This document shows positions 1 through 64,000 of a stretch of 64,000 nucleotides of DNA, piece after piece; the first letter of the stretch is position 1; each line of letters starts with the position of its first letter. The stretch comes from Mycobacterium seoulense (lineage in GTDB: Bacteria; Actinomycetota; Actinomycetes; Mycobacteriales; Mycobacteriaceae), in contig NZ_AP022582.1 in NCBI RefSeq assembly GCF_010731595.1, positions 2,542,001 to 2,606,000 of the forward strand, in the 5' to 3' direction. Below the pieces are notes generated by a model. It saw only the letters and a list, made by a program, of their open reading frames with translations, made no database searches and was not told where the DNA came from. The position numbers and the translations under genes were made by a program.

Positions 1-1929
1 CGCCGCGGTGCCGACCAGAATGCCGTCGATCGGCATCAGCGGGAAGCCGTACGCCTGCGCCCAACGCCCGGACAGATACTCGGCCGCCCGCTCGGGCGTG
101 CCGATGCCACCGCCCACGCAGACGGTGATGTTGGAGCGCGACCGCAACTCCGAATACGTTGCCAGCAACAGGTCGTCGAGGTCTTCCCACGAGTGGTGGC
201 CGCCGGCGCGCCCGCCCTCGATGTGCACGATCACCGGCTTGGTGGGCACCTCGGTCGCGATGCGGATGACCGAGCGGATCTGCTCGACCGTGCCGGGCTT
301 GAATACGACGTGGCTGATGCCGACGTCGTTCAGCTCGTCGATCAGGTCGACGGCGTCCTCGAGGTCGGGGATGCCGGCGCTGATCACCAGGCCGTCGATC
401 GCCGCACCGGACTGACGCGCCTTCTGCACCAAGCGCTTTCCGCCGACCTGCAGCTTCCACAGGTACGGGTCGAGGAACAGCGCGTTGAACTGATAGGTGC
501 GGCCCGGCTCGAGCAGCGTGGCGAGCTCCTCGATGCGGCCGGCGAAGATTTCCTCGGTGACCTGCCCGCCGCCGGCCAGCTCGGCCCAGTGCCCGGCGTT
601 GGCCGCCGCCGCGACGATCTTGGCGTCGACGGTGGTCGGGGTCATGCCCGCGAGCAGGATCGGCGAGCGGCCCGTCAACCGGGTGAACTTCGTCGAGAGC
701 TTCACCCTGCCGTCGGGCAGGCGGACGACGGTCGGGGCATAGGTCGACCATGCGCGCGCCACCTCGGGGACGGCCCCGACGGTGAAGAGGTTGCGCTGCC
801 CGCCGCGGGTCGCGGCGGGCACGATGCCGACGCCCAGGCCGCGGATGACCGGCGCGGTCAGCCGGGTCAGGATGTCGCCGGGACCCAGGTCCAGAATCCA
901 GCGCGCACCGGCTTCGTGGACGCGGCTGATCTCCTCGACCCAGTCGACGCTGCGCACCAGGATGGCTTCGGTCAGCTCGCGGGCCAGCGCGACGTCCAGG
1001 CCGACCTTCTCGGCCCAACCGCCGACGATGTCGATGCCGTCGGCCAGCCGCGGCGTGTGGAAGCCGACCTCCACCTGCACCGGATCGAAGACGGGCGAGA
1101 AGACGTCGCCGCCGCGCAGCTTGTTCTTGCGGTCGGCCTCTTCCTTCTCCGAGATCTGCCGGCAGTAGAGCTCGAACCGGGACAGCTGTTCGGGCGTCCC
1201 GGTGATGACGACCGAACGCCGGCCGTTGCGGATGGACAGCACCGGGGGCAGCACGGTGCGGACATCCTGCGCGAACTCGTCGAGCAGCCGGCTGATGCGC
1301 TCGGGGTCGGCGTTGGTCACCGACACCATCGGCGGGCGGTCGCCGAGCACGGAGATCCCGCGCCGCCGGGCCACCAGCGTGCCGGCCGCCCCGATCAGCT
1401 GGGCCATCGCCAGCAGCTCGGCGTCGCGGGCACCCGCGGCCTTGAGCGCCTCGACGGCGAGCACCCCTTGCGAATGCCCGGCGACTGCCACCGGCGGGGT
1501 GGCTTGCAGGTCCATGCCTTGACGCGCCAGCGCGCGCACGGCCGCGATCTGGGTCAGCAGCACGCCGGGGATCGATACGGCCGCCGACGTCAGGTGCTTG
1601 TCCGACGGGACCGGATCCTCGGCCGCCAGCGCGCGCACCCAAGCGAGCGGCTCGAAACCGATCGGGCGCACCACCACCAGTTCCTTGGCCACCGGTTCGA
1701 GGAGCAGCTCGACCTCACCGACCAGCGTCGCCAGGTCCGATTCGATCCCGGCGGACGAGACCAGTTCCTCGAGGGTTTCCAGCCAGGCGCTGCCCTGGCC
1801 GCCGAACGCCACGGCGTACGGCTCGCCGGCCGTCAGGCGGTCGACCAGAGCGTGGGTCTCCCCGGCTGCCGGGTGCGGCCCATTTCCATCGCGGTCAGCG
1901 GACACCCGATCGTGCTCGTGGATCGTCAC
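1..1929 (-). CDS. fas: Type I fatty acid synthase, N-terminal part (cut by left edge)
   Basis: This is the first 643 codons of the giant cytosolic FAS-I that makes C16-C26 acyl-CoA precursors of phospholipids and mycolic acids. The sequence starts VTIHEHDRVSADRDGNG, as I remember M. tuberculosis Rv2524c starting, and runs through the acetyltransferase region (AGHSQG nucleophile motif) into the enoyl reductase region (SPILLAGMTPTTVD, HIEGGRAGGHHSWEDLDD). The start is GTG at 1929, with CTCCC on the plus strand (GGGAG as RBS) at 1938-1942. The C-terminal two thirds, including ketosynthase and ketoreductase, lie beyond the left edge. The DUF1906 gene upstream is its usual neighbour. Recognition is very secure; the domain borders are from family knowledge. 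Confidence 0.97.
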   Translation of the reverse strand, partial: MTIHEHDRVSADRDGNGPHPAAGETHALVDRLTAGEPYAVAFGGQGSAWLETLEELVSSAGIESDLATLVGEVELLLEPVAKELVVVRPIGFEPLAWVRALAAEDPVPSDKHLTSAAVSIPGVLLTQIAAVRALARQGMDLQATPPVAVAGHSQGVLAVEALKAAGARDAELLAMAQLIGAAGTLVARRRGISVLGDRPPMVSVTNADPERISRLLDEFAQDVRTVLPPVLSIRNGRRSVVITGTPEQLSRFELYCRQISEKEEADRKNKLRGGDVFSPVFDPVQVEVGFHTPRLADGIDIVGGWAEKVGLDVALARELTEAILVRSVDWVEEISRVHEAGARWILDLGPGDILTRLTAPVIRGLGVGIVPAATRGGQRNLFTVGAVPEVARAWSTYAPTVVRLPDGRVKLSTKFTRLTGRSPILLAGMTPTTVDAKIVAAAANAGHWAELAGGGQVTEEIFAGRIEELATLLEPGRTYQFNALFLDPYLWKLQVGGKRLVQKARQSGAAIDGLVISAGIPDLEDAVDLIDELNDVGISHVVFKPGTVEQIRSVIRIATEVPTKPVIVHIEGGRAGGHHSWEDLDDLLLATYSELRSRSNITVCVGGGIGTPERAAEYLSGRWAQAYGFPLMPIDGILVGTAA

Positions 1930-1955
1930 GTCTGTATCTCCCTGTATGCGTCATG

Positions 1956-1968
1956 TACGTCTTACGTA
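1956..1968. promoter_or_regulatory. 13-bp palindrome just upstream of fas start
   Basis: TACGT-CTT-ACGTA is a perfect 5-base inverted repeat centred about 33 bases upstream of the fas GTG. Its position between RBS and probable promoter suits an operator. Which protein binds is not visible. Confidence 0.35.
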
Positions 1969-2301
1969 TCAGTGCGTTCAGCCGGTCCGAAGGGGACAGG
2001 AACTCACAGAGTCCGTCGATTCCGCATCGAATCGCGACCGAAGATCCGTCTGACCGGTGTGTTGTCGGCGGACCGCCCGTGGGGGTGGAGCGGCGCGGCG
2101 GACTGCATCGGCTGTACTAAGAGTGTCATAAGGATCGACCCCCGTTTTTCGTGGTGATCGGTTACTGATGAGTTCTACGCACGGGTAACCGTGTCGTGGG
2201 TAACACCGGGTTTAATCGGCGGCGCGGGCGCGGCGAACAAACCTGCTGCATGCAGGTGGTTACGGTCGAGTAGCTATAACTGCGCTGATCAAAGCAGTTT
2301 T

Positions 2302-2321
2302 GTTATGTAATCGTTATGTAA
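2302..2321. repeat. Tandem 9-mer GTTATGTAA with 11-bp period
   Basis: GTTATGTAA occurs at 2302-2310 and again at 2313-2321, one helical turn apart, inside an AT-rich patch 373 bases upstream of fas. Such phasing is typical of sites bound side by side by a dimer or a response regulator. On the minus strand it reads TTACATAAC twice. Confidence 0.5.
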
Positions 2322-2472
2322 AAATTTCGAGCCGTGAAACCGCGTCGAGCCCGCTTCCGTCGCGCGGTCCGGGCGGCGCTCGCGCCCGCCGCGCCGCGAA
2401 ATGAGCGAACGAGTGTTTGCTGGGATCTCTAAGGGGAGCGGCCGGCCGGCGCGCGGCGGATGAGCCGGGCGG

Positions 2473-3195
2473 CTAGGCCCACTGCCCGAATTGCGGCTTG
2501 AGGATTTCATTGATGTCCACACCGACCCCGCCGACGCTGCGTTTGTCGATCTCGACCTGGTGCAGATGGGCGGCCGGGTGCGTCAACCCCTTGGGCGAGC
2601 CCCAGTTGTGCTGCCAGAAGTACGAGCCCAAACCGTCGTGCAGCGCCCAGTCGATGGTCTTCGAATTGGCGTACACACCTGTGCGCTGATGACCGATCAC
2701 GGACTCCCAGGACCGCAGATAGGGCACGATCTGCTGTTTGTACTGGTCATAGGACGGGTCGTCGTCGATCGAGGCGTAGATCGGGGCGCTGGCCGGCCCG
2801 CCCGCGGCGGCGTGCAGTTGCATCCCGCGCTGCGCATGCTGGAGTCCGGCGTTGGCTCCGCCGAGCCAGTCGGCGGTGTTGCCCTTGCCGTACTGGTAAC
2901 AGGAGACGATCTTCAGTCCGTTGCTGTTGAGGTCGCGCGCCTCGGCGACCTGAATGGGCTTGCCGAGCATCCAGTTGCCGCCGGGGCGCCGGTCCGACAC
3001 ATACCTGATCGAGCCGACCGCGCCTGCGGCCCTGATCTGGCTGGCCGGAATGACCCCGGCCGCGTAGTCCAACAGCGTGCCGAGCGACGCCGACGCGGGT
3101 GCCGGGCGCAGCGACGTCCCCGCGACGCCCAGGCCCACCAGGGCGGGTGCCGCGGCCGCCAACCTCAGCAGGTCGCGTCGCGAAACCGATGACAC
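2473..3195 (-). CDS. Tat-exported DUF1906 glycoside-hydrolase-like protein (Rv2525c-like)
   Basis: This 240-residue protein begins with a twin-arginine signal (SVSRRDLLRLAAAAPALVG, cleavage likely after APASA near residue 36). The mature part is a DUF1906 domain, a TIM-barrel related to glycoside hydrolase family 25, with IYASIDDDPS as the acidic strand and ending LKPQFGQWA as I recall for M. tuberculosis Rv2525c. It acts outside the membrane, probably at the cell wall; the substrate is not known to me. The start is GTG at 3195. It lies immediately upstream of fas on the same strand, but 543 bases separate them. Confidence 0.93.
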   Translation of the reverse strand: MSSVSRRDLLRLAAAAPALVGLGVAGTSLRPAPASASLGTLLDYAAGVIPASQIRAAGAVGSIRYVSDRRPGGNWMLGKPIQVAEARDLNSNGLKIVSCYQYGKGNTADWLGGANAGLQHAQRGMQLHAAAGGPASAPIYASIDDDPSYDQYKQQIVPYLRSWESVIGHQRTGVYANSKTIDWALHDGLGSYFWQHNWGSPKGLTHPAAHLHQVEIDKRSVGGVGVDINEILKPQFGQWA

Positions 3196-3232
3196 AAGCG
3201 ACAGCGTACGACAGCAACCCCATCTGACACAT

Positions 3233-3247
3233 TGACCACACTGGTCA
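3233..3247. promoter_or_regulatory. TGACCA-CAC-TGGTCA palindrome upstream of the DUF1906 gene
   Basis: A perfect 6-base inverted repeat with a 3-base spacer sits in the 60-base gap between the MerR gene end and the DUF1906 start, about 40 bases upstream of that start. It is a candidate operator for the DUF1906 gene. Confidence 0.4.
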
Positions 3248-3255
3248 CATCTGCA

Positions 3256-4170
3256 TCACAGTGCCGCACCGTGGGTTTGGGACCGCGCCGCCGCGGGCAG
3301 CACGATGACGCTCACGGTCTCGAGGCCGCGGCGAGCGGTCTGACGGGCGATCTCGTCGAGGAAGTGCGCTGCCGCCGGGTTGATCGATCCCGCCCAGGCC
3401 CGGAACCCCTGCACCATCACGGGGTCGCGCTCCAGAGACGGCTGTACCGCCCGAAGCACGCCGACCACGTCGTCGGGCAGGGGATCGGCCAGCTGCTGGT
3501 CGATCCATCCGCGCGCCAGTTCCGTCGCCGCCGCCCGATCGTCACCCAACCCGACCACGGTGCCGGCGAGGTCGCGCAACCGGTCGAACAGCACGTGACG
3601 TCCGGGCGTCTCGGCCAGCTGCGCCAGCAACGTGCTGGCCGCCGTCGGCAGAACCATCTGCCCGAACAGCACCGGAACCGGCAAGTCCCACTCCCGGAAG
3701 AGGTCGGCGTACATGGTGGCGACGGGAGCGGACAACGGCGCGCTGAGCCGTCCGATGACGCCGATGCTGTCGCGGTGCGTCGTGGCCAGCCTCCGCAGGA
3801 TGTCCTCGTTGACGTCGGAGTCAGGGCAGTCGGCGGCGGCGCGGGATTCGGCGCGGGACCGGTCGATGGCCCCGATCAACTGGTCCAGCCGGTCGCGCTG
3901 ACGCATCAACAACGTCCGGTGTTCGTCGAGGACACCCGCCAGCGTGGTGCGTCCACCCGCGATCAACCGCTGGATGTCATTGATGCTGACGCCGAGACTT
4001 CTCATCAGATCGATGCGCAACAGGTCGAGCACCTGCTCCGCGTCGAAGACCCGATAGCCGTTGGACAGGTGCTCGGCGCGCAGCAGCCCGATCTTCTCGT
4101 AGTGGCGAATGCGACCCGGGGCGATCCCGGTCAGGGCCGTGACGTCGCCGATCAGCAACTGCTCAGCCAC
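3256..4170 (-). CDS. MerR-family transcriptional regulator with long C-terminal domain
   Basis: The N-terminus is a MerR winged helix (LIGDVTALTGIAPGRIRHYE, then NGYRVFDAEQV) followed by the dimerisation coiled coil around residues 75-115. About 190 further residues form a C-terminal region that I do not recognise and which could bind a ligand; there is no clear metal-binding Cys cluster. The start is GTG at 4170. It is transcribed divergently from the Rieske oxygenase at 4211 with only 40 bases between them, and that gap is a textbook MerR promoter. It therefore very likely controls the oxygenase and perhaps itself. Confidence 0.9.
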   Translation of the reverse strand: MAEQLLIGDVTALTGIAPGRIRHYEKIGLLRAEHLSNGYRVFDAEQVLDLLRIDLMRSLGVSINDIQRLIAGGRTTLAGVLDEHRTLLMRQRDRLDQLIGAIDRSRAESRAAADCPDSDVNEDILRRLATTHRDSIGVIGRLSAPLSAPVATMYADLFREWDLPVPVLFGQMVLPTAASTLLAQLAETPGRHVLFDRLRDLAGTVVGLGDDRAAATELARGWIDQQLADPLPDDVVGVLRAVQPSLERDPVMVQGFRAWAGSINPAAAHFLDEIARQTARRGLETVSVIVLPAAARSQTHGAAL

Positions 4171-4173
4171 TCC

Positions 4174-4204
4174 TTGACCTTACAACTGTGGCAAGGTCTG
4201 TACT
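4174..4204 (+). promoter_or_regulatory. MerR-type promoter: 19-bp spacer with GACCTT-N11-AAGGTC dyad
   Basis: The -35 element TTGACC is at 4174-4179 and the -10 element TGTACT at 4199-4204, separated by 19 bases. This is the stretched spacing that MerR proteins correct by DNA untwisting. The dyad GACCTT (4176-4181) / AAGGTC (4193-4198) fills the spacer. The -10 ends 6 bases before the ATG at 4211, so the transcript would begin at or next to the start codon and be leaderless. Confidence 0.8.
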
Positions 4205-4210
4205 GATCAG

Positions 4211-5488
4211 ATGGAACGCGACCAGCTGATCGACCTCACCCGCCGCGCCCTGAAGCTGGCGCGCGACAAGACCACCGATCTCGCCCCGGCCGAGCGCCGG
4301 GTCGATGCGCAGGCCTACACGTCGGCGGAGCGCCACGACCAGGATCGGGCCATGGTGATGGCCAGCCCACAGTTGGTCGGCTACGCCTCGGAGTTGCCCG
4401 GCCCCGGTGCGTACTGCACCAAGACGGTGATGGGCCGGTCAATCCTGCTGACCAGAACGGCCGACGGATCGGTCAAGGCGTTCAACAATGTTTGCCTGCA
4501 CCGCCAGTCGCAGGTGGCGACGGGATGCGGCAGCGCAAAGCGGTTCACCTGCCCATACCACGCGTGGACCTACGACAACACCGGGCGATTGGTGGGCGTG
4601 CCGGGCCGTGAGGGTTTTCCCAGCGCGGCGATCGCAAGCGCGGCGAAGCCGGGCGCAGCGGGTCGCCGCCAAAGCAGCGCGGCGATCGCAAGCGCGGCGA
4701 AGCCGGGCGCAGCGGGTCGCCGCCAAAGCAGCGCGGCGATCAAGGCCGACGGCCTGACCGAGCTTCCGGCCGCCGAATTCGCCGGATTCCTCTGGATCGC
4801 AATGGATCCCGGTACTCCGCTGGACGTCGCCGCACACCTCGGCCCCCTGGCCGACGAGCTCGATTCGTGGGGCATCGGGCGCTGGTCGCCGCTGGGCGAG
4901 AAGGTGCTCGACTGCCCGATCAATTGGAAGCTCGCGGTCGACACCTTTTCGGAGAACTACCATTTCGCCACCGTGCATCAGCAGACGTTCGCCACCATCG
5001 CCCGCAGCAACTGCACGGTCTTCGACGCGTTCGGTCCGCACCACCGGTTGATCTTCCCGCTCAACACGATCCTGGGGCTCGACGAGGTCCCCGAAGAGCA
5101 GTGGGATCCGTTCCAGAACATGGTCGTGATCTACGCGCTGTTCCCCAACATCGTGTTGTCGGTGACCATCGCCAACGGCGAGCTGTTCCGGATCTACCCC
5201 GGCGATCGACCGGGCAGATCGAGCACGGTGCACCAGAATTCGACGCCGCTGGACCTGTCCGACGAATCGGTGGCCGCCGGCGCGCAAGCCGTCTTCGAGT
5301 ACGCCCACGCCACGGTGCGCGACGAGGACTACCGGCTGGTGGAAGGCCTCCAGACCAATCTCGAGTCGGGCGCCCGCGACCACCTGCTGTTCGGTCGCAA
5401 CGAACCCGGACTGCAGCACCGCCACAACGCCTGGGCGCAGGCGCTTGCCCGGGACTGGCCGTCAATCGGCCGACAGCACCGCCATTAG
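4211..5488 (+). CDS. Rieske non-heme iron oxygenase, alpha subunit, with repeat insertion
   Basis: This is a ring-hydroxylating or demethylating oxygenase large subunit of 425 residues. The Rieske cluster ligands are C95-x-H97 and C114-x2-H117. The mononuclear iron site shows as SENYHFATVHQQTF, with two His four residues apart. Residues 138-173 are two identical 18-residue units (SAAIASAAKPGAAGRRQS) encoded by a 54-bp tandem repeat just behind the Rieske domain; without them the length would be about 389. The start is ATG at 4211, supported by the promoter geometry (leaderless, weak RBS). It overlaps the convergent gene by 27 bases. The substrate is unknown; regulation by the adjacent MerR protein is likely. 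Confidence 0.9.
   Translation: MERDQLIDLTRRALKLARDKTTDLAPAERRVDAQAYTSAERHDQDRAMVMASPQLVGYASELPGPGAYCTKTVMGRSILLTRTADGSVKAFNNVCLHRQSQVATGCGSAKRFTCPYHAWTYDNTGRLVGVPGREGFPSAAIASAAKPGAAGRRQSSAAIASAAKPGAAGRRQSSAAIKADGLTELPAAEFAGFLWIAMDPGTPLDVAAHLGPLADELDSWGIGRWSPLGEKVLDCPINWKLAVDTFSENYHFATVHQQTFATIARSNCTVFDAFGPHHRLIFPLNTILGLDEVPEEQWDPFQNMVVIYALFPNIVLSVTIANGELFRIYPGDRPGRSSTVHQNSTPLDLSDESVAAGAQAVFEYAHATVRDEDYRLVEGLQTNLESGARDHLLFGRNEPGLQHRHNAWAQALARDWPSIGRQHRH
4621..4740 (+). repeat. In-frame 54-bp tandem repeat (2 copies plus 12 bases)
   Basis: The units are 4621-4674 and 4675-4728 and are identical, followed by the first 12 bases of a third copy (4729-4740). Each unit carries inverted ends GCGGCGA (4625-4631) and TCGCCGC (4663-4669), so it can fold. 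The unit is 18 codons long, keeping the oxygenase frame open. It looks like a mycobacterial interspersed tandem-repeat (VNTR) element placed inside a gene; that family assignment is from memory. Confidence 0.9.
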
Positions 5489-6805
5489 GTCGTCCAACAA
5501 TGTTGCCAGCGCGTCGCTTTGGGCGGGGCGCACCGTGGTCAACAGCCCAACCGCTTCCTGTCGGCGACCGTGGGCCAGCAGCTGCACCAGCAGACCCGCG
5601 ACCTTCTCCAAGTCCCGATCGGCCGGCTCCATGTTCGCGACGGTGGTGGCGAGCACCTCGACCAACTCCCAGTCCCGGTACAGGGCCAGGGAGCGCTCGT
5701 TGAAGGCGAAGCCCGTCACGGGTTTGCCCCACAGTGTCCCTTGGTAGCGGTACGGGCCCTCCATGTATTCGATGGGCAGGCCATGCGCGGGGGCCGGCAC
5801 CAGCGGCTCCCCGATGATGTCGAGTGCCATGGTGCGGCAGGTGATCCGGTGGCGGTCCGGCATATAGCGGGCCGCGGCGTGCGGCCGCACCAACGGCTGC
5901 ACCTCGTCCGGCCATCGCACGTAGCTGCTGACCGTGACCTCGACGTCCTCGGCGCATTCCGGCGGCACGGCCGGATCGGGATGACTCGTCGTCACGCCGG
6001 TAAACGGCTGCAGCACATTGCCATTGGTGCGGTCGAACTGCCGCCAGATGCTCATGTCGACGCCATTGTCGAAGCTGATGGTGCGCCATTCGTGGGACCG
6101 GGCCCGCGGGTCTCCCGCGGTCCCTCCGCCGCCGGCGTATTTGGGGAACCACTGCCGGTCGATGTGCCCGCCGCTGCCGGAGACCTGGTGCACCTCGTCG
6201 CCCCAGCGCAGGGTGCCCGTCATCGCCATGCCGGTCTGGAAATACGAATAGGTCTCGGTCTGGCCGAAGCAGCAGATCTTCCCGTTGTAGGTCGAGGCAC
6301 CCACCGGTGTCGGTGCACGCGTGGGTGTCACGGCCAGGTCGAGGCGCATCGGCCGCGCCGACTGGTCCTCGCCGACCAGGCTGACGCGGTAGGTGTAGGG
6401 CAGCAACCCTCCGTCGGCGTCGCGGCACGCGGTCCAGGACGCGGTGCCGGCCCCGCTGGAGTAATGGATGTCCAGATAGCCCGACGCCAAAGCCAGCTTG
6501 CGCTGCGCTCCGGGCTCCATGTTGGCCGGCGGCATGTCGTAGTCCGTATAGGTGCCGTAGTCACCGGTGTCGAGATCGAACAGCGCCATCGTGTAGAAGT
6601 CCGCGACCACGGTGCCGCCGGGGCGGTTCTTGTTGAAGATGGTCAGGAAGGCGAATGACCGGTCGGACTCCGCGGCATCGAGCTGCCCGGCGATGAACCA
6701 GGTGTCCGATTCCTGATCCGGGTGCTCGCCCTCGGCGGCGGGAAAATCCAGCTGGCTGTCGCCGGGCACCAACTGGAAGGGGTAACTGCGCCAATCGCTG
6801 GTCAT
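5462..6805 (-). CDS. CrtC/AttH lipocalin-like protein
   Basis: This 447-residue protein has the tandem lipocalin-type fold of the CrtC (carotenoid 1,2-hydratase) and AttH group. Signs are the central motif GSGGHIDRQWFPKY, which resembles the family's conserved G-x-x-x-x-D-x-Q/W region, and the following WRTISFDNG strand. No signal peptide is visible, so it is probably cytosolic. Family members act on isoprenoids or other hydrophobic molecules; the reaction here is unknown. The start is ATG at 6805 with GAGG about 8 bases upstream. It is divergent from the aldehyde dehydrogenase and shares the dyad at 6825-6852 with it. Confidence 0.7.
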   Translation of the reverse strand: MTSDWRSYPFQLVPGDSQLDFPAAEGEHPDQESDTWFIAGQLDAAESDRSFAFLTIFNKNRPGGTVVADFYTMALFDLDTGDYGTYTDYDMPPANMEPGAQRKLALASGYLDIHYSSGAGTASWTACRDADGGLLPYTYRVSLVGEDQSARPMRLDLAVTPTRAPTPVGASTYNGKICCFGQTETYSYFQTGMAMTGTLRWGDEVHQVSGSGGHIDRQWFPKYAGGGGTAGDPRARSHEWRTISFDNGVDMSIWRQFDRTNGNVLQPFTGVTTSHPDPAVPPECAEDVEVTVSSYVRWPDEVQPLVRPHAAARYMPDRHRITCRTMALDIIGEPLVPAPAHGLPIEYMEGPYRYQGTLWGKPVTGFAFNERSLALYRDWELVEVLATTVANMEPADRDLEKVAGLLVQLLAHGRRQEAVGLLTTVRPAQSDALATLLDDLMAVLSAD

Positions 6806-6824
6806 ATCAGGCCTCGCTGCCTTT

Positions 6825-6852
6825 TTTCGCTATGTTAGCGTCAATAGCGAAA
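6825..6852. promoter_or_regulatory. 28-bp perfect dyad TTTCGCTAT-N10-ATAGCGAAA
   Basis: Nine-base inverted arms at 6825-6833 and 6844-6852 lie in the 93-base divergent gap between the CrtC-like gene and the aldehyde dehydrogenase, 20 bases from one start and 47 from the other. The same GCTAT-N10-ATAGC design recurs at 39093-39112, suggesting one regulator for both. Confidence 0.7.
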
Positions 6853-6898
6853 TCGCGGTCACTGTCGCAGCTGCGCCCGACCTTCGAGGAAGTGCCCG

Positions 6899-8365
6899 AT
6901 GACAGAAAACGCCGGCCACCGGTCCTACGACGAACTCTTCATCGGGGGCCAGTGGCGCAAGCCCGCCAACCCCCAACAGCTCGCCGTCATCTCCCCGCAC
7001 TCGGAAGAACCGGTCGGGCACGTCCAGGTGGCCGGGCCGGAGGACGTCGAAGCGGCCGTCGCCGCCGCGCGACAGGCTTTCGATCACGGCCCGTGGCCGC
7101 GGATGACCCACGCCGAGCGCATGGCCAAGGTCGAGCAGCTCGCCGCGATCTACGGCGGCCACGTCGACGAGATGGCCGACCTGATCACCGACGAGATGGG
7201 GTCGCCGCGCAGCTTCAGCCGCATGGGCCAAGGGGCGGCCGCAGCGGGCTTGATGCACCTGGCGCTGGCCGTCGCCCGCGACTTTCCGTGGACCGAGCGC
7301 CGCCAGGGTGTGCTCGGCGAGGTGCACCTGCGCAGGGCCCCGGTCGGGGTCGTAGCCGCGATCGTGCCGTGGAACGTGCCGCAGTTCCTGATCATGCCCA
7401 AGCTGATCCCGGCCCTGATCGCGGGTTGCACGGTGATCGTCAAACCCGCACCCGAAACCCCTTTGGACGCTTTGTGGTTGGCGGAAATGATCGAGCAAAT
7501 CGGCCTGCCCGAGGGCGTGGTGTCGGTGCTTCCGGGGGGAACCGACGTCGGCGAGGCCCTGGTCCGTCATCCCGGTGTGGACAAGGTCGCGTTCACCGGG
7601 TCCAGCGCCGTCGGGCGCCGGATCGCCGCCCTGTGCGGCGAACAGCTCAAGCGGGTGAGCCTGGAACTGGGCGGCAAGTCCGCGGCGATCATCCTCGACG
7701 ACGCCGACATCGGCAAGACCGTGGCCGGCCTGAAGACCGCCGGCCTGATGAACAACGGTCAGGCCTGCGTCGCGCAGACCCGCATCCTGGTCAGCGATCG
7801 GCGGCACGACGAGGTCGTCGACGCGCTGGCCGACATGATGTCGGCCCTCAACGTCGGCGATCCGGCCGACGACGCCACCGACATCGGACCCCTTGTCGCG
7901 CAACGCCAACAACGCCGCGTCCAGGACTACATCAAGTCGGGCCAGGCCGAGGGCGCGCGCGTCGTCCTCGGCGGTCAGGACAGCCCGTCGAACCGCGGCT
8001 GGTATGTGCGGCCGACGCTGTTCGCCGACGCCACCAACGACATGCGCATCGCCCGGGAGGAGATCTTCGGCCCGGTCTTGACCGTGCTGCGCTACCGCGA
8101 CGAGGACGACGCGATCCGAATCGCCAACGAGAGCGACTACGGTCTTGCCGGCTCGGTGTGGACCTCCGACATCGCACGCGGCTTGGAGATCGCGGCGGGG
8201 GTACGCACCGGCACGTACGGCATCAACATGTACACGCTCGACATCGGCGCCCCGTTCGGTGGCTTCAAGCAGTCGGGCATCGGGCGCGAGTTCGGCCCGG
8301 AAGGGCTTCATGAATACGTTGAGCTTCAGACGCTGGTGTGCAAGGGGCAGCTGCCGCCGTTATGA
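6899..8365 (+). CDS. NAD(P)-dependent aldehyde dehydrogenase
   Basis: This 488-residue protein is a full-length ALDH that oxidises an aldehyde to its acid. The cofactor loop is VVAAIVPWNVPQF with VKPAPETP, the general base is E256 in LELGGKS, and the nucleophile is C290 in NNGQACVAQTR; EEIFGPVLTV and PFGGFKQSGIGRE mark the C-terminal part. It could take an aldehyde made by the alcohol dehydrogenase or P450s of the island. It is divergent from the CrtC-like gene across the 28-bp dyad. The substrate cannot be inferred. Confidence 0.93.
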   Translation: MTENAGHRSYDELFIGGQWRKPANPQQLAVISPHSEEPVGHVQVAGPEDVEAAVAAARQAFDHGPWPRMTHAERMAKVEQLAAIYGGHVDEMADLITDEMGSPRSFSRMGQGAAAAGLMHLALAVARDFPWTERRQGVLGEVHLRRAPVGVVAAIVPWNVPQFLIMPKLIPALIAGCTVIVKPAPETPLDALWLAEMIEQIGLPEGVVSVLPGGTDVGEALVRHPGVDKVAFTGSSAVGRRIAALCGEQLKRVSLELGGKSAAIILDDADIGKTVAGLKTAGLMNNGQACVAQTRILVSDRRHDEVVDALADMMSALNVGDPADDATDIGPLVAQRQQRRVQDYIKSGQAEGARVVLGGQDSPSNRGWYVRPTLFADATNDMRIAREEIFGPVLTVLRYRDEDDAIRIANESDYGLAGSVWTSDIARGLEIAAGVRTGTYGINMYTLDIGAPFGGFKQSGIGREFGPEGLHEYVELQTLVCKGQLPPL

Positions 8366-8440
8366 GAGGTCGGGCCGCCATGACGGGTTGTGGCCGAGTC
8401 GCGCGAGAAGCTTTGCCTGCGTGTCGCTTTCGTCAATCAC

Positions 8441-8902
8441 TCAGCCATCGTCGCCATGCCCGTTTTCGGGCACCTGCAGGGTGAGTTCGACGGGGCAGCA
8501 CAGCGCGCCGTGCTGATTGGTCACTTGGATCTCGATGTCGACGAGGCAGCGCGGCGGGTCCACCGACGTGTCCCGGCGCTTGGCGAGCACGCGCCCCCGG
8601 CCGATCATGGTGTCGCCGGCATACACCGAGCCCGTCAACCTTAAGGAGCGCCGCACCACGCGGCTGCTCGGGCCCGCCCAGTCGGTCGCGACGCGGTCGG
8701 CGAAGCCGGCGAGGTGCATGGTGTTGACGTAAATGGTCGGATTGCCTTGGCGTCGCGCGTATTCGGGGTCGAAATGGCCCGGGAAGTAGTCCCACGTCGC
8801 GCCGGCATTCTCGACCACTCGCTGATAGCTGATGTGGTCGACCACCTCGGGCAGGTCGACCGGAACGGTGATCTCGTCGAAGTCCAGGCCGTCACCGGTC
8901 AC
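8441..8902 (-). CDS. MaoC-like hotdog dehydratase subunit
   Basis: This 153-residue single hotdog protein resembles MaoC or R-hydratase halves (NTMHLAGFADRVATDWAG, SVYAGDTMIGRGRVLAKR). Such proteins add water to enoyl-CoA esters, often as heteromers of two small subunits, as ChsH1/ChsH2 do in sterol side-chain degradation. The start is GTG at 8902, because it overlaps the stop of the preceding hotdog gene as GTGA; a longer reading from 8944 is possible but less likely. The pairing with the next gene suggests a two-subunit enoyl-CoA hydratase. Confidence 0.8.
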   Translation of the reverse strand: MTGDGLDFDEITVPVDLPEVVDHISYQRVVENAGATWDYFPGHFDPEYARRQGNPTIYVNTMHLAGFADRVATDWAGPSSRVVRRSLRLTGSVYAGDTMIGRGRVLAKRRDTSVDPPRCLVDIEIQVTNQHGALCCPVELTLQVPENGHGDDG

Positions 8903-9438
8903 GGGGACGCCCCGGGTGTGAAGCGGAACAAGGTGTTGCGGCACGTCGCGACGACCGTGGCGTCCTGGCGGCGATAGGTCTCCAGCGTCTCGACGAAGTG
9001 ACCGACGCCCAGCCGCGTCCGCTTCTCCGGTGACACCGACACCAGTTCCTCGACGACGGTGAGGACGTCGCCTTCGACGATGGGTGCCAGGAACTCAACG
9101 TCATTGGCCGCGTTGATGAATGTGGTGCCCGGCAGCGGCACTCGCAGGACCAGCGACGCCGCGGGTGGCCCGCCCTGTGGCTCCCACGGCGGGGGTATCA
9201 GCCACCCCATCAGCAGGGCGGGGGGCGCCAGCAGACCGCCCCAGGTCCGGCGGGCGAACTCGGCGTCCCAGTAGGAGCGATTGCCGTCGTGGACCATGGC
9301 CGCAAACAACTGGATGCGCGCCGCACTGACGGGCGTGGCCGCGGTACGCGGCTCGGTCGTCGCGCCGACCATCCGCAGCGCGTCTTCGTAGGTGCCGAAG
9401 GCCAGTTGGTAACTGAGGTCCGGGTCCACGCCGCTCAC
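8899..9438 (-). CDS. MaoC N-terminal-type (FAS1-like dehydratase) hotdog protein
   Basis: This 179-residue protein has the pattern of the MaoC_dehydrat_N family: SYWDAEFARRTWGGLLAPPA is the substrate-loop region and NDVEFLAPIVEGDVLTV the core strand. It is probably the partner subunit of the hotdog gene that follows, together forming an enoyl-CoA hydratase. The start GTG at 9438 overlaps the stop of the SnoaL-like gene (GTGA), so all three genes are translationally coupled. Which subunit holds the catalytic His/Asp pair is not clear from sequence alone. Confidence 0.8.
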   Translation of the reverse strand: MSGVDPDLSYQLAFGTYEDALRMVGATTEPRTAATPVSAARIQLFAAMVHDGNRSYWDAEFARRTWGGLLAPPALLMGWLIPPPWEPQGGPPAASLVLRVPLPGTTFINAANDVEFLAPIVEGDVLTVVEELVSVSPEKRTRLGVGHFVETLETYRRQDATVVATCRNTLFRFTPGASP

Positions 9439-9860
9439 ATAACGAGCGGGTGCCGGCTGGGCACCGAATCCCATTGCAGCGCGCGGGAAGTGAAGTACCA
9501 GCCGCCACGCTCGTAGATCAGCGTGTCCCGGAATGTTCCGGTGGCCCGCAGCGTGGTGTCGCCGTACATGGCGGCGAAAAGCACGGCCACGCAACGCTGT
9601 GTCGCGTTGACCCCGTCGACGCGGATCTCGTGGTCGACCGTCACGAGCCGTTGCCCGTCGCCGCCGTCGAAGGCCGCGCGTAGATCGTCGAACGTGTCAC
9701 CGTCGCGGTGGTAGGTGGCGCCGGCATGGCGGAATGTGGCAATCCAGCGCTCTCGATCGCCGTCGGAGTAGGCCCGGTTGTGCCGGGCGTTCAGGTTGAG
9801 GATGGCGGCGCGACCCGTGGCGGCCTGCAGCATCTGCTGTTCCTGATAGGACATGGTCAT
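9435..9860 (-). CDS. SnoaL/NTF2-like protein
   Basis: This 141-residue alpha+beta cone-fold protein shows HNRAYSDGDRERWIATFRH near the N-terminus and a final strand GGWYFTSRALQWDS. The family includes polyketide cyclases, ketosteroid isomerases and dehydratases, so an isomerase or dehydratase role on a ring substrate is plausible. The start is ATG at 9860 with GGAG 7 to 10 bases upstream. It is the first gene of a three-gene coupled unit with the two MaoC-type genes, and its promoter region holds the 9911-9959 palindrome cluster. Confidence 0.8.
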   Translation of the reverse strand: MTMSYQEQQMLQAATGRAAILNLNARHNRAYSDGDRERWIATFRHAGATYHRDGDTFDDLRAAFDGGDGQRLVTVDHEIRVDGVNATQRCVAVLFAAMYGDTTLRATGTFRDTLIYERGGWYFTSRALQWDSVPSRHPLVM

Positions 9861-9910
9861 TTTGGTCTCCAGCCTCTCCCGGAAAATGACTGCCAACGAG
9901 CGGACGCATG

Positions 9911-9959
9911 TACGGTAAAGTAACTTTCCGACTATTACGTAACACTAACGTAACTTACC
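9911..9959. promoter_or_regulatory. Cluster of GTAA/TTAC palindromes upstream of the SnoaL-MaoC unit
   Basis: Within 49 bases are TACGGTAA (9911-9918), AAAGTAACTTT (9917-9927), TTACGTAA (9935-9942), TAACGTAA (9946-9953) and GTAACTTAC (9950-9958). The TACGGTAA 8-mer also occurs upstream of four other units here, or six counting the TACTGTAA form. The cluster overlaps the last codons of the acyl-CoA synthetase gene and lies 50-100 bases before the SnoaL start. Confidence 0.6.
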
Positions 9960-11541
9960 GGCGAACGGTATATCCCTGAGCTTCACGATCCCAAGCCTCC
10001 CGGGTCACCCCCCGCGCGCGCAATAAATCTTTGCGTATCCGCCCGACGGCATTCTTCGGAAGTTCGCTGACGGTCTCCACGAACCGCGGCACACAGAAGT
10101 ACGGCATCCGGGCGGCGCAGAAATCGAGCAGGTCGGTGTAATCCATTGTGGCTCCGGGCCGCAACGTCACGACCACCAGGATGTCGTCTTCGCCCAGCGG
10201 GCTGGGCACCCCTACCGCGGCCGCTTCGGCCACCGCGGGATGGCGCATGACGACGGTTTCCAATTCGACCGAGGAGACGTTTTCGCCGCGCCGGCGTAAC
10301 GAATCTTTCGTCCGGTCGACGTAGGTCAGATTCCCCGCGCTGTCGAGCCGGCCGAGATCGCCCGTGCGAAACCATTCCTGGTGGGGAATCACGTGCAACT
10401 CGGAGTCGACGTACCCTTCGCTCATCACATGCGGGTACCGGGGCCGGCAGGCGATCTCGCCGACCGCGCCGACGGGCAGCGGCTCGCCACCTTCGTCGAC
10501 GATCCGCACGTCGAAATTCGGATTCGGCCGGCCGGATGTCCCGGGCACCCCGTCGTCGGCCAGGGCCTTGACGGCGATCGGGAACGCCTCGGTCATTCCG
10601 TACATCGTGACAATGCGGCAACCGTAACGCTTTTCGATGGCGCGATAGGCGCCGGCGTCGATCGGCGCCGCAGAGATGAACCGCAACGGCAGCTGCGCAT
10701 CACGCGGGTCCGCGGGCAGGTTCTGCAGCATCGACACCATCGCGCCGGCGCCGGCGAAGCCGACGGCGCCGCGGGCGCGGATGTCGTCCCACACCTCGTC
10801 CGGGTGAAAAGCCGGCGCCAGCACGGTCGTCGCGCCGAGCAGCATCGGGGCCAGCACGCTGGGGGCCGCGCTGAGGTGGAACAGCGGCATCGCCGTCCAC
10901 AGCACCTCCCCTGCGCCCAATTCCCATGCCGACGCGACCGTCGCGGCCACCGTGAACAGGTAATGCCAGGTCGTGGCAACCGCTTTCGATGGCCCGGTGG
11001 TGCCCGACGTGTAGAAGAGACAGCCCACCTCCCCCGCCCCGGCGGCGGTATCGGCCACGGGCGGGCCGGTGCCTGGGCTCGACGCCGAATCGAGTGAATC
11101 ACCCTGCAACACCACGCTGGGCACGATGTCCAACGCTTCGGCGACCTCGGCGACCCGGGAACGGCGCTCGGCATCGGTCAGGACCACCTTGGCCCGCGAC
11201 AGCCGCAGGGCGTGCAGCAGGAAGTCCCCCTTGTTGGCGGCATTGACCGCCGCGCTCACCGCGCCCAGGCGCGCCGCGCCCAGCCAGAAGTAGACCCAGT
11301 CGGGGCAGGTTCCGGTGAACAAGGCCACGCCATCGCCGCGGCCGACGCCCAACTCCGACAACATGTTCGCCGCGGCGCAGGACCGCCGCCGCATCTGTTC
11401 GAAGGTCACGTCGACGCCGGCTATCGACATCATCACCCGGTCGGGATGCTGTTGGGCGCGCCGATCGAGCACCGCCGCCACGGTGAAACTGTCGACGCCG
11501 AAGTCGGCGGGCCCGGGAGGTCCGCTCCGGTCGGGGCGCAT
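9955..11541 (-). CDS. Acyl-CoA synthetase (AMP-binding, FadD-like)
   Basis: This 528-residue ANL-superfamily ligase activates a carboxylic acid as acyl-AMP and then acyl-CoA. The P-loop-like motif is LFYTSGTTGPSKA, the A5 motif MYGMTEAF, the hinge region WFRTGDLGRLDSAGNLTYVD, and the C-terminal lysine loop ELPKNAVGRIRKDLL. It lies downstream of the KshA-like Rieske gene on the same strand with a 21-base gap, so the two probably form one operon. Substrate specificity is not predictable. Confidence 0.92.
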   Translation of the reverse strand: MRPDRSGPPGPADFGVDSFTVAAVLDRRAQQHPDRVMMSIAGVDVTFEQMRRRSCAAANMLSELGVGRGDGVALFTGTCPDWVYFWLGAARLGAVSAAVNAANKGDFLLHALRLSRAKVVLTDAERRSRVAEVAEALDIVPSVVLQGDSLDSASSPGTGPPVADTAAGAGEVGCLFYTSGTTGPSKAVATTWHYLFTVAATVASAWELGAGEVLWTAMPLFHLSAAPSVLAPMLLGATTVLAPAFHPDEVWDDIRARGAVGFAGAGAMVSMLQNLPADPRDAQLPLRFISAAPIDAGAYRAIEKRYGCRIVTMYGMTEAFPIAVKALADDGVPGTSGRPNPNFDVRIVDEGGEPLPVGAVGEIACRPRYPHVMSEGYVDSELHVIPHQEWFRTGDLGRLDSAGNLTYVDRTKDSLRRRGENVSSVELETVVMRHPAVAEAAAVGVPSPLGEDDILVVVTLRPGATMDYTDLLDFCAARMPYFCVPRFVETVSELPKNAVGRIRKDLLRARGVTREAWDREAQGYTVRR

Positions 11542-11562
11542 CAGGCTTCCAGCGGCTTACGC

Positions 11563-12690
11563 TCAGGCTTTCGCGGCAGCCGGGTCGGGCTGACCGTCGG
11601 CGGTGTAGCCGAAGTCGGACGACGAGGGCTCCGTCCCGGGATAGAAGCGGTGCGCCCAGCGGCGAAGGGCGGCGTAATCGTGCGCCTCTTCGGGGGCCAG
11701 GTTGGGCTTCTCCAAGTACTTCATGTTCTCCCACGTGAAGAAGTCCTGTTTGATGACTTCTTGTTGCAGAGCCAGGAATTTGGCCGCTCGACCGGTCGGC
11801 ACGTCGCCGGTGTCGCCCGGCTCGCGGACGGACGCCTGCCTGTAGAAGTAATCGGTGTAGTCCTCGTCGACCGGCGTCTGCCCGGTGACCTGAACCGTGG
11901 CCACCAGTTCGCTGGGGAAGCGGACGACCCCCAGCCCCAGCGAGTAGTTGTCGTAGATGATCTTGGCGTCGACCGGCCCGTTGGGCGTGAGCCAGGTCGA
12001 GGCGCGGCCGCCGCCGAAATGGGCGTTGACGGTGGCGTGCAGGTGATAGCCGGACACCTCGAACGACGCTGTGGTGGCGGGATTGGCGGCCTTGTGTACG
12101 TATTGCACGTGGTACGGGTCGGCGGCGTTCTCGATGATCATCTGGGGGTGCACCTTGACACGGTTGACCATCTGGGTGTGCGGATGCAGCGGGTAGTACT
12201 CGTTGGTTTCCAGCTCGGGCAGCACCGGAGGCCGCCAGTACGGCGCCCGGCCGTGCCGCTCGTGCCAGGCGAGGACGAAGCCGTACCACTCCATGGTGGG
12301 GTAGGTGCGGATGCGGACGTTGTTCTTGCACCCGATCTTGCTGTAGGGAATCAGCGCATTGCTGCCGTCACCCCGCCAGCGCCAGCCGTGCCAGGGGCAG
12401 ACGATGTTCTCGCCTTCCACGGTGCCGCCGACGCCGAGGTTGGCGCCGAGGTGCTGGCAGTAGGCGTCCATTACGTGCACCTGGCCGGACTCGGTGCGGA
12501 AGATGACGAGTTCCTCACCGAAGTAATGAGCACGCTTGACCTGACCCGTGGGCAGGTCGGAGCCGAAGGCAACGATGAACCAGCCCGTTGGGAATCGGTA
12601 GGTCGACAGTGCGATGCCGGTCTGACCGAACTCGCGTTCCGAGGGATCCCCGGCCGAATCCGCGGTCGGGTCCGAAATTGTATGCGTCAC
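11563..12690 (-). CDS. Rieske oxygenase of the 3-ketosteroid 9-alpha-hydroxylase (KshA) type
   Basis: The length is 375 residues. The Rieske ligands are C78-x-H80 and C98-x2-H101 in YCQHLGANLG and VCPWHGWRW, and the catalytic iron region is ENAADPYHVQYVHKA. The layout (short N-terminus, Rieske domain, one catalytic domain) matches KshA-like oxygenases that hydroxylate steroid or terpenoid rings using a separate reductase, which is not in this window. The start is GTG at 12690 with GGAG 8 to 11 bases upstream; an upstream reading to 12786 would run through the promoter. It is divergent from a P450. Confidence 0.87.
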   Translation of the reverse strand: MTHTISDPTADSAGDPSEREFGQTGIALSTYRFPTGWFIVAFGSDLPTGQVKRAHYFGEELVIFRTESGQVHVMDAYCQHLGANLGVGGTVEGENIVCPWHGWRWRGDGSNALIPYSKIGCKNNVRIRTYPTMEWYGFVLAWHERHGRAPYWRPPVLPELETNEYYPLHPHTQMVNRVKVHPQMIIENAADPYHVQYVHKAANPATTASFEVSGYHLHATVNAHFGGGRASTWLTPNGPVDAKIIYDNYSLGLGVVRFPSELVATVQVTGQTPVDEDYTDYFYRQASVREPGDTGDVPTGRAAKFLALQQEVIKQDFFTWENMKYLEKPNLAPEEAHDYAALRRWAHRFYPGTEPSSSDFGYTADGQPDPAAAKA

Positions 12691-12769
12691 GAGCTCTCCA
12701 TATCCCGCCCAAGGCGAGCCGAGCCCGGGCCGCCCTGCACTCACCAAAGGTTCGACGACAAGGTCTATT

Positions 12770-12780
12770 TTTACTATTTT
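12770..12780. promoter_or_regulatory. AT-rich promoter element TTTACTATTTT
   Basis: This 11-mer lies in the 143-base divergent gap between the Rieske oxygenase and the P450. The same 11-mer recurs at 19203-19213 upstream of the acyl-CoA dehydrogenase operon. TACTAT inside it fits the mycobacterial -10 pattern TANNNT, so it may be a promoter, an operator or both. Confidence 0.4.
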
Positions 12781-12833
12781 AAGCATAGAACGTCAACGCG
12801 GCGCTAACGCGTCCTAGTAGAGCGGGATATCGC

Positions 12834-14069
12834 ATGACGGCTGAGGCGGTGGACCTTTCAGACTTCACCTTGTGGCGCAACGGCTTTCCAGACGAACTGT
12901 TCGTTGAGTTACGCCGCGGCCGGCCGATCTTCCGCCACGACCTGACCCCGGGCGTGGCCCAGACCGTGCGCCGTGATTTCTGGGTGGCGACCAAACACCG
13001 GCACGCGGTCCGCCTGCACCGCGATACCGAGTCGTTCACCGCGGCCGACGGGCCGCTCATCCAACCGGTCGCCATGTTCTCGGCGTCCCCGACCATCATC
13101 ACGCTGGACCCGCCGGACCTGAACAAGCGCCGCAAACTCATCGCAGGCGCGTTCAATCCGCGGGCGATCGCCAAGCTGGAGGACGGCATCCGGGCGCGTG
13201 CGGCACGGATGATCGATGCGCTGCTCGCCAAGGGCGGCGGGGACTGGATCGAGGACGTTGCCGACGCCCTGCCGATGACGGTGATCGGCGACATCATCGG
13301 CATCCCGGACGAGGACCGGCCGCGGATATTCGACATCTTCGACCGCATCCTGAAGGCGCTTGCGCCCGATGCGGGCCCGAGCGGACAGGTCGAGCTCGAC
13401 CTCTTTGCATCGGTGTTCGGGTACGCGATGGAGCTGACCGCAGAGAAGCGGCGCAAGCCCGCCGATGACATCTGGAGCACGCTGGCGACCGCGGTGATCA
13501 CCGGCGAAGACGGTGAGCAATTCAGCCTGCCCGCCAACGAACTCGAGTTCTTCTTCTTCGTGCTGGCCTTCGCCGGCAGCGACACCACCAAGAACGCGCT
13601 GGCCATCGGGCTGCAGGCGTTCGTCGAGAACCCGGATCAGATCGAGCGCTATCGCGACCAGGAAGCACTGCGGCCCACCGCAATCGAGGAGGTGTTGCGC
13701 TGGGCCTCGCCAGTCGCCTACTGGACGCGCACCGCGAAGGTCGACGTGGAGATCGATGGCCAGCACATCGCGAGGGGCGAGCGGGTGGTGTCGATGCTGC
13801 GGTCGGCGAACCGCGACGAGGAGGTGTTCGAATCGCCGTTCACGTTCGACATCGGCCGTCAGCCCAACCCGCAGGTGGCCTTCGGGGGCGGCGGGCCGCA
13901 TCACTGCCTGGGCGCCATGCTGGCCCGTGCGGAGCTCCGCGCGGTGTTCGACGAACTGTTGTTGCGCTGCGACGACATCGGAGTCGGCCCGGCCAAGGTG
14001 ACTTACCCGAACTTGACCACCAACATGTCGATCTACGACGCGATGCCGATATCGCTGACCGGGCGCTAA
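12834..14069 (+). CDS. Cytochrome P450
   Basis: This 411-residue soluble P450 has the I-helix motif AFAGSDTTKNAL, the ExxR motif EEVLR, and the heme-binding loop FGGGGPHHCLGAMLAR with C358 as the thiolate ligand. It hydroxylates a hydrophobic substrate with electrons from a ferredoxin. The gene for a 3Fe-4S-type ferredoxin lies just downstream on the opposite strand, its end overlapping by 4 bases, and is the obvious partner. The start is ATG at 12834, divergent from the KshA-like gene. Confidence 0.93.
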   Translation: MTAEAVDLSDFTLWRNGFPDELFVELRRGRPIFRHDLTPGVAQTVRRDFWVATKHRHAVRLHRDTESFTAADGPLIQPVAMFSASPTIITLDPPDLNKRRKLIAGAFNPRAIAKLEDGIRARAARMIDALLAKGGGDWIEDVADALPMTVIGDIIGIPDEDRPRIFDIFDRILKALAPDAGPSGQVELDLFASVFGYAMELTAEKRRKPADDIWSTLATAVITGEDGEQFSLPANELEFFFFVLAFAGSDTTKNALAIGLQAFVENPDQIERYRDQEALRPTAIEEVLRWASPVAYWTRTAKVDVEIDGQHIARGERVVSMLRSANRDEEVFESPFTFDIGRQPNPQVAFGGGGPHHCLGAMLARAELRAVFDELLLRCDDIGVGPAKVTYPNLTTNMSIYDAMPISLTGR

Positions 14070-14257
14070 TCGGTGAGCCGCAGCGCCGCCTTGGGGCACT
14101 GGTCCACTGCGGCGCGCACGTCGATCTCCAGCCGCGGCGGCACGGGGCCCTCCGCGATCTGCACCACGTCCTCGTCCCCCAGTTCGAAAACCTCTGGCGC
14201 CAGCGATTCGCAGAAGCCGTTGGCCTCGCACAGGTTCTCGTCAACTGTCACGCGCAT
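14066..14257 (-). CDS. Small [3Fe-4S]-type ferredoxin
   Basis: This 63-residue protein has the pattern C-x5-C ... CPKAAL, with Asn (CEANGFC) at the position that holds Cys in 4Fe-4S proteins. This is the usual design of mycobacterial P450 ferredoxins that carry a 3Fe-4S cluster. It would pass electrons to the adjacent P450. The gene is convergent with that P450 (4-base overlap) and follows the tandem CoA transferase on the minus strand by 18 bases, so it is probably transcribed with it. Confidence 0.92.
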   Translation of the reverse strand: MRVTVDENLCEANGFCESLAPEVFELGDEDVVQIAEGPVPPRLEIDVRAAVDQCPKAALRLTD

Positions 14258-14275
14258 CAGATGCCCTCCACTTCT

Positions 14276-16675
14276 CTAGAGGCCCTTGGGTCGGGTCCCG
14301 ATCACCCCACTGGTTGCGAGGTGCGTCAGCTCTTCGTCGGTCAGCCCGCACCGGTCGCGCAGTATGTCTTCATTGTGCTCGCCCAACCGCGGCGGTGGCC
14401 GCAGCAGCCACTCGTGTTGGCCGGCAAGCCGGGCGAACGGTGGGCACGGATAGAGGCCCATGCCGGTGCTGGGGTGGTGCAGCGCCTCCAAGAACCCGCG
14501 GTGCCGTAGTTGGGGGTTCTCGGTGACCAATGACGGCGACACCACCGGCGCGGCGGGGATTCCGGCGGCGGCCAGTCGTTCCACTGTCGGGTCGAGGGGC
14601 TGACGGGCGAACCAATCCGCGAGCCGGCGATCCACATCGTCGGCGCGCTGCCGCCGCGCCGCGACGGTGGACAGTTCCTCGTCACACCACGCCGGTCGAT
14701 CCATCAGCTCGACCAGGGCACGCCACTGCCGGTCGGCGCCAATGGTGACCGCGATCCAGTCGTCCTCGCCGGCACACCGGTAGATGTTCTGGATCGAGTC
14801 ACCGTGACCCCGGTTGCCCCGCCGGGTCAGGGTCGTCCCGAACACCTCGGATTCGATCGCCTGTATCGCGGTGGCGTTCAGCACCGTTTCGAGCATCGGC
14901 AGCTCGACGAGCTGACCCGACCCGGTCCTTTCGGCGAAGTTCAGCGCCGCCAGCACCGCGAAGGCGGCGTGCACGCCGGCCAGCGGATCACAGGCCCCCC
15001 GCGGGGCCACCGGTGGAGCGTCGGGCAGCCCGGTCACCCACGCCAGGCCGGCGATCTGCTCCATCGTGGGGGCGAATCCCACCCGATCCCGCCATGGCCC
15101 GTCCAGCCCGAACGCGGGCATGCGGGCGACCACGAGCCCGGGGTTGACGTTCAGCAACACCTCGGCGGTCAGGCCGAACTGGTCCATCACCCGCGGCGAG
15201 AAGTTTTCGATCACCACGTCGGCGCCGGCGGCCAGCTCGGTGAACAGGCGACGCCCGTCGTCGGAGCCCAAATCCAATGTGACGGAACGCTTGTTGGTGT
15301 TCATGGCGTGGAACACCCACCCGTACTCCCACCAATCGTCGACGTCGGTGCGCATGCCACCCGAGTATCGAATGCCGTCGGGTCGCTGGATCGATTCCAC
15401 CTTGACGACGTCGGCGCCGAACGCGGCCAACAGGTGTGTCGCCGCGGGACCGGCCCAGAACGCGGTGAGGTCGACGATGCGCACACCGGTCAGCGGCAAC
15501 CCTTGTTGCGCCGGATCTCCCCCGGACTCCCTTCGGGGCCAAAGGGTCTCATCGTTTGCCTCCCCGAGGCCGGGGGTTGGCCCTGGCGGGGCGGGCGCGC
15601 ACGCCGACATCAGCCATGGCGGGCGGGGCTGGTGAAAGCCGGCGGGGTTGTCGATGAATGCCCCGCGCTGCGTCACGTACTCCATATCCCGGATCGTCGC
15701 GCCATTGCCCAGCGCCGCGATGGGCAACCGGAAGAGTTGGCCGAGCTCGACGATCTCCTCGACGGTCCGTTCGGCCAGCCACGGGCCGATCTGTTCGCGG
15801 ATCAGGTCACGGTAGGCCCACCGGCCGATCTGGAAGCGCAGCTGCTCGATCTCCCCGAGCTGCGGGCATTCGACCATCGCGACGAAGTCGAGCCATTGCT
15901 GGCCGGTGACCATGGTGATCCCGACGTAGCCGTCCTTGGCGGGCTCGATCGACGGCACTTCGAGGGTGCGGCGGATCGGCGGTACCTGCAGCAGCTGGGA
16001 GTGCAGCCATTCGCTGCTCTGCATCGCGGTCAGCGCCTCGAGCATGGACAGATCGAGGTGCTCGCCGGGCCCGCCGCGCTCGACACGGCGGCGCACGGCC
16101 AGTGCGCCGAATGCGGCGTACACGCCGCCCATGTACTCGCCCAGGTCGCCGCCGATGGAGATGGGCGGCCCCGCGGGATCGCCGCGGAAGCCGGGCGAGC
16201 CCGCCGACGCCTGCAGGGTGAATTCACTGGCGGCCCTGTCGGCGTACGGGCCGGTCCAGCCGAAGTCGGAGATCGTGACGATGATCGCGCGCGGGGACGC
16301 GGCCAGCAATCGCTGCGGATCGACGCCCAGTGCCGCCGCCCGCGCCCGGCCGGCCGTGATGACGACGACGTCCGCGCCCGCGAGCAACTCACGCAGGCGC
16401 GCCGAACCCGAAGCACCCGGGGAATACGTCATGCTGCGCTTGCCGGCGTTGAGGTAGGCGAAGAACGGCGAACTCTCCCCGTGCGGCACCGGCGATCCAG
16501 TGGCGGAGTAATGCCGAAACCAATCCCCTTGCGGCGGCTCGATTTTGCACACCTGCGCGCCCGCATCGGCGAGCAGCTTCCCGCAGTAGCTGCCGGCTAT
16601 CCGGTCACTGATCTCGACGACACGCAGGTCATGCAGCGGTGTGGGACGGCTGTCGGACCGCTCGCTCACTTGCAC
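14276..16675 (-). CDS. Tandem (two-domain) family III CaiB/BaiF CoA transferase
   Basis: The 799 residues consist of two complete family III domains: residues about 10-375 (VVEISDRIAGSYCGKLLADAG) and about 395-799 (IVDLTAFWAGPAATHLLAAFG). Single-domain members are about 400 residues long. The first half carries the likely catalytic Asp in LDLSMLEA; the second half has VELPMLET, with Glu at that place. Members transfer CoA between acids or isomerise 2-methylacyl-CoA. The start is GTG at 16675 (GTG at 16669 is an alternative). It is divergent from the GntR regulator across the dyad at 16706-16736. Confidence 0.88.
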   Translation of the reverse strand: MQVSERSDSRPTPLHDLRVVEISDRIAGSYCGKLLADAGAQVCKIEPPQGDWFRHYSATGSPVPHGESSPFFAYLNAGKRSMTYSPGASGSARLRELLAGADVVVITAGRARAAALGVDPQRLLAASPRAIIVTISDFGWTGPYADRAASEFTLQASAGSPGFRGDPAGPPISIGGDLGEYMGGVYAAFGALAVRRRVERGGPGEHLDLSMLEALTAMQSSEWLHSQLLQVPPIRRTLEVPSIEPAKDGYVGITMVTGQQWLDFVAMVECPQLGEIEQLRFQIGRWAYRDLIREQIGPWLAERTVEEIVELGQLFRLPIAALGNGATIRDMEYVTQRGAFIDNPAGFHQPRPPWLMSACAPAPPGPTPGLGEANDETLWPRRESGGDPAQQGLPLTGVRIVDLTAFWAGPAATHLLAAFGADVVKVESIQRPDGIRYSGGMRTDVDDWWEYGWVFHAMNTNKRSVTLDLGSDDGRRLFTELAAGADVVIENFSPRVMDQFGLTAEVLLNVNPGLVVARMPAFGLDGPWRDRVGFAPTMEQIAGLAWVTGLPDAPPVAPRGACDPLAGVHAAFAVLAALNFAERTGSGQLVELPMLETVLNATAIQAIESEVFGTTLTRRGNRGHGDSIQNIYRCAGEDDWIAVTIGADRQWRALVELMDRPAWCDEELSTVAARRQRADDVDRRLADWFARQPLDPTVERLAAAGIPAAPVVSPSLVTENPQLRHRGFLEALHHPSTGMGLYPCPPFARLAGQHEWLLRPPPRLGEHNEDILRDRCGLTDEELTHLATSGVIGTRPKGL

Positions 16676-16705
16676 CCGCCCTCCCGATCGGCGCGCGATC
16701 GAAGA

Positions 16706-16736
16706 AGCTATTTATACCATTACTGCTAAAATAGCT
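16706..16736. promoter_or_regulatory. AGCTATTT-N15-AAATAGCT dyad between CoA transferase and GntR genes
   Basis: Eight-base perfect inverted arms are at 16706-16713 and 16729-16736 in the 92-base divergent gap. The site is a natural autoregulatory operator for the GntR protein, although its arms are further apart than in a classic FadR-type site. Confidence 0.55.
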
Positions 16737-16767
16737 AAGCCAGCGAGATGCTTGTATCGAGGATCGG

Positions 16768-17589
16768 ATGACCGCCTTGGGAATTGGGCAGGACGCCCGT
16801 CGCCGATTGTCGGCGCCGCGGATCGCAGAAATCGTAGCCGACGAGTTGCGCCGCCAGATCATCAACGGCGAACTCGCCGACGGCGATCTCTTGCCGCGTC
16901 AAGAGGTGCTCGTCGAACAGTTCAACGTGAGTCTGGTTTCGCTGCGCGAGGCGCTGCGGATTCTGGAAACCGAGGGGCTGGTTTCGGTCCGGCGGGGCAA
17001 CCGCGGCGGGGCCGTCGTGCACGCCCCGGCGAAGACCAGCGCCGCGTACATGCTGGGGTTGTTGCTGCAGAGCGAGTCCGTCGCAGTGGCCGACCTCGGC
17101 ATGGCGTTGCAGGAGCTCGAGCCCGCATGCGCCGCGCTGGCCGCGCGGCGGCCGGACCGGGCGGACACCTTGGTGCCGGAACTCAACCGGGTCAACGACT
17201 CCATGGCCGAAAACATCGAGGACGGCGGTCTGTTCACCGAAATCGGCCGGGAATTCCACGATCTCGTCGTCCGCGGCTGCGGAAATCACACCATCATCGC
17301 GGTGGTCGGCAGCTTGGAGTCGCTGTGGACCAGCCATGAGCAACAGTGGGCGGACGAGAGCGCGGCGCGCGGCACCTACCCCTCGTTGGCCCAACGCCGC
17401 GCGGTGCTCAGCACGCACGTCAAGCTGACCGAGACCATCGCTGAGGGTGACGTCGACCGGGCGCGCCGCATCGCCGGTCGCCATCTCGCCGACACCCAGA
17501 CCTATGTGCTCTCCGGTCGGTCCGACCAACGAATCCACGCGCTGTCGCCGCAAGCGTTGTCGCGCACGCGCGATTTCCGGCAACCGTAA
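16768..17589 (+). CDS. GntR-family (FadR/FCD subfamily) transcriptional regulator
   Basis: This 273-residue protein has the winged-helix GntR domain at residues about 15-85 (LLPRQEVLVEQFNVSLVSLR, then ALRILETEGLVSVRRGNRGG) and an all-helical FCD ligand domain after residue 100 (EIGREFHDLVVRGCGN, containing a metal- or ligand-binding His). FCD regulators sense carboxylic acids or acyl-CoA. It is divergent from the tandem CoA transferase, which it probably controls. The SDR gene follows after 9 bases. The start is ATG at 16768, with AGG close upstream. Confidence 0.92.
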   Translation: MTALGIGQDARRRLSAPRIAEIVADELRRQIINGELADGDLLPRQEVLVEQFNVSLVSLREALRILETEGLVSVRRGNRGGAVVHAPAKTSAAYMLGLLLQSESVAVADLGMALQELEPACAALAARRPDRADTLVPELNRVNDSMAENIEDGGLFTEIGREFHDLVVRGCGNHTIIAVVGSLESLWTSHEQQWADESAARGTYPSLAQRRAVLSTHVKLTETIAEGDVDRARRIAGRHLADTQTYVLSGRSDQRIHALSPQALSRTRDFRQP

Positions 17590-17598
17590 GAGCAGCCG

Positions 17599-18318
17599 TT
17601 GAGAACCGCATTGGTCACCGGCGGCAGCGGCGGGATCGGGAAAGGGTGCGGCCGCAAGTTGGTCGAGCTCGGTTACGACGTGGTGCTCGCGGCGCGTCGT
17701 GAGGCGCCGTTGCGGGCGGCCGCCGAGGAGATCGGTGCGCGCCATGTTGTGGCCGACGCGTCCGATCCGGATGGGTTCGCCGCCGCGACAACCGCATTGG
17801 AGACGATCGACCTGGTCGTCCATGCGGCCGGCACGCTGGGCGGGACGTACGCGCGCAAGCAGACGTTCGAGCAATGGCGAACCATCATCTCGGCCAACCT
17901 GGATTCGTGCTTCGTGGTGACCGCCGCCGCACTGCCGAGGATGCGCGCGGGTTCGCGGTTCGTGTTCATCTCCTCCTCGGCGGCGCACGAACCGATGATG
18001 GCGCGGACCGCCTACTCGGCGTCGAAGGCCGGCATGAACGCATTCGCCCGGGCCTTGGCGCTGGAAGTCGACCGCGACGGCATCGCCGTCCACATCGTCA
18101 CGCCCGGTCCCGTGGAAACCGAGATGCTGCAGGACGTCCCCTTCGAGATGTACGCGATTCGGGTCGCGGATGTGGCGAACGCCGTCGCCTGGCTGGACAC
18201 CGTCGATCCGTCGGTCGACCTGCCGGAGATCCGGCTGAGCGCGGTGCAGCGGGGGCCGTTCGCCCGGCCGCCGGTCGTGCCTACCGAAGCCCGTCGCCGG
18301 AGGCAGCGAAGGCCTTGA
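17599..18318 (+). CDS. Short-chain dehydrogenase/reductase
   Basis: This 239-residue classical SDR has the cofactor motif TGGSGGIG, the NNAG-equivalent HAAG, a catalytic Ser in FISSSAA, and YSASK. It would oxidise or reduce a hydroxyl/keto group with NAD(P). The start is TTG at 17599, which places the Rossmann motif at its normal distance from the N-terminus. The C-terminus is Arg-rich (EARRRRQRRP) and overlaps the convergent LLM gene by 38 bases, so it may have been extended by loss of an earlier stop. Confidence 0.88.
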   Translation: MRTALVTGGSGGIGKGCGRKLVELGYDVVLAARREAPLRAAAEEIGARHVVADASDPDGFAAATTALETIDLVVHAAGTLGGTYARKQTFEQWRTIISANLDSCFVVTAAALPRMRAGSRFVFISSSAAHEPMMARTAYSASKAGMNAFARALALEVDRDGIAVHIVTPGPVETEMLQDVPFEMYAIRVADVANAVAWLDTVDPSVDLPEIRLSAVQRGPFARPPVVPTEARRRRQRRP

Positions 18319-19153
18319 TCACCGTTTCGCCGAATTCGTGCAGGGAATCGGGGACGGCGAAGTCGGCGAACCACACGTAGAACCGCTCGACACCCTGCGC
18401 GGCCAGACCGGTGAAGTGGGCGATCAACTCGCCTGCGTCGCCGCAGACCAGTCCGGACCCCAGGTTGCCGAATCGCCGGGTGCTGACCTCGCGCACGTTG
18501 TCCGGGTCGCCGCCCGCGCGGACGAATCCCACCATCTGCTGCACCGACACCCGGGCCGCCCCGGCGGCGGGGGCCAGCTTGGGCAACTTGTCGAGGTGGT
18601 TGGCCGGCACATTCCACCAATCCGCGTAGTTGCGAACGAGTTCCATCATCCGGGGACCGGTGCCACCCAAGACCAGCGGTATCGGGTGCGACCTCCGCGG
18701 AGATTGCGCAACCTCGCCGGCTTGCCCGTCGTCGCCCCAGTACCGCCTGATCAGCTCGAGGTGACGCCCGAGTTGCTCCACCCTGGCCACCGGATCCCGC
18801 TGGCCGACATCGAATCTGGTGAACTCCGCGGGCCAGGACCCCGACCCGAGCCCCAAATCGAACCTGCCCTCCGATGCGTCCGACAACGTGACGGCTTGTT
18901 TGGCCAGCACGGCGGGGTGGCGAAACGCGTCACACAGCACCAGGTGGCCGATCCGCAGCCGCTCGGTCTTGGCCGCCACCCAGCCGGCAATGCCCATTGC
19001 CTCCCAGATGCTTTCGTCGGGAAGGCCCGGGGCCTCGAGGTGATCGATGAACGCCATGCCGTCGAAGCCACTGGCCTCGGCGTGGTGCGCGCGCGCCGCG
19101 ATGTCGGCCACCGACAGCCGCACCTGCGGCAGGAACAAATACCACTCGACCAT
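18281..19153 (-). CDS. LLM-class (F420/FMN) oxidoreductase
   Basis: This 290-residue TIM-barrel protein of the luciferase-like monooxygenase family shows the typical strands FDGMAFIDHLE, RLRIGHLVLCDAFRHPAVLA and GRFDLGLGSG. In mycobacteria most such proteins use F420 as a hydride carrier. It is convergent with the SDR and divergent from the acyl-CoA dehydrogenase operon. The start is ATG at 19153. The substrate and the cofactor choice are inference. Confidence 0.88.
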   Translation of the reverse strand: MVEWYLFLPQVRLSVADIAARAHHAEASGFDGMAFIDHLEAPGLPDESIWEAMGIAGWVAAKTERLRIGHLVLCDAFRHPAVLAKQAVTLSDASEGRFDLGLGSGSWPAEFTRFDVGQRDPVARVEQLGRHLELIRRYWGDDGQAGEVAQSPRRSHPIPLVLGGTGPRMMELVRNYADWWNVPANHLDKLPKLAPAAGAARVSVQQMVGFVRAGGDPDNVREVSTRRFGNLGSGLVCGDAGELIAHFTGLAAQGVERFYVWFADFAVPDSLHEFGETVIKAFAASGDGLR

Positions 19154-19202
19154 GCACCCACCTATGCGTATGTTCCCGTGCGATTGCGAACCGGGGCGCT
19201 AG

Positions 19203-19213
19203 TTTACTATTTT
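19203..19213. promoter_or_regulatory. AT-rich promoter element TTTACTATTTT upstream of the ACAD operon
   Basis: The 11-mer matches 12770-12780 exactly and lies 19 bases before the first start codon of the five-gene operon, within an unusually AT-rich 25 bases. It may be the -10 region and/or an operator. Confidence 0.4.
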
Positions 19214-19231
19214 TATTATGTTAGGGGTCTT

Positions 19232-20299
19232 ATGGATGTCGCACTGAACTCGGAGCAGCTGTCGCTGCGGGACACCGTGCGCGACATCCTGCGTACGGAG
19301 TGTCCATCCGACGCTGCCCGACAGGCGATGACGGATCCGGAGCGGTGGCGCGCGCTGTGGAAGACGGTCGTCGACCTCGGCTGGACCGATCTTGCCCAAA
19401 CCGGCGACTACGGGCCGGTTGAGCTCGCGGTGGTGCTCGAGGAATGCGGCGCCGCGATCGCGCCCATCCCGCTGCTGAGCAGTGTCGGGCTGGCCGCCGG
19501 CGCATTGCGGGGCACGGAGCTCGACGCGGTTCTCGACGACATCGCGGGCGGCGCCGTCGCCACCCTGGCCGTGCACGCCAAAGGCTCTAGGCTGCCCGGG
19601 GCGCCGATGACACTGCGCCGCGGACGGCTGCGGGGGCGGGCGGTCGGTGTCCCGGACCTGTCCCGCGCCGAACTTCTCGTCACGCTGGCGCGGCCCGACA
19701 CGGACCCCAACGGCACCGTGGTGGCGGTCGCGCGCTGCGACGACGGGGTGACCGTGATCGCGGGCGAGTCGACCGATCCCGCTCACCCGCTCGCAGACGT
19801 CGAGGTCGACACCGAACCAGTGGCCGCCGCGCCCGTCGAGATCGACACGGCGTTGACATCGCCGTTGGTGGCCGCCGCCGCCGACCTGGTCGGCGTGGCC
19901 GGCGCCGCGCTGCAGCGCTCCGTCGAGCACGCGAAGACGCGTCGCCAGTTCGGCACGCCGATCGGCGCGTTCCAGGGGATCAAACACGCGCTCGCCGACA
20001 ACTACGTCGGTTTGGAGCGCGCCCGCAGCCTCACCTACGCCGCTGCCGCCCGCCTGCACGATCCGACCACGGCCCCCGCCGATGCCTGGACCAGCGCGGC
20101 GCTCGCCAAGGCGGCGGCCGGCGACGCGGCCGTGAATTGCGCGAGAACCGCGGTGCAGGTGCACGGCGCGCTCGGGCAGACCTGGGAGCACGACGCCCAC
20201 CTCTACGTCCGGCACGCCTGGCAGGCCGCCGCGATGCTGGGAGACAGCCGGGCGCTCTACCACGAGGTGGGTCGCCGTTTCGCAGGAAACGCGAAATGA
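19232..20299 (+). CDS. Acyl-CoA dehydrogenase, divergent subunit (FadE-like)
   Basis: The 355 residues show the ACAD fold by the C-terminal part (KTRRQFGTPIGAFQGIKHAL, then VQVHGALGQTWEHDAHLYVR). The middle domain lacks the usual SEPEAGSD flavin motif, so this is probably the degenerate half of a heteromeric ACAD, as in mycobacterial alpha2-beta2 FadE pairs. The start is ATG at 19232 with AGGGG about 6 bases upstream; longer readings lack support. Its end overlaps the next gene by ATGA. It is first of five coupled genes. Confidence 0.88.
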   Translation: MDVALNSEQLSLRDTVRDILRTECPSDAARQAMTDPERWRALWKTVVDLGWTDLAQTGDYGPVELAVVLEECGAAIAPIPLLSSVGLAAGALRGTELDAVLDDIAGGAVATLAVHAKGSRLPGAPMTLRRGRLRGRAVGVPDLSRAELLVTLARPDTDPNGTVVAVARCDDGVTVIAGESTDPAHPLADVEVDTEPVAAAPVEIDTALTSPLVAAAADLVGVAGAALQRSVEHAKTRRQFGTPIGAFQGIKHALADNYVGLERARSLTYAAAARLHDPTTAPADAWTSAALAKAAAGDAAVNCARTAVQVHGALGQTWEHDAHLYVRHAWQAAAMLGDSRALYHEVGRRFAGNAK

Positions 20300-21393
20300 C
20301 TTCGCCGACAGCGGAATTCGGCGCCTGGCTGACCGACTTCCTGCCGAGTGACTACTACGCGAACTATCGGCAATACCGCTGGGACCTCAAGCTGCGCCGC
20401 GACTACCAGCGGGCGGCCTTCGAGGCCGGCTGGATACAGCCGACCTGGCCGCGCGAGCACGGCGGCCGGTCGCTGGGCTTGCGGGACGCGATGGAAGTCA
20501 GGATCGAGGCTGCGCTGCGGTCGGCGCCCAAGCTGCCCAACATCGCCGGGCCCAACGTCGCCGCACCCGGGATCCGGCAATTCGGCACGCCCGCCCAGAT
20601 CGACCGCCTCCTGGTTCCGCTGCTGCGCGGTGACGAATGGTGGGCGCTGGGCATGTCCGAGCCGGAAGCCGGATCGGATTTCGCCGGCCTGCGCACACGG
20701 GCCGAGCGCGACGGGGACGTCTTCCGGGTGAACGGCCACAAGATCTGGACCACCCAGGCCCACGAGTCGCGGTGGTGCACCCTGTATGCCCGCACCGACC
20801 CGGAGGCGCCGAAACACCGGGGGATTTCCTGCCTCATCCTCGACCTGCACTCGCCGGGCGTGCGGATCGAGCCCATCCGGATGGCCTCGATCTCCGACGA
20901 GACATTTTGCGAGGTCTTCCTCGACGACGTCGAGGTGCCCGCCGACAACCTCCTCGGGCCGCTGCACGGCGGGTGGAATGTCGCCTTGTCCTCGCTGCAC
21001 CACGAACGCCAGATGATCTGGATCATGAATTGGGTCGAGATCAAGCGCGGACTCGACGCGGTACGCCGAGCGCAGCCGACGGCGGATATCTGCACCGAAC
21101 TCGGTTCACTGCTGGCCGACGCCGAGGCGTTGCGGGCCACCGGATACCGTGCCCTGGGTAACGAGCTGGCGGGACGACCGAGTCCCGAAGCCGACACCAT
21201 GAAGCTGCTCGGATCGGTTACCTTGCAGCGTGTTTGGGAGCTGGCGGCCGACTCCGCGGGAATGCAGTCGCTCAGCGACCCAGACCTGCTCTTCGAGCGC
21301 CAGGACGCGCTGGCCGCCACGATCTACGGCGGGACATCGGAAGTCCAGCGCAACATCATCGCCGAGCGGCTGCTCGGGCTGCCGAAGGGATGA
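20296..21393 (+). CDS. Acyl-CoA dehydrogenase (FadE-like)
   Basis: The 365 residues keep the canonical ACAD motifs: the flavin-binding GMSEPEAGSDFAGLRTRA, the second strand FRVNGHKIWTT, and the C-terminal ATIYGGTSEVQRNIIAERLL. This is the likely FAD-holding partner of the preceding degenerate subunit. It introduces an alpha-beta double bond into an acyl-CoA. The start ATG at 20296 overlaps the previous stop (ATGA), and its own end overlaps the next start the same way. Confidence 0.93.
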   Translation: MTSPTAEFGAWLTDFLPSDYYANYRQYRWDLKLRRDYQRAAFEAGWIQPTWPREHGGRSLGLRDAMEVRIEAALRSAPKLPNIAGPNVAAPGIRQFGTPAQIDRLLVPLLRGDEWWALGMSEPEAGSDFAGLRTRAERDGDVFRVNGHKIWTTQAHESRWCTLYARTDPEAPKHRGISCLILDLHSPGVRIEPIRMASISDETFCEVFLDDVEVPADNLLGPLHGGWNVALSSLHHERQMIWIMNWVEIKRGLDAVRRAQPTADICTELGSLLADAEALRATGYRALGNELAGRPSPEADTMKLLGSVTLQRVWELAADSAGMQSLSDPDLLFERQDALAATIYGGTSEVQRNIIAERLLGLPKG

Positions 21394-22547
21394 CGAGGAT
21401 GGATTACGACCTCGGCGACGACGCCGCAGACCTGCGAAAGCACCTGCGTGAGTTGGTAGCCAACCACATTCCCCCCGACTTCCTCGGCGCGTGCACCGAG
21501 AACCCGCGGGATCTCGCCACCACCGAGACGTTCTGCAAGCTGCTGGCCGCCGAGGGCCTGCTGGCGCTGGCCTGGCCGAAAGTGCATGGTGGCGGCGGCG
21601 GCTCGGTGTGGCAGCAGACGGTGCTGCGCGAGGAGATGTGGGCCCAGCACGAGCCCCGCGGTCCCCAGTACATGGGCATCAACTGGGTGGGCCCGGCGCT
21701 GATGCGTTACGGAACGGCCGAGCAGAAGGCCAAGCACCTGGCCGCCATCGCCGCCGGCGACGTGATCTGGTGTCAGGGCTTCTCCGAACCGGAGGCGGGA
21801 ACGGACCTCGCCTCGCTGCGCACCCGCGCCGTGCGAGACGGCGACGGTTGGCGCATCACCGGTCAAAAGGTGTGGACGTCGTATGCGTTGATGGCGTCCT
21901 GGTGTGTGCTGGCGGCGTGCACCGATCCCGAGGCCCCCAAGCCCAAGCGGCTCACCCTGTTTCTGATTCCGATGGACCGGCCCGGCTTCACCGTCCGGCC
22001 CATCGGGTCCATGCTGGGGCCGCATCACCTCAACGAGATGTTCTTGGACGGCGTGCAGGCGTTTCCCGGCGACGTCCTCGGCGAGATCGGCGACGGCTGG
22101 CGGGTGATGCGCGAGGCGCTGGCATTCGAGCGCGTCGGCATCGCGCGTTACGCGCGGTGCGAGTCGCTGCTCGAGCGGATGCGCACCCAGCTCGGCGACG
22201 ACTGGGACACGCTGCCCGAATCGCTGCGCTCCCGGTGGGTGCGGGCACTCGTCGACCTGCGCGTGGCCCGGCTGCTGGCCTATCGCGCGGTGTCGCTGCA
22301 GGATGACCCGGCGGCGGGCGCCGCGGCCAGCGCGGCCCGGATCGCCACCACGACGTGCGACCAGCAGGTCGCCGAACTGCTCTTCGACGTGCTGGGCCCG
22401 GTCGCGCTGGACAGCGGCAGCGGCGCCGCGCTGCACGGGGCGATCGAGGACCATTGGCGTTACGCGCAGGCGGCCACCGTGGCATCGGGCACCATCGAAG
22501 TCCAGAAGATGTTGGTGGCCCGGGACGTGTTGGGAGAGCATCGGTGA
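21390..22547 (+). CDS. Acyl-CoA dehydrogenase (FadE-like)
   Basis: This 385-residue protein has full flavin motifs (GFSEPEAGTDLASLRTRAVR and WRITGQKVWTSYAL) and the C-terminal VASGTIEVQKMLVARDVLG. It would pair with the shorter downstream subunit. The start is ATG at 21390, overlapping the stop of the previous gene (ATGA); ATG at 21399 is a second choice. Having two FAD-type and two degenerate ACAD genes in one operon suggests two consecutive heteromeric dehydrogenation steps. Confidence 0.93.
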   Translation: MTRMDYDLGDDAADLRKHLRELVANHIPPDFLGACTENPRDLATTETFCKLLAAEGLLALAWPKVHGGGGGSVWQQTVLREEMWAQHEPRGPQYMGINWVGPALMRYGTAEQKAKHLAAIAAGDVIWCQGFSEPEAGTDLASLRTRAVRDGDGWRITGQKVWTSYALMASWCVLAACTDPEAPKPKRLTLFLIPMDRPGFTVRPIGSMLGPHHLNEMFLDGVQAFPGDVLGEIGDGWRVMREALAFERVGIARYARCESLLERMRTQLGDDWDTLPESLRSRWVRALVDLRVARLLAYRAVSLQDDPAAGAAASAARIATTTCDQQVAELLFDVLGPVALDSGSGAALHGAIEDHWRYAQAATVASGTIEVQKMLVARDVLGEHR

Positions 22548-23479
22548 AAACGGATCTGCCACAAGACATCAGCGACTTCGCCGCGGTCGCCGACAAGCGG
22601 CTCGCCCGGCTGGGCGGCCCGCAGGCCGCGTTGCGCGCCGAGACCGACGACGGCGTCCGGGATGCCGCGCGCACGGCGCTGAGCGAGGTCGGCGCGTTCG
22701 ACCTCGACGTCCGGTCGGGGCCCGACGACCTGCTTGCCGCCGCCGTGCTGTGCCGGGCCGCCGGCGCGACCGCGTTGCCCTATCCCCTGGTCGAGGAGTT
22801 GTTGGCGATCGACGGCGCCCGCCTTGCCCTGGTCAACCCCGAAGCGCCGCGCATCGACCACGGCGACCTGGACGGTGATTGGATCGCCGCCGATCTGGAC
22901 GGCACCCGTTACCACCCGCGGCCGGCGACGCGCACCACCGCCAAACTGGGTCCGTTCCTGGTGCCCGCGTCCCTCGGCGCACCCGATGGAACAATTCCGG
23001 CCGGCGACGTTAACCTTCATCTCGTGCTGGGATCATGGCGGATTCTGGGGTCGGTGCAGCAGGCGCTGCGGATCGTCACCGACCACGTGCGCGCCCGAAT
23101 CCAGTTCGGTAAGCCGCTGGCGGATTTCCAGGCCGTCAGGTTCGCCGTCGCCGAGGCCGCGGTCGCCGTCCGCGGACTGCACGAATTGGCGAAATTCACC
23201 GTCTGCCGGCCCGAATCGCTACCCAACCAGATTCGTTCGGCGGACGCACTCGTCCTTCGGCTCAAGGCATCCGACACCGCACGCCAGGTGTTGCGCACCT
23301 CCCACCAATTGCTCGGTGCCCTGGGCTTTTGCGATGAGTCCGACATCAGTGTGCTCGACCGGCACACCCAGCCGCTCATCCGCTTGCCGCTGGGAGCCGA
23401 GGCGCTCGCGTTGCGACTGATCCCGGGCGTCCCGGACGGCTCGCTGGAGACACTGTTCAGCGGGCCGGTATCGGCGTGA
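22544..23479 (+). CDS. Short degenerate acyl-CoA dehydrogenase subunit
   Basis: At 311 residues it is clearly shorter than normal ACADs (about 380). The C-terminal helical domain is recognisable (HVRARIQFGKPLADFQAVRF, then LLGALGFCDESDISVLDRH), but the middle flavin domain is reduced and has no SEPEAGSD motif. It is probably the structural partner of the preceding FAD-bearing subunit. The start GTG at 22544 overlaps the previous stop (GTGA), and its end overlaps the acyl-CoA synthetase start. Confidence 0.85.
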   Translation: MKTDLPQDISDFAAVADKRLARLGGPQAALRAETDDGVRDAARTALSEVGAFDLDVRSGPDDLLAAAVLCRAAGATALPYPLVEELLAIDGARLALVNPEAPRIDHGDLDGDWIAADLDGTRYHPRPATRTTAKLGPFLVPASLGAPDGTIPAGDVNLHLVLGSWRILGSVQQALRIVTDHVRARIQFGKPLADFQAVRFAVAEAAVAVRGLHELAKFTVCRPESLPNQIRSADALVLRLKASDTARQVLRTSHQLLGALGFCDESDISVLDRHTQPLIRLPLGAEALALRLIPGVPDGSLETLFSGPVSA

Positions 23480-24972
23480 CCAAGCCGACCGCGTCCGAGG
23501 TGACGGCCGACCCGTTAGCCGATGGAATCCCGTTCGGAGTCAAGCTTCAACAGCTCGCCGAGCAGCGTCGCGACGACACGGGGGTGACCATCGTCGCCCT
23601 CGACGGCACCGCGCGCTCGCTGACATTCGGCGAACTCGACGCCCGTGCCAACCAGTGGGGCCGCGCGCTCGCCGCCGACGGCGCTGACACCGGTTCCCTT
23701 GTCGCGCTGGCTATCCCCAACTCCGAGCATCTCGTGCTGGCCACGCTGGGGTGCTGGAAGATCGGCGCCGTTCCGGTGCCCATGCACTGGGACCTGCCCG
23801 AGTGGGAGCGCGACAGGGTGCGCGAGGTGATCGATCCGGCGGTGGTCGTCGACGAGGCGAGTCGGTGGCGCATGGAGGCGCAGGCGGCGGCCGAGTCCGC
23901 CGGCGCCCTGCCCGTGGCGGTGTCCCCCAACATCAACGGCATTTGCAGCAGCGGTTCGACCGGCGTGCCGAAAGTGATTCTGAGCCTGGCGCCGTCGCTG
24001 TGGACCCCGCAGCACGGCGAGCCCTTCCTGTCGAACTGGACACCCGTGGCGCAGCCGCAGACGATCATGGTGCCCGCGCCGATGTACCACACCAACGGGT
24101 TCGCCACCTTCTTCTTCCTGCTGGCCGGCGACCACCTGGTGATACTCCAAAAGTTCGATGCCGCACTGGCTTTGGATGTCATCGAGCGCTTCCGGATCAC
24201 CAACTTCACGGCCACCCCGACGATGCTGGCGCGCATCGCGGCCCGGCCGGACGTCCGTCAGCGCGACCTGTCCAGCGTCGTGTTCATCCTGCAGGGCGCC
24301 GCCGTGATGCCGCCGTCGCTCATGCACACATGGTTCGAACTGCTGAGCCCGCAGCAGATCGTGTCGGCCTATGGCATGACGGAAAACCTCGGTCTCACCG
24401 CGTTGCGGGGTGACGAGTGGCTCGCTCATCCCGGCAGCGTCGGCCGCGGTTTCCGCGACACCGAGATCCGGATACTCGACGCCGGAACCAGACAGCTTGG
24501 CCCCGGCGAACACGGCGAGATCTATCTACGCGCACCGATGAGCGCGGGATCGCGCTATGTCGGCGGCGCTCCGCCGCTACCGTCGACCGAAGACGGATTC
24601 CGCTCCGCCGGTGACATCGGCTACCTGGACGAGGACGGCTACCTCTACATCGTCGACCGCCGCGTAGACATGATCGTCACCGGTGGCGCGAATGTGTTTC
24701 CCGCGGAAGTGGAGTCGGCTCTGGCGGGCCATCCCGACATCGCCGACGTCGTCGTCATCGGACTCGCCGACCCGCAGTGGGGACGTCGGGTGCACGCGGT
24801 CGTGCAACTCGCCGAGGCCGCGGCGCTCACCGAAGAACAGGTGATCGAGTACGCGAAGAGCCGGCTCGCCCACTACAAGGCCCCGAAGACCGTCGAGTTC
24901 GTCGACGCGATTCCCCGCACCGCCGCGACGAAGGTCAATCGCTCGGCGATGATCGAGGCGCGCGGCGGCTGA
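23476..24972 (+). CDS. Acyl-CoA synthetase (AMP-binding, FadD-like)
   Basis: This 498-residue ligase has ICSSGSTGVPKVIL as the ATP motif, AYGMTENLG, FRSAGDIGYLDEDGYLYIVD with RRVDMIVTGGANVFPAEVE, and the C-terminal lysine loop PRTAATKVNRSAM. It is likely the activation step for the substrate that the four co-encoded acyl-CoA dehydrogenases then process. The start GTG at 23476 overlaps the upstream stop (GTGA). It resembles bile-acid and steroid CoA ligases in layout, but that is only a general impression. Confidence 0.92.
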   Translation: MTKPTASEVTADPLADGIPFGVKLQQLAEQRRDDTGVTIVALDGTARSLTFGELDARANQWGRALAADGADTGSLVALAIPNSEHLVLATLGCWKIGAVPVPMHWDLPEWERDRVREVIDPAVVVDEASRWRMEAQAAAESAGALPVAVSPNINGICSSGSTGVPKVILSLAPSLWTPQHGEPFLSNWTPVAQPQTIMVPAPMYHTNGFATFFFLLAGDHLVILQKFDAALALDVIERFRITNFTATPTMLARIAARPDVRQRDLSSVVFILQGAAVMPPSLMHTWFELLSPQQIVSAYGMTENLGLTALRGDEWLAHPGSVGRGFRDTEIRILDAGTRQLGPGEHGEIYLRAPMSAGSRYVGGAPPLPSTEDGFRSAGDIGYLDEDGYLYIVDRRVDMIVTGGANVFPAEVESALAGHPDIADVVVIGLADPQWGRRVHAVVQLAEAAALTEEQVIEYAKSRLAHYKAPKTVEFVDAIPRTAATKVNRSAMIEARGG

Positions 24973-24991
24973 GGGTGCCGGCACCGAAACG

Positions 24992-25402
24992 TCAGCCGAC
25001 GGCCGCGATCCCGGCGTTGGATATGGTGAAGCCGCGACCCGAAACGACGGTGCACGTCACCCCGCCGGTCTCCGACCGGCACGTGAACGGGCCGGCGCCC
25101 ATCGTCTGGCCGTAACCGAGGATCGGGGTGCCCTCGGCCGGGTTGGCCAGACAGCTTTCGCCCGCGCAGCGGGAGAGGAATCCACTGGTGTCCATGGTCA
25201 CCGAAGCCGGTGGCGAGACGCTGAAGCAGAACGCTCCGTCGGGGATGCCGCGGCGCTGGTAGTCGATCTCGCAGCTGATATTGCGCGACGGGGACAGAAA
25301 CGCCACGTAATTGTCCTGATCCGCGGCGGCCGACGGGACGAACAGAACGGTCCCGGCGCCGCCCAGCACAGCCGCCGCGGCGGTCAGCGCTTTTCTCAAC
25401 AC
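24992..25402 (-). CDS. Small secreted protein of unknown function
   Basis: The 136 residues start with a Sec signal (LRKALTAAAAVLGGAGTVLF, cleavage likely after SAAA). The mature part has six Cys (SCEIDY, FCFS, RCAGESC, FTC, VTC), which could form three disulfides, and a Gly-rich C-terminal strand SGRGFTISNAGIAAVG. It resembles the small secreted proteins common in mycobacteria; I do not know a function. I chose GTG at 25402 because it puts the signal at the N-terminus; ATG at 25486 is the alternative. It is divergent from the TetR-hotdog gene. Confidence 0.75.
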   Translation of the reverse strand: MLRKALTAAAAVLGGAGTVLFVPSAAADQDNYVAFLSPSRNISCEIDYQRRGIPDGAFCFSVSPPASVTMDTSGFLSRCAGESCLANPAEGTPILGYGQTMGAGPFTCRSETGGVTCTVVSGRGFTISNAGIAAVG

Positions 25403-25559
25403 CCGCCAACCGTGCCATACCGGCGCGGGCGCCGGACCGATTTCGCGCCTCGCGGTCCCCTCATGGAATCTTCTGCCCGCACGCATAGCCCCTGACCGAC
25501 GCGCGGTAACCTCATTCTCAAAGCGCGAGCACCGCGCCGAGGAAGGGGACGAAGCGCTC

Positions 25560-26588
25560 ATGGGCGACCCTGACGACGACGTCGACGTGACTCGCGGCGA
25601 CCGCTTCATCAAGACCGCTGTCGAGATCTTGGGCGAGACGGGACGCACCGACTTCACCGTGCAGGAGGTCGTCACCCGTTCCAAGACGTCGCTGCGCGCC
25701 TTCTATCAGCATTTCAGCAGCAAGGACGAGTTGCTGCTGGCCCTGTTCGACCGGACCATCGCGCAATCGGTGAACGGCTGGCGCACCGAAACCGACGGCC
25801 TGGACAGCACTGCGGCGCTGAAGCTGGTGATCGACCGCATCAGCCAGCAACCGGAATCGAGCACCCAAGACAGCCTCAATCGCGCCCTGTCTCTCTACAA
25901 CCAACACCTGGCCGAGACACGTCCCCGCGACTACGCCCGGGTGCTCTCGCCCTTGCATCGACTGATTCGCGACATCGTGGGGCAGGGCATCACCGAGGGT
26001 GTCTTCAACCCGGGGGTGGACGTCGGGGCGGCCGCTGCCATCGTCATGCAGACGGTCATGGGGGCACAGCGGTTGCATTGGCTGGGAACGGAATTGAACG
26101 GAGCGCCCCTCGACGGCGGCCAACTGTATGACTTCTGCAGCCGCGCCCTGGGCATCCGGGAAGGCGACGAAGAACCCGGCACGCCGTCGCTGGCCGAGCT
26201 GTTCGCCCAGATCGGTATGCGGCCCGGAACCCGCGACGGCGAATTCGCGATGACGATGCCGGTCAGCCCGGCCGTCGTCAACACTTCCGGCGCGCTGCAG
26301 GGCGGCCTGATCGCGACGCTCGTCGACGTCGCGGGCGGGCAGTTCGGGCTGGACTACCTGCAGCCGGACACCACGATGACGACGGCGGACCTCTTCATTC
26401 GTTACCTGCGCCCGATCCGGCAGGGCTCGGCGTTCGCGGTGCCCCGGATGCTGCGATCCGGGCGGCGGGCGATGGTGATGCAGGTAGACATCTACGGTGA
26501 CGGCGACGACGAGCTCGTCGCGACTGCGACCGTCAACTTCGCCGTCATCAACGGAGAGACGCCGACTGGCCTCAGCGGGACCTCCTGA
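25560..26588 (+). CDS. TetR regulator fused to a PaaI-like hotdog thioesterase domain
   Basis: The 342 residues make two domains. Residues 1-200 are a TetR repressor with the helix-turn-helix TVQEVVTRSKTSLRAFYQHF and a ligand/dimer region. Residues about 215-332 are a hotdog fold of the PaaI thioesterase family (GALQGGLIATLVDVAGGQFG, then FIRYLRPIRQGSAFAVPRML). The usual HGG of active members is QGG (Q247) while D256 is present, so the domain may bind an acyl-CoA rather than cleave it. The start is ATG at 25560. The amidohydrolase follows 84 bases downstream, with a 19-bp palindrome between. Confidence 0.9.
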   Translation: MGDPDDDVDVTRGDRFIKTAVEILGETGRTDFTVQEVVTRSKTSLRAFYQHFSSKDELLLALFDRTIAQSVNGWRTETDGLDSTAALKLVIDRISQQPESSTQDSLNRALSLYNQHLAETRPRDYARVLSPLHRLIRDIVGQGITEGVFNPGVDVGAAAAIVMQTVMGAQRLHWLGTELNGAPLDGGQLYDFCSRALGIREGDEEPGTPSLAELFAQIGMRPGTRDGEFAMTMPVSPAVVNTSGALQGGLIATLVDVAGGQFGLDYLQPDTTMTTADLFIRYLRPIRQGSAFAVPRMLRSGRRAMVMQVDIYGDGDDELVATATVNFAVINGETPTGLSGTS

Positions 26589-26616
26589 GGCAGCTGTACA
26601 CCTTGTCAGGCGAAGA

Positions 26617-26635
26617 GTGGTAACGTCATTACCAC
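26617..26635. promoter_or_regulatory. 19-bp palindrome GTGGTAA-CGTCA-TTACCAC
   Basis: A perfect 7-base inverted repeat lies between the TetR-hotdog gene and the amidohydrolase, 37 bases before the amidohydrolase start. Size and symmetry fit a TetR operator. The neighbouring TetR-hotdog protein is the obvious candidate to bind it. Confidence 0.7.
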
Positions 26636-26672
26636 CTACAGAGAATTCAAGACTTCTCCCAAGGAGATCGCC

Positions 26673-27878
26673 ATGCCGTCTCGCGAACTTTCCTTCCCCG
26701 TGTTCGACGCGGACAACCACATGTACGAGCCGCAGGAGGCGCTGACCAAGTTCCTGCCGGACAACCGCAAGAACGTCATCGACTACGTGCAGGTCCGCGG
26801 CCGCACCAAGATCGTGGTGCGCGGCCACATCAGCGAGTACATCCCCAATCCCACGTTCGAGGTGGTGGCACGCCCCGGCGCCCAGGAGGACTACTTCCGC
26901 AACGGCGCGCAAGGCAAGAGCTATCGCGAGATCCTGGGCGAGCCGATGAAGGCCATCCCCGCCTTCCGCGAACCCGGTGCCCGGCTGGAGGTCATGGACG
27001 AGCTCGGCATCGACTACGCCCTGATGTTCCCCACCCTGGCCAGCCTGGTCGAGGAGCGCATGAAGGACGACCCGGAGATGACCCACGACGTCATCCATGC
27101 GCTCAACCAATGGATGTACGAGCAGTGGTCCTTCAACTACCAGGACCGCATCTTCGCCACCCCGGTCATTACCCTGCCGATCGTCGACCGCGCGCTCGAA
27201 GAGCTTCAGTGGTGCCTCGAGCGCGGCGCGCGCACCGTGCTGGTGCGCCCCGCGCCGGTGCCCGGCTACAAGGGCAGCCGCTCGTTCGGGCTCGAGGAGT
27301 TCGACCCGTTCTGGCAGGCCTGCATCAAGGCCGAGATCCCCGTCTCGATGCACGCCTCGGACAGTGGGTACTCCGAATTCGCCAACGTCTGGGAACCCGG
27401 CGACGAGTTCCTGCCGTTCAAGCCGACCGCCTTCCGCAGCTTCGCGATGGGCCACCGGCCGATCTTGGACGCGATGGGCGCGCTGGTGTGCCACGGCGCG
27501 CTGTCGCGCAACCCCGCGCTGCGCATCCTGTCGATCGAAAACGGCGCCGACTGGGTGCCGGATCTGTTCAAGGGCCTCAAGGGCGTCTACAAGAAGATGC
27601 CGCAGTCGTTCAGCGAGGATCCGGTCGAGGCGTTCAAGCGCTGCGTCTACATCACCCCGTTCTGGGAGGACCGGTTCACCGAGATCGTCAAGATGGTGGG
27701 CACCGACCGCGTACTCTTCGGCTCCGACTGGCCGCATCCCGAAGGCCTGAAGGACCCCATCTCCTTCGTCGACGAGCTCACCGACTTCGACGAGGCGGAC
27801 GTCGCCAAGATCATGGGCGGCAACCTGATGAAGCTGATGAAGGTCTCCTCGCCGGCGAAGAAGCCGGTCTCAGCCTGA
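26673..27878 (+). CDS. Amidohydrolase family metal enzyme
   Basis: This 401-residue TIM-barrel protein of the amidohydrolase_2 group (ACMSD and related decarboxylases or hydrolases) keeps the metal site: DADNHMYEP at the N-terminus, SMHASDSG in the middle and FGSDWPHPEG near the C-terminus. It could cleave a C-C or C-N bond in a ring-derived intermediate. The RBS AGGAG is at 26662-26666, giving a firm start at 26673. The operator-like palindrome at 26617-26635 suggests control by the upstream TetR-hotdog protein. Confidence 0.9.
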   Translation: MPSRELSFPVFDADNHMYEPQEALTKFLPDNRKNVIDYVQVRGRTKIVVRGHISEYIPNPTFEVVARPGAQEDYFRNGAQGKSYREILGEPMKAIPAFREPGARLEVMDELGIDYALMFPTLASLVEERMKDDPEMTHDVIHALNQWMYEQWSFNYQDRIFATPVITLPIVDRALEELQWCLERGARTVLVRPAPVPGYKGSRSFGLEEFDPFWQACIKAEIPVSMHASDSGYSEFANVWEPGDEFLPFKPTAFRSFAMGHRPILDAMGALVCHGALSRNPALRILSIENGADWVPDLFKGLKGVYKKMPQSFSEDPVEAFKRCVYITPFWEDRFTEIVKMVGTDRVLFGSDWPHPEGLKDPISFVDELTDFDEADVAKIMGGNLMKLMKVSSPAKKPVSA

Positions 27879-27955
27879 CCGGCCGTCGGTGCCTGACGGT
27901 TCGGCATCGGCGAAGACGAGGCCACCCCGAGTTGGCCTGCGGCGCTGCAGTTCTG

Positions 27956-27973
27956 CCCGGTTCAGGCCGGGCG
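27956..27973 (+). terminator. Possible hairpin GCCCGG-N6-CCGGGC
   Basis: A 6-base GC stem with a 6-base loop lies 78 bases after the amidohydrolase stop. There is no U-tract, which is common in mycobacteria, so a terminator role is only possible. Confidence 0.3.
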
Positions 27974-28037
27974 CATCCCGCAGCCCGAAATGGGTATACG
28001 CCACCGTGGGGTCGCGGGCAGAGCGACGGGAGTACAG

Positions 28038-28421
28038 ATGAGCGTGGCATCGCAGGGACGGGCGCCGATCGCGATCGACGCCGACGTCGAGTTTCTGACC
28101 CGGCAAATCGAGGCCCTCGAAGCGTTGGGCCGCAAGGATTCGGTCGATGAGGGCGAAGTTTACGACGTCAGCGTTCGGTGGGGTGTCGCATTGGCCGGGC
28201 GCCTGCCGAGGCTGGTGCACTACAGCTCGCTGGGGCTACTCGACGACGCGGACCGGCACCGGTTCGAGTCGTTGTGCACCGGACTCCGCGGGGTTTCCGG
28301 GCTCGCCGAGAAGTTGGGTCTGCCGCGCCCGGTGCTACCCGGTGACGAGGTCGCGCCGAAAAAGCGGCACCACCAATTCAGGATGCCGTTGCGTTCTTCG
28401 AAGCGAAGGTCCCAAGGCTGA
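28038..28421 (+). CDS. Hypothetical protein
   Basis: This 127-residue protein has no family that I recognise. It is helical and charged in its first half (VEFLTRQIEALEALGRKDSV) and has a very basic C-terminus (KKRHHQFRMPLRSSKRRSQ). No signal peptide or membrane segment is seen. The start is ATG at 28038 with GGGAG about 7 bases upstream, rather than the ATG at 27990. The last 44 bases overlap the convergent zinc-ribbon gene. Confidence 0.6.
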   Translation: MSVASQGRAPIAIDADVEFLTRQIEALEALGRKDSVDEGEVYDVSVRWGVALAGRLPRLVHYSSLGLLDDADRHRFESLCTGLRGVSGLAEKLGLPRPVLPGDEVAPKKRHHQFRMPLRSSKRRSQG

Positions 28422-28683
28422 GAAATTCCTTCTCCGGCAACACGATCCCGGTTCGGGGCTGGGGGCAATCCGGGTTGCGGCAGGTGAGCGCGACCATGTA
28501 GGCGTCATCGTCCTCGTTGAGGAACAGGAATCCAAGGTAGAGGGCGTGACCGACGTCGAAGTCGGCGCCGCCGCACACCCCGCAGTGCCCGCCCTTGGCG
28601 GTAACGTTTTCCAGAACGCGGTGCCGGGCAGCGGAATTCAGGTCGATCAGCTCCGGCCGCACCATCGGATCGCCATCGGTCAT
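28378..28683 (-). CDS. Small zinc-ribbon-like protein
   Basis: This 101-residue protein has two Cys pairs, HCGVCGG and CRNPDCPQP, consistent with one structural zinc, and an acidic strand between (LFLNEDDDAYMVAL). The function is unknown. The start ATG at 28683 comes one base after the stop of the molybdopterin oxidoreductase gene, so it is the last gene of that operon. Its location suggests an accessory or assembly role for the molybdoenzyme, which is inference only. Confidence 0.7.
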   Translation of the reverse strand: MTDGDPMVRPELIDLNSAARHRVLENVTAKGGHCGVCGGADFDVGHALYLGFLFLNEDDDAYMVALTCRNPDCPQPRTGIVLPEKEFLSLGTFASKNATAS

Positions 28684-28684
28684 G

Positions 28685-30178
28685 TCAAATCTCCACGTCC
28701 TTGTCGTAGTGGACATGGTCTTCACGCCAGCCGCCCAGCCCCTTGCCGATGCCGGAATAGTCGTTGACGAACTCGATCCCATTGATCCACTTGACCATCT
28801 TGAAGCCGACCTGCGTCTCCACCCGCAACCGCAGCGGGGCACCATGTTTGATGGGCAAGGGCCGGCCGTTCATCTCGTAGGCCAGCAGCGTCTGCGGCTT
28901 ATAGGCCAGTTCGAGGTCCATCACCTCGTAGAACTGTCCTCCCGGTGTCTCTGCGGCGGGTTCGTCGCGGCCGGTGTCCTGCATGCTGAGGAAGCAGATG
29001 TACTTGGCTTGCGGCAACGGCCGCACGACATCGGCCAACTGGGCCAGCGGAATTCCGCTCCACTCGCCGATGCTGGTCCAGCCTTGCACGCAGTTGTGCA
29101 TCGTCCGCTGCGTTTGCCGTTCGGCGAGCGCGCGCAGCGCGGCCAGGTCCAGTGTCACCGGATTTTCGACGAGCCCACCGACCGGTAGCCGCCAGTCGAC
29201 GAAGTTGTGGACCGCCATCACCTTGTATTCGGTGCTGGCGGGCGGCTTTCCGTTCACCCGGTGATCCTTGGTCAACCTGCGAACCGGATAGTCCTGCCGC
29301 GAATTCAGCGGACGCAGCAGAAGCAGGCGTGCGCCGGTGACCACGGCGCCCAGGATGCGGTGCACCTGGACGGGGTGGTGCAGGCTCCATTTGGTGGCGG
29401 CGACGTGGATGGCGATGATCACCCCGACGATGATCAGCGACAGCGCCGTCGCCCAGTTGATGTTGCGGACAGAGCCGAAGATCATCGACGCCGTCAGTTG
29501 GCCCCAGCCCCAGAAGAAGATCATCGACAGGTGAATCACGATGAAGACGACGAAGGCCAGCAACCCCAGGAAATGCAGGCTCCGCGCCCATTGCCGGCCA
29601 CCCCACATCCGCACGTACCAGGGGAAGCGGGCCTCGATCGCCGGTGACTGCGCGGCCCCGGTCAGGATCTGGAAGGGCGCGAGGAGGAAAACGACGCCGG
29701 CATAGGTCAGCTTCTGGATGGCGTCCAAGGGCTCACCGGGCAGCAGCGGCGGCAGGTTGAACGACATGTACGTGACGATGTCGTTGGCGGCCTCGGGAAA
29801 GATCGACCACGAGTACGGCCAGTACCGGTGCCATTGACCGGTCGCGAAAAGCAGGACGTAGTACGACAGCCCGAGCAGAATCCAGCAGATCACCGAGAAG
29901 AAGTGCCAATGGCGCCCCATGCCCAATTTCTTGTGACCGGGCAGCGCCACCAGTGAGCTGTAGGACTCCTCTTCGTCGAGCGTGTCATACAGCCGGTTGC
30001 GCGGCATGACCTTGCGGGTGAAGCGCGCCCATTCGCTGCCGGGTTTGCTGTCGTCGTGCCAGTACAGCTTGGGGTGGGTGCCGAGGATCTCGATGCCGCT
30101 ACGGATCATCAGCGTGACGAACAAGACGTTGAGCCAGTGGTCCACTCGCAGCCACACCGGGTAGTCGAGGGTCGTCAT
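28685..30178 (-). CDS. Membrane cytochrome b fused to a sulfite-oxidase-type molybdopterin domain
   Basis: The 497 residues fall in two parts. Residues 1-300 form a multi-pass cytochrome b-like membrane domain with His-rich segments (RVDHWLNVLFVT, GRHWHFFSVICW, FIVIHLSMIFFW, IIAIHVAATKW) that could ligate two b hemes. Residues about 325-497 are an Oxidored_molyb domain with the molybdenum-ligating Cys in MHNCVQGWTSIGEW. In the usual YedY/YedZ (MsrP/MsrQ) systems these are separate proteins. No Tat signal precedes the Mo domain. It would move electrons between the quinone pool and an unknown substrate. It lies between the zinc-ribbon and membrane-protein genes. Confidence 0.88.
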   Translation of the reverse strand: MTTLDYPVWLRVDHWLNVLFVTLMIRSGIEILGTHPKLYWHDDSKPGSEWARFTRKVMPRNRLYDTLDEEESYSSLVALPGHKKLGMGRHWHFFSVICWILLGLSYYVLLFATGQWHRYWPYSWSIFPEAANDIVTYMSFNLPPLLPGEPLDAIQKLTYAGVVFLLAPFQILTGAAQSPAIEARFPWYVRMWGGRQWARSLHFLGLLAFVVFIVIHLSMIFFWGWGQLTASMIFGSVRNINWATALSLIIVGVIIAIHVAATKWSLHHPVQVHRILGAVVTGARLLLLRPLNSRQDYPVRRLTKDHRVNGKPPASTEYKVMAVHNFVDWRLPVGGLVENPVTLDLAALRALAERQTQRTMHNCVQGWTSIGEWSGIPLAQLADVVRPLPQAKYICFLSMQDTGRDEPAAETPGGQFYEVMDLELAYKPQTLLAYEMNGRPLPIKHGAPLRLRVETQVGFKMVKWINGIEFVNDYSGIGKGLGGWREDHVHYDKDVEI

Positions 30179-30191
30179 ACCTGAACTCCAC

Positions 30192-30692
30192 TCAGTCGTA
30201 CCACTGCTGCCGTTGCGGGTAAGCCACGTTGATTCCGGACAGCACCGTCGTGTGCACCACGACGAAGCCCGCGGCGAACACGAGAGCGAACGTGCCCGGC
30301 GCCAAGTCCCATCGGCCGGTCAACGCTTCCAGTCCGGGCAGGGTGACCCATCGGCTGACCAGGTAGCCGGCGAGAAAGGTCAGGCACACCAAACTGCCCA
30401 GATACCAGCCCGCCTCGGGGACACGCGGTTTGCGGGCGAGCATCATCGCGGCCGCGGCCGCCAGGCAACAGATCGTCAGCAGAGCCACGTAGCCCGCGAA
30501 GTACGCCGGCACCCCCGGTTGCGTGGTCACGAGGTAGAGATGGACGGCCACCAGGCCCGCCAGGAGCGATCCGCCCAATGCGGTCACGGCTCGGGGCATA
30601 TTGAAGGCGACCCAGCCGTTCAGGGTGAGCACGGGCGCGGTCATGACGCTTCGCCAGGCCGGGATCAAACGCCGGGGGACCACATTGACCAT
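30192..30692 (-). CDS. Four-helix integral membrane protein
   Basis: This 166-residue protein has about four transmembrane segments (ALGGSLLAGLVAVHLYLV, AGYVALLTICCLAAAAAMML, GSLVCLTFLAGYLVS, FALVFAAGFVVVHTTVL) with conserved-looking His in two of them. I do not recognise the family. It lies 13 bases upstream of the cytochrome b-molybdoenzyme gene on the same strand and is probably a subunit or quinone-interaction partner. The start is ATG at 30692; an internal ATG at 30644 is possible. Confidence 0.7.
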   Translation of the reverse strand: MVNVVPRRLIPAWRSVMTAPVLTLNGWVAFNMPRAVTALGGSLLAGLVAVHLYLVTTQPGVPAYFAGYVALLTICCLAAAAAMMLARKPRVPEAGWYLGSLVCLTFLAGYLVSRWVTLPGLEALTGRWDLAPGTFALVFAAGFVVVHTTVLSGINVAYPQRQQWYD

Positions 30693-30714
30693 GGCCGCGT
30701 GATACCCGCGCCGA

Positions 30715-30743
30715 GTAATTACAAACCGTCCTGGTTTAATTAC
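30715..30743. promoter_or_regulatory. Long imperfect dyad upstream of the molybdoenzyme operon
   Basis: GTAATTAC at 30715-30722 begins an inverted repeat that ends at 30743, with the inner arms AAACC and GGTTT separated by GTCCT. It lies 23 bases before the membrane-protein start, is AT-rich and probably contains an operator over the promoter. Confidence 0.55.
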
Positions 30744-30899
30744 CGGGCTGGATCTGAGCGCGGCTCAGCCGCACGCCACGCGAGGAAAATGGTTGCACTG
30801 AGCACCCGGACGCCATTGATATTCTTGATGCCTGCGCCTGGCGCGAGCTCAGCGCTTTATGACCAGCTTGCGGGACTCGGTCCGAGAAAGGGTCCGTAG

Positions 30900-34116
<3,217 letters not shown>

Positions 34117-34120
<4 letters not shown>

Positions 34121-35259
34121 CTGTTGCAACGACCCGCCTTCTCGTGCTCGTACACACGCAGGTTGTGTTCCTCGGGTGTCCCGAACATGGAGCGGTACAA
34201 CGTGATCCGGCGCAGGTAGAGATGCAGGTCGTGTTCCCAGGTGACACCGATTCCGCCGTGCATCTGCACGCAGGCCTGGACGATCTGGCCGGCCATCTCC
34301 CCCACGTACGACTTGGCGATGCTGGCCGACAGGCCCGCCCCGGGACAGTTCGCGGCCACGTCGGCGACCGCCGCGGCCGTGGTGGCCCGGCAGGCCTCCA
34401 GCCACAGCTTCATGTCGGCGAACTTGTGTTTGAGTGCCTGGTAGGACGCCAGCGGCCGTCCGAAGGTATGCCGGTCCAGCGCCCACCGGACGGTCAGGTC
34501 GAACACCGTCTGCAGGATGCCGACCACCTCGGCGCACTGCAGGGTCTGGGCGATCTGGCCCTGCCGGTCGACCAGCGCGGGGGTCTCGGCGGGCGTGCCG
34601 ACGGCCGCCGATCGCTCCACCACGACACCGTCGAAACGCGCCCGGGCGTATTGCTTGACCAGATCGATCGACTGCTGCGCCTCGATCGTGACCCCCGGCG
34701 CATCCGTGGGGACCAGAAACTGGCGCAGCTCGTCCCCGCAGCGCGCCACCACCAGCAGCAGCGCGCTCTGCGCGCCGGCCTCCACCCGGTCCTTGATCCC
34801 GTCGATGCGGTAGCCCGAATCGGTTGGGGTGGCCGTGACCGACGGATTCAACGGCGCCCAGCCCCGGCCCGGTTCCGAAACCGCCCAGGACGCCACGGTT
34901 TCACCGGACATCAAGGCCTCGATGGTGGCGGTGTGCTCCTGGCGGTCGGCGCTCTCGGCGAGTGCGGCGAGCACGACGCTGACCGGATACAACGGCCCGG
35001 GCGCGACCGTCTTCCCGAGCAGTTCGGCGACCGTGGCCAGATCCGCCAGGCCGTTGTCCGAGACGCTGCCGCCGCCCAATTCCTCGGGCACCAACAGCCC
35101 GGTCCAGCCGAGTTCGGCGGCGCGCCGCCACCACGCCGGATCGAACGACTCCCCCGCGGCGTGCAACTCGCGCACGCGGCGCAGCGGCGCTTCCTTTTCC
35201 AAGAAAGCTTGGGTTGTCGAGGTGAACAGCGTCTTTTCGGGAGAGTCGAGTGTCGTCAT
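34117..35259 (-). CDS. Acyl-CoA dehydrogenase, partner subunit (FadE-like)
   Basis: The 380 residues show the ACAD C-terminal signature (DRHTFGRPLASYQALKHKFA, then VQACVQMHGGIGVTWEHDLH). The flavin strand reads SWAVSEPGRGW in place of SEPEAGSD, so this is a diverged subunit expected to pair with the downstream ACAD. The start is ATG at 35259 with AGAGG about 5 bases upstream. The motif TACGGTAA with its dyad at 35309-35325 lies 50 bases upstream. Confidence 0.9.
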
Positions 35260-35308
35260 GCTGCCTCTCGTCCGAATTCGCCGGCGTTTCGATGGTAGCA
35301 ACGGGCGC

Positions 35309-35325
35309 TACGGTAAGAGATACCG
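35309..35325. promoter_or_regulatory. TACGGTAA motif with CGGTA-N5-TACCG dyad upstream of the ACAD pair
   Basis: TACGGTAA occupies 35309-35316, and the inverted half TACCG is at 35321-35325. It is 50 bases before the ACAD start at 35259, between that gene and the esterase-fold gene. The same 8-mer occurs upstream of several other island operons. Confidence 0.55.
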
Positions 35326-35352
35326 GAGTCGCGTCGGTAGCTCTGCCGACCG

Positions 35353-36324
35353 CTACATGGCGAACACACGGCGCAGGGAGCGCGCGTGCAGGGCCCGGTT
35401 CTCCTGCGAAACGACCCAGTCGGGAACCAGTGAGTCGAAGCCGTTGAATGCGGCTGCGATGACGTGCAATTCGGTGTGCACGTAGGCGTGCAGCAGCCTG
35501 TTCGCATAGTCGATCGCTTCGTCGCGGCACGGATCGATCTCCGCGCAGCTGATGAACGTGGGCGGCAGGCCCTCGAGGTTCGCCCGGTGCGCGGGGACGT
35601 GTTGACCGGTGGCGCTCGCGTGCCCGAGGTAGTGACCCCACGCCCGGCTCACCGCCGGCCCGTTGAGCCCCGGCGTGCGCTGGAACTCACGCCGCGACTG
35701 GGTGGCATCGGAGTCGAGCATCGGCTGGTGCAGGATCTGCACCAGGATCTGCGGGCCCTCGTCGTCGAACATGCGCTGACTGAGGCCCGCGACCAGCGCG
35801 GCACCCGCGTCCCGCCCCATCACCGCGATGCGGTTGACATCCACGTCCAGCTCGGCGCAATTGCGGATCGCGTAATAAAAGCCCGCCTCTATGTCGTCCA
35901 ACGCCGCCGGGCAGGGATGTTCCGGCGCGAGCCGGTAGTCGACCGATATCAGCAGGCAACCGCCTTCTCTGGCCAGCTCCACGCATTGCGCGTGATCCGT
36001 GTCGAGGTTGCCGGTCACGAAGCCACCGCCGTGGGCGTACAGGACAAGGGGGGAACCCGAGTCCGCTCGGTCGAGGTCGGGGCCCCGGTAGAGGCGAAGC
36101 TTCAGCTGATGGCCGCCCGGGCCGGCGATCGTGCGCGTCTCGATGGCCACACCGGCGGTGTCGGCTGCCGTGGCGCGCTCGGCGGCGAGCCGGTCGGCGT
36201 GCTCGCGTTCGGCGGGCAATGTCTCGGCGCGGAATTCGACGACGCCCAGCGCGGCTGCCACCTCCCGAAGCACCGGGTCGATCCGGGTAAGGCCCTGCGG
36301 CCGCGACAGATTCGTCTGTGTCAT
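35353..36324 (-). CDS. HSL-type alpha/beta-hydrolase fold protein lacking catalytic Ser and His
   Basis: The 323 residues have the hormone-sensitive-lipase layout with an intact oxyanion motif (LYAHGGGFVTG) and the acid residue D264 in EIDPCRDEA. The nucleophile elbow, normally GDSAG, is GRDAG (Asp at residue 172, codon 35811-35809), and the usual His before GF is Asn 294 (AAFNGFDSL, codon 35445-35443). Both changes are plain in the DNA and there is no frameshift. It is probably a binding protein or regulator rather than an esterase. The start is ATG at 36324. Confidence 0.9.
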   Translation of the reverse strand: MTQTNLSRPQGLTRIDPVLREVAAALGVVEFRAETLPAEREHADRLAAERATAADTAGVAIETRTIAGPGGHQLKLRLYRGPDLDRADSGSPLVLYAHGGGFVTGNLDTDHAQCVELAREGGCLLISVDYRLAPEHPCPAALDDIEAGFYYAIRNCAELDVDVNRIAVMGRDAGAALVAGLSQRMFDDEGPQILVQILHQPMLDSDATQSRREFQRTPGLNGPAVSRAWGHYLGHASATGQHVPAHRANLEGLPPTFISCAEIDPCRDEAIDYANRLLHAYVHTELHVIAAAFNGFDSLVPDWVVSQENRALHARSLRRVFAM

Positions 36325-36461
36325 ACCTTCTCATCTTCCGGCTCATGAATGCGGGCTCGTCCGGTGCCGGCACGGTGCCGCGCCGGAAACCCTCTTCAAC
36401 GTAGACCTGCGAATCCGTGCGGTGAAGGATGAGGTGCTTCTCGCTTGAGCGTGGGCCAGAT

Positions 36462-37610
36462 TCACCGTTCTCCGGGGAGCGCCTTGACGGTCGCCGGCAG
36501 CCCGTAGAGAGCGGTCGCGTTGCCGCGCATGATCCGCTCGCGCTGGTCGGCCGGGAATCGGTTGATCGCGTAGGCCGGCGAGTCGTAGCTCCAATGCGGG
36601 TAGTCCGTCGAGAACATCAGGTTGTCGCCCAGGTCCATCATCTCCAGGTACTCCCGGAACTGCACGGTGCCGGCGTCTTCGAGCGGCTGGGTGGTGAACC
36701 GAACATGTTCTCGCACATACTCCGACGGGCGGCGCCGCACATGCGGCAGGTCGCCGCGGCGGGCTTCCCAGATGCGGTCCATCCGCGACATCACCGGCAT
36801 CGCCCACGTAAAACCACCTTCGACGAACACCACCCGCAGCTCGGGGTGGCGGTCGAACGCGCCGTCGAACACCAGGCTCATCAGGTGCGAGACGTACAGC
36901 AGCGGCCAGGAGGCGAAGAAGTCGTGCCAGTGCGCGGGATTGCCGACCGGGTACAGCGGAATGAGCTCGAACGGCGTCTGCCCCATCAGGTGGGTGGCCA
37001 CCGGGAAACCGTTGCGCGCCGCCGCTTCGTAGAGAGGGTCGAAATGCGGGTTACCGAAGGGGATCCCGCGGGTCTGCGGTGTCATCAGCACCTGGGCCAT
37101 GTACGGATGCCCCGCCCATCGTTCGACCTCGCGGCCGGCCTGCTCCGGGGTCTGCGCGCTGACGCTGATCGATCCCCGCCAGCGGCCGTGCCAGTTGTAC
37201 TTGTCCAGCCAGACATCGGCGAGCCAGTCGTTATAGGTCGATTTGAGAACGTGTTCGGCCTGCGGCAGCTGCGCGTCGCACATCGGCTCGAGCGTCGCGA
37301 TGCTCACGCCGGCGTCGAGCAGCAACTGCTTGGCGGCGAAATCCGGGTCGCTGCCGGCGACCCCGCCACCGGGCGGGGCTGCGTCGAGGCGCAACGACAT
37401 CGTCTTGTATGAATCGGGGGTGTCATAGAAGTGCGGCACGGGGCTCACCGCGTTGCCCGTCGGCCAGATCTTGTCGACCCATTCGGCGGGCGCGTAGGAC
37501 TTCAGCACGTCGGCCGAGACCGGCAACGGGTGCACGTCGGTGTCGACGATGGTGACCGCTATTTCTTCGTCATGACCCGTCGTCGAGCCGACCCGTTCGA
37601 TGGTCGTCAT
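36462..37610 (-). CDS. Amidohydrolase family metal enzyme
   Basis: The 382-residue amidohydrolase_2 protein keeps the metal ligands: VDTDVHPLP (D-x-H) at the N-terminus, ATHLMGQTP in the barrel and MFSTDYPHWSYDSP near the end. It probably hydrolyses or decarboxylates a ring-opened intermediate. The start is ATG at 37610, overlapping the stop of its tandem paralogue (ATGA). It is the last gene of a coupled unit of Rieske ferredoxin, amidohydrolase and amidohydrolase. Confidence 0.9.
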   Translation of the reverse strand: MTTIERVGSTTGHDEEIAVTIVDTDVHPLPVSADVLKSYAPAEWVDKIWPTGNAVSPVPHFYDTPDSYKTMSLRLDAAPPGGGVAGSDPDFAAKQLLLDAGVSIATLEPMCDAQLPQAEHVLKSTYNDWLADVWLDKYNWHGRWRGSISVSAQTPEQAGREVERWAGHPYMAQVLMTPQTRGIPFGNPHFDPLYEAAARNGFPVATHLMGQTPFELIPLYPVGNPAHWHDFFASWPLLYVSHLMSLVFDGAFDRHPELRVVFVEGGFTWAMPVMSRMDRIWEARRGDLPHVRRRPSEYVREHVRFTTQPLEDAGTVQFREYLEMMDLGDNLMFSTDYPHWSYDSPAYAINRFPADQRERIMRGNATALYGLPATVKALPGER

Positions 37611-38656
37611 TGGACACGCTCCTTCAGCCCGTAGAGTTCGCTGGCGTTGCGCCACAGCACCTTTTCACGTTGCTCGGCATCGAGGCCCTCCGCGATGCCC
37701 TCCGGCGGCGAGCTGGACCAATGCGGATAGCTCGAGCCGTACATCAGCAGGTCGGACTTGCCGGTGAAATCCATCCAGCGCCGCATGTCGCCGGCGTCGG
37801 TCGGTCCGTCGAACGCCGACGAGCAGAACCTGACGTGGCCGGGCAGGTATTCGCTCGGGTACCGGTCGACCCACGGCGTCTGGTCCCGCATCGACACCCA
37901 GAACGTGTCCAGCCGCCAGATCAACGGGGTGAGGATGTCGTAGCCGCCGTCGGCGAAGACGAACGTGAGGCCGGGGTGCCGGCCGAACACCCCCTCGACG
38001 ATGAGGGTGGCCAGGTGGACGAAGTAGTTCAGCGGCATGAACGCCGCGTATCCCGGATAGGTGTGGGCGTGCCCGGCGAAGGTGGGCGGGTAGTCGACGC
38101 CGTTGCCACCGTTGATGTGCACGGCCACCGGTAGCCCGTGCGCGGCGGCGGCCTCCCAGATCGGCTCGAACATCGGTTTGCCGTAGGGCTCGCGTGACTG
38201 CATCGGGACGCCGACCTGCACCAGTTTCGGGTGATCGGCCAGGCGCTCGATCTCGGCGACTGCCCCTTTGGGATCCTCGGGATTGACCCGGATGGTGCCC
38301 CGGAATCGATCGGCGGAGTCGGGCTCGAGCCAGCGGTCGAGCAGCCAGTCGTTGACCGCCGCGCAGATCCTGCTGTTGAGCAGGTAGTCGGCGATGTTGC
38401 CGCGAGTCAGCGGATTGAGGATGGCGTATTCGACGCCCATGTCATCGAAGAGGTGCCGGCTCACGGTGTCTGGGTCCGAACCCGGGTAGTGCTCCCCGTA
38501 GAGGTCTTTGCGGTAATCCCCGCCGGGCGCCTGATACCACTGCTGTTCGACGTCGGGGATCGATCGCAGTCGGTGGGCGGCGGGCAGGTAGCGCCGGATC
38601 TCCGCGTTGGAGCGGAAATGCGGCTGCACGTTGGCGTCGATGATCGGTGGGCTCAT
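37607..38656 (-). CDS. Amidohydrolase-fold paralogue that has lost metal ligands
   Basis: The 349 residues have the same fold as the next gene, but the metal site is changed: the N-terminal D-x-H reads N9-x-Q11 (IIDANVQPHF) and the C-terminal Asp is Ser 309 (YGSSYPHWSSS, against STDYPHWS in the paralogue). The barrel His region AVHINGGNG remains. It probably cannot hydrolyse by the usual metal mechanism and may act as the partner subunit of the active paralogue. The start is ATG at 38656, overlapping the ferredoxin stop (ATGA). Confidence 0.9.
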   Translation of the reverse strand: MSPPIIDANVQPHFRSNAEIRRYLPAAHRLRSIPDVEQQWYQAPGGDYRKDLYGEHYPGSDPDTVSRHLFDDMGVEYAILNPLTRGNIADYLLNSRICAAVNDWLLDRWLEPDSADRFRGTIRVNPEDPKGAVAEIERLADHPKLVQVGVPMQSREPYGKPMFEPIWEAAAAHGLPVAVHINGGNGVDYPPTFAGHAHTYPGYAAFMPLNYFVHLATLIVEGVFGRHPGLTFVFADGGYDILTPLIWRLDTFWVSMRDQTPWVDRYPSEYLPGHVRFCSSAFDGPTDAGDMRRWMDFTGKSDLLMYGSSYPHWSSSPPEGIAEGLDAEQREKVLWRNASELYGLKERVQ

Positions 38657-39012
38657 GCGGTCAGGTACACCTCCCCCTCGGCGACCTCGACCTGGTAGGT
38701 GCGGATGCGCCGGGTCGGATCGGCGACGCTCTGTCCGGTGGTGATATCGAATTCCCAGTTGTGCCAAGGGCATCGGACGATCTGCCCGTCGCGGACCCGC
38801 CGCAGCCCGCCGGGTTCGTCCGGGGCGAACTCGTTGGTGCCACCGATCAGACCGAGGCACAGCGGGGCGCCCTCGTGAGAGCAGTAGTTCACGATCGCGT
38901 AGAACTCGCCGCGCACGTTGTACACGCCGACCCCGAACTTCCCGACGTCGACCAGCTTCATCCCGCCGGGCGGCAGATCGTCCAGCGAGCACACCAATCG
39001 CCGTTCGGGCAT
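38653..39012 (-). CDS. Rieske-type ferredoxin
   Basis: This 119-residue single-domain Rieske protein has ligands C44-x-H46 (YCSHEGAP) and C81-x2-H84 (CPWHNWEF). It would carry electrons to an oxygenase of the island, or act as a Rieske subunit bound to the co-encoded amidohydrolases. I chose ATG at 39012; GTG at 39021 is also possible, with GGGAGG just before it. It is the first gene of the minus-strand unit and is divergent from a P450. Confidence 0.9.
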   Translation of the reverse strand: MPERRLVCSLDDLPPGGMKLVDVGKFGVGVYNVRGEFYAIVNYCSHEGAPLCLGLIGGTNEFAPDEPGGLRRVRDGQIVRCPWHNWEFDITTGQSVADPTRRIRTYQVEVAEGEVYLTA

Positions 39013-39057
39013 TCGCCTCACCGCCTCCCGACGCCACGCAACCTCAATACTGAGCCC

Positions 39058-39068
39058 GTTACGGTAAC
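39058..39068. promoter_or_regulatory. GTTACGGTAAC palindrome upstream of the Rieske ferredoxin unit
   Basis: This 11-base palindrome contains TACGGTAA (39060-39067) and lies 46 bases before the ferredoxin start. It is one member of the recurring TACnGTAA group. Confidence 0.5.
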
Positions 39069-39090
39069 CACGACAAGCCGTTGGGCTTAG

Positions 39091-39114
39091 TTGCTATCTA
39101 TACTATGATAGCGA
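39091..39114. promoter_or_regulatory. TTGCTAT-N10-ATAGCGA dyad upstream of P450
   Basis: The arms GCTAT (39093-39097) and ATAGC (39108-39112) have the same 10-base spacing as the dyad at 6825-6852, and the right half ATAGCGA is identical to that site. TATACT at 39099-39104, in the centre, could be the -10 element of the P450 promoter, so binding would block it. Confidence 0.6.
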
Positions 39115-39163
39115 TATTCCCCGCATTCCGATCCGCTTGCCGGCTGCCTCAGGAGGAGCGCTG

Positions 39164-40390
39164 ATGACGCTCAGCACCGACCCCGCCAACCAGCCCGTCA
39201 CGCTCGACCTCACCGGAGAAACCAGCCCCTACCCGTTCTTCGAATACATGAGGCGCACGGACCCGGTTTGGCACGGCGCTCTGGCGGACCACTCGCAGAT
39301 GCCTGAAGAGCTGCGGCCGGGCGACGAGTGGGTGTTGTTCGGTTACGACCCGGTGTTCCAGGCGTTCCGCGACGACCGCATCTTCAGCTCCCACAAGTAC
39401 GACGAGACCATCGGTTTGGTGATGGGACACACCATCCTGGCGATGGGCGGAAAGGAACACCACGATCACCGCAACCTGGTGGCCAAGGCCTTCCGCGCGA
39501 CCGCGCTGGAACGCTGGGAGCCGTCGGTGATCGGACCGGTCTGCGATCGACTGGTTGACGAGATCAAGAACGACGGCCACGCCGACCTGGTCAAGGCGGT
39601 GACGTTCGAATTCCCCACCAGGATCATCTCCACGCTGCTCGGTTTGCCCCCCGAGGATCTCGACTTATTCCGGCGGCTATCCCTCGATCTCATCTCGATC
39701 CCGACCGACATCATGGCGGGGCTGAACGCGGCGGCGGAGTTGCACGGCTACTTCCTCGAACAGGTCGAGCAGCGGCGGCGCAAGCACACCGACGACATCA
39801 TCGGGGACCTGGTCGCGGCCGAGATCGACGGGGAGAAGCTCACCGACGAGGCCATCATTGCGTTTCTGCGGCTGCTGCTGCCCGCAGGACTGGAAACCAC
39901 CTACCGCTCGTCGGGCAACCTGCTGTACCTGCTGCTGACCCACCCCGAGCAGCTCGACCTCGTCTACCGGGACCGGTCGCTGATACCGATGGCGATCGAG
40001 GAGGGCCTGCGCTTCGAAACGCCACTGACGATGGTCATGCGGACCACGACCGAAGAGGTCGAAATCGGCGGCAAGACAATCCCGGCCGATGCCCAGATCG
40101 ACATGTGCATGGGCTCGGCCAACCGCGACGAGACCCGCTGGACCGACCCCAACACCTTCGACATCCGCCGGCCGCGGCAAGCGCACATCGCGTTCGCCGG
40201 CGGTATTCACATGTGCCTCGGCATGCATCTGGCCCGGCTCGAGACGCGGGTCATGCTGAACAGCCTCTTCGACCGCGTCACAGATCTGGCCTTCGTGGCC
40301 GACGACGGAACGGGCCAGGAATCGAAGATCGTCGGGCTGACGTTCCGCTCCCCCAACAAGCTTCCGGTCACGTTCGCCCCGGCGGCATGA
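39164..40390 (+). CDS. Cytochrome P450
   Basis: The 408 residues have the I-helix motif LLPAGLETTYRSSGN (Glu in the usual acidic position), ExxR as EEGLR, and the heme loop FAGGIHMCLGMHLAR with C351. A close paralogue lies at 55746 with the same PAGLETTYRSSGN segment. The RBS AGGAGGAG is at 39151-39158, which fixes the start at 39164. The stop overlaps the alcohol dehydrogenase start (ATGA), so hydroxylation and alcohol oxidation are probably consecutive steps. Confidence 0.94.
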   Translation: MTLSTDPANQPVTLDLTGETSPYPFFEYMRRTDPVWHGALADHSQMPEELRPGDEWVLFGYDPVFQAFRDDRIFSSHKYDETIGLVMGHTILAMGGKEHHDHRNLVAKAFRATALERWEPSVIGPVCDRLVDEIKNDGHADLVKAVTFEFPTRIISTLLGLPPEDLDLFRRLSLDLISIPTDIMAGLNAAAELHGYFLEQVEQRRRKHTDDIIGDLVAAEIDGEKLTDEAIIAFLRLLLPAGLETTYRSSGNLLYLLLTHPEQLDLVYRDRSLIPMAIEEGLRFETPLTMVMRTTTEEVEIGGKTIPADAQIDMCMGSANRDETRWTDPNTFDIRRPRQAHIAFAGGIHMCLGMHLARLETRVMLNSLFDRVTDLAFVADDGTGQESKIVGLTFRSPNKLPVTFAPAA

Positions 40391-41544
40391 GAAGCCGCGC
40401 GGCGCTCCTGCACGACGTCGGCGGCCCCTGGTCGGTCGAGGAATTCGAACTCGACCCGCCCCGTGCCGGCGAAGTCCTGGTCGAGATGGCGGCGGCCGGG
40501 CTGTGTCACTCCGACGACCACATCCTCAAAGGTGACATGTCGGCGCCCAACGAGGTGATGCGATCCCTCGGCCTGCCGACCATGTTCCCGATGATCGGCG
40601 GCCATGAGGGCTCCGGGATCGTGCGGCAAGTCGGCGACGGGGTAACGGATTTCGCCCCCGGCGACCACGTGGTGATGTCGTTCGTCGCGGTGTGCGGCCA
40701 GTGCCGCTGGTGTGCCACCGGCATGGAATACATCTGCGATGTCGGCGCTTTCACCCTGACACCGGGGATGCCCACCGACGGCACTTTTCGTCATCACACC
40801 GCCGACGGCCGGCCGCTCGGACATCTGGCCAAGGTCGGGGCGTTCGCCGAACACACCGTGGTGTCGACGAATTCACTGGTGAAGATCGAGCCGCACCTGC
40901 CTCTGGCGCCGAGCGCGTTGCTGTCGTGCGCTATTCCAACCGGCTACGGTTCGGCCGCCAATCGCGCCGGCGTGCGCGGCGGCGACACGGTGGTCGTCGT
41001 AGGCGTGGGCGGAATCGGTACGGGGGCGATCCAGGGCGCGCGGATCAGCGGTGCCGCACAGATCGTCGCGGTGGACCCGGTGGACTTCAAGCAGAAATCG
41101 GCGTTGCAGTTCGGCGCGACCCACAGCGCCGCCACGATCGCCGAGGCGCAGGACTTGGTGCGGGACTTGACATACGGCGTGATGGCCGACGCCGTGGTGG
41201 TCTCACCATCGCTGATCACCGCCGACGACGTCCGCGACGCGCTGAAGCTGACCCGCAAGGGCGGGACATGCGTCCTCACCGGCATGACCTCGCAACTGAC
41301 CCACTCGGTGAAGATCGACCTGCAGGAGTTCATCCTGATGAACAAGACGCTGGCGGGGACGATATTCGGCTCGTGCAACCCGCGGGCGGACATCGCCCGG
41401 CTGGCCAGGCTTTACCAGACCGGGCAGCTCCAGCTCGACGAAATGATCACCCGGCGCTACCGCCTCGAGGAGATCAACGATGCCTACGACGACCTCCGCA
41501 ACGGCAAGATCATCCGGGGCATCATCGATTTCGGGGTCAGCTGA
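40387..41544 (+). CDS. Zinc-dependent (NDMA-type) alcohol dehydrogenase
   Basis: The 385-residue medium-chain dehydrogenase has the catalytic zinc ligand in GLCHSDDH, the GGHEGSGIV segment, the structural zinc loop CGQCRWCATGMEYIC, and the Rossmann motif VVGVGGIGTGAIQGA. The overall layout resembles NDMA-dependent and mycothiol-associated alcohol dehydrogenases of actinobacteria. It is coupled to the P450 upstream (ATGA) and probably oxidises the alcohol made by it. It overlaps the convergent SDR gene by 8 bases. Confidence 0.92.
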   Translation: MRSRAALLHDVGGPWSVEEFELDPPRAGEVLVEMAAAGLCHSDDHILKGDMSAPNEVMRSLGLPTMFPMIGGHEGSGIVRQVGDGVTDFAPGDHVVMSFVAVCGQCRWCATGMEYICDVGAFTLTPGMPTDGTFRHHTADGRPLGHLAKVGAFAEHTVVSTNSLVKIEPHLPLAPSALLSCAIPTGYGSAANRAGVRGGDTVVVVGVGGIGTGAIQGARISGAAQIVAVDPVDFKQKSALQFGATHSAATIAEAQDLVRDLTYGVMADAVVVSPSLITADDVRDALKLTRKGGTCVLTGMTSQLTHSVKIDLQEFILMNKTLAGTIFGSCNPRADIARLARLYQTGQLQLDEMITRRYRLEEINDAYDDLRNGKIIRGIIDFGVS

Positions 41545-42277
41545 GGCCCTTTCGACGCATCACCCGCTGCAGTTGGCCGTAAGCGTCGATGGGACTGTGC
41601 AGCGCCAGACCGCCGTCGGCATGCACGACTTGGCCTGTCACCCATGGCAGTTCGAGGACGCCCACGATCGCCCCCGCCACGTCGACGACCTCCCCCAAAC
41701 CGCCCAGTGCGGTCCGCTCGGACAGGGCCGCCACCCAGCCGGGCAGCTGTTCGGGTTTGGCCAACATCGGCGTGCGGGTGACGCCCGGGCCGACCGCGTT
41801 CACGCGGATTCCGTACCCACCCCACTCCGCCGCGGCGACCTTCACCAGCATGTCGACGCCCGCCTTGGACACGCAGTAGGCGCCCATGTCGCGGTCGGCG
41901 ACGGTTCCGCTGATGCTGGAGACCGCGACAACCGAGCCGCCCACCCCGGCGTCGATCATGGCCCGCGCCGCCGCGCGAATCGTCAGCCAGGTGCCCGTGA
42001 GGTTGACGGCCAGCACCCGGTTCCATTCCGACGGTGACTGTTCGAGCAATAGCCCCGAGGCGCCGACGCCGGCGCAGGTGACGACTCGGGTGGGGGCGCC
42101 GTGGTCGCGCACGGTTTGCGCCATCGCGGCAGACACCGCGTCGGGATCGCTGATGTCGCAAGTGATATCGGCATTCGTGAGGTCCCACACCACAACGTCG
42201 TGTCCCGCTTCACGCAGCCGCGCGGCGACTTCTCGCCCGATGCCGGACGCGCCTCCGGTTACCAGGGCGGTGCTCAC
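41537..42277 (-). CDS. Short-chain dehydrogenase/reductase
   Basis: The 246-residue classical SDR has TGGASGIG, the catalytic Ser in VSSISGTV, and YCVSK, plus the C-terminal VHADGG typical of FabG-like members. The start GTG at 42277 overlaps the stop of the VOC gene (GTGA). It is convergent with the alcohol dehydrogenase. It oxidises or reduces an alcohol/ketone; the substrate is unknown. Confidence 0.92.
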   Translation of the reverse strand: MSTALVTGGASGIGREVAARLREAGHDVVVWDLTNADITCDISDPDAVSAAMAQTVRDHGAPTRVVTCAGVGASGLLLEQSPSEWNRVLAVNLTGTWLTIRAAARAMIDAGVGGSVVAVSSISGTVADRDMGAYCVSKAGVDMLVKVAAAEWGGYGIRVNAVGPGVTRTPMLAKPEQLPGWVAALSERTALGGLGEVVDVAGAIVGVLELPWVTGQVVHADGGLALHSPIDAYGQLQRVMRRKGLS

Positions 42278-42723
42278 TGCGCCCGCCCGATCAACTCGAC
42301 GAGTACGCCGTCCGGTGCGATGATCACCGCCATTGCGACGGTCCTCCCGTCCGGGGCCACGACATCGATGCGGCGAACGCCCTCGGTGAAACCCAATGCA
42401 GCCAAGCCAGACAGCGTCTGGTCGACGTCACGCTGAAATGACAGCAGGAAGAATCCGTGCCGGGGCGCCCTGGTCGCCGAGCTCGCGGGCAGCGCCGGGT
42501 CGGCGCCCGCCAACTCCACGAGTTCGACGATCCCACTGCCCGGCGTCTGCGGATCGCCGAGAAAGATCGACCGCAGCCGATCGGTCGCGGCGCCGAACAG
42601 TTCTGGCCAATCACCGGTGAAGTGATAGTCGATCAATTGGCTGAGGCCTAGCCCGTCACGCCAGAATCGAAGCGATCGTTCGACGTCCGAGGTGCATATC
42701 GCCGAGTGGTGCACACCGAGCAC
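42274..42723 (-). CDS. VOC (glyoxalase/dioxygenase-fold) protein
   Basis: The 149-residue protein has the paired beta-alpha-beta modules of the vicinal oxygen chelate family, beginning VHHSAICTSDVERSLRFWRD. His near the N-terminus and Glu in VLVELIGR near the end could hold a metal. Members include ring-cleavage dioxygenases, epimerases and glyoxalases. The start is GTG at 42723 with AGGAGG about 6 to 11 bases upstream. It is coupled to the SDR gene downstream. Confidence 0.88.
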   Translation of the reverse strand: MLGVHHSAICTSDVERSLRFWRDGLGLSQLIDYHFTGDWPELFGAATDRLRSIFLGDPQTPGSGIVELVELAGADPALPASSATRAPRHGFFLLSFQRDVDQTLSGLAALGFTEGVRRIDVVAPDGRTVAMAVIIAPDGVLVELIGRAQ

Positions 42724-42744
42724 AAGCTGCCTCCTACGGTGTCC

Positions 42745-43566
42745 CTAGATGACCTTGGCCAATGTGTGATCCCAGAGCTCGCGCGCAAGCACGGGATCGT
42801 CGGCCGCGCGGTTGGCCCTGGCGACTTTGCCGTTCGCGTAGTACTCGCCGGACGACCAGTCGACGCCGGGCGTGCTGGAGGCCAACCACACCAGTTGGTC
42901 GGCGCCTTGATCCGGGGTTTTGATGAGGCGACGCACCGGGGTGCGCTGCATGGTGGTCAGGAATCGTGAACCCGACGAGTGGCCGATGTTGGTGTTGACA
43001 AAGCCCGGATGCACGACGGCGGTCGAAAGCCCGTCGTCGTGGTAGCGGCGATGTAATTCCCTGGTGAACAAGATGTTTGCGAGTTTGGCCAACGCATAGG
43101 CCGTGCTCGGCCGGCGTCGCCCGGTCGTGTCGAAATCGGTGAGGGTGACGTTGCGGAGCAGCCGCTGCGACGAGCTCGAGGTGTTGACGATCGTGGCGCG
43201 CGAAGCCACGAGCACATCGAGCAGAAGTGTGGTGAGCAGAAACGGCGCCAGGTAGTTGACCTGAAGGGTGATCTCGTGGCCGTCGGCCGTTTCGGTCAGC
43301 TTGCTGAACACGCCCCCGGCGTTGTTGCCCAAAACATCGATGCGCGGATATTCCGAGCGGATCTTGTCGGCCAGGGCCCGCACTTGGCCCAGATCGGCGA
43401 AGTCGGCCACGAAATAGGCGGCGTCCAGCTCCGCGGCCATGGCGGCAGCCTTTCGTTCGGTGCGACCGACCAATACGACGTTCGCGCCGGTGCGGCGGAG
43501 CCGGCGCGCCGCCGCGGCGCCGATGCCGTCGCTGGCACCGGTGATCACGATCGTCCTCCGCGTCAT
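42745..43566 (-). CDS. Short-chain dehydrogenase/reductase (retinol-dehydrogenase-like)
   Basis: The 273-residue SDR has TGASDGIG, GNNAGG, Ser in NTSSSSQRL and YALAK, with the longer C-terminal region seen in RDH/WWOX-like members. The start is ATG at 43566 with GAGG about 8 bases upstream; a longer reading from 43635 lacks support. It is on the same strand as the VOC and SDR genes, with a 21-base gap. It may reduce or oxidise a lipid alcohol. Confidence 0.9.
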   Translation of the reverse strand: MTRRTIVITGASDGIGAAAARRLRRTGANVVLVGRTERKAAAMAAELDAAYFVADFADLGQVRALADKIRSEYPRIDVLGNNAGGVFSKLTETADGHEITLQVNYLAPFLLTTLLLDVLVASRATIVNTSSSSQRLLRNVTLTDFDTTGRRRPSTAYALAKLANILFTRELHRRYHDDGLSTAVVHPGFVNTNIGHSSGSRFLTTMQRTPVRRLIKTPDQGADQLVWLASSTPGVDWSSGEYYANGKVARANRAADDPVLARELWDHTLAKVI

Positions 43567-43648
43567 TGCCTCGTCCTCCACGGGGAGCCTAGCCGTCGCG
43601 ATCGTCGCAAAACGCCAACTAAGCGGGTCGCTCACCCCCGGCGGTCAC

Positions 43649-44884
43649 TCAGGTCAACGAGTAGCGCACCGGCAGGTGCTTGAGGCCGCCGACGAACGTG
43701 GTGGCCACCAGCTCCGGCTCCCCGGTCAGCTCGATGGATTTCAGCCTGGGCAGTAGCTCGGTGAAGAAGCTGTTGACCTCCATGCGCGCCAACGCCGCGC
43801 CCATGCAGAAGTGCACCCCGTACCCGAAGGCGAGGTGCTTGTTGGGATCGCGCCCGACGTCGAAGCGGAACGGGTCGACGAACACGTCCTCGTCACGGTT
43901 GGCCGACACGTAGGACAGCAGTACCGAATCCCCCGCCGCGATGGGCACCCCGCGCACGGTCGTGTCTTCGGTGGCGGTGCGCATGAATTCCTTGACCGGG
44001 GTGACCCAGCGGATCATCTCCTCGGTGGCCAGCGGCATCAAGTCGAGGTTGTCGCGCAGCCGCCCGAGCTGGTCGGGGTTCTCGATGAGCGCCTGCAGGC
44101 CACCGGAGATGGTCGCGCTGGTGGTGTCGTGCCCTGCGGTGGCGACGATGAGGTAGTAGGACACCGTGTCGATGTCCGACAGCGGCTCGCCGTCGACGCG
44201 GGCGTTGGCGATCGCGGACGCCAGATCATCGGTCGGGTGCTCGCGACGCGACTCGGTCACCCCGTTGAAGTACTGGAACATGTCGAACAACGCGGGCAGC
44301 TGATCCTCGTTGCCGGTACCCCGTTTGAATTCGGAATCGTCGCTGCCGAACAATTCCTGGGTCAACTTGAGCATCCTGGGGAAGTCGGCCTCCGGCAGGC
44401 CGAGCAGCGACATGATCACGTACAGCGGGTAATTGACTGCCACTTCCTGAACGAAGTCACATTCCGGACTTGCGGCCATCATCTTGTCCACGTAGATCCT
44501 GGCGAGCTCGTCCACACGAACCTTCAACGCCCGCATCGCCTTCGGACGGAACCAATCGGAACCGATCGCCCGCACCACCCGGTGCTGCGGATCGTCGAGG
44601 TGGATCAGCGTGCGCACGCCCGCGGCCGCCTGCATCTCGTCGCCCTCGGCGTTCGTCAGGACGGGTCGTGGCCAGTTGGTGAACAGCATGTTCTCGCGTT
44701 CGATGTCCATGATGTCGGCGTGCTTGGTGATCGCCCAGAATGGCCGGTAGTTCGGCACCTCGACCCAGGACACGGGCGCGCTGGCGCGCAGGTGGGTCAG
44801 CGCGGCATGCAGTCGCCGCTCGTCGGTGTATGCCAGGGGATCTGCCAGCAGCTTGGCGGACTCGTCTACCGTGGCTGTGCTCAC
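43649..44884 (-). CDS. Cytochrome P450 (CYP124/125/142-like group)
   Basis: The 411 residues show the I-helix VATAGHDTTSATI, ExxR as EEMIR, and the heme loop FGYGVHFCMGAALARM with C360. The motif FGYGVHFCMG and the general length fit the group of mycobacterial P450s that oxidise terminal methyl groups of sterols or branched lipids; assignment to one family would need comparison. The start GTG at 44884 overlaps the stop of the LLM gene upstream (GTGA), so the two enzymes are co-translated. Confidence 0.9.
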   Translation of the reverse strand: MSTATVDESAKLLADPLAYTDERRLHAALTHLRASAPVSWVEVPNYRPFWAITKHADIMDIERENMLFTNWPRPVLTNAEGDEMQAAAGVRTLIHLDDPQHRVVRAIGSDWFRPKAMRALKVRVDELARIYVDKMMAASPECDFVQEVAVNYPLYVIMSLLGLPEADFPRMLKLTQELFGSDDSEFKRGTGNEDQLPALFDMFQYFNGVTESRREHPTDDLASAIANARVDGEPLSDIDTVSYYLIVATAGHDTTSATISGGLQALIENPDQLGRLRDNLDLMPLATEEMIRWVTPVKEFMRTATEDTTVRGVPIAAGDSVLLSYVSANRDEDVFVDPFRFDVGRDPNKHLAFGYGVHFCMGAALARMEVNSFFTELLPRLKSIELTGEPELVATTFVGGLKHLPVRYSLT

Positions 44885-45903
44885 TCGCGAAACTCCTTCA
44901 AAACGGCGGTAATACAGGGTTGGGAGGCGTTCATGAAGATGGGCAGCACGCGGTCGACCGCGCCGTGGCAGCGGTCCTTGAGCGCGGTGGCGACGCCGGT
45001 CACCGGGCCGACGACCGCGAAGGCCGCCAGCATCTCGTCGTCGATCAGCGAAGCCATGGCGTCCCACTCACCGGCCAGCGAAAGGCGGTGCAGTTCGGTC
45101 TGCAGGTCTCCCCAGCCATGCACGTCCAGCACCCTGCGGTAAGCGGGCGTCGACCCGTAGAAGGCGATCTGCTTGCGCACGGCGGCGGTGGCGGCGGCCA
45201 GTTCGTCTTCGTTCTCCCCGGTCGCGATCAGCACCTCGCCGGACACCTCAAAGTCGCTGCGACGCCGGCCCGCTCGCTGCAGGCCGCGCTCCAACGCCGG
45301 GACGGTGACTTCGTCGAGGTAGCGCTTCGAGACCATCGGGTGACCGAGGTGACCGTCGGCGACCTCGCCGCACATCTCGGTCATCGCTTCGCCCACCGCC
45401 GCGATGAAAACCTTGGGGACGGAATAGGGCTGTGGCTCGGGCGTGAACATCGGGGTCATGATTTTGTGCGTGTAGAAATCTCCCTCGAAACGCAGCTTTG
45501 TCCCGTCTTTCCACGCGGACCAGATCGCGTGCAGGGCGGCGACGAATTCGCGCATCCGGCGGGCGGGATGGCTCCACGGCATGCTGAACCGTTTCTCGAT
45601 GTGGGGCTGGATCTGAGTGCCCAGGCCGAGGATGAACCGGCCCCGCGAGAACGCCTGCAGGTCCCAAGCGGTGTTGGCGACGATCATCGGATTGCGGGCG
45701 AACGCCACCGCGATGTTGGTGCCGAGTTCGAGTCGCGACGTGTGCTCAGCGGCCAGTAGTAACGGCAGGAATGGGTCGTGACTGGTTTCCGCCGTCCAGC
45801 CGCCGTCATACCCGTCTCGCTCCAGGGCGATCGCCGCATCGGTCACCCGTGCCAACTGATTGGGGATGCCCCCGTCGACCTTGAGGTGGGCGGCGTCGGG
45901 CAT
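44881..45903 (-). CDS. LLM-class (F420/FMN) oxidoreductase
   Basis: The 340-residue TIM barrel of the luciferase-like family has GYDGGWTAETSHDPFLPLL, RLELGTNIAVAFARNPMIVA and GRFILGLGTQIQPH. Such mycobacterial proteins usually use F420. The start is ATG at 45903; no RBS is visible, and the likely -10 TAAAGT sits 7 bases before it, so the transcript may be leaderless. It is coupled to the P450 downstream and divergent from the carboxyltransferase, with a palindrome in the promoter. Confidence 0.88.
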   Translation of the reverse strand: MPDAAHLKVDGGIPNQLARVTDAAIALERDGYDGGWTAETSHDPFLPLLLAAEHTSRLELGTNIAVAFARNPMIVANTAWDLQAFSRGRFILGLGTQIQPHIEKRFSMPWSHPARRMREFVAALHAIWSAWKDGTKLRFEGDFYTHKIMTPMFTPEPQPYSVPKVFIAAVGEAMTEMCGEVADGHLGHPMVSKRYLDEVTVPALERGLQRAGRRRSDFEVSGEVLIATGENEDELAAATAAVRKQIAFYGSTPAYRRVLDVHGWGDLQTELHRLSLAGEWDAMASLIDDEMLAAFAVVGPVTGVATALKDRCHGAVDRVLPIFMNASQPCITAVLKEFRE

Positions 45904-45906
45904 GCG

Positions 45907-45921
45907 GGTAACTTTACCGTA
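45907..45921. promoter_or_regulatory. GGTAA-CT-TTACC palindrome with TACGGTAA (minus strand)
   Basis: The palindrome is at 45907-45918, and TTACCGTA (reverse of TACGGTAA) at 45914-45921. It overlaps the probable core promoter of the LLM-P450 unit, a few bases from its start codon, as expected for a repressor site. Confidence 0.55.
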
Positions 45922-45988
45922 AGCGATCCAGTATGTGACCCCACGGATCCGCTCGCGTGACGAATCTTCCATGAGGTAGGACATAGGC

Positions 45989-47485
45989 ATGCCGAAATCC
46001 CAGGACTGGGGAGAAACGCTCGACGATCTCGCGCGGCGCCGTCGGCGCGCGAGCGAGATGGGCGGGCCGGAGCGGCTCGACAAGCACCGCGGCAAGGGCA
46101 AGCTCGACGCCCGCGCGCGCATCGACCGGCTGCTCGACCCTGGCTCCTTCCGGGAAATCGGCACCCTGGTGGGGGGCCAGGTTGCGGCCGACGGGATCGT
46201 CGTCGGCTCCGGTTTGATCAACGGCTCGCCGGTGATGCTGGGCGCCGAGGACTTCACCACGATGGCCGGCAGCATCGGCCCAGGCGGCAACTCGAAGCGC
46301 TACCGCATCGCCGAACTCGCCCTGCGGGACAAGGTTCCCCTGGTGATGCTGCTCGAAGGTGCCGGCTTTCGTCCTGGCGGTGGGCATTACGGCCGCACCC
46401 CAACCGACCTGCTCGCCCAGGCGCAGTGCTCGGGCCGGGTACCGACCGTCGCCGCCGTCCTCGGCCCCTCGGCCGGACATGGCGCCCTGGTCGCCCCGGT
46501 CTGCGACTTCCGGATCATGAGCAGACAGGGCGCGATCTTCACCGCCGGGCCGCCGGTCGTCAAAGAGTCTACGGGCGAGGACATTTCGAAGGAGGACCTC
46601 GGCGGACCCGTCACCGCCGTTCCGAGCGGGGTGATCCACAACGTCGCCGAGGACGACGAAGCCGTGATCGCCGATATTCGGCGGTACCTGTCGTATTTCC
46701 CGCCGAGCGCGTGGTCATACCCGGCGCCGCTGCCGCCGGACGCGGACAGCGAGCCACGTGCGACGCCCGAACTGCTCGACATCGTCTCCCGCGACAACCG
46801 CCGCGTCTACGACATGCGCGCCGTGCTCGACGTGGTCTTCGACCGGCCCGACTGGTTCGAAGTCCAGCCGCAGTACGGCAAGGCGATCATTTGCGCGTTG
46901 GCGCATCTCGGCGGCCACCCGGTCGCGGTCGTCGCGAACCAGCCCAACGTGCTCGCGGGCTCCATCGACGCCGACGCGGCGGACAAAGCGGCACATTTCA
47001 TCATGGTGGCCGACTCGTTCCACCTGCCCATCGTGTTCCTTGCGGACAACCCGGGCATGCTGCCCGGCAGTCGGTCCGAGCGCAGCGGCGTGCTGCGCGC
47101 CGGTGCGCGGATGTTCGCCGCGCAGACGGCGGCGACCACGGTCAAGTTGCACGTCACGCTGCGCAAGGCATACGGATTCGGCTCCATGGTCATGTCGCTC
47201 TTGGGTTTCGATCACCAGAGCGCGACGTTCGCATACCCGGGAGCGACCATGGGCGCCATGAGTGCGGCCGCGCTGGGCCGGGCGACGCACGCCGGTGAGG
47301 ACATCACCGCGAAGCTGCGTGACGCCGAGTTGCAGGCGTCCTATCGCTCGGCCGAACATCTGGGATTCGACGAACTCATTGACCCCCGCGAAACCCGTGA
47401 TGCCTTACTCGGTTCACTACTTCGCGGACTGTCCAGCCGGCAGGCCGCCGCCGAACCGGTGACCCGTACCGTCATCATGCCCTGA
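45989..47485 (+). CDS. Acyl-CoA carboxylase carboxyltransferase (beta) subunit
   Basis: The 498-residue crotonase-fold carboxyltransferase shows the two oxyanion regions, EGAGFRPGGGHYGRT in the N-half and FLADNPGMLPGS in the C-half, plus AYGFGSMVMSLLGFDHQ. It would carboxylate or transcarboxylate an acyl-CoA (acetyl-, propionyl-, methylcrotonyl-like), using a biotinylated alpha subunit encoded elsewhere. The start is ATG at 45989. It is divergent from the LLM-P450 unit and convergent with the next LLM gene, with a 6-base gap. Confidence 0.9.
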   Translation: MPKSQDWGETLDDLARRRRRASEMGGPERLDKHRGKGKLDARARIDRLLDPGSFREIGTLVGGQVAADGIVVGSGLINGSPVMLGAEDFTTMAGSIGPGGNSKRYRIAELALRDKVPLVMLLEGAGFRPGGGHYGRTPTDLLAQAQCSGRVPTVAAVLGPSAGHGALVAPVCDFRIMSRQGAIFTAGPPVVKESTGEDISKEDLGGPVTAVPSGVIHNVAEDDEAVIADIRRYLSYFPPSAWSYPAPLPPDADSEPRATPELLDIVSRDNRRVYDMRAVLDVVFDRPDWFEVQPQYGKAIICALAHLGGHPVAVVANQPNVLAGSIDADAADKAAHFIMVADSFHLPIVFLADNPGMLPGSRSERSGVLRAGARMFAAQTAATTVKLHVTLRKAYGFGSMVMSLLGFDHQSATFAYPGATMGAMSAAALGRATHAGEDITAKLRDAELQASYRSAEHLGFDELIDPRETRDALLGSLLRGLSSRQAAAEPVTRTVIMP

Positions 47486-47491
47486 CTCGCG

Positions 47492-48535
47492 CTAATCCCC
47501 CGCCCGATAAGCCGCGATCACGGGCTCTAGTTCGTCCGGTGTCGCGCCGTGCATGATCACCGCATCGGCCCCGTAGTCGAATTCCTTGCGGACGCGCTCG
47601 GCGCATTGGCGGGCCGACCCGGTCGCCGACGGCTCCAGCCACTCCTCGGGGATCAACGTCGCGATGTGCTCGATCTGCTCGGCCGTGCCCTTGTGGTCGA
47701 TCCCTCCCGCGATCGACGTCACCACCGGGTCCTCCCGGAAGCGTTGCAGCACAGCCGGATCCCAGTTATTCGTCCGCACCATCAGGTCGCCGTAACCCTG
47801 CAGGTAGGTGGCCAGGCGGGCGACCGTCTTCTTCAGCCGCAACTCCTCGGGGAGGTGGTCACCGACAGTGGCGAAGCACGACCACACCCGGACGCTGTCC
47901 GGGTCGCGGCCGGCCTTCTCCGCCGCGGATTTGACGGTCTTGACGCAGCGCTGCAGCGTCTCGGGGGTGAAGTAGGTGTGCAAGATGACGTCGTCGAAAA
48001 CCCGGCCCCCGAGGTCGAGGGTCCTGGGCCCGAAAGCCACCAGCGCCAGCCGGATGTCCTCGTTGAAGTCCGGGTCCAGGAACAGGATCGGGTACTTGCC
48101 CATCGGTCCGTCGTGGTTGAAGATCAGCTCGCCGTGCCAGAGGCGGCGCATGACCTGGGCCCAGTCCTCCATCTGCGCGGTCGTGACCGCGGGTATGCCG
48201 AACGCCCCGTAGATCGCCGCGATACCCCGGCCGATCCCCAGTGTGAAGCGCCCGCCGGAGAGCCGGTGCATTGTGGTGGCCCACGACCCCGTGATCAGCG
48301 GGTGGCGGGTGTTGTGATTGGTTGCGGCGGTGGCGATCTGCATCCGGGTCGTCACCGCGCATGCGGCCCCCGTCAGCGACGACGCTTCTTTGACGTTCCA
48401 GCGCTCGGAGATGAACGCGGTGCCGAAGCCCAGCTCCTCGCCGCGGCGGGCCTCGCCGATCAGTGTTGCCGGGCCCTCACCGCCGGCACCGGCCAACAGG
48501 TAGTAGCCCAACTCATCGAGAGTGCGATCGCTCAA
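47492..48535 (-). CDS. LLM-class oxidoreductase (TIGR03857-like F420 group)
   Basis: The 347-residue LLM-family barrel shows ARRGEELGFGTAFISERWNV, the strand SGGRFTLGIGRGIA and the C-terminal YGADAVIMHGATPDEL. I place it loosely in the F420-dependent group by its general pattern. The start is TTG at 48535, overlapping the stop of the SnoaL-like gene (TTGA) with GGAG just upstream. It belongs to the unit BVMO, hydrolase, SnoaL, LLM. Confidence 0.85.
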   Translation of the reverse strand: MSDRTLDELGYYLLAGAGGEGPATLIGEARRGEELGFGTAFISERWNVKEASSLTGAACAVTTRMQIATAATNHNTRHPLITGSWATTMHRLSGGRFTLGIGRGIAAIYGAFGIPAVTTAQMEDWAQVMRRLWHGELIFNHDGPMGKYPILFLDPDFNEDIRLALVAFGPRTLDLGGRVFDDVILHTYFTPETLQRCVKTVKSAAEKAGRDPDSVRVWSCFATVGDHLPEELRLKKTVARLATYLQGYGDLMVRTNNWDPAVLQRFREDPVVTSIAGGIDHKGTAEQIEHIATLIPEEWLEPSATGSARQCAERVRKEFDYGADAVIMHGATPDELEPVIAAYRAGD

Positions 48536-48912
48536 CTCCAAACTCCTTGCTGGTAGCCGCAATTCCAGACCTCCGCGATCTTCCCGTCGACGACGCGGAA
48601 CACCTCGATGCTGGCGACATTTGTCTCGGTGCCGTCTTTGGCGGTCATCGACGAGTCGTAGACGATCGCGACGTGCTCGCCGTCGTCGCCGGCGGCGACG
48701 ATGTTCAGATCGAAGCGCAACGTGTCGAACATCGCCCACACGTCCCTCACCCGGCTGATCGCCTGCTCGCGGGTCAGGGTGTGCGCCTCGCCTACCCCGT
48801 GCCGAATTACCTTGTCGGCGAACAACTCCTCGGCCAGGGTCAGGTTGCGCTCGTTCCAGACGACCAGGTTGTAGAGCTCGACCACCTCGCGTGCCGTGCG
48901 CGGGGCTGCCAT
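48532..48912 (-). CDS. SnoaL/NTF2-like protein
   Basis: The 126-residue cone-fold protein has VVELYNLVVWNERNLTLAEE at the start and VFRVVDGKIAEVWNCGYQ at the end, the usual layout of SnoaL-like cyclases and isomerases. Its ATG at 48912 shares one base with the stop of the alpha/beta-hydrolase gene (TGATG). It probably acts with the BVMO and hydrolase on a ring compound; the reaction is unknown. Confidence 0.83.
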   Translation of the reverse strand: MAAPRTAREVVELYNLVVWNERNLTLAEELFADKVIRHGVGEAHTLTREQAISRVRDVWAMFDTLRFDLNIVAAGDDGEHVAIVYDSSMTAKDGTETNVASIEVFRVVDGKIAEVWNCGYQQGVWS

Positions 48913-50030
48913 CAGCCGGCCACTTCGCGCAGGAATCGGTCGGTCACGTTTTGCACCCGCCGGGAGAAGATGTGTCCCACGTGGCTGCCGTCGTACCAGT
49001 AAAGCTGGCCGCCCCAGCGCTCCTGCAACTCAACCGTGGGATCACGCATCGCCATCCGGTCGTGCCAGGCACCGACGATGAGCCGGCGATGCGGCGGCGG
49101 CGCCGGATCCACCCGCAATGGATCGATCACCGAGGTCAGCTTGGCCACCTGCGGCGAGGCCAGCAGGTCGCGGAATTCGTCCCGCGACGATCCCCAGCGC
49201 CCCAGGTGCCGCGCGATCATCGCATTCAGCCCGAGGATCGGCGTATACAGCGCCACCGCATCGATCTGCCTTTCCAGGTGCGAAACCAGCGCCGCGACCG
49301 GAGTCCCCATCGAAACCCCGGCTACCACAATCGCACTCGCCTGTGGTTGTGCCCACCGCACCACGGCGCGGATCTCCGACACCGACCGCATCATGCCGGC
49401 GACGTTGCCCAAGGGGTCCATGTCGGGGTAGGCAGGCCATTCCCGGCGCCGGCAGCCGTGACCGGGCTGCACCGGCAATGCGACGTTGAATCCCAACTGA
49501 CGATGTATCCGGCCGATCCGGGTCAACAGCAGGTCTTCCGTGCCGCCCTGACCGGCGCCGTGCACCCAGATGAGCCACGGTCTCGGCCCGTCGGTGTGCC
49601 GGCACAGGTGCACCACCGCCCTCGCCGGTCCGCCCAGGCCCTCGGCTTCCAGCGTCTCCGGCAACGCCGGATCGTGCTCGAACGCCATCCGCTCGTACGC
49701 CAGATTGCCGATGCGGCGCCGCCGAACCGAGGTAGGGCGCAGCGGCATCGGGTCCCTGTGCGCACGGTCGATGCCCAGGGTGGACAACTCCTCTGCCGCG
49801 GCCGTGCAGCCAGACAGCGGCCGCATCGCCGCCGGGCTGCCGCCGAGCAGCGAAAAACCGCTCAGCACAAGCTCGTCCAGCATGACCTCGCCGAACTGGC
49901 GCACGCCACGCGGTGATACCGGAGCCCAGCCGGTGGATTCGTTCAGACCGGCCACCGTCCGGGGTAACAACTTGCCAAGTTCGCGGGTCGCTTCCTTGGC
50001 GAGTCCCAGCCCGCGCGTCACCTTCGACAT
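48912..50030 (-). CDS. Alpha/beta-hydrolase
   Basis: The 372-residue protein has the oxyanion segment LIWVHGAGQGG, the nucleophile elbow GVSMG, an acid in WHDRMA and a late His in DGSHVGHIF, so the triad appears complete. The N-terminal 120 residues form an extra helical region. Coming directly after a Baeyer-Villiger-type gene, it is a good candidate to hydrolyse the ester or lactone that enzyme makes. The start is ATG at 50030 or GTG at 50039; the RBS-like GGTGGAGGG overlaps both. Confidence 0.85.
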   Translation of the reverse strand: MSKVTRGLGLAKEATRELGKLLPRTVAGLNESTGWAPVSPRGVRQFGEVMLDELVLSGFSLLGGSPAAMRPLSGCTAAAEELSTLGIDRAHRDPMPLRPTSVRRRRIGNLAYERMAFEHDPALPETLEAEGLGGPARAVVHLCRHTDGPRPWLIWVHGAGQGGTEDLLLTRIGRIHRQLGFNVALPVQPGHGCRRREWPAYPDMDPLGNVAGMMRSVSEIRAVVRWAQPQASAIVVAGVSMGTPVAALVSHLERQIDAVALYTPILGLNAMIARHLGRWGSSRDEFRDLLASPQVAKLTSVIDPLRVDPAPPPHRRLIVGAWHDRMAMRDPTVELQERWGGQLYWYDGSHVGHIFSRRVQNVTDRFLREVAG

Positions 50031-50039
50031 GCCCTCCAC

Positions 50040-51665
50040 CTAAGCGAGCTTGAAACCGGTGTATCCGTCGGCCGCGACTTCGTCGCAGCGGCGCCGATAT
50101 TCGGGGATCCCGCCGGTATAGCCCATGTACATTCGCTTCTTCCCGGGCACGTTGCCGCCGTTGTACCACGAGTTGCAGGACGGGTGGACCAGCACCGTCG
50201 GCGCGACGAGCGCGGTGGCGTGGTCGATCCACTCCTGTTGTGCGGTGGCCAGCGCCTCGATCGTGCGGATACCGCGGGCCCGCAGGTGTGCGATGCAATC
50301 ACCGATCCACTCCACATGCTGTTCCAGCGCGGCGACGAAGTTGGTGGCGGCGCTGGGGCTGCCCGGCCCCTGGATGGTGAAGAGGTTCGGGAAGCCCGCC
50401 ACCGCCAACCCAAGATAGGACAGCGGACCCTCGCTCGCCCAGAACTCGGCGAGCGACATCCCATCGCGGCCGCGCACGTCGATGCGGCTCAGCGCCCCCG
50501 TCATCGCGTCGAACCCCGTGGCGTACACAATGACATCCAGGTCGTAGGAGCCGCCCTCGGTGCGGATTCCGCCCGGCGTCACCTCCCGGATCGGCGACTT
50601 GCGCAGGTCGACGAGGGTGACGTTGTCCCGGTTGAACGTCTCGTAGTAGCCCTGGTCGATGATCGGCCGTTTGCAGGCGAACGGATGGACGGGCACCAGC
50701 GAGGCCGCCGTTTCCGGGTCCTTGACGATGCGGGCCACCGCCTCGCCATACAATTCGGCGGCCATTCGGTTGGCCTCGATGTCGAAGAAGACGTCGCCCC
50801 AGTTGAGCGCGCCCATGACGCCGTGCTCCTCGATGGCACGCAACTGCTCGTCGCGCGTGGCCGACTTCAGCGGCGGCCTGCCCAGCATCTCCAGCAGTAC
50901 CGAGAAGGCGCTCAGCCGCGCCGCCCCGATCGGGTGGGCCCGTTGCGCGGCGCGGATTTCGCCGTAGCGGGCCTTCATCCCGTCCAGCTCGCCGGCCTCG
51001 AACCGGCGCACGCGCCACGGCAGGGTGTAAGCGGGCGAACGTTGGAACACGCAGAGCCGCAACGCTTGCCGGGCCACGATGGGAATGAGCTGAACGCCGG
51101 TGGAACCTGTCCCGATGACGCCGACCCGCTTACCGGTCAGGTCGAAGCCCTCCTTGGGCCAGTGGCTGGTGTACAGCGACGTCCCGGTGAAGGTGTCCAT
51201 GCCCGGGATGTCGGGCTGCAACGGAACGGACAGGATGCCGGATGCGGCGACGACGAACGGGGCCCGGAAAGTTTCGCCGCCCTCGGTTCGGACCAGCCAG
51301 GCCGCGGCGTCCTCGTCGAAGGTCATGGCGACGACCTTGGTGTGGAACTGGATGTCGCGGCGAAGGTCGAGCCGGTCGGCGACGAAGTTCAGGTAGGCCT
51401 CGATCTCCGGCTGGGCCGGCATCGACTCGGTCCAAACCCATTCCTGCTGAATCTCTTCGGAGAAGCTGTAGGAGTATTCGATGCTCTCGATGTCGCAGCG
51501 GGCACCCGGGTATCGGTTGTACCACCACGTGCCGCCGACGTTTTCGGCCATCTCCAGGACACGGGTCCGGATGCCCAATTGGCGCAGCCGATGCAGCATG
51601 TACAGCCCTGAGAAGCCGGCGCCGATGACGATGACGTCGATCCGGGTATCAGCCGCTTCAGTCAC
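50040..51665 (-). CDS. Baeyer-Villiger-type flavin monooxygenase
   Basis: The 541 residues have two nucleotide-binding motifs, VIGAGFSGLYMLHRL (FAD) and VGVIGTGSTGVQLIP (NADPH), and between them the BVMO fingerprint in the form F159-T-G161-TSL-Y165-TSH-W169-P170. The consensus has His where Y165 stands. It would insert oxygen next to a ketone to give an ester or lactone. The start is GTG at 51665 with AAGGAG about 5 bases upstream. It is first in the minus-strand unit and divergent from the Rieske oxygenase. Confidence 0.9.
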   Translation of the reverse strand: MTEAADTRIDVIVIGAGFSGLYMLHRLRQLGIRTRVLEMAENVGGTWWYNRYPGARCDIESIEYSYSFSEEIQQEWVWTESMPAQPEIEAYLNFVADRLDLRRDIQFHTKVVAMTFDEDAAAWLVRTEGGETFRAPFVVAASGILSVPLQPDIPGMDTFTGTSLYTSHWPKEGFDLTGKRVGVIGTGSTGVQLIPIVARQALRLCVFQRSPAYTLPWRVRRFEAGELDGMKARYGEIRAAQRAHPIGAARLSAFSVLLEMLGRPPLKSATRDEQLRAIEEHGVMGALNWGDVFFDIEANRMAAELYGEAVARIVKDPETAASLVPVHPFACKRPIIDQGYYETFNRDNVTLVDLRKSPIREVTPGGIRTEGGSYDLDVIVYATGFDAMTGALSRIDVRGRDGMSLAEFWASEGPLSYLGLAVAGFPNLFTIQGPGSPSAATNFVAALEQHVEWIGDCIAHLRARGIRTIEALATAQQEWIDHATALVAPTVLVHPSCNSWYNGGNVPGKKRMYMGYTGGIPEYRRRCDEVAADGYTGFKLA

Positions 51666-51703
51666 TTCACTCCTTGCCGTGCACGGGCCGGACTGCTGAA
51701 ATC

Positions 51704-51725
51704 TATACTGTAACGGACTTAGTAT
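51704..51725. promoter_or_regulatory. TACTGTAA motif and ATACT/AGTAT dyad in the BVMO-Rieske divergent promoter
   Basis: TATACT at 51704-51709 is a good -10 element for the plus-strand Rieske gene. TACTGTAA is at 51706-51713, and the inverted half AGTAT at 51721-51725 pairs with ATACT at 51705-51709. The spacing of the TACTGTAA half to its diverged partner (3 bases) matches the site at 55677. Confidence 0.5.
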
Positions 51726-51746
51726 CAGGCAATCGGAGGCTTCACT

Positions 51747-52751
51747 TTGAAAGTGCCCTTCACCTGGAAGGTCACCGGGTGGTTCATGGTCGGGTGGTCT
51801 CCCGAGTTTCCCGCCGGCGAGGTCCGGCCGCTGCACTACTTCGGTGAGGACTTGGTCGCCTACCGCGACGCGTCCGGGCAGCTACACGTGCTGGAAGCGC
51901 ACTGCAAACACCTCGGCGCCCACATCGGCCACGGCGGCAAGGTGCTGGGCGACTGCGTCGAGTGCCCGTTCCACGGCTGGCGCTGGGGCCCCGACGGCAC
52001 CAACCGGTACATCCCCTACCAACCCGACCGGCCCAACCGCGCGCTGCGGCTGCGGGTGTACCCGGTGCGCGAGCAGTACGACTGCGTGTTCATCTGGCAC
52101 CAACCGGAAGGCAAGGAGCCGCAGTGGGAGATGCCGGACATCTTCCGGAAGTTTCCGCAGTTCGAGACCGACCCCGCGGCCTACTACCGCGCGTATCCGG
52201 AGTTCTCCCGGCGCGCCGAGCGCGAACCGGTGCATCCACAGATCGTCGCGGAGAACGCCCCCGACAGCGCCCATTTCGAATACGTGCACCACGCCACCGT
52301 GACCCCGCGGGTGCTGGACTGGAAGATCGTCGACCACGAGTGGCAGTTCGTCGCGGGATGGCCCGACGCGCGCAGCGGCAACCCCGAGGATCTCGCGTTA
52401 CGGTTCCACAGCCACCTGTTCGGCCTGGGCGGGGCCATCAGCGTCTTCGAGGGAGCACAGAACCATCGGCTGATCTTCACCTGCACGCCGGTCGACGACG
52501 AGTGCTCGGACCTCTTCTACTCCATCTGGTGGCCCCGGGTCCCCGGCGACACCGCGGACGTACCGCACGGCAAGCTACGCGACGTGATCGAAAAGCAGTT
52601 CCTGTCCACCGTCTTCGACGATCTGCAGATCTGGCGCTACCAGAAGTACGTCGAAAACCCGGCGCTTTCCAAAGTTGACGCGAAAGGCTATATGGCACTG
52701 CGAAAGTGGGCGAAGCAGTTCTATGACGTCCCGCCGGCAGTACCGGCATGA
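51747..52751 (+). CDS. Rieske oxygenase (KshA-like)
   Basis: The 334-residue oxygenase has ligands C53-x-H55 (HCKHLGAHIG) and C73-x2-H76 (CPFHGWRW), and the mononuclear iron site ENAPDSAHFEYVHHA. It resembles the KshA-like gene at 11563 but is shorter. The start is TTG at 51747, chosen because GGAGG at 51735-51739 has ideal 7-base spacing to it. Its stop overlaps the next gene (ATGA). It heads the plus-strand unit of isochorismatase-fold protein, hotdog protein and acyl-CoA synthetase. Confidence 0.9.
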   Translation: MKVPFTWKVTGWFMVGWSPEFPAGEVRPLHYFGEDLVAYRDASGQLHVLEAHCKHLGAHIGHGGKVLGDCVECPFHGWRWGPDGTNRYIPYQPDRPNRALRLRVYPVREQYDCVFIWHQPEGKEPQWEMPDIFRKFPQFETDPAAYYRAYPEFSRRAEREPVHPQIVAENAPDSAHFEYVHHATVTPRVLDWKIVDHEWQFVAGWPDARSGNPEDLALRFHSHLFGLGGAISVFEGAQNHRLIFTCTPVDDECSDLFYSIWWPRVPGDTADVPHGKLRDVIEKQFLSTVFDDLQIWRYQKYVENPALSKVDAKGYMALRKWAKQFYDVPPAVPA

Positions 52752-53368
52752 CACCGACCCTTGCCGAAATCGCGGCGCCCCAGCACACCGCGATCGTCAC
52801 GCAGGAGTGCCAGGGGGCGGTCATCGGTCCCGACGCGGGGCTGGCGATGTTGGCCGAGGAGGCCCGGCGGGTCGCGCTGCCCAACATCGTCCGGCTCTTG
52901 CCGGCGGCCCGGGCGGCCGGGGTACGCGTCGTGCACTGCCTGGTACAGCGGCGGCCCGACGGGCTGGGCTCCAACCACAACGCCAAGATCTTCGCCATGG
53001 GACACGGTCAGGTCGACATCACGCCGGGCACCCCGGGGGCGGCCGTGCTACCCGAATTAGGTCCCGAGCCAGGCGATCTGGCGCTGAGCCGCTGGCACGG
53101 CGTCGGGCCGATGGGCGGCACCGACCTGGACGCGGTACTGCGGAATCTCGGCGTGTCCACCATCGTTGTCGTCGGGGTGTCGCTGAACATCGCCATCCCC
53201 AATGTCGTGATGGACGCGGTCAACGCCGCCTACCGCGTGATCGTTCCCCGGGACGCCGTTGCCGGCATACCTACCGAGTACGGAGAGGCCATCATCGCCA
53301 ACACCCTGTCGCTGCTCGCGACCATCACCACCACCGACGAGTTGCTCAGCGCGTGGACGCGGCCATGA
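52748..53368 (+). CDS. Isochorismatase-fold protein with altered active site
   Basis: The 206 residues have the cysteine-hydrolase/isochorismatase fold, with MGGTDLDAVLRNLGVSTIVV as the most conserved part. The position of the catalytic Cys (normally GVATNVC) is Ala 149 in GVSLNIAIPNV, the N-terminal Asp appears as Glu 20 (TQECQGA), and the usual Lys is not evident. True isochorismatases also lack the Cys, so some activity cannot be excluded. The start ATG at 52748 overlaps the Rieske stop, and its end overlaps the hotdog gene. Confidence 0.8.
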   Translation: MTPTLAEIAAPQHTAIVTQECQGAVIGPDAGLAMLAEEARRVALPNIVRLLPAARAAGVRVVHCLVQRRPDGLGSNHNAKIFAMGHGQVDITPGTPGAAVLPELGPEPGDLALSRWHGVGPMGGTDLDAVLRNLGVSTIVVVGVSLNIAIPNVVMDAVNAAYRVIVPRDAVAGIPTEYGEAIIANTLSLLATITTTDELLSAWTRP

Positions 53369-53985
53369 CCGACACCGCTCCCGGGGTTCGCGGCGGATTC
53401 CCCGATATCAAGCCGGCCGAACACGCGCCGCCCGGGTTGGGCCGATTCGTCACCGCGATGCGCCGCCTGCAGGATCTGACCCTCGCCAGTAATCCGGACA
53501 GCTCGGCGTGGACGGCCGCGGCCCGGCACGTCGAAGACGCCTGCGCACTACTGGACGGCCACCAGGTGCCCGAGGGCATGGCGCCGGCCGGCCGCGTCAT
53601 CGAACTGCCCGGCCTGGGCCACCCCCTGCTCCCGCCGTGGACCGTTACGGAATCCGGGCCGACTGGCGTCACCATGGCGGGACACTTCACCCGCTCGCAT
53701 GTCGGCGGAAACAACGCCGTGCACGGCGGAATGATCCCGCTGTTCTACGACTGGCTGTTCGGGATGGTGGTCTCTACTGCCGGCACTCCCCCCACCCGCA
53801 CCGCCTACCTGCATGTCGACTACCGAAACATCACCCCGATCGACGAGCCGCTAACCGCCCACGGCCACATCACCGAAATCGACGGCAGGAAGATCTTCAT
53901 CTCGGCTACGATGACGGCCGCTGATGGCACGCTGCTCAGCGAAGCCAACGGCCTGATGGTCCGACTGCTCCCCCACCAGCCATGA
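53365..53985 (+). CDS. PaaI-type hotdog thioesterase-like protein
   Basis: The 206-residue protein has about 90 N-terminal residues before a hotdog domain (HVGGNNAVHGGMIPLFYDWL, then AYLHVDYRNITPIDEPLTAH). The NxxxHGG motif and downstream Asp are intact, as in active thioesterases. It may release CoA from a pathway intermediate. The start ATG at 53365 overlaps the previous stop (ATGA). Confidence 0.85.
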   Translation: MTDTAPGVRGGFPDIKPAEHAPPGLGRFVTAMRRLQDLTLASNPDSSAWTAAARHVEDACALLDGHQVPEGMAPAGRVIELPGLGHPLLPPWTVTESGPTGVTMAGHFTRSHVGGNNAVHGGMIPLFYDWLFGMVVSTAGTPPTRTAYLHVDYRNITPIDEPLTAHGHITEIDGRKIFISATMTAADGTLLSEANGLMVRLLPHQP

Positions 53986-53993
53986 GAGGCCTG

Positions 53994-55646
53994 ATGTCCG
54001 ACACAGCAACACAATTCACGGTGCCCGCTGTCGCGGCGGCCGTTGCGTCCGCGATTCCCGATCGGGAGCTGCTGATTCAGGGCGGACGGCGGTACAGCTA
54101 CGCACAGGTGCTCGAGCGGTCGCACCGCCTCGCCGCTTACCTGCATTCCCGTGGACTCGGGTGCCGCACCGAACGCTCCGCGCTCGCCGGCCACGAGGCG
54201 GGCCAAGACCTGCTCGGCATCTACGCCTACAACGGCAACGAATTCGTCGAGTCGTTGCTGGGCTCGTTCCAGGCCCGGGTTGCCCCCTTCAACGTCAACT
54301 TCCGCTACGTCAAGAGCGAGCTGCAGTATCTGTTGGCGGATGCGGGGGCAACCGCGCTGATCTACCACGCCGCATTCGCGCCTCGGGTGGCCGAAATCCT
54401 GCCGGACCTCCCCCAATTGCGGGTGCTGATTCAGATCGCCGACGACTCGGGCAACGACCTGATCTACGGCGCAGTCGATTACGAGAGCGTCATCGCATCC
54501 TGCGCGCCGGAGCCACCACCGGTGCAGCATTCACCGGACGACCTGTACGTCCTGTACACCGGCGGCACCACGGGAATGCCGAAAGGCGTGCTGTGGCGCC
54601 AGCATGACATCTTCATGACGTCCTTCGGCGGACGCAACCTGATGACCGGCGAGCCGTTCGGGTCCGTCGAGGACATCGCGGCCGGCGTGGTCGGGGGCCC
54701 CGGCACCAAGCTGATGATCCTGCCGCCGCTGATGCACGGTGCGGCCCAGTGGAGCGTGATGACGGCGATCACGACCGGACAATCCGTCGTCTTCCCGTCG
54801 GTCGTCGATCGTCTGGACGCCGACGAGGTCGTCCGCACCATCGAGCGTGAGCGGGTGACCGTGGTGACGGTGGTGGGCGACGCGATGGCCCGCCCGTTGG
54901 TCACCGCCATCGAGAAGGGGATCGCGGACGTCTCGTCGTTGGCCGTGGTCGCCAACGGGGGCGCATTGCTCACCCCGTTCGTCAAGCAGCGCCTGATCGA
55001 GGTGCTGCCCAACGTCGTCGTCGTCGACGGTGTCGGATCGTCGGAGACCGGCGCGCAGATGCACCACATGTCCACGTCGGGGGCGGTGTCGACCGGCACC
55101 TTCAACGCGGGACCGGACACGTCCGTGGCGGCCGAGGATCTGAGCGCCATCCTGGAACCGGGCCATGACGGGATGGGCTGGTTGGCGCAGCGGGGTTACG
55201 TTCCGCTGGGCTACAAGGGCGATGCGGCCAAGACCGCCAAGACATTTCCTGTCATCGACGGGGTGAGGTATGCGATTCCCGGTGATCGGGCACGCCACCG
55301 CGCCGACGGCAGCATCGAACTGCTGGGCCGCGATTCGGTGACGATCAACTCGGGCGGCGAGAAGATCTTCGTCGAGGAGGTCGAGACCGCGATCGCGTCG
55401 CATCCCGCGGTGGCCGACGTGGTGGTCGCGGGGCGGCCCAGCGAACGATGGGGCCAGGAGGTGGTCGCCGTGGTCGCGCTGGCTCAGGGCGCCCACGCCG
55501 ACGCCGAGGAGTTGGTCGCACACGCCGGGCAGTCGTTGGCGCGCTACAAGCTTCCCAAGGCGATCGTGTTCCGCGCGGCAATCGAGCGCAGCCCGTCGGG
55601 CAAGGCCGACTACCGGTGGGCGCGCGAGCAGGCGGTGAACGGCTGA
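53994..55646 (+). CDS. Acyl-CoA synthetase (AMP-binding, FadD-like)
   Basis: The 550-residue ligase has the ATP motif LYTGGTTGMPKGVLW, VDGVGSSETGAQM, IPGDRARHRADGSIELLGRD, SGGEKIFVEEVE and the C-terminal SPSGKADYRWA. This layout resembles the FadD17/FadD19 group used in sterol side-chain breakdown, an impression without alignment. I chose ATG at 53994 (AGAGG 5 bases upstream); ATG at 53982 overlaps the previous stop as ATGA and is nearly as likely. The P450 unit follows after about 100 bases. Confidence 0.9.
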   Translation: MSDTATQFTVPAVAAAVASAIPDRELLIQGGRRYSYAQVLERSHRLAAYLHSRGLGCRTERSALAGHEAGQDLLGIYAYNGNEFVESLLGSFQARVAPFNVNFRYVKSELQYLLADAGATALIYHAAFAPRVAEILPDLPQLRVLIQIADDSGNDLIYGAVDYESVIASCAPEPPPVQHSPDDLYVLYTGGTTGMPKGVLWRQHDIFMTSFGGRNLMTGEPFGSVEDIAAGVVGGPGTKLMILPPLMHGAAQWSVMTAITTGQSVVFPSVVDRLDADEVVRTIERERVTVVTVVGDAMARPLVTAIEKGIADVSSLAVVANGGALLTPFVKQRLIEVLPNVVVVDGVGSSETGAQMHHMSTSGAVSTGTFNAGPDTSVAAEDLSAILEPGHDGMGWLAQRGYVPLGYKGDAAKTAKTFPVIDGVRYAIPGDRARHRADGSIELLGRDSVTINSGGEKIFVEEVETAIASHPAVADVVVAGRPSERWGQEVVAVVALAQGAHADAEELVAHAGQSLARYKLPKAIVFRAAIERSPSGKADYRWAREQAVNG

Positions 55647-55676
55647 CCGCGGAGCAATGCCCCCGCCCATATTGTC

Positions 55677-55704
55677 TACTGTAAGAATTACAGTACGATC
55701 GTAC
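55677..55704. promoter_or_regulatory. Perfect palindromes TACTGTAA-GAA-TTACAGTA and GTACGATCGTAC
   Basis: A 19-bp perfect palindrome at 55677-55695 runs directly into a 12-bp palindrome at 55693-55704, 42 bases before the P450 start. The half-site TACTGTAA belongs to the TACnGTAA group found upstream of five other units. This is the most symmetric member and the best reference site. Confidence 0.75.
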
Positions 55705-55745
55705 GCGAGGCTTTGCCGTTCACGCAGAGATGCTGGAGATCCAAG

Positions 55746-56954
55746 GTGACGACCAACGTTCACGCCGCCGCCAGTGCCGACGGCCAGACTGTCAGCCTGC
55801 GTGACCCCTACCCGTTCTTCGCGCTCAAGCGCCGCGAATCCGGGGTGTTTCGCGGGACGGTCATGGACTATTCCAAAACACCCGAGTCGCTGGTGCCCAA
55901 GCGTGAGTTCTCCGCGGTGTCCTTCGACGCGGTGAACACGGTGTTCCGGGACGGCCGGGTGTACAGCTCCGCACCGTATGACAAGACGATCGGCCTGTTC
56001 ATGGGGCCGACCATCCTGGCGATGGAGGGAAAGAAACATCGCGACCACCGCAACCTCGTGTCCGCGGCGTTCAAGTCCAAGGCGTTGGCCCGCTGGGAGA
56101 ACACCATCGTGCGGCCGATCTGCAACGCGCTGATCGACGACTTCATCGACACCGGCCAGGCCGACCTGGTCCGCAATTTCACCTTCGAATTCCCCACCCG
56201 CGTCATCGCCCAGCTGTTGGGGCTGCCCGCCGACGACCTGCCGACGTTTCGGAAGCGCGCGGTGCAGCTGATCAGTTATCACGTCGACTACGAGCACGCC
56301 TTCGAGGCGTCTGCGGCGCTCAAGGATTACTTCGTCGAGCAGATCGAACAGCGCAAGTCCCACCCCACGCAGGACATCATCGGTGACCTGGTCACCGCGG
56401 AGATCGACGGCGAAAAGCTAAGCGACGAAGCGATTTACTCCTTCCTGCGGTTGCTGCTGCCGGCCGGGTTGGAGACCACCTACCGGTCGTCGGGCAACCT
56501 GCTGTACCTGCTGCTCACCCACCCGGACCAGTTCGCCGCGGTCCAGGCCGACCCCGGGCTCTTGCCGCAGGCGATCGAGGAAGGACTGCGGTTCGAGACC
56601 CCGCTGACCACGGTGCAGCGATTCACCACCGAGGACACCGAGCTCGGAGGCGTCGCGATACCGGCGCGTTCGGTCGTCGGGGTGTGCATCGGCGCCGCGA
56701 ACCGCGACGAGCGGCGCTGGGAACGCCCCGAGGAGTTCGACATCTTCCGCACACACCTGCCGCACATCTCCTTCGCCGCCGGCGAACACACGTGCCTCGG
56801 TCTGCACCTGGCGCGACTGGAAACCCGCGTCGCGGTCGAGTGCCTGCTGGACCGGGTGACCAACGTCAGGTTGCTGACCGACGACGACCCGCACATCCAC
56901 GGCCAGCCGTTCCGTTCACCGACGGCGCTTCCCGTGACGTTCGACGCGAAGTAG
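55746..56954 (+). CDS. Cytochrome P450
   Basis: The 402 residues have the I-helix LLPAGLETTYRSSGN, ExxR as EEGLR and the heme loop FAAGEHTCLGLHLAR with C350. It is closely similar to the P450 at 39164 through much of its length, so the two arose by duplication inside or into this island. The start is GTG at 55746 with GGAG about 7 bases upstream. It heads a unit with a CoA transferase (9-base gap) and a thiolase-like protein. Confidence 0.93.
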   Translation: MTTNVHAAASADGQTVSLRDPYPFFALKRRESGVFRGTVMDYSKTPESLVPKREFSAVSFDAVNTVFRDGRVYSSAPYDKTIGLFMGPTILAMEGKKHRDHRNLVSAAFKSKALARWENTIVRPICNALIDDFIDTGQADLVRNFTFEFPTRVIAQLLGLPADDLPTFRKRAVQLISYHVDYEHAFEASAALKDYFVEQIEQRKSHPTQDIIGDLVTAEIDGEKLSDEAIYSFLRLLLPAGLETTYRSSGNLLYLLLTHPDQFAAVQADPGLLPQAIEEGLRFETPLTTVQRFTTEDTELGGVAIPARSVVGVCIGAANRDERRWERPEEFDIFRTHLPHISFAAGEHTCLGLHLARLETRVAVECLLDRVTNVRLLTDDDPHIHGQPFRSPTALPVTFDAK

Positions 56955-56963
56955 GGTCCGAAA

Positions 56964-58193
56964 ATGGTAAAAGTCATGTCGGGCTTCCGGGTCCTGGAAC
57001 TTGCCCAATTCACGTTCGTCCCGGCGGCGGGAGCCATCCTGGCCGATTGGGGCGCCGACGTCATCAAGGTCGAACACCCGCTGCGCGGCGACACCCAACG
57101 CGGCTTCATCAACATGGGTGGCATCCAGCTTGATCCGGAGCGGCACCCGCTGATGGAACATCCCAACCGGGGCAAACGCAGCGTCGGGATCGATGTTTCC
57201 ACGCCGGGCGGTCAGGAAGTGATCTATGAACTGGCCAAGACCTCGGATGTGTTCCTCACCAACTACATGCCGGCGCAGCGGCAGAAGCACAAGTTCGACG
57301 TGGAGCACATCCGCGCGGTGAACCCGAACATCGTCTACGCGCGCGGTTCGGCGTACGGCGACAAGGGCGCCGAGCGTGACGTGGGTGGCTATGACGGGAC
57401 GGCGTTCTGGACGCGCAGCGGCATCGGGTACGCGCTGACGCCGGAGGAGCTGGGCGGCGCACTGGGGCAAGGCATTCCGGCGTTCGGTGACTCCATCGGC
57501 GGCATGTTCATCGCCGGCGGCATTTCGGCGGCGCTACTGCATCGCGAGCGCACCGGCGAAGCCCTCGAGCTCGACGTGTCGTTGCTGAGCACGGCTTGGT
57601 GGGCGGCGGGGGCGAGCGTGACGCAGGGCATGGAGACCGGACAGGTGATGCGCACTCCCATGCCAGGCTCCCCCACCGCGATGTCGGTGAACCCCTTCAT
57701 GGGCAACTACGAAACCTCCGACGGCGGCACCATCAACCTGTGCATCATCAGCCCGACGGGCTTGATCCGCGACACGTTCGAGCATCTGGGCATCCCCGAG
57801 GCGGCCGACGACCCCCGCTTCTCCGACGTGCTGCCCTTGATCCAGAACGCCGGCGCGGCCGCGGAGCTCATCGCAGAGGCCTTCGCCCGCAAGCCCTTCG
57901 ACTATTGGCGGCAGCACCTGAAGACGATGAAGGGTCAGTGGGCGCCGTTCCAGAGCCTCCTCGACCTGATCGACGACGAGCAGGCCCTGGCCAACGACAT
58001 GGTCAGCGAGGTCGAACTCGCCAGCGGCGGAAAGCCTTTCCGCGTGGTGCGCGGCCCGGTGCAGTTCAACCACGAGCCCCTGGTGACCACCCGGGCGCCC
58101 CAGGCCTCCGAGCACACCGAGATCGTGCTGATGGAGCTGGGCATGGAATGGGACCGCATCGAGGAACTGAAGGACACGGGAGCCATCGCGTGA
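56964..58193 (+). CDS. Family III CaiB/BaiF CoA transferase
   Basis: The 409-residue single-domain protein opens with VLELAQFTFVPAAGAILADW and GADVIKVEHPLRGD, and has the likely catalytic Asp in LELDVSLLSTAWW. It transfers CoA to an acid or racemises a 2-methylacyl-CoA. The start is ATG at 56964. Its stop overlaps the thiolase-like gene (GTGA). It follows a P450, as expected if the P450 produces a carboxylate that must be activated. Confidence 0.92.
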   Translation: MVKVMSGFRVLELAQFTFVPAAGAILADWGADVIKVEHPLRGDTQRGFINMGGIQLDPERHPLMEHPNRGKRSVGIDVSTPGGQEVIYELAKTSDVFLTNYMPAQRQKHKFDVEHIRAVNPNIVYARGSAYGDKGAERDVGGYDGTAFWTRSGIGYALTPEELGGALGQGIPAFGDSIGGMFIAGGISAALLHRERTGEALELDVSLLSTAWWAAGASVTQGMETGQVMRTPMPGSPTAMSVNPFMGNYETSDGGTINLCIISPTGLIRDTFEHLGIPEAADDPRFSDVLPLIQNAGAAAELIAEAFARKPFDYWRQHLKTMKGQWAPFQSLLDLIDDEQALANDMVSEVELASGGKPFRVVRGPVQFNHEPLVTTRAPQASEHTEIVLMELGMEWDRIEELKDTGAIA

Positions 58194-59347
58194 CGGTCGG
58201 CATGCATGACGTGGCCATCATCGGGGTGGGCCTGCACCCGTTCGGCCGCTTCGAGGGCAAGTCCGCGATGGAAATGGCCGCGGACGCCATCCAACTCGCG
58301 ATCGCCGACGCCGGCATCGAATGGCAGGACGTCCAGGCCGCCACGGGCGGCAGCTGGACGGTGGCCAATCCCGACGCGATCGTGGCCATGGTCGGGCTGT
58401 CGGGCATCCCGTTCACCAACGTGTTCAACGCGTGCGCGACGGCGGCCAGCGCCGCCAAGGCCTGCGCTGACGGTATCCGGTTGGGCGACTACGACATCGG
58501 GATCGCCATCGGCCTGGACAAGCACCCGCGCGGCGCCTTCACCGAGGACCCGGCCCTGGTGGGGATGCCGCGCTGGTATGCGGAGAACGGGCAGTACCTG
58601 ACGACGAAGTTCTTCGGTATGAAGGCCAACCGCTACCTGCACGACCACGGCATCTCACAGCAGACGTTGGCCAAGGTGGCCGCCAAGAACTTTCGCAACG
58701 GTGCGCTGAACCCCAATGCCTTTCGCCGCAAGCCGATCTCCGAAGACGACATCCTCAGCTCGGCGATGCTGAATTACCCGCTCACGCAGTACATGTTCTG
58801 CGCGCCCGACGAGGGTGCCGCCGCGGTCGTGATGTGCCGCGGCGACATCGCGCACCGCTACACCGGCACGCCGATCTTCTTGCGGGCGGTCGAGGTGCGC
58901 ACCCGCCGCTATGGCGCCTACGAGGTCAACACCACCTTCGCCCCGGTCGACGAGGACGTCTCCCCGACCGTTTACGCGTCCCGCGCCGCGTTCGAGAAGG
59001 CGGGGGTGGCGCCGCAGGACGTCGACGTCATCCAGCTGCAGGACACCGACGCCGGCGCGGAGATCATCCACATGGCCGAATGCGGGTTCTGCGCCGACGG
59101 AGAGCAGGAAAAGCTCCTGGCCGACGGCGACACCGAGATCAGCGGCTCGATGCCGATCAACACCGACGGCGGGCTGATCGCGAACGGCGAGCCGATCGGG
59201 GCGTCAGGCCTGCGCCAGATCCATGAACTGGTGCGCCAACTTCGCGGCGAGGCCGGCGATCGCCAGGTGGCCGGCTCGCCGCGCGTCGGGTTCGCGCAAC
59301 TCTACGGGGCGCCGGGCACGGCCGCAGCGACGATCCTGACGACCTGA
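58190..59347 (+). CDS. Thiolase-like/lipid-transfer (SCPx-thiolase type) protein
   Basis: The 385 residues have the thiolase fold of the SCP-x/Ltp group, with nucleophile C82 in NVFNACATAASA. The C-terminal motif, usually GHPxGAxG, reads GEPIGASG, with Glu 334 where the catalytic His is expected (codon GAG at 59189-59191). It may be a retro-aldolase or non-cleaving thiolase relative, as proposed for Ltp proteins in sterol degradation, rather than a standard thiolase; no DUF35 partner is present. The start is GTG at 58190. Confidence 0.87.
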   Translation: MTVGMHDVAIIGVGLHPFGRFEGKSAMEMAADAIQLAIADAGIEWQDVQAATGGSWTVANPDAIVAMVGLSGIPFTNVFNACATAASAAKACADGIRLGDYDIGIAIGLDKHPRGAFTEDPALVGMPRWYAENGQYLTTKFFGMKANRYLHDHGISQQTLAKVAAKNFRNGALNPNAFRRKPISEDDILSSAMLNYPLTQYMFCAPDEGAAAVVMCRGDIAHRYTGTPIFLRAVEVRTRRYGAYEVNTTFAPVDEDVSPTVYASRAAFEKAGVAPQDVDVIQLQDTDAGAEIIHMAECGFCADGEQEKLLADGDTEISGSMPINTDGGLIANGEPIGASGLRQIHELVRQLRGEAGDRQVAGSPRVGFAQLYGAPGTAAATILTT

Positions 59348-59362
59348 CCAGGGGTGCACGCG

Positions 59363-59494
59363 CTATCTGGCGGCGCTTTGACCGCAGGTGCATCGCTGAT
59401 CGGTGGGCACCCGCTTCATCACGCTCTCGGCGTGCGCGCCGCACCCCGCCCAGGTGATCTTTCCGCAGCGCCGACAGCGCACGGGGTAGCACAT
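59363..59494 (-). CDS. 43-residue Cys-rich (zinc-ribbon-like) protein
   Basis: The product begins MCYPVRCRRCGKITWAGCG and ends CTCGQSAAR, with seven Cys in CxxC-like spacing, so it most likely holds a zinc. Tiny proteins of this pattern are widespread in actinobacteria, but I know no function. The start is ATG at 59494 with GGGAG 7 to 10 bases upstream. It lies 38 bases after the thioredoxin gene on the same strand, so it is probably the last gene of the AhpD-thioredoxin unit. Confidence 0.8.
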   Translation of the reverse strand: MCYPVRCRRCGKITWAGCGAHAESVMKRVPTDQRCTCGQSAAR

Positions 59495-59532
59495 GGTTGC
59501 TCCCTACTGCTCAGGGCGAAGCGATTGCGCCA

Positions 59533-59907
59533 CTACGCCTGCACAGCAGCTTTGCGCTCGGCGATCTTGGCACGCACCTTCTCCATGTCAAGACCCTTGA
59601 CCTGGTCGATCAAGTCGTCCAGCACGGCTGGTGACATCGCTCCCGGCTGACTGTAAATGAGGATGCCGTCGCGGAACGCCATGATTGTCGGCACCGAGCG
59701 GATGCCCACAGTCGCGGCCAGTTCGCGCTCGGCGTCGGTGTCCACCTTGGCGTACACGATATCCGGGTGGCTCTGCGAGGACCGCTCGAAGACCGGCGCG
59801 AAAGCCCGGCATGGCCCACACCAGGGGGCCCAGAAGTCAACGAGCACAATCGGACTTGCGAGCACCGTCGACTCGAAGTCGGCGGCGGTCAGTGTCTGGA
59901 CGGTCAT
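59533..59907 (-). CDS. Thioredoxin
   Basis: The 124-residue thioredoxin has the active site WC30GPC33 and the cis-Pro loop RSVPTIMAF. It reduces protein disulfides in the cytosol. The C-terminal extension (DMEKVRAKIAERKAAVQ) is helical and longer than in E. coli thioredoxin. The gene follows the AhpD-like gene on the same strand after 93 bases. It may recharge the AhpD-like protein or handle persulfides from the flavoprotein upstream. Confidence 0.94.
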   Translation of the reverse strand: MTVQTLTAADFESTVLASPIVLVDFWAPWCGPCRAFAPVFERSSQSHPDIVYAKVDTDAERELAATVGIRSVPTIMAFRDGILIYSQPGAMSPAVLDDLIDQVKGLDMEKVRAKIAERKAAVQA

Positions 59908-60000
59908 GATTGCTCCTTTCGAGCTTTGATGGTTACGACCGAATCTGGTTCCGCAGCGGGCTTCCTAACGTGCCCACGCGGCTGGGTCTTATTGAGTCGA

Positions 60001-60369
60001 TCAGGAGACGGGCTCGGCGGCGCTGTCGGCGAATTCGCAGAAGGCGCTGTACGCGCGCGCACCGTAAATGGTGGCCGGCCCGCCATGCATGAGGATGGTG
60101 ACGCCGATCGCCTCGGCGGCCTCTTGTTTGGATGCTCCGGCACGGGCCGCCCCTTGGGCGTGCGAGGCGATGCAGCCGTCGCATCCGGCGACGACCCCGA
60201 TCGCCATCGCGATCAGCTCCTTGAACTTTTTGTCCAAGGCGCCCGAGGTCAGTGCGCCGTTGCTCATCTCGGCGAAACCCCGGTACACGTCGGGGATCAT
60301 CTTGCGCAGGGCGCGGTGCTGGGGGTTGAGGTCGTCCAGCACCTGTTGGTAGTGAGTGTGCTCTGTCAT
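60001..60369 (-). CDS. AhpD/carboxymuconolactone decarboxylase-like protein
   Basis: The 122-residue protein has the AhpD active-site pattern C63-x2-C66-x3-H70 (GCDGCIASH) preceded by E51 in KELIAMAIG, so it is more likely a disulfide-linked peroxidase or reductase than a decarboxylase. The start is ATG at 60369; the minus-strand sequence TATTGT 7 bases before it may be a -10, giving a leaderless transcript. It is divergent from the SQR-like gene across an AATACC/GGTATT operator. Confidence 0.9.
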   Translation of the reverse strand: MTEHTHYQQVLDDLNPQHRALRKMIPDVYRGFAEMSNGALTSGALDKKFKELIAMAIGVVAGCDGCIASHAQGAARAGASKQEAAEAIGVTILMHGGPATIYGARAYSAFCEFADSAAEPVS

Positions 60370-60378
60370 GACATGTAC

Positions 60379-60402
60379 AATACCTATACGGGTAGGGGTA
60401 TT
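60379..60402. promoter_or_regulatory. AATACC-N12-GGTATT dyad, CsoR/CstR-like operator
   Basis: The inverted arms are AATACC (60379-60384) and GGTATT (60397-60402), with inner TACC/GGTA and a GC-rich centre. This resembles operators of the CsoR family (copper, persulfide or formaldehyde sensors). It lies in the divergent gap between the AhpD-thioredoxin unit and the SQR-like gene, 10 bases from the AhpD start. No CsoR gene is in the window. Confidence 0.6.
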
Positions 60403-60574
60403 CCTGCGGTCCGGCTAATTTTTCCTCCGGTGCGCATCTACCTCGCCCAATAGAGTCCATCGGCCCTAGAAACGCGCCATCGCGGCGCGCAGTCTGGCCT
60501 TGGAGCGCCCGGCGTTCCCAGACGCGGCGGTTACGCCGCACGGTGATGCCGGCGCAGAGAGCAGAGGAGCATCA

Positions 60575-62032
60575 ATGGCACGAGTCGTCATCCTCGGCGC
60601 TGGCATCGCCGGGCACACCGCCGCGCTACACCTTCGCCGATGGCTGGGCCGCAGTCACGAAGTCGTCGTGATTTCCCCCAACGCCGACTGGAACTGGATT
60701 CCGTCGAACATCTGGGTCGGGGTGGGCCGCATGGATCCCGCCAAGGTCCTGATTCCGCTCAAACCCATCTACCGCCGCAAGGGCATCGTGTTTCATCAAG
60801 CGCTTGCCACCGCGATCCATCCGGAGGGCACCAAAGATCAGTCGGCGCCCTCGGTGGACTTCACCTACACCGATGAGGAGCACGGCGGCCGGAGCGGCAC
60901 CATTACTTATGACTACCTCGTCAACGCCACCGGACCGCGCCTGAACTTCGCGGCCACCCCCGGGCTCGGCCCCGCCGGCCACTCATACTCGGTGTGCACC
61001 GCGGCCCACGCCGTCGAGGCGGCCGAGGCGCTGGACCGGGTCATCGCCAGGATGAAGGCCGGCGAGAAGCAGCGCCTGGTCATCGGCGTCGGACACGGCA
61101 CCTGCACCTGCGAGGGCGCGGCCTTCGAGTACGCCTTCAACGTCGAGCACACGTTGCGAGCCGCCGGCGTGCGGGACCTGGCCGAGGTCGTCTACCTCAC
61201 CAACGAGTACGAACTGGGCGATTTCGGCGTCGGTGGCATGAGTTTCGTCGAACAGGGCTTCGTGCAGTCCAGCCGGCTATGGACCGAGTCGCTGTTCCGC
61301 GAGCGCGGCGTCAAGGCCATCACGCAAGCGGCCGTCCACGAGGTGATGGACGGCAAGCTGCGCTACGAGCAACTCGACGGCAGAGAGCAAGAATTGGACT
61401 TCGACTTCGCCATGCTGCTACCACCGTTCAGGGGAGCTGAACTGGCGGCATACGACAAGGACGGCAACGACATCAGCTCCGTCCTGTTCGCGCCATCGGG
61501 CTTCATGAAGGTCGACGCGGACTACTCAGGCAAGCCCTATGACGAATGGTCCGCGGAGGATTGGCCGCACACCTACGAGTCCCCCGCCTATCCGAACATC
61601 TTCGCCCCGGGCATCGCGTTCGCGCCCCCGCATCCCATCTCCCGGCCGCGCACGAGTCCCACCGGGACCGTGATCACGCCGAGTCCACCGCGCACCGGCA
61701 TGCCGTCGGGCATTATGGCCAAGACGGTCGCTGAGACGATCCGCGACCGAATCACCAAGGGAACGACCGCAGTTGCGCACCGCGCCTCGATGTCGAGCAT
61801 GGGCGCCGCGTGCGTCGCCTCGGCAGGCACCGGATTACGCGAAGGCTCGGCCGCCGCCATGACGATGTTCCCGGTGGTCCCCGATCCGGTGAAGTACCCG
61901 CAAACCGGTCGTGACATCGCCGGCACCTCCGGTGAGCTCGGGCTTGCCGGCCACTGGATCAAGCTGCTGCTGCACTATCTCTTCATTTACAAGGCCAAAG
62001 CCCGCCCATTCTGGTGGCTGATCCCCGAGTGA
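60575..62032 (+). CDS. Sulfide:quinone oxidoreductase-like flavoprotein
   Basis: The 485-residue FAD/NAD(P)-type oxidoreductase starts ARVVILGAGIAGHTAALHL (dinucleotide motif) and has WIPSNIWVGVG, NATGPRLNF and the late PAYPNIFAPGIAF. Cys occur at 141, 177, 179 (GTCTCEGAAFEYAFN) and 413 (GAACVAS), the arrangement expected for the redox cysteines of SQR enzymes. The C-terminus is amphipathic (WIKLLLHYLFIYKAK), suiting membrane attachment. It would oxidise sulfide to polysulfide and reduce quinone. The start is ATG at 60575 with AGAGGAG about 5 bases upstream. Confidence 0.88.
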   Translation: MARVVILGAGIAGHTAALHLRRWLGRSHEVVVISPNADWNWIPSNIWVGVGRMDPAKVLIPLKPIYRRKGIVFHQALATAIHPEGTKDQSAPSVDFTYTDEEHGGRSGTITYDYLVNATGPRLNFAATPGLGPAGHSYSVCTAAHAVEAAEALDRVIARMKAGEKQRLVIGVGHGTCTCEGAAFEYAFNVEHTLRAAGVRDLAEVVYLTNEYELGDFGVGGMSFVEQGFVQSSRLWTESLFRERGVKAITQAAVHEVMDGKLRYEQLDGREQELDFDFAMLLPPFRGAELAAYDKDGNDISSVLFAPSGFMKVDADYSGKPYDEWSAEDWPHTYESPAYPNIFAPGIAFAPPHPISRPRTSPTGTVITPSPPRTGMPSGIMAKTVAETIRDRITKGTTAVAHRASMSSMGAACVASAGTGLREGSAAAMTMFPVVPDPVKYPQTGRDIAGTSGELGLAGHWIKLLLHYLFIYKAKARPFWWLIPE

Positions 62033-62043
62033 AAGGCACTTCG

Positions 62044-62217
62044 ATGGAAGACGGAACCTCCTACTCGGACGTGAACGCGCTGACCGCCGAGCGCATCGCC
62101 GACGCACCGCTGCCCACTCCGGCGAGGCTGCGGATGCGGCAGAACGTCTTCGTGCAGTTCGGGCGCTTCATCCGTATCAATCTCAAGATGCTGCGGATCA
62201 TCTACGGGCACGGCTGA
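62044..62217 (+). CDS. 57-residue protein downstream of SQR
   Basis: The small protein has an acidic first half and a basic, amphipathic second half (RMRQNVFVQFGRFIRINLKM). I do not recognise it. The start is ATG at 62044, 11 bases after the SQR stop, with AAAGG 8 bases upstream, so it is probably co-expressed. It may help the flavoprotein bind the membrane or quinone; this is inference. Confidence 0.7.
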   Translation: MEDGTSYSDVNALTAERIADAPLPTPARLRMRQNVFVQFGRFIRINLKMLRIIYGHG

Positions 62218-62260
62218 CGCGCCGGCCCGGATCGGCAGGCAGCAATTCGGTGGCTCCGGG

Positions 62261-63460
62261 TCAGGAGACCTTCTTGACCGGCGGCGCGTAAGCCGGCTTG
62301 CCCAGGCCCAACATGTACTGGGCGATCATGTTGCGGAACACCTCCAGCGTGCCGCCGTAGATCCCCACCAGTGGGGCGAACCGGTAGGCGTATTCGGCGC
62401 TGCCGTCATCGGCGGCCGCTTCGGTTCCGAACGGCAGCGCGGAGGCGGCCCCGAGGATGTCCATCAGTTCGGGAGAGATGTCGCGCATCGTTTGCGCGAT
62501 GGCGACCCGGCCGAAGATGCTCGGGGTGGCCAGCGCCGTCTCCAGCCGAGCGACGCAGCGGCCCAGCCGATATGCGACCGACGCGTCGTCAATCAGCCGG
62601 CGCCCGGCGCCGTCGGGGCGGGTCACCCGCGCCGCCGCGTTGTCCACCGCCTCGGACAGCGACCCGGCCTGGTGCATCATGATTGACGTGTCCTGCAGCC
62701 CGTCGGGGGCGGCGGCAACGGCGCCGTGCTCGACGTTGAGCGGTTCGCGCAGCACCGTCCAGCCGCCGTTCACCTCGCCCAGCCGGTACTTGTCGTCCAC
62801 GCGGACGTCGCTGTAGTAGACGATGTTGGTCCGATCGCCGTCCACCGTGCGGATACCCTGGATTTCGATGCCCGGCGAATCCAGCGGCACCAGGAACATG
62901 GTGAGACTCTTGTGCTTCGGCGCGTCCGGGGCGGTGTTGGCGATCAGGAAGACGTACTGGCAGTTGTGTGCTCCGGTGGTGAACATCTTGGAGCCATTAA
63001 TGACCCAGCTCGATCCATCCGCCTCACGCACCGCGCGGGTCTTACAGGTGGCGATATCGGAGCCGCCCTCGGGCTCGGTGTAGCCGAGGCATAATCGGAC
63101 CTCGCCGCTGAACACCTTCGGCAGTACCTCGTCACGCAGTTGCGGCGACCCGAACTTGTCCACCGAACGGGCCACCATCGCGGTCGTCCCCCACGTCACC
63201 CAGGGCACGTGTGCGCGCCGCTTCTCCAGCTCCCAGATGCGCCGCCGTACCCGGGTGAAGCCGCCGTCGGATTCCGGTTTCCACTCGGCCGCCAAATAGC
63301 CTGCGGCGCCGAACTTCAGGTGCAGACCTTCGTCGAAATTGTCGCCCGTCTCGCGGTCTCGACGCCTGATCTCCTCGGTCATGTGCGTGGCCAGAAAGCT
63401 GCGCGCTTGGTCGCGGAACGCCTGGTCTTCGTCGGACAGCTCGACGGGGGAGAAATCCAT
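62261..63460 (-). CDS. Acyl-CoA dehydrogenase (FadE-like)
   Basis: The 399 residues keep the full ACAD motifs: LGYTEPEGGSDIATCKTRAV, WVINGSKMFTTGA and the C-terminal IYGGTLEVFRNMIAQYMLG. It is an FAD-bearing subunit. The start is ATG at 63460 with GGAG about 7 bases upstream. The next ACAD gene upstream, 14 bases away on the same strand, is its likely heteromeric partner. Confidence 0.93.
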   Translation of the reverse strand: MDFSPVELSDEDQAFRDQARSFLATHMTEEIRRRDRETGDNFDEGLHLKFGAAGYLAAEWKPESDGGFTRVRRRIWELEKRRAHVPWVTWGTTAMVARSVDKFGSPQLRDEVLPKVFSGEVRLCLGYTEPEGGSDIATCKTRAVREADGSSWVINGSKMFTTGAHNCQYVFLIANTAPDAPKHKSLTMFLVPLDSPGIEIQGIRTVDGDRTNIVYYSDVRVDDKYRLGEVNGGWTVLREPLNVEHGAVAAAPDGLQDTSIMMHQAGSLSEAVDNAAARVTRPDGAGRRLIDDASVAYRLGRCVARLETALATPSIFGRVAIAQTMRDISPELMDILGAASALPFGTEAAADDGSAEYAYRFAPLVGIYGGTLEVFRNMIAQYMLGLGKPAYAPPVKKVS

Positions 63461-63474
63461 GATGTTGCTCCTTT

Positions 63475-64000
63475 CTACGCCGGCTGCGCCGCGGCCTCGC
63501 GGGCGGCCACGATCTCGGCGATCCGTTGGGCCGTGGCACCCGGATCGCCACCGGCGAGGGGCCACCCCCGGGCCCGTACCAGATACGCCGTCGCCGCGGC
63601 CTCGGCCGAAACCCCGAGGCCGCCTTGGATGTGGACCGCCATGGTCGCCGCCCTGGCGGCCTCCTCGGCCATGAAAACGAAGGCGGAGGGCGCCAATTCG
63701 GGTCGTTCTTCGGGTTCGTTGTCCAGGAACCAGGCGGCGCGTCGAGCCAGGTTACGTCCGCCTTGGACGGTGATGGCCATATTCGCAAGCGGGTGGGAGA
63801 TCGCCTGCAGCGTCGAGATGGGCACGCCCAGTGTGTAGCGCGTCTTGGCGAACTCGGCGGCGATGGTCATGGTCTCCTCTACCAGCCCGACGAGCGCCGC
63901 CGCGGTCAGCAGCCGCCATTCGTCCAGCGCCAGCCGGTAGCTCGCCAGCGCGTCGGGCCCCTCGGCGATGACCTCGCGGGTGTCGGCGACCGCCGGGTCC
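63475..64000 (-). CDS. Acyl-CoA dehydrogenase, C-terminal part (cut by right edge)
   Basis: The open frame runs in from the right edge and stops at 63475; 175 codons are visible. The C-terminal ACAD domain is recognisable by the helix with FAKTRYTLGVPISTLQAISH and the segment MAVHIQGGLGVSAEAAATAY. The N-terminal two domains are outside the window. It is probably the first gene of the two-gene ACAD unit with the gene at 62261. Confidence 0.9.
   Translation of the reverse strand, partial: DPAVADTREVIAEGPDALASYRLALDEWRLLTAAALVGLVEETMTIAAEFAKTRYTLGVPISTLQAISHPLANMAITVQGGRNLARRAAWFLDNEPEERPELAPSAFVFMAEEAARAATMAVHIQGGLGVSAEAAATAYLVRARGWPLAGGDPGATAQRIAEIVAAREAAAQPA

Follow-up and report, generated by a model that had tools for sequence, protein, structure and literature searches.

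The recurrence of the half-site TACnGTAA before genes for oxygenases and beta-oxidation enzymes in one stretch of the Mycobacterium seoulense genome raises the question whether these promoters are held together by a common operator and its regulator or merely share a -10 promoter element. An earlier note on the window, that is, the whole stretch of 64,000 nucleotides that was analysed, had reported six such sites, and all six coordinates proved correct. Equally, the excess of the motif is far beyond chance, with 9 strand-matches to the 8-mer TACNGTAA, constituting 6 places, whereas dinucleotide shuffling predicts 0.49 and none of 100 shuffles reaches 9. Genome-wide, 45 strand-matches to this 8-mer and 161 to the pattern read backwards are found; the 45 merge into 37 places, 6 of which fall in the window versus 0.43 expected by length (binomial 4e-6).

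The suggested enrichment upstream of genes could be upheld in part. Based on approximate gene starts from our own gene calls, 20 of the 37 places are situated no more than 150 bp ahead of a start, but 11 lie in genes and 6 elsewhere (15, 10 and 6 of the 31 places outside the window), and because of this distribution the bare 8-mer, although frequently upstream, is to be considered unspecific. Extended to TACNGTAA-N7-AGTA, the pattern has only 5 exact places in the 5.53-Mb genome, 4 of them inside the window (binomial 9e-8), and TACYGTAA-N7-AGTA is matched exactly by four window sites. Permitting mismatches yields unspecific patterns, as TACNGTAAN7AGTA with 2 mismatches gives 107 strand-matches versus 380 for the reversed pattern and TACNGTAN5TACNGTA with 3 mismatches gives 430 versus 2544. 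Lone exact 19-mer matches are no proof, because the exact 19-mer read backwards is also present twice in the M. seoulense genome.

More informative is the form of the sites. The inverted repeats that had been noticed around most of them turned out, at five of the six, to be a 19-bp dyad, TACnGTAA-N3-TTACnGTA, with a relaxed right arm that is degenerate at several sites; the site at 9911 is without a second arm. The predicted operators in the window are:

35309..35327, plus strand: predicted operator TACGGTAAGAGATACCGGA, 50 bp upstream of a minus-strand acyl-CoA dehydrogenase pair (32876-35259)
39048..39066, minus strand: predicted operator TACCGTAACGGGCTCAGTA, between a Rieske ferredoxin/amidohydrolase operon (36462-39012, minus) and P450/Zn-ADH genes (39164-41544, plus)
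45915..45933, plus strand: predicted operator TACCGTAAGCGATCCAGTA, between an LLM (TIGR03617)/P450 operon (minus) and a carboxyl-transferase gene (45989-47485, plus)
51706..51724, plus strand: predicted operator TACTGTAACGGACTTAGTA, between an FMO/BVMO-like, SnoaL, LLM operon (47492-51665, minus) and a KshA-like Rieske operon (51747-55646, plus)
55677..55695, plus strand: predicted operator TACTGTAAGAATTACAGTA, the most symmetric, upstream of a P450/CoA transferase III/thiolase operon (55746-59347)

For two of these, originally located at 39060 and 45914, the opposite strand gives the better reading, at 39066..39048 and 45915-45933, while the supposedly perfect 19-bp palindrome at 55677 is really an 8-bp perfect inverted repeat with a non-symmetric 3-bp centre. 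The plus-strand operon at 51747-55646 combines a KshA-like Rieske oxygenase with an isochorismatase, a thioesterase and a CoA-ligase. Overlapping near-matches hinted at a further half-site, 12 bp left of the dyad, but it was rejected as too weak: across eight own sites, offset -12 averages 2.5 of 6 matches; offsets -5, 5 and 17 score 3.0, 2.5 and 2.9 and most others 0.5-2.1.

Conservation upstream of orthologous operons, as implied by the idea of a regulon, holds for the five sites among the seven relatives compared. The operators at 45915, 51706 and 55677 recur with at most 3 mismatches in 7/7 relatives, the one at 39048 with at most 2 mismatches in 5/7 (absent in interjectum and MFM001), and the one at 35309 with at most 3 mismatches of its own sequence before the orthologue in 5 of the 6 relatives whose stretch held the gene (absent in numidiamassiliense). 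The LLM orthologue starts 12 bp from the site in 7/7 relatives, corresponding to ATG 45903-45901; the 45914 site was scored as in-gene at first because the first LLM start had been set too far upstream, and with the start moved to this ATG all six sites lie upstream of starts, as originally described. In the genomes of 25 relatives, the dyad gives 112 strand-matches versus 17 for the reversed pattern, symmetric sites counting twice, and the motif is present in 149 of 198 Mycobacterium genomes.

The set extends beyond the window. Looser copies of the dyad continue 5-10 kb to the right of it, and distant members at C1:683320 and C1:2215783 involve genes for an enoyl-CoA hydratase and a thiolase. 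The hydratase has the site before 11/15 close orthologues (missing in 4) and 0/10 paralogues, the thiolase before 16/21 close orthologues (missing in 5) and 0/4 paralogues. In contig coordinates, the copies to the right of the window and the gene of a candidate regulator are:

C1:2611157-2611175: operator copy outside the window
C1:2613642-2613660: operator copy outside the window in the promoter of the candidate TetR, between an SDR gene and the divergent TetR-family gene
C1:2616296-2616314: operator copy outside the window
C1:2613792-2614589: candidate TetR-family gene, 7.8 kb to the right of the window

Judged from sequence, the 19-bp operator is probably read by this TetR-type repressor encoded just outside the window. 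Its N-terminus matches the helix-turn-helix PF00440 TetR_N (E 9.8e-12, 44.9 bits versus a cut-off of 24) and its C-terminus the ligand-binding domain PF02909 TetR_C_1 (42 bits versus a cut-off of 21); the AlphaFold model has a mean pLDDT of 60. In 78 of 80 Mycobacterium loci, the operator precedes the candidate, at positions between -67 and -249, with 1 mismatch to the symmetric pattern in 77 loci and 2 in 1 locus; in M. lepraemurium the TetR is present and the site was not found at the locus. In M. seoulense and in 5/5 relatives whose stretch held both genes, it sits between the TetR gene and the divergent SDR gene, an own-promoter operator shared with a divergent neighbour being typical of the TetR family, if not general in it. 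Across 198 Mycobacterium genomes, the occurrence of the TetR orthologue and of the motif agrees in 189 (both in 146, neither in 43) and disagrees in 9, 6 possessing the TetR without the exact motif and 3 the motif without a close TetR, whereby the Fisher value of 3e-33 is overstated as it ignores the kinship of species in one genus. Outside the genus, TACTGTATCGTTTACTGTA and TACTGTATCGTTTACAGTA precede two TetR orthologues with 69% identity from another genus of the family, and among ten TetR homologues the dyad shows 0 mismatches in two, 1 in one, 2 in three and 3-4 in four.

Could another regulator in or near the island read the operator? Three proteins come into question, a GntR-family protein (C1:2623795-2624484), a TetR paralogue (C1:2524527-2525174) and, as had been proposed, the TetR protein inside the window:

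25560-26588: TetR-thioesterase fusion, inside the window

The paralogue shares 57% identity with the candidate TetR over 168 residues and could share its operators, but 7 genomes with only a distant TetR homologue (E 1e-43 to 1e-58, mostly approximately the E-value of the paralogue) are all without the motif. Any match to the fusion occurs in 144/198 genomes, in 85 of them to its TetR part alone, and the 144 partly coincide with the genomes that bear the motif (both in 133 genomes, protein only in 11, motif only in 16, neither in 38). On the other hand, the fit is less tight, with 27 disagreements versus 9; the (near) full-length fusion is restricted to 59/198 genomes, 92 genomes have the motif without it, and a site was not found at its promoter in the motif scans. 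The fusion was thus judged an unlikely regulator. For the GntR gene, the motif scan equally found no site upstream. Together, these alternatives are given a small chance.

With considerable confidence, we propose that the TetR-family repressor encoded at C1:2613792-2614589 is autoregulated and controls a catabolic regulon through the 19-bp operator, from which a ligand releases it. Observed are the motif, its two-armed structure, its retention upstream of orthologous operons and of genes far away, and its tendency to occur in genomes with the TetR; binding of this TetR to the operator, repression by that binding, the ligand and the substrate are inferred. In the absence of ligand, a TetR dimer would occupy the operators, at least two of them overlapping a likely -10 region or adjoining a start codon, and would shut the adjoining operons and its own gene, until a pathway intermediate, perhaps an acyl-CoA, frees it from the DNA. 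The regulon would comprise P450s, Rieske proteins, LLM oxidoreductases, an FMO/BVMO-like enzyme, acyl-CoA dehydrogenases, hydratases, CoA ligases, thiolases and a DapA-like protein, which together would constitute an oxygenase-plus-beta-oxidation catabolic route.

The earlier note had left promoter versus operator open, and half-sites can indeed overlap a -10 hexamer. TACnGT fits the mycobacterial -10 element (TAnnnT, e.g. TACTGT), the promoter at C1:2611157 has TTGTGG-17-TATACA, and 20/37 TACNGTAA places lie close before starts. That the sites are only such hexamers with their surroundings is nevertheless highly improbable, since a -10 element alone does not account for two arms kept at a fixed 12-bp spacing before orthologous genes, both arms being conserved across species; moreover, the sites occur between divergent genes and on either strand, co-occur tightly with one TetR and have copies before distant genes and none before paralogues. 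For five of the six sites, an operator uniting a single regulon, and not just a -10 element, is a well-supported prediction, by virtue of the dyad, the conservation before orthologous operons and the two distant genes; the hydratase operon at 9911 falls outside it. Clustering in one island might equally suggest repeat copies from duplicated promoter DNA, an explanation with next to no probability, as by eye the flanks differ among sites while each 19-mer is kept across species, and distant members exist. That the TetR activates, or both activates and represses, instead of simply repressing is also unlikely. Some TetR-family proteins activate, and the distance from site to start varies widely, but the position 12 bp from the LLM start codon in 7/7 relatives and the promoter at C1:2611157, where the site takes up the spacer between -35 and -10 as well as the -10 itself, suggest occlusion.

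Repression by the TetR at the dyad would have relatives among known mycobacterial systems. BkaR (Rv2506/MSMEG_4718) is described as an autoregulated TetR-type repressor with a palindromic operator of the core GTTA(N)T(N4)A(N)TAAC in its own promoter and at nearby and distant catabolic genes (PMC3920632). The candidate resembles BkaR in family and in operators in its own promoter and near and distant catabolic genes, autoregulation being predicted here, but differs in the genes and in the operator TACnGTAA-N3-TTACnGTA; by eye, none of ten own operators matches the BkaR core. TetR-type control of mycobacterial lipid or steroid catabolic genes is likewise exerted by KstR and KstR2, for cholesterol catabolism, and by Mce3R (PMC4482099, PMC3920632, PMC4881515). 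In this they are comparable to the system proposed here. KstR, KstR2 and Mce3R govern other gene sets, and the KstR operator TnnAACnnGTTnnA appears not to match the dyad.

A survey of mycobacterial TetR regulators (BMC Genomics 2015; PMC4482099) predicts that divergent TetR genes are preceded by palindromic operators, an arrangement like the present one, and comprises 11 motifs and a table naming M. tuberculosis genes. The dyad may overlap one of these motifs. By sequence, the best solved-structure match to the candidate is the class A tetracycline repressor TetR (E 2.4e-15), with TetR_N and TetR_C_1 in common, but the NCBIfam model of this repressor scores far below its cut-off (75 of 265 bits) and the context of the candidate is catabolic. 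Among the open-licence papers searched, those concerning EdcR and MSMEG_2252 (a name taken from an NCBIfam family) included, none could be tied to the dyad operator or the candidate TetR. Tentatively, we suggest a genus-wide TetR regulon, not yet described and KstR-like in kind, for oxidation and beta-oxidation of a polycyclic or terpenoid-like substrate. It might be old enough for its operators to have been kept, in most mycobacteria, upstream of reshuffled operons and remote genes and, in one further genus of the family at least, ahead of the TetR. The proposed regulon would combine orphan oxygenases, LLM enzymes and beta-oxidation genes in a single unit that can be tested, having an exact operator and a candidate regulator. 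As the operator occurs so widely in the sampled genomes of the genus, the genes belonging to the regulon can be listed for each species, and the inducing compound would indicate a substrate to the use of which these bacteria are adapted.

The remaining promoter carries two elements of a different kind:

9911..9918, plus strand: look-alike TACGGTAA, rejected, upstream of a SnoaL/FAS1-DH/MaoC operon (8441-9860, minus)
9939..9954, minus strand: GTTACGTTAGTGTTAC, direct repeat GTTAC-N6-GTTAC in the same promoter

Besides the missing second arm, TACNGTAA is present in 0/25 relatives within 120 bp upstream of the orthologue, and the inclusion of this hydratase operon in the regulon had to be abandoned. 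The repeat GTTAC-N6-GTTAC occurs with at most 1 mismatch in M. seoulense and 14/25 relatives (11/25 are without it) and appears to be a different element, similar to GlnR boxes of the form GTnAC-n6-GTnAC; it resembles the box of S. venezuelae, whereas for M. smegmatis the same table has t/gTAAC-n6-Gc/aAAC (PMC10704036).

A search of the window for TACNGTAA returned nine strand-matches (0.49 expected) at six places, which are those reported in the earlier note. Throughout the genome of 5,531,300 bases on one contig (C1, of which the window is 2542001-2606000), 45 strand-matches, as compared with 161 for the pattern read backwards, merge into 37 places, and the six within the window stand against 0.43 expected by length (binomial 4e-6). 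The genome-wide count combined with a 150-bp test, as proposed in the earlier note, gave a divided answer. With gene calls from our own codon-usage script, whose boundaries are approximate, 20 of the 37 places precede a start by at most 150 bp, but 11 are in genes and 6 elsewhere (15, 10 and 6 of the 31 places outside the window), so that the 8-mer alone is unspecific.

Once aligned on the right strand, a 19-bp dyad, TACnGTAA-N3-TTACnGTA with a relaxed right arm and a putative operator, is formed at five of the six places:

39048-39066, minus strand, exact match to TACYGTAA-N7-AGTA
45915-45933, exact match to TACYGTAA-N7-AGTA
51706-51724, exact match to TACYGTAA-N7-AGTA
55677-55695, exact match to TACYGTAA-N7-AGTA
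35309-35327, fifth dyad, TACGGTAAGAGATACCGGA

Exact TACNGTAA-N7-AGTA occurs at five places in the genome, the four in the window and C1:683320, with two exact matches for the pattern read backwards, while dyad patterns allowing two or three mismatches are unspecific. A group of near-matches follows shortly beyond the right end of the window, at C1:2611157, 2613642 and 2616296 (window-equivalent 69157, 71642 and 74296), and columns 1-3, 5, 6, 17 and 19 are invariant across ten operators of this genome.

In the genomes of 25 relatives the motif gives 112 strand-matches versus 17 for a reversed control. Comparison of the island stretches of seven of these relatives bears out the presence of the five dyad sites upstream of orthologous operons: the sites at 45915, 51706 and 55677 each differ by at most three mismatches from our own in 7/7 relatives, the 39048 site by at most two in 5/7 and the 35309 site by at most three in five of the six whose stretch held the gene. 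Equally, the C1:2611157 site is found with at most two mismatches in 6/6 relatives, the site at the promoter of a TetR-family gene right of the window is identical in 5/5, and the C1:2616296 site is present in all four having that DNA. As the 45915 site lies 12 bp from the LLM start in 7/7 relatives, the window LLM gene probably starts at 45903.

The sixth place, 9911, upstream of the SnoaL/FAS1-DH/MaoC operon (8441-9860, minus strand), had been counted into the proposed regulon, from which it is now ruled out, as TACNGTAA is missing from the 120 bp that precede the orthologue in all 25 relatives. At this point the close relatives L154, L156 and L157 read TTACCGTTAC and this genome reads TTACCGTAC, the difference that produces the look-alike. 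Upstream of the same operon, GTTAC-N6-GTTAC direct repeats (9939-9954), retained within one mismatch in this genome and 14/25 relatives, resemble a GlnR box (PMC10704036) and may place the operon under nitrogen control or under some other response regulator.

Two genes were compared as possible readers of the motif:

C1:2613792-2614589 (window-equivalent 71792-72589), TetR-family gene, 265 aa, divergent from an SDR gene
25560-26588, fusion protein with a TetR domain at the N-terminus and a 4HBT thioesterase domain at the C-terminus

Among 198 evenly drawn genomes of the genus, the same set in each search (completeness of 90% or more and contamination of 5% or less in 185 of them), 149 carry the motif. 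The TetR-family protein is matched at E <= 1e-20 in 159, of which seven with E between 1e-43 and 1e-58 were set aside as distant, leaving 152; TetR and motif then occur together in 146 genomes, TetR only in 6, the motif only in 3 and neither in 43, which is support rather than an independent probability, since the species are related. The fusion is (near) full-length in 59 genomes, 57 of them with the motif, and 92 have the motif without it; counting any fusion match at E <= 1e-60, often of the TetR part only, both occur in 133, fusion only in 11, motif only in 16 and neither in 38. Common ancestry or genome content thus yields some association by itself. The motif distribution is nevertheless fitted distinctly better by the TetR right of the window, and the island TetR inside the window, to which the earlier note had looked for a footprint, co-occurs more loosely. 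Besides the 59 genomes, 85 match the TetR part of the fusion only; a protein that joins a sensor to an acyl-CoA thioesterase would be an unusual one.

The proposed regulator lies 132 bp from the operator at C1:2613642. Orthologues were taken at the best 80 of 290 loci, all from named Mycobacterium records, and 78 of the 80 have the operator upstream of TetR, its position ranging from -67 to -249. It departs from the symmetric pattern at one base in 77 of these loci and at two in the remaining one. The exceptions are L036 (M. lepraemurium) and L031, for which the sequence reaches only about 21 bp upstream. A site kept while distances vary is as expected of a footprint. Almost all of TetR residues 36-74, which fall in the DNA-binding region and beyond it, are the same in 23 orthologues, which says little, as these are at least 80% identical overall. 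Outside the genus, ten TetR homologues (L238-L247) have the dyad with no mismatch in two of one genus (L239, L240), one in the 41% homologue L247, two in L238, L244 and L245 and three or four in L241-L243 and L246. M. lepraemurium has kept TetR and lost the operator, and a 3.3 Mb genome (G100) has two motif strand-matches without a TetR match, which may reflect decay of the regulon where genomes have been reduced.

Most likely, a TetR dimer would sit on the promoters and repress them until released by a pathway intermediate. Repression is supported by the C1:2611157 promoter, where the operator lies between TTGTGG and TATACA, 17 bp apart, and over the -10. The closest known systems include KstR-type regulons and BkaR, the core of which (PMC3920632) differs from the TACnGTAA dyad. 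No description of such an operator was found in the searched text of open-licence papers; PMC4482099 gives its motifs as figures.

By Pfam, the window encodes an ACAD pair, a Rieske ferredoxin with two amidohydrolases, P450 with Zn-ADH, LLM with P450, a carboxyl transferase, FMO/BVMO-like protein with SnoaL and LLM, P450 with CoA transferase III and thiolase, and a KshA-like Rieske oxygenase with isochorismatase, thioesterase and CoA ligase. Two LLM proteins are TIGR03617 (F420_MSMEG_2256) and TIGR03857 (F420_MSMEG_2249), above the NCBIfam cut-off. Right of the window, Pfam identifies SDR, a DapA-like protein, TetR and one hydratase. Other genes there were assigned as hydratases, CoA ligases and amidohydrolases only from the look of their sequences. 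The enzyme mix suggests a terpenoid- or steroid-like substrate.

Local duplication does not readily account for two distant sites. The C1:683320 site, 35 bp before an enoyl-CoA-hydratase-like gene (no match in 5 of the 25 genomes), is kept in 11/15 close orthologues (at least 82% identity) and before 0/10 paralogues; the C1:2215783 site, upstream of a thiolase-like gene, is kept in 16/21 close orthologues (at least 78%) and before 0/4 paralogues.

A second TetR gene, C1:2524527-2525174, encodes a protein that shares 57% identity with the candidate regulator across 168 residues. Near it, at C1:2523321, TACAGTAA has the left flank TATTGTC, which resembles that of the 55677 site; the pair may represent a duplicate of the regulator and a related operator. 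The left window edge (1-3138 and left flank) lies beside a 3,077-aa fas-looking gene and an Rv2525c-like gene, the names fas and acpS being presumed here from the M. tuberculosis gene order.
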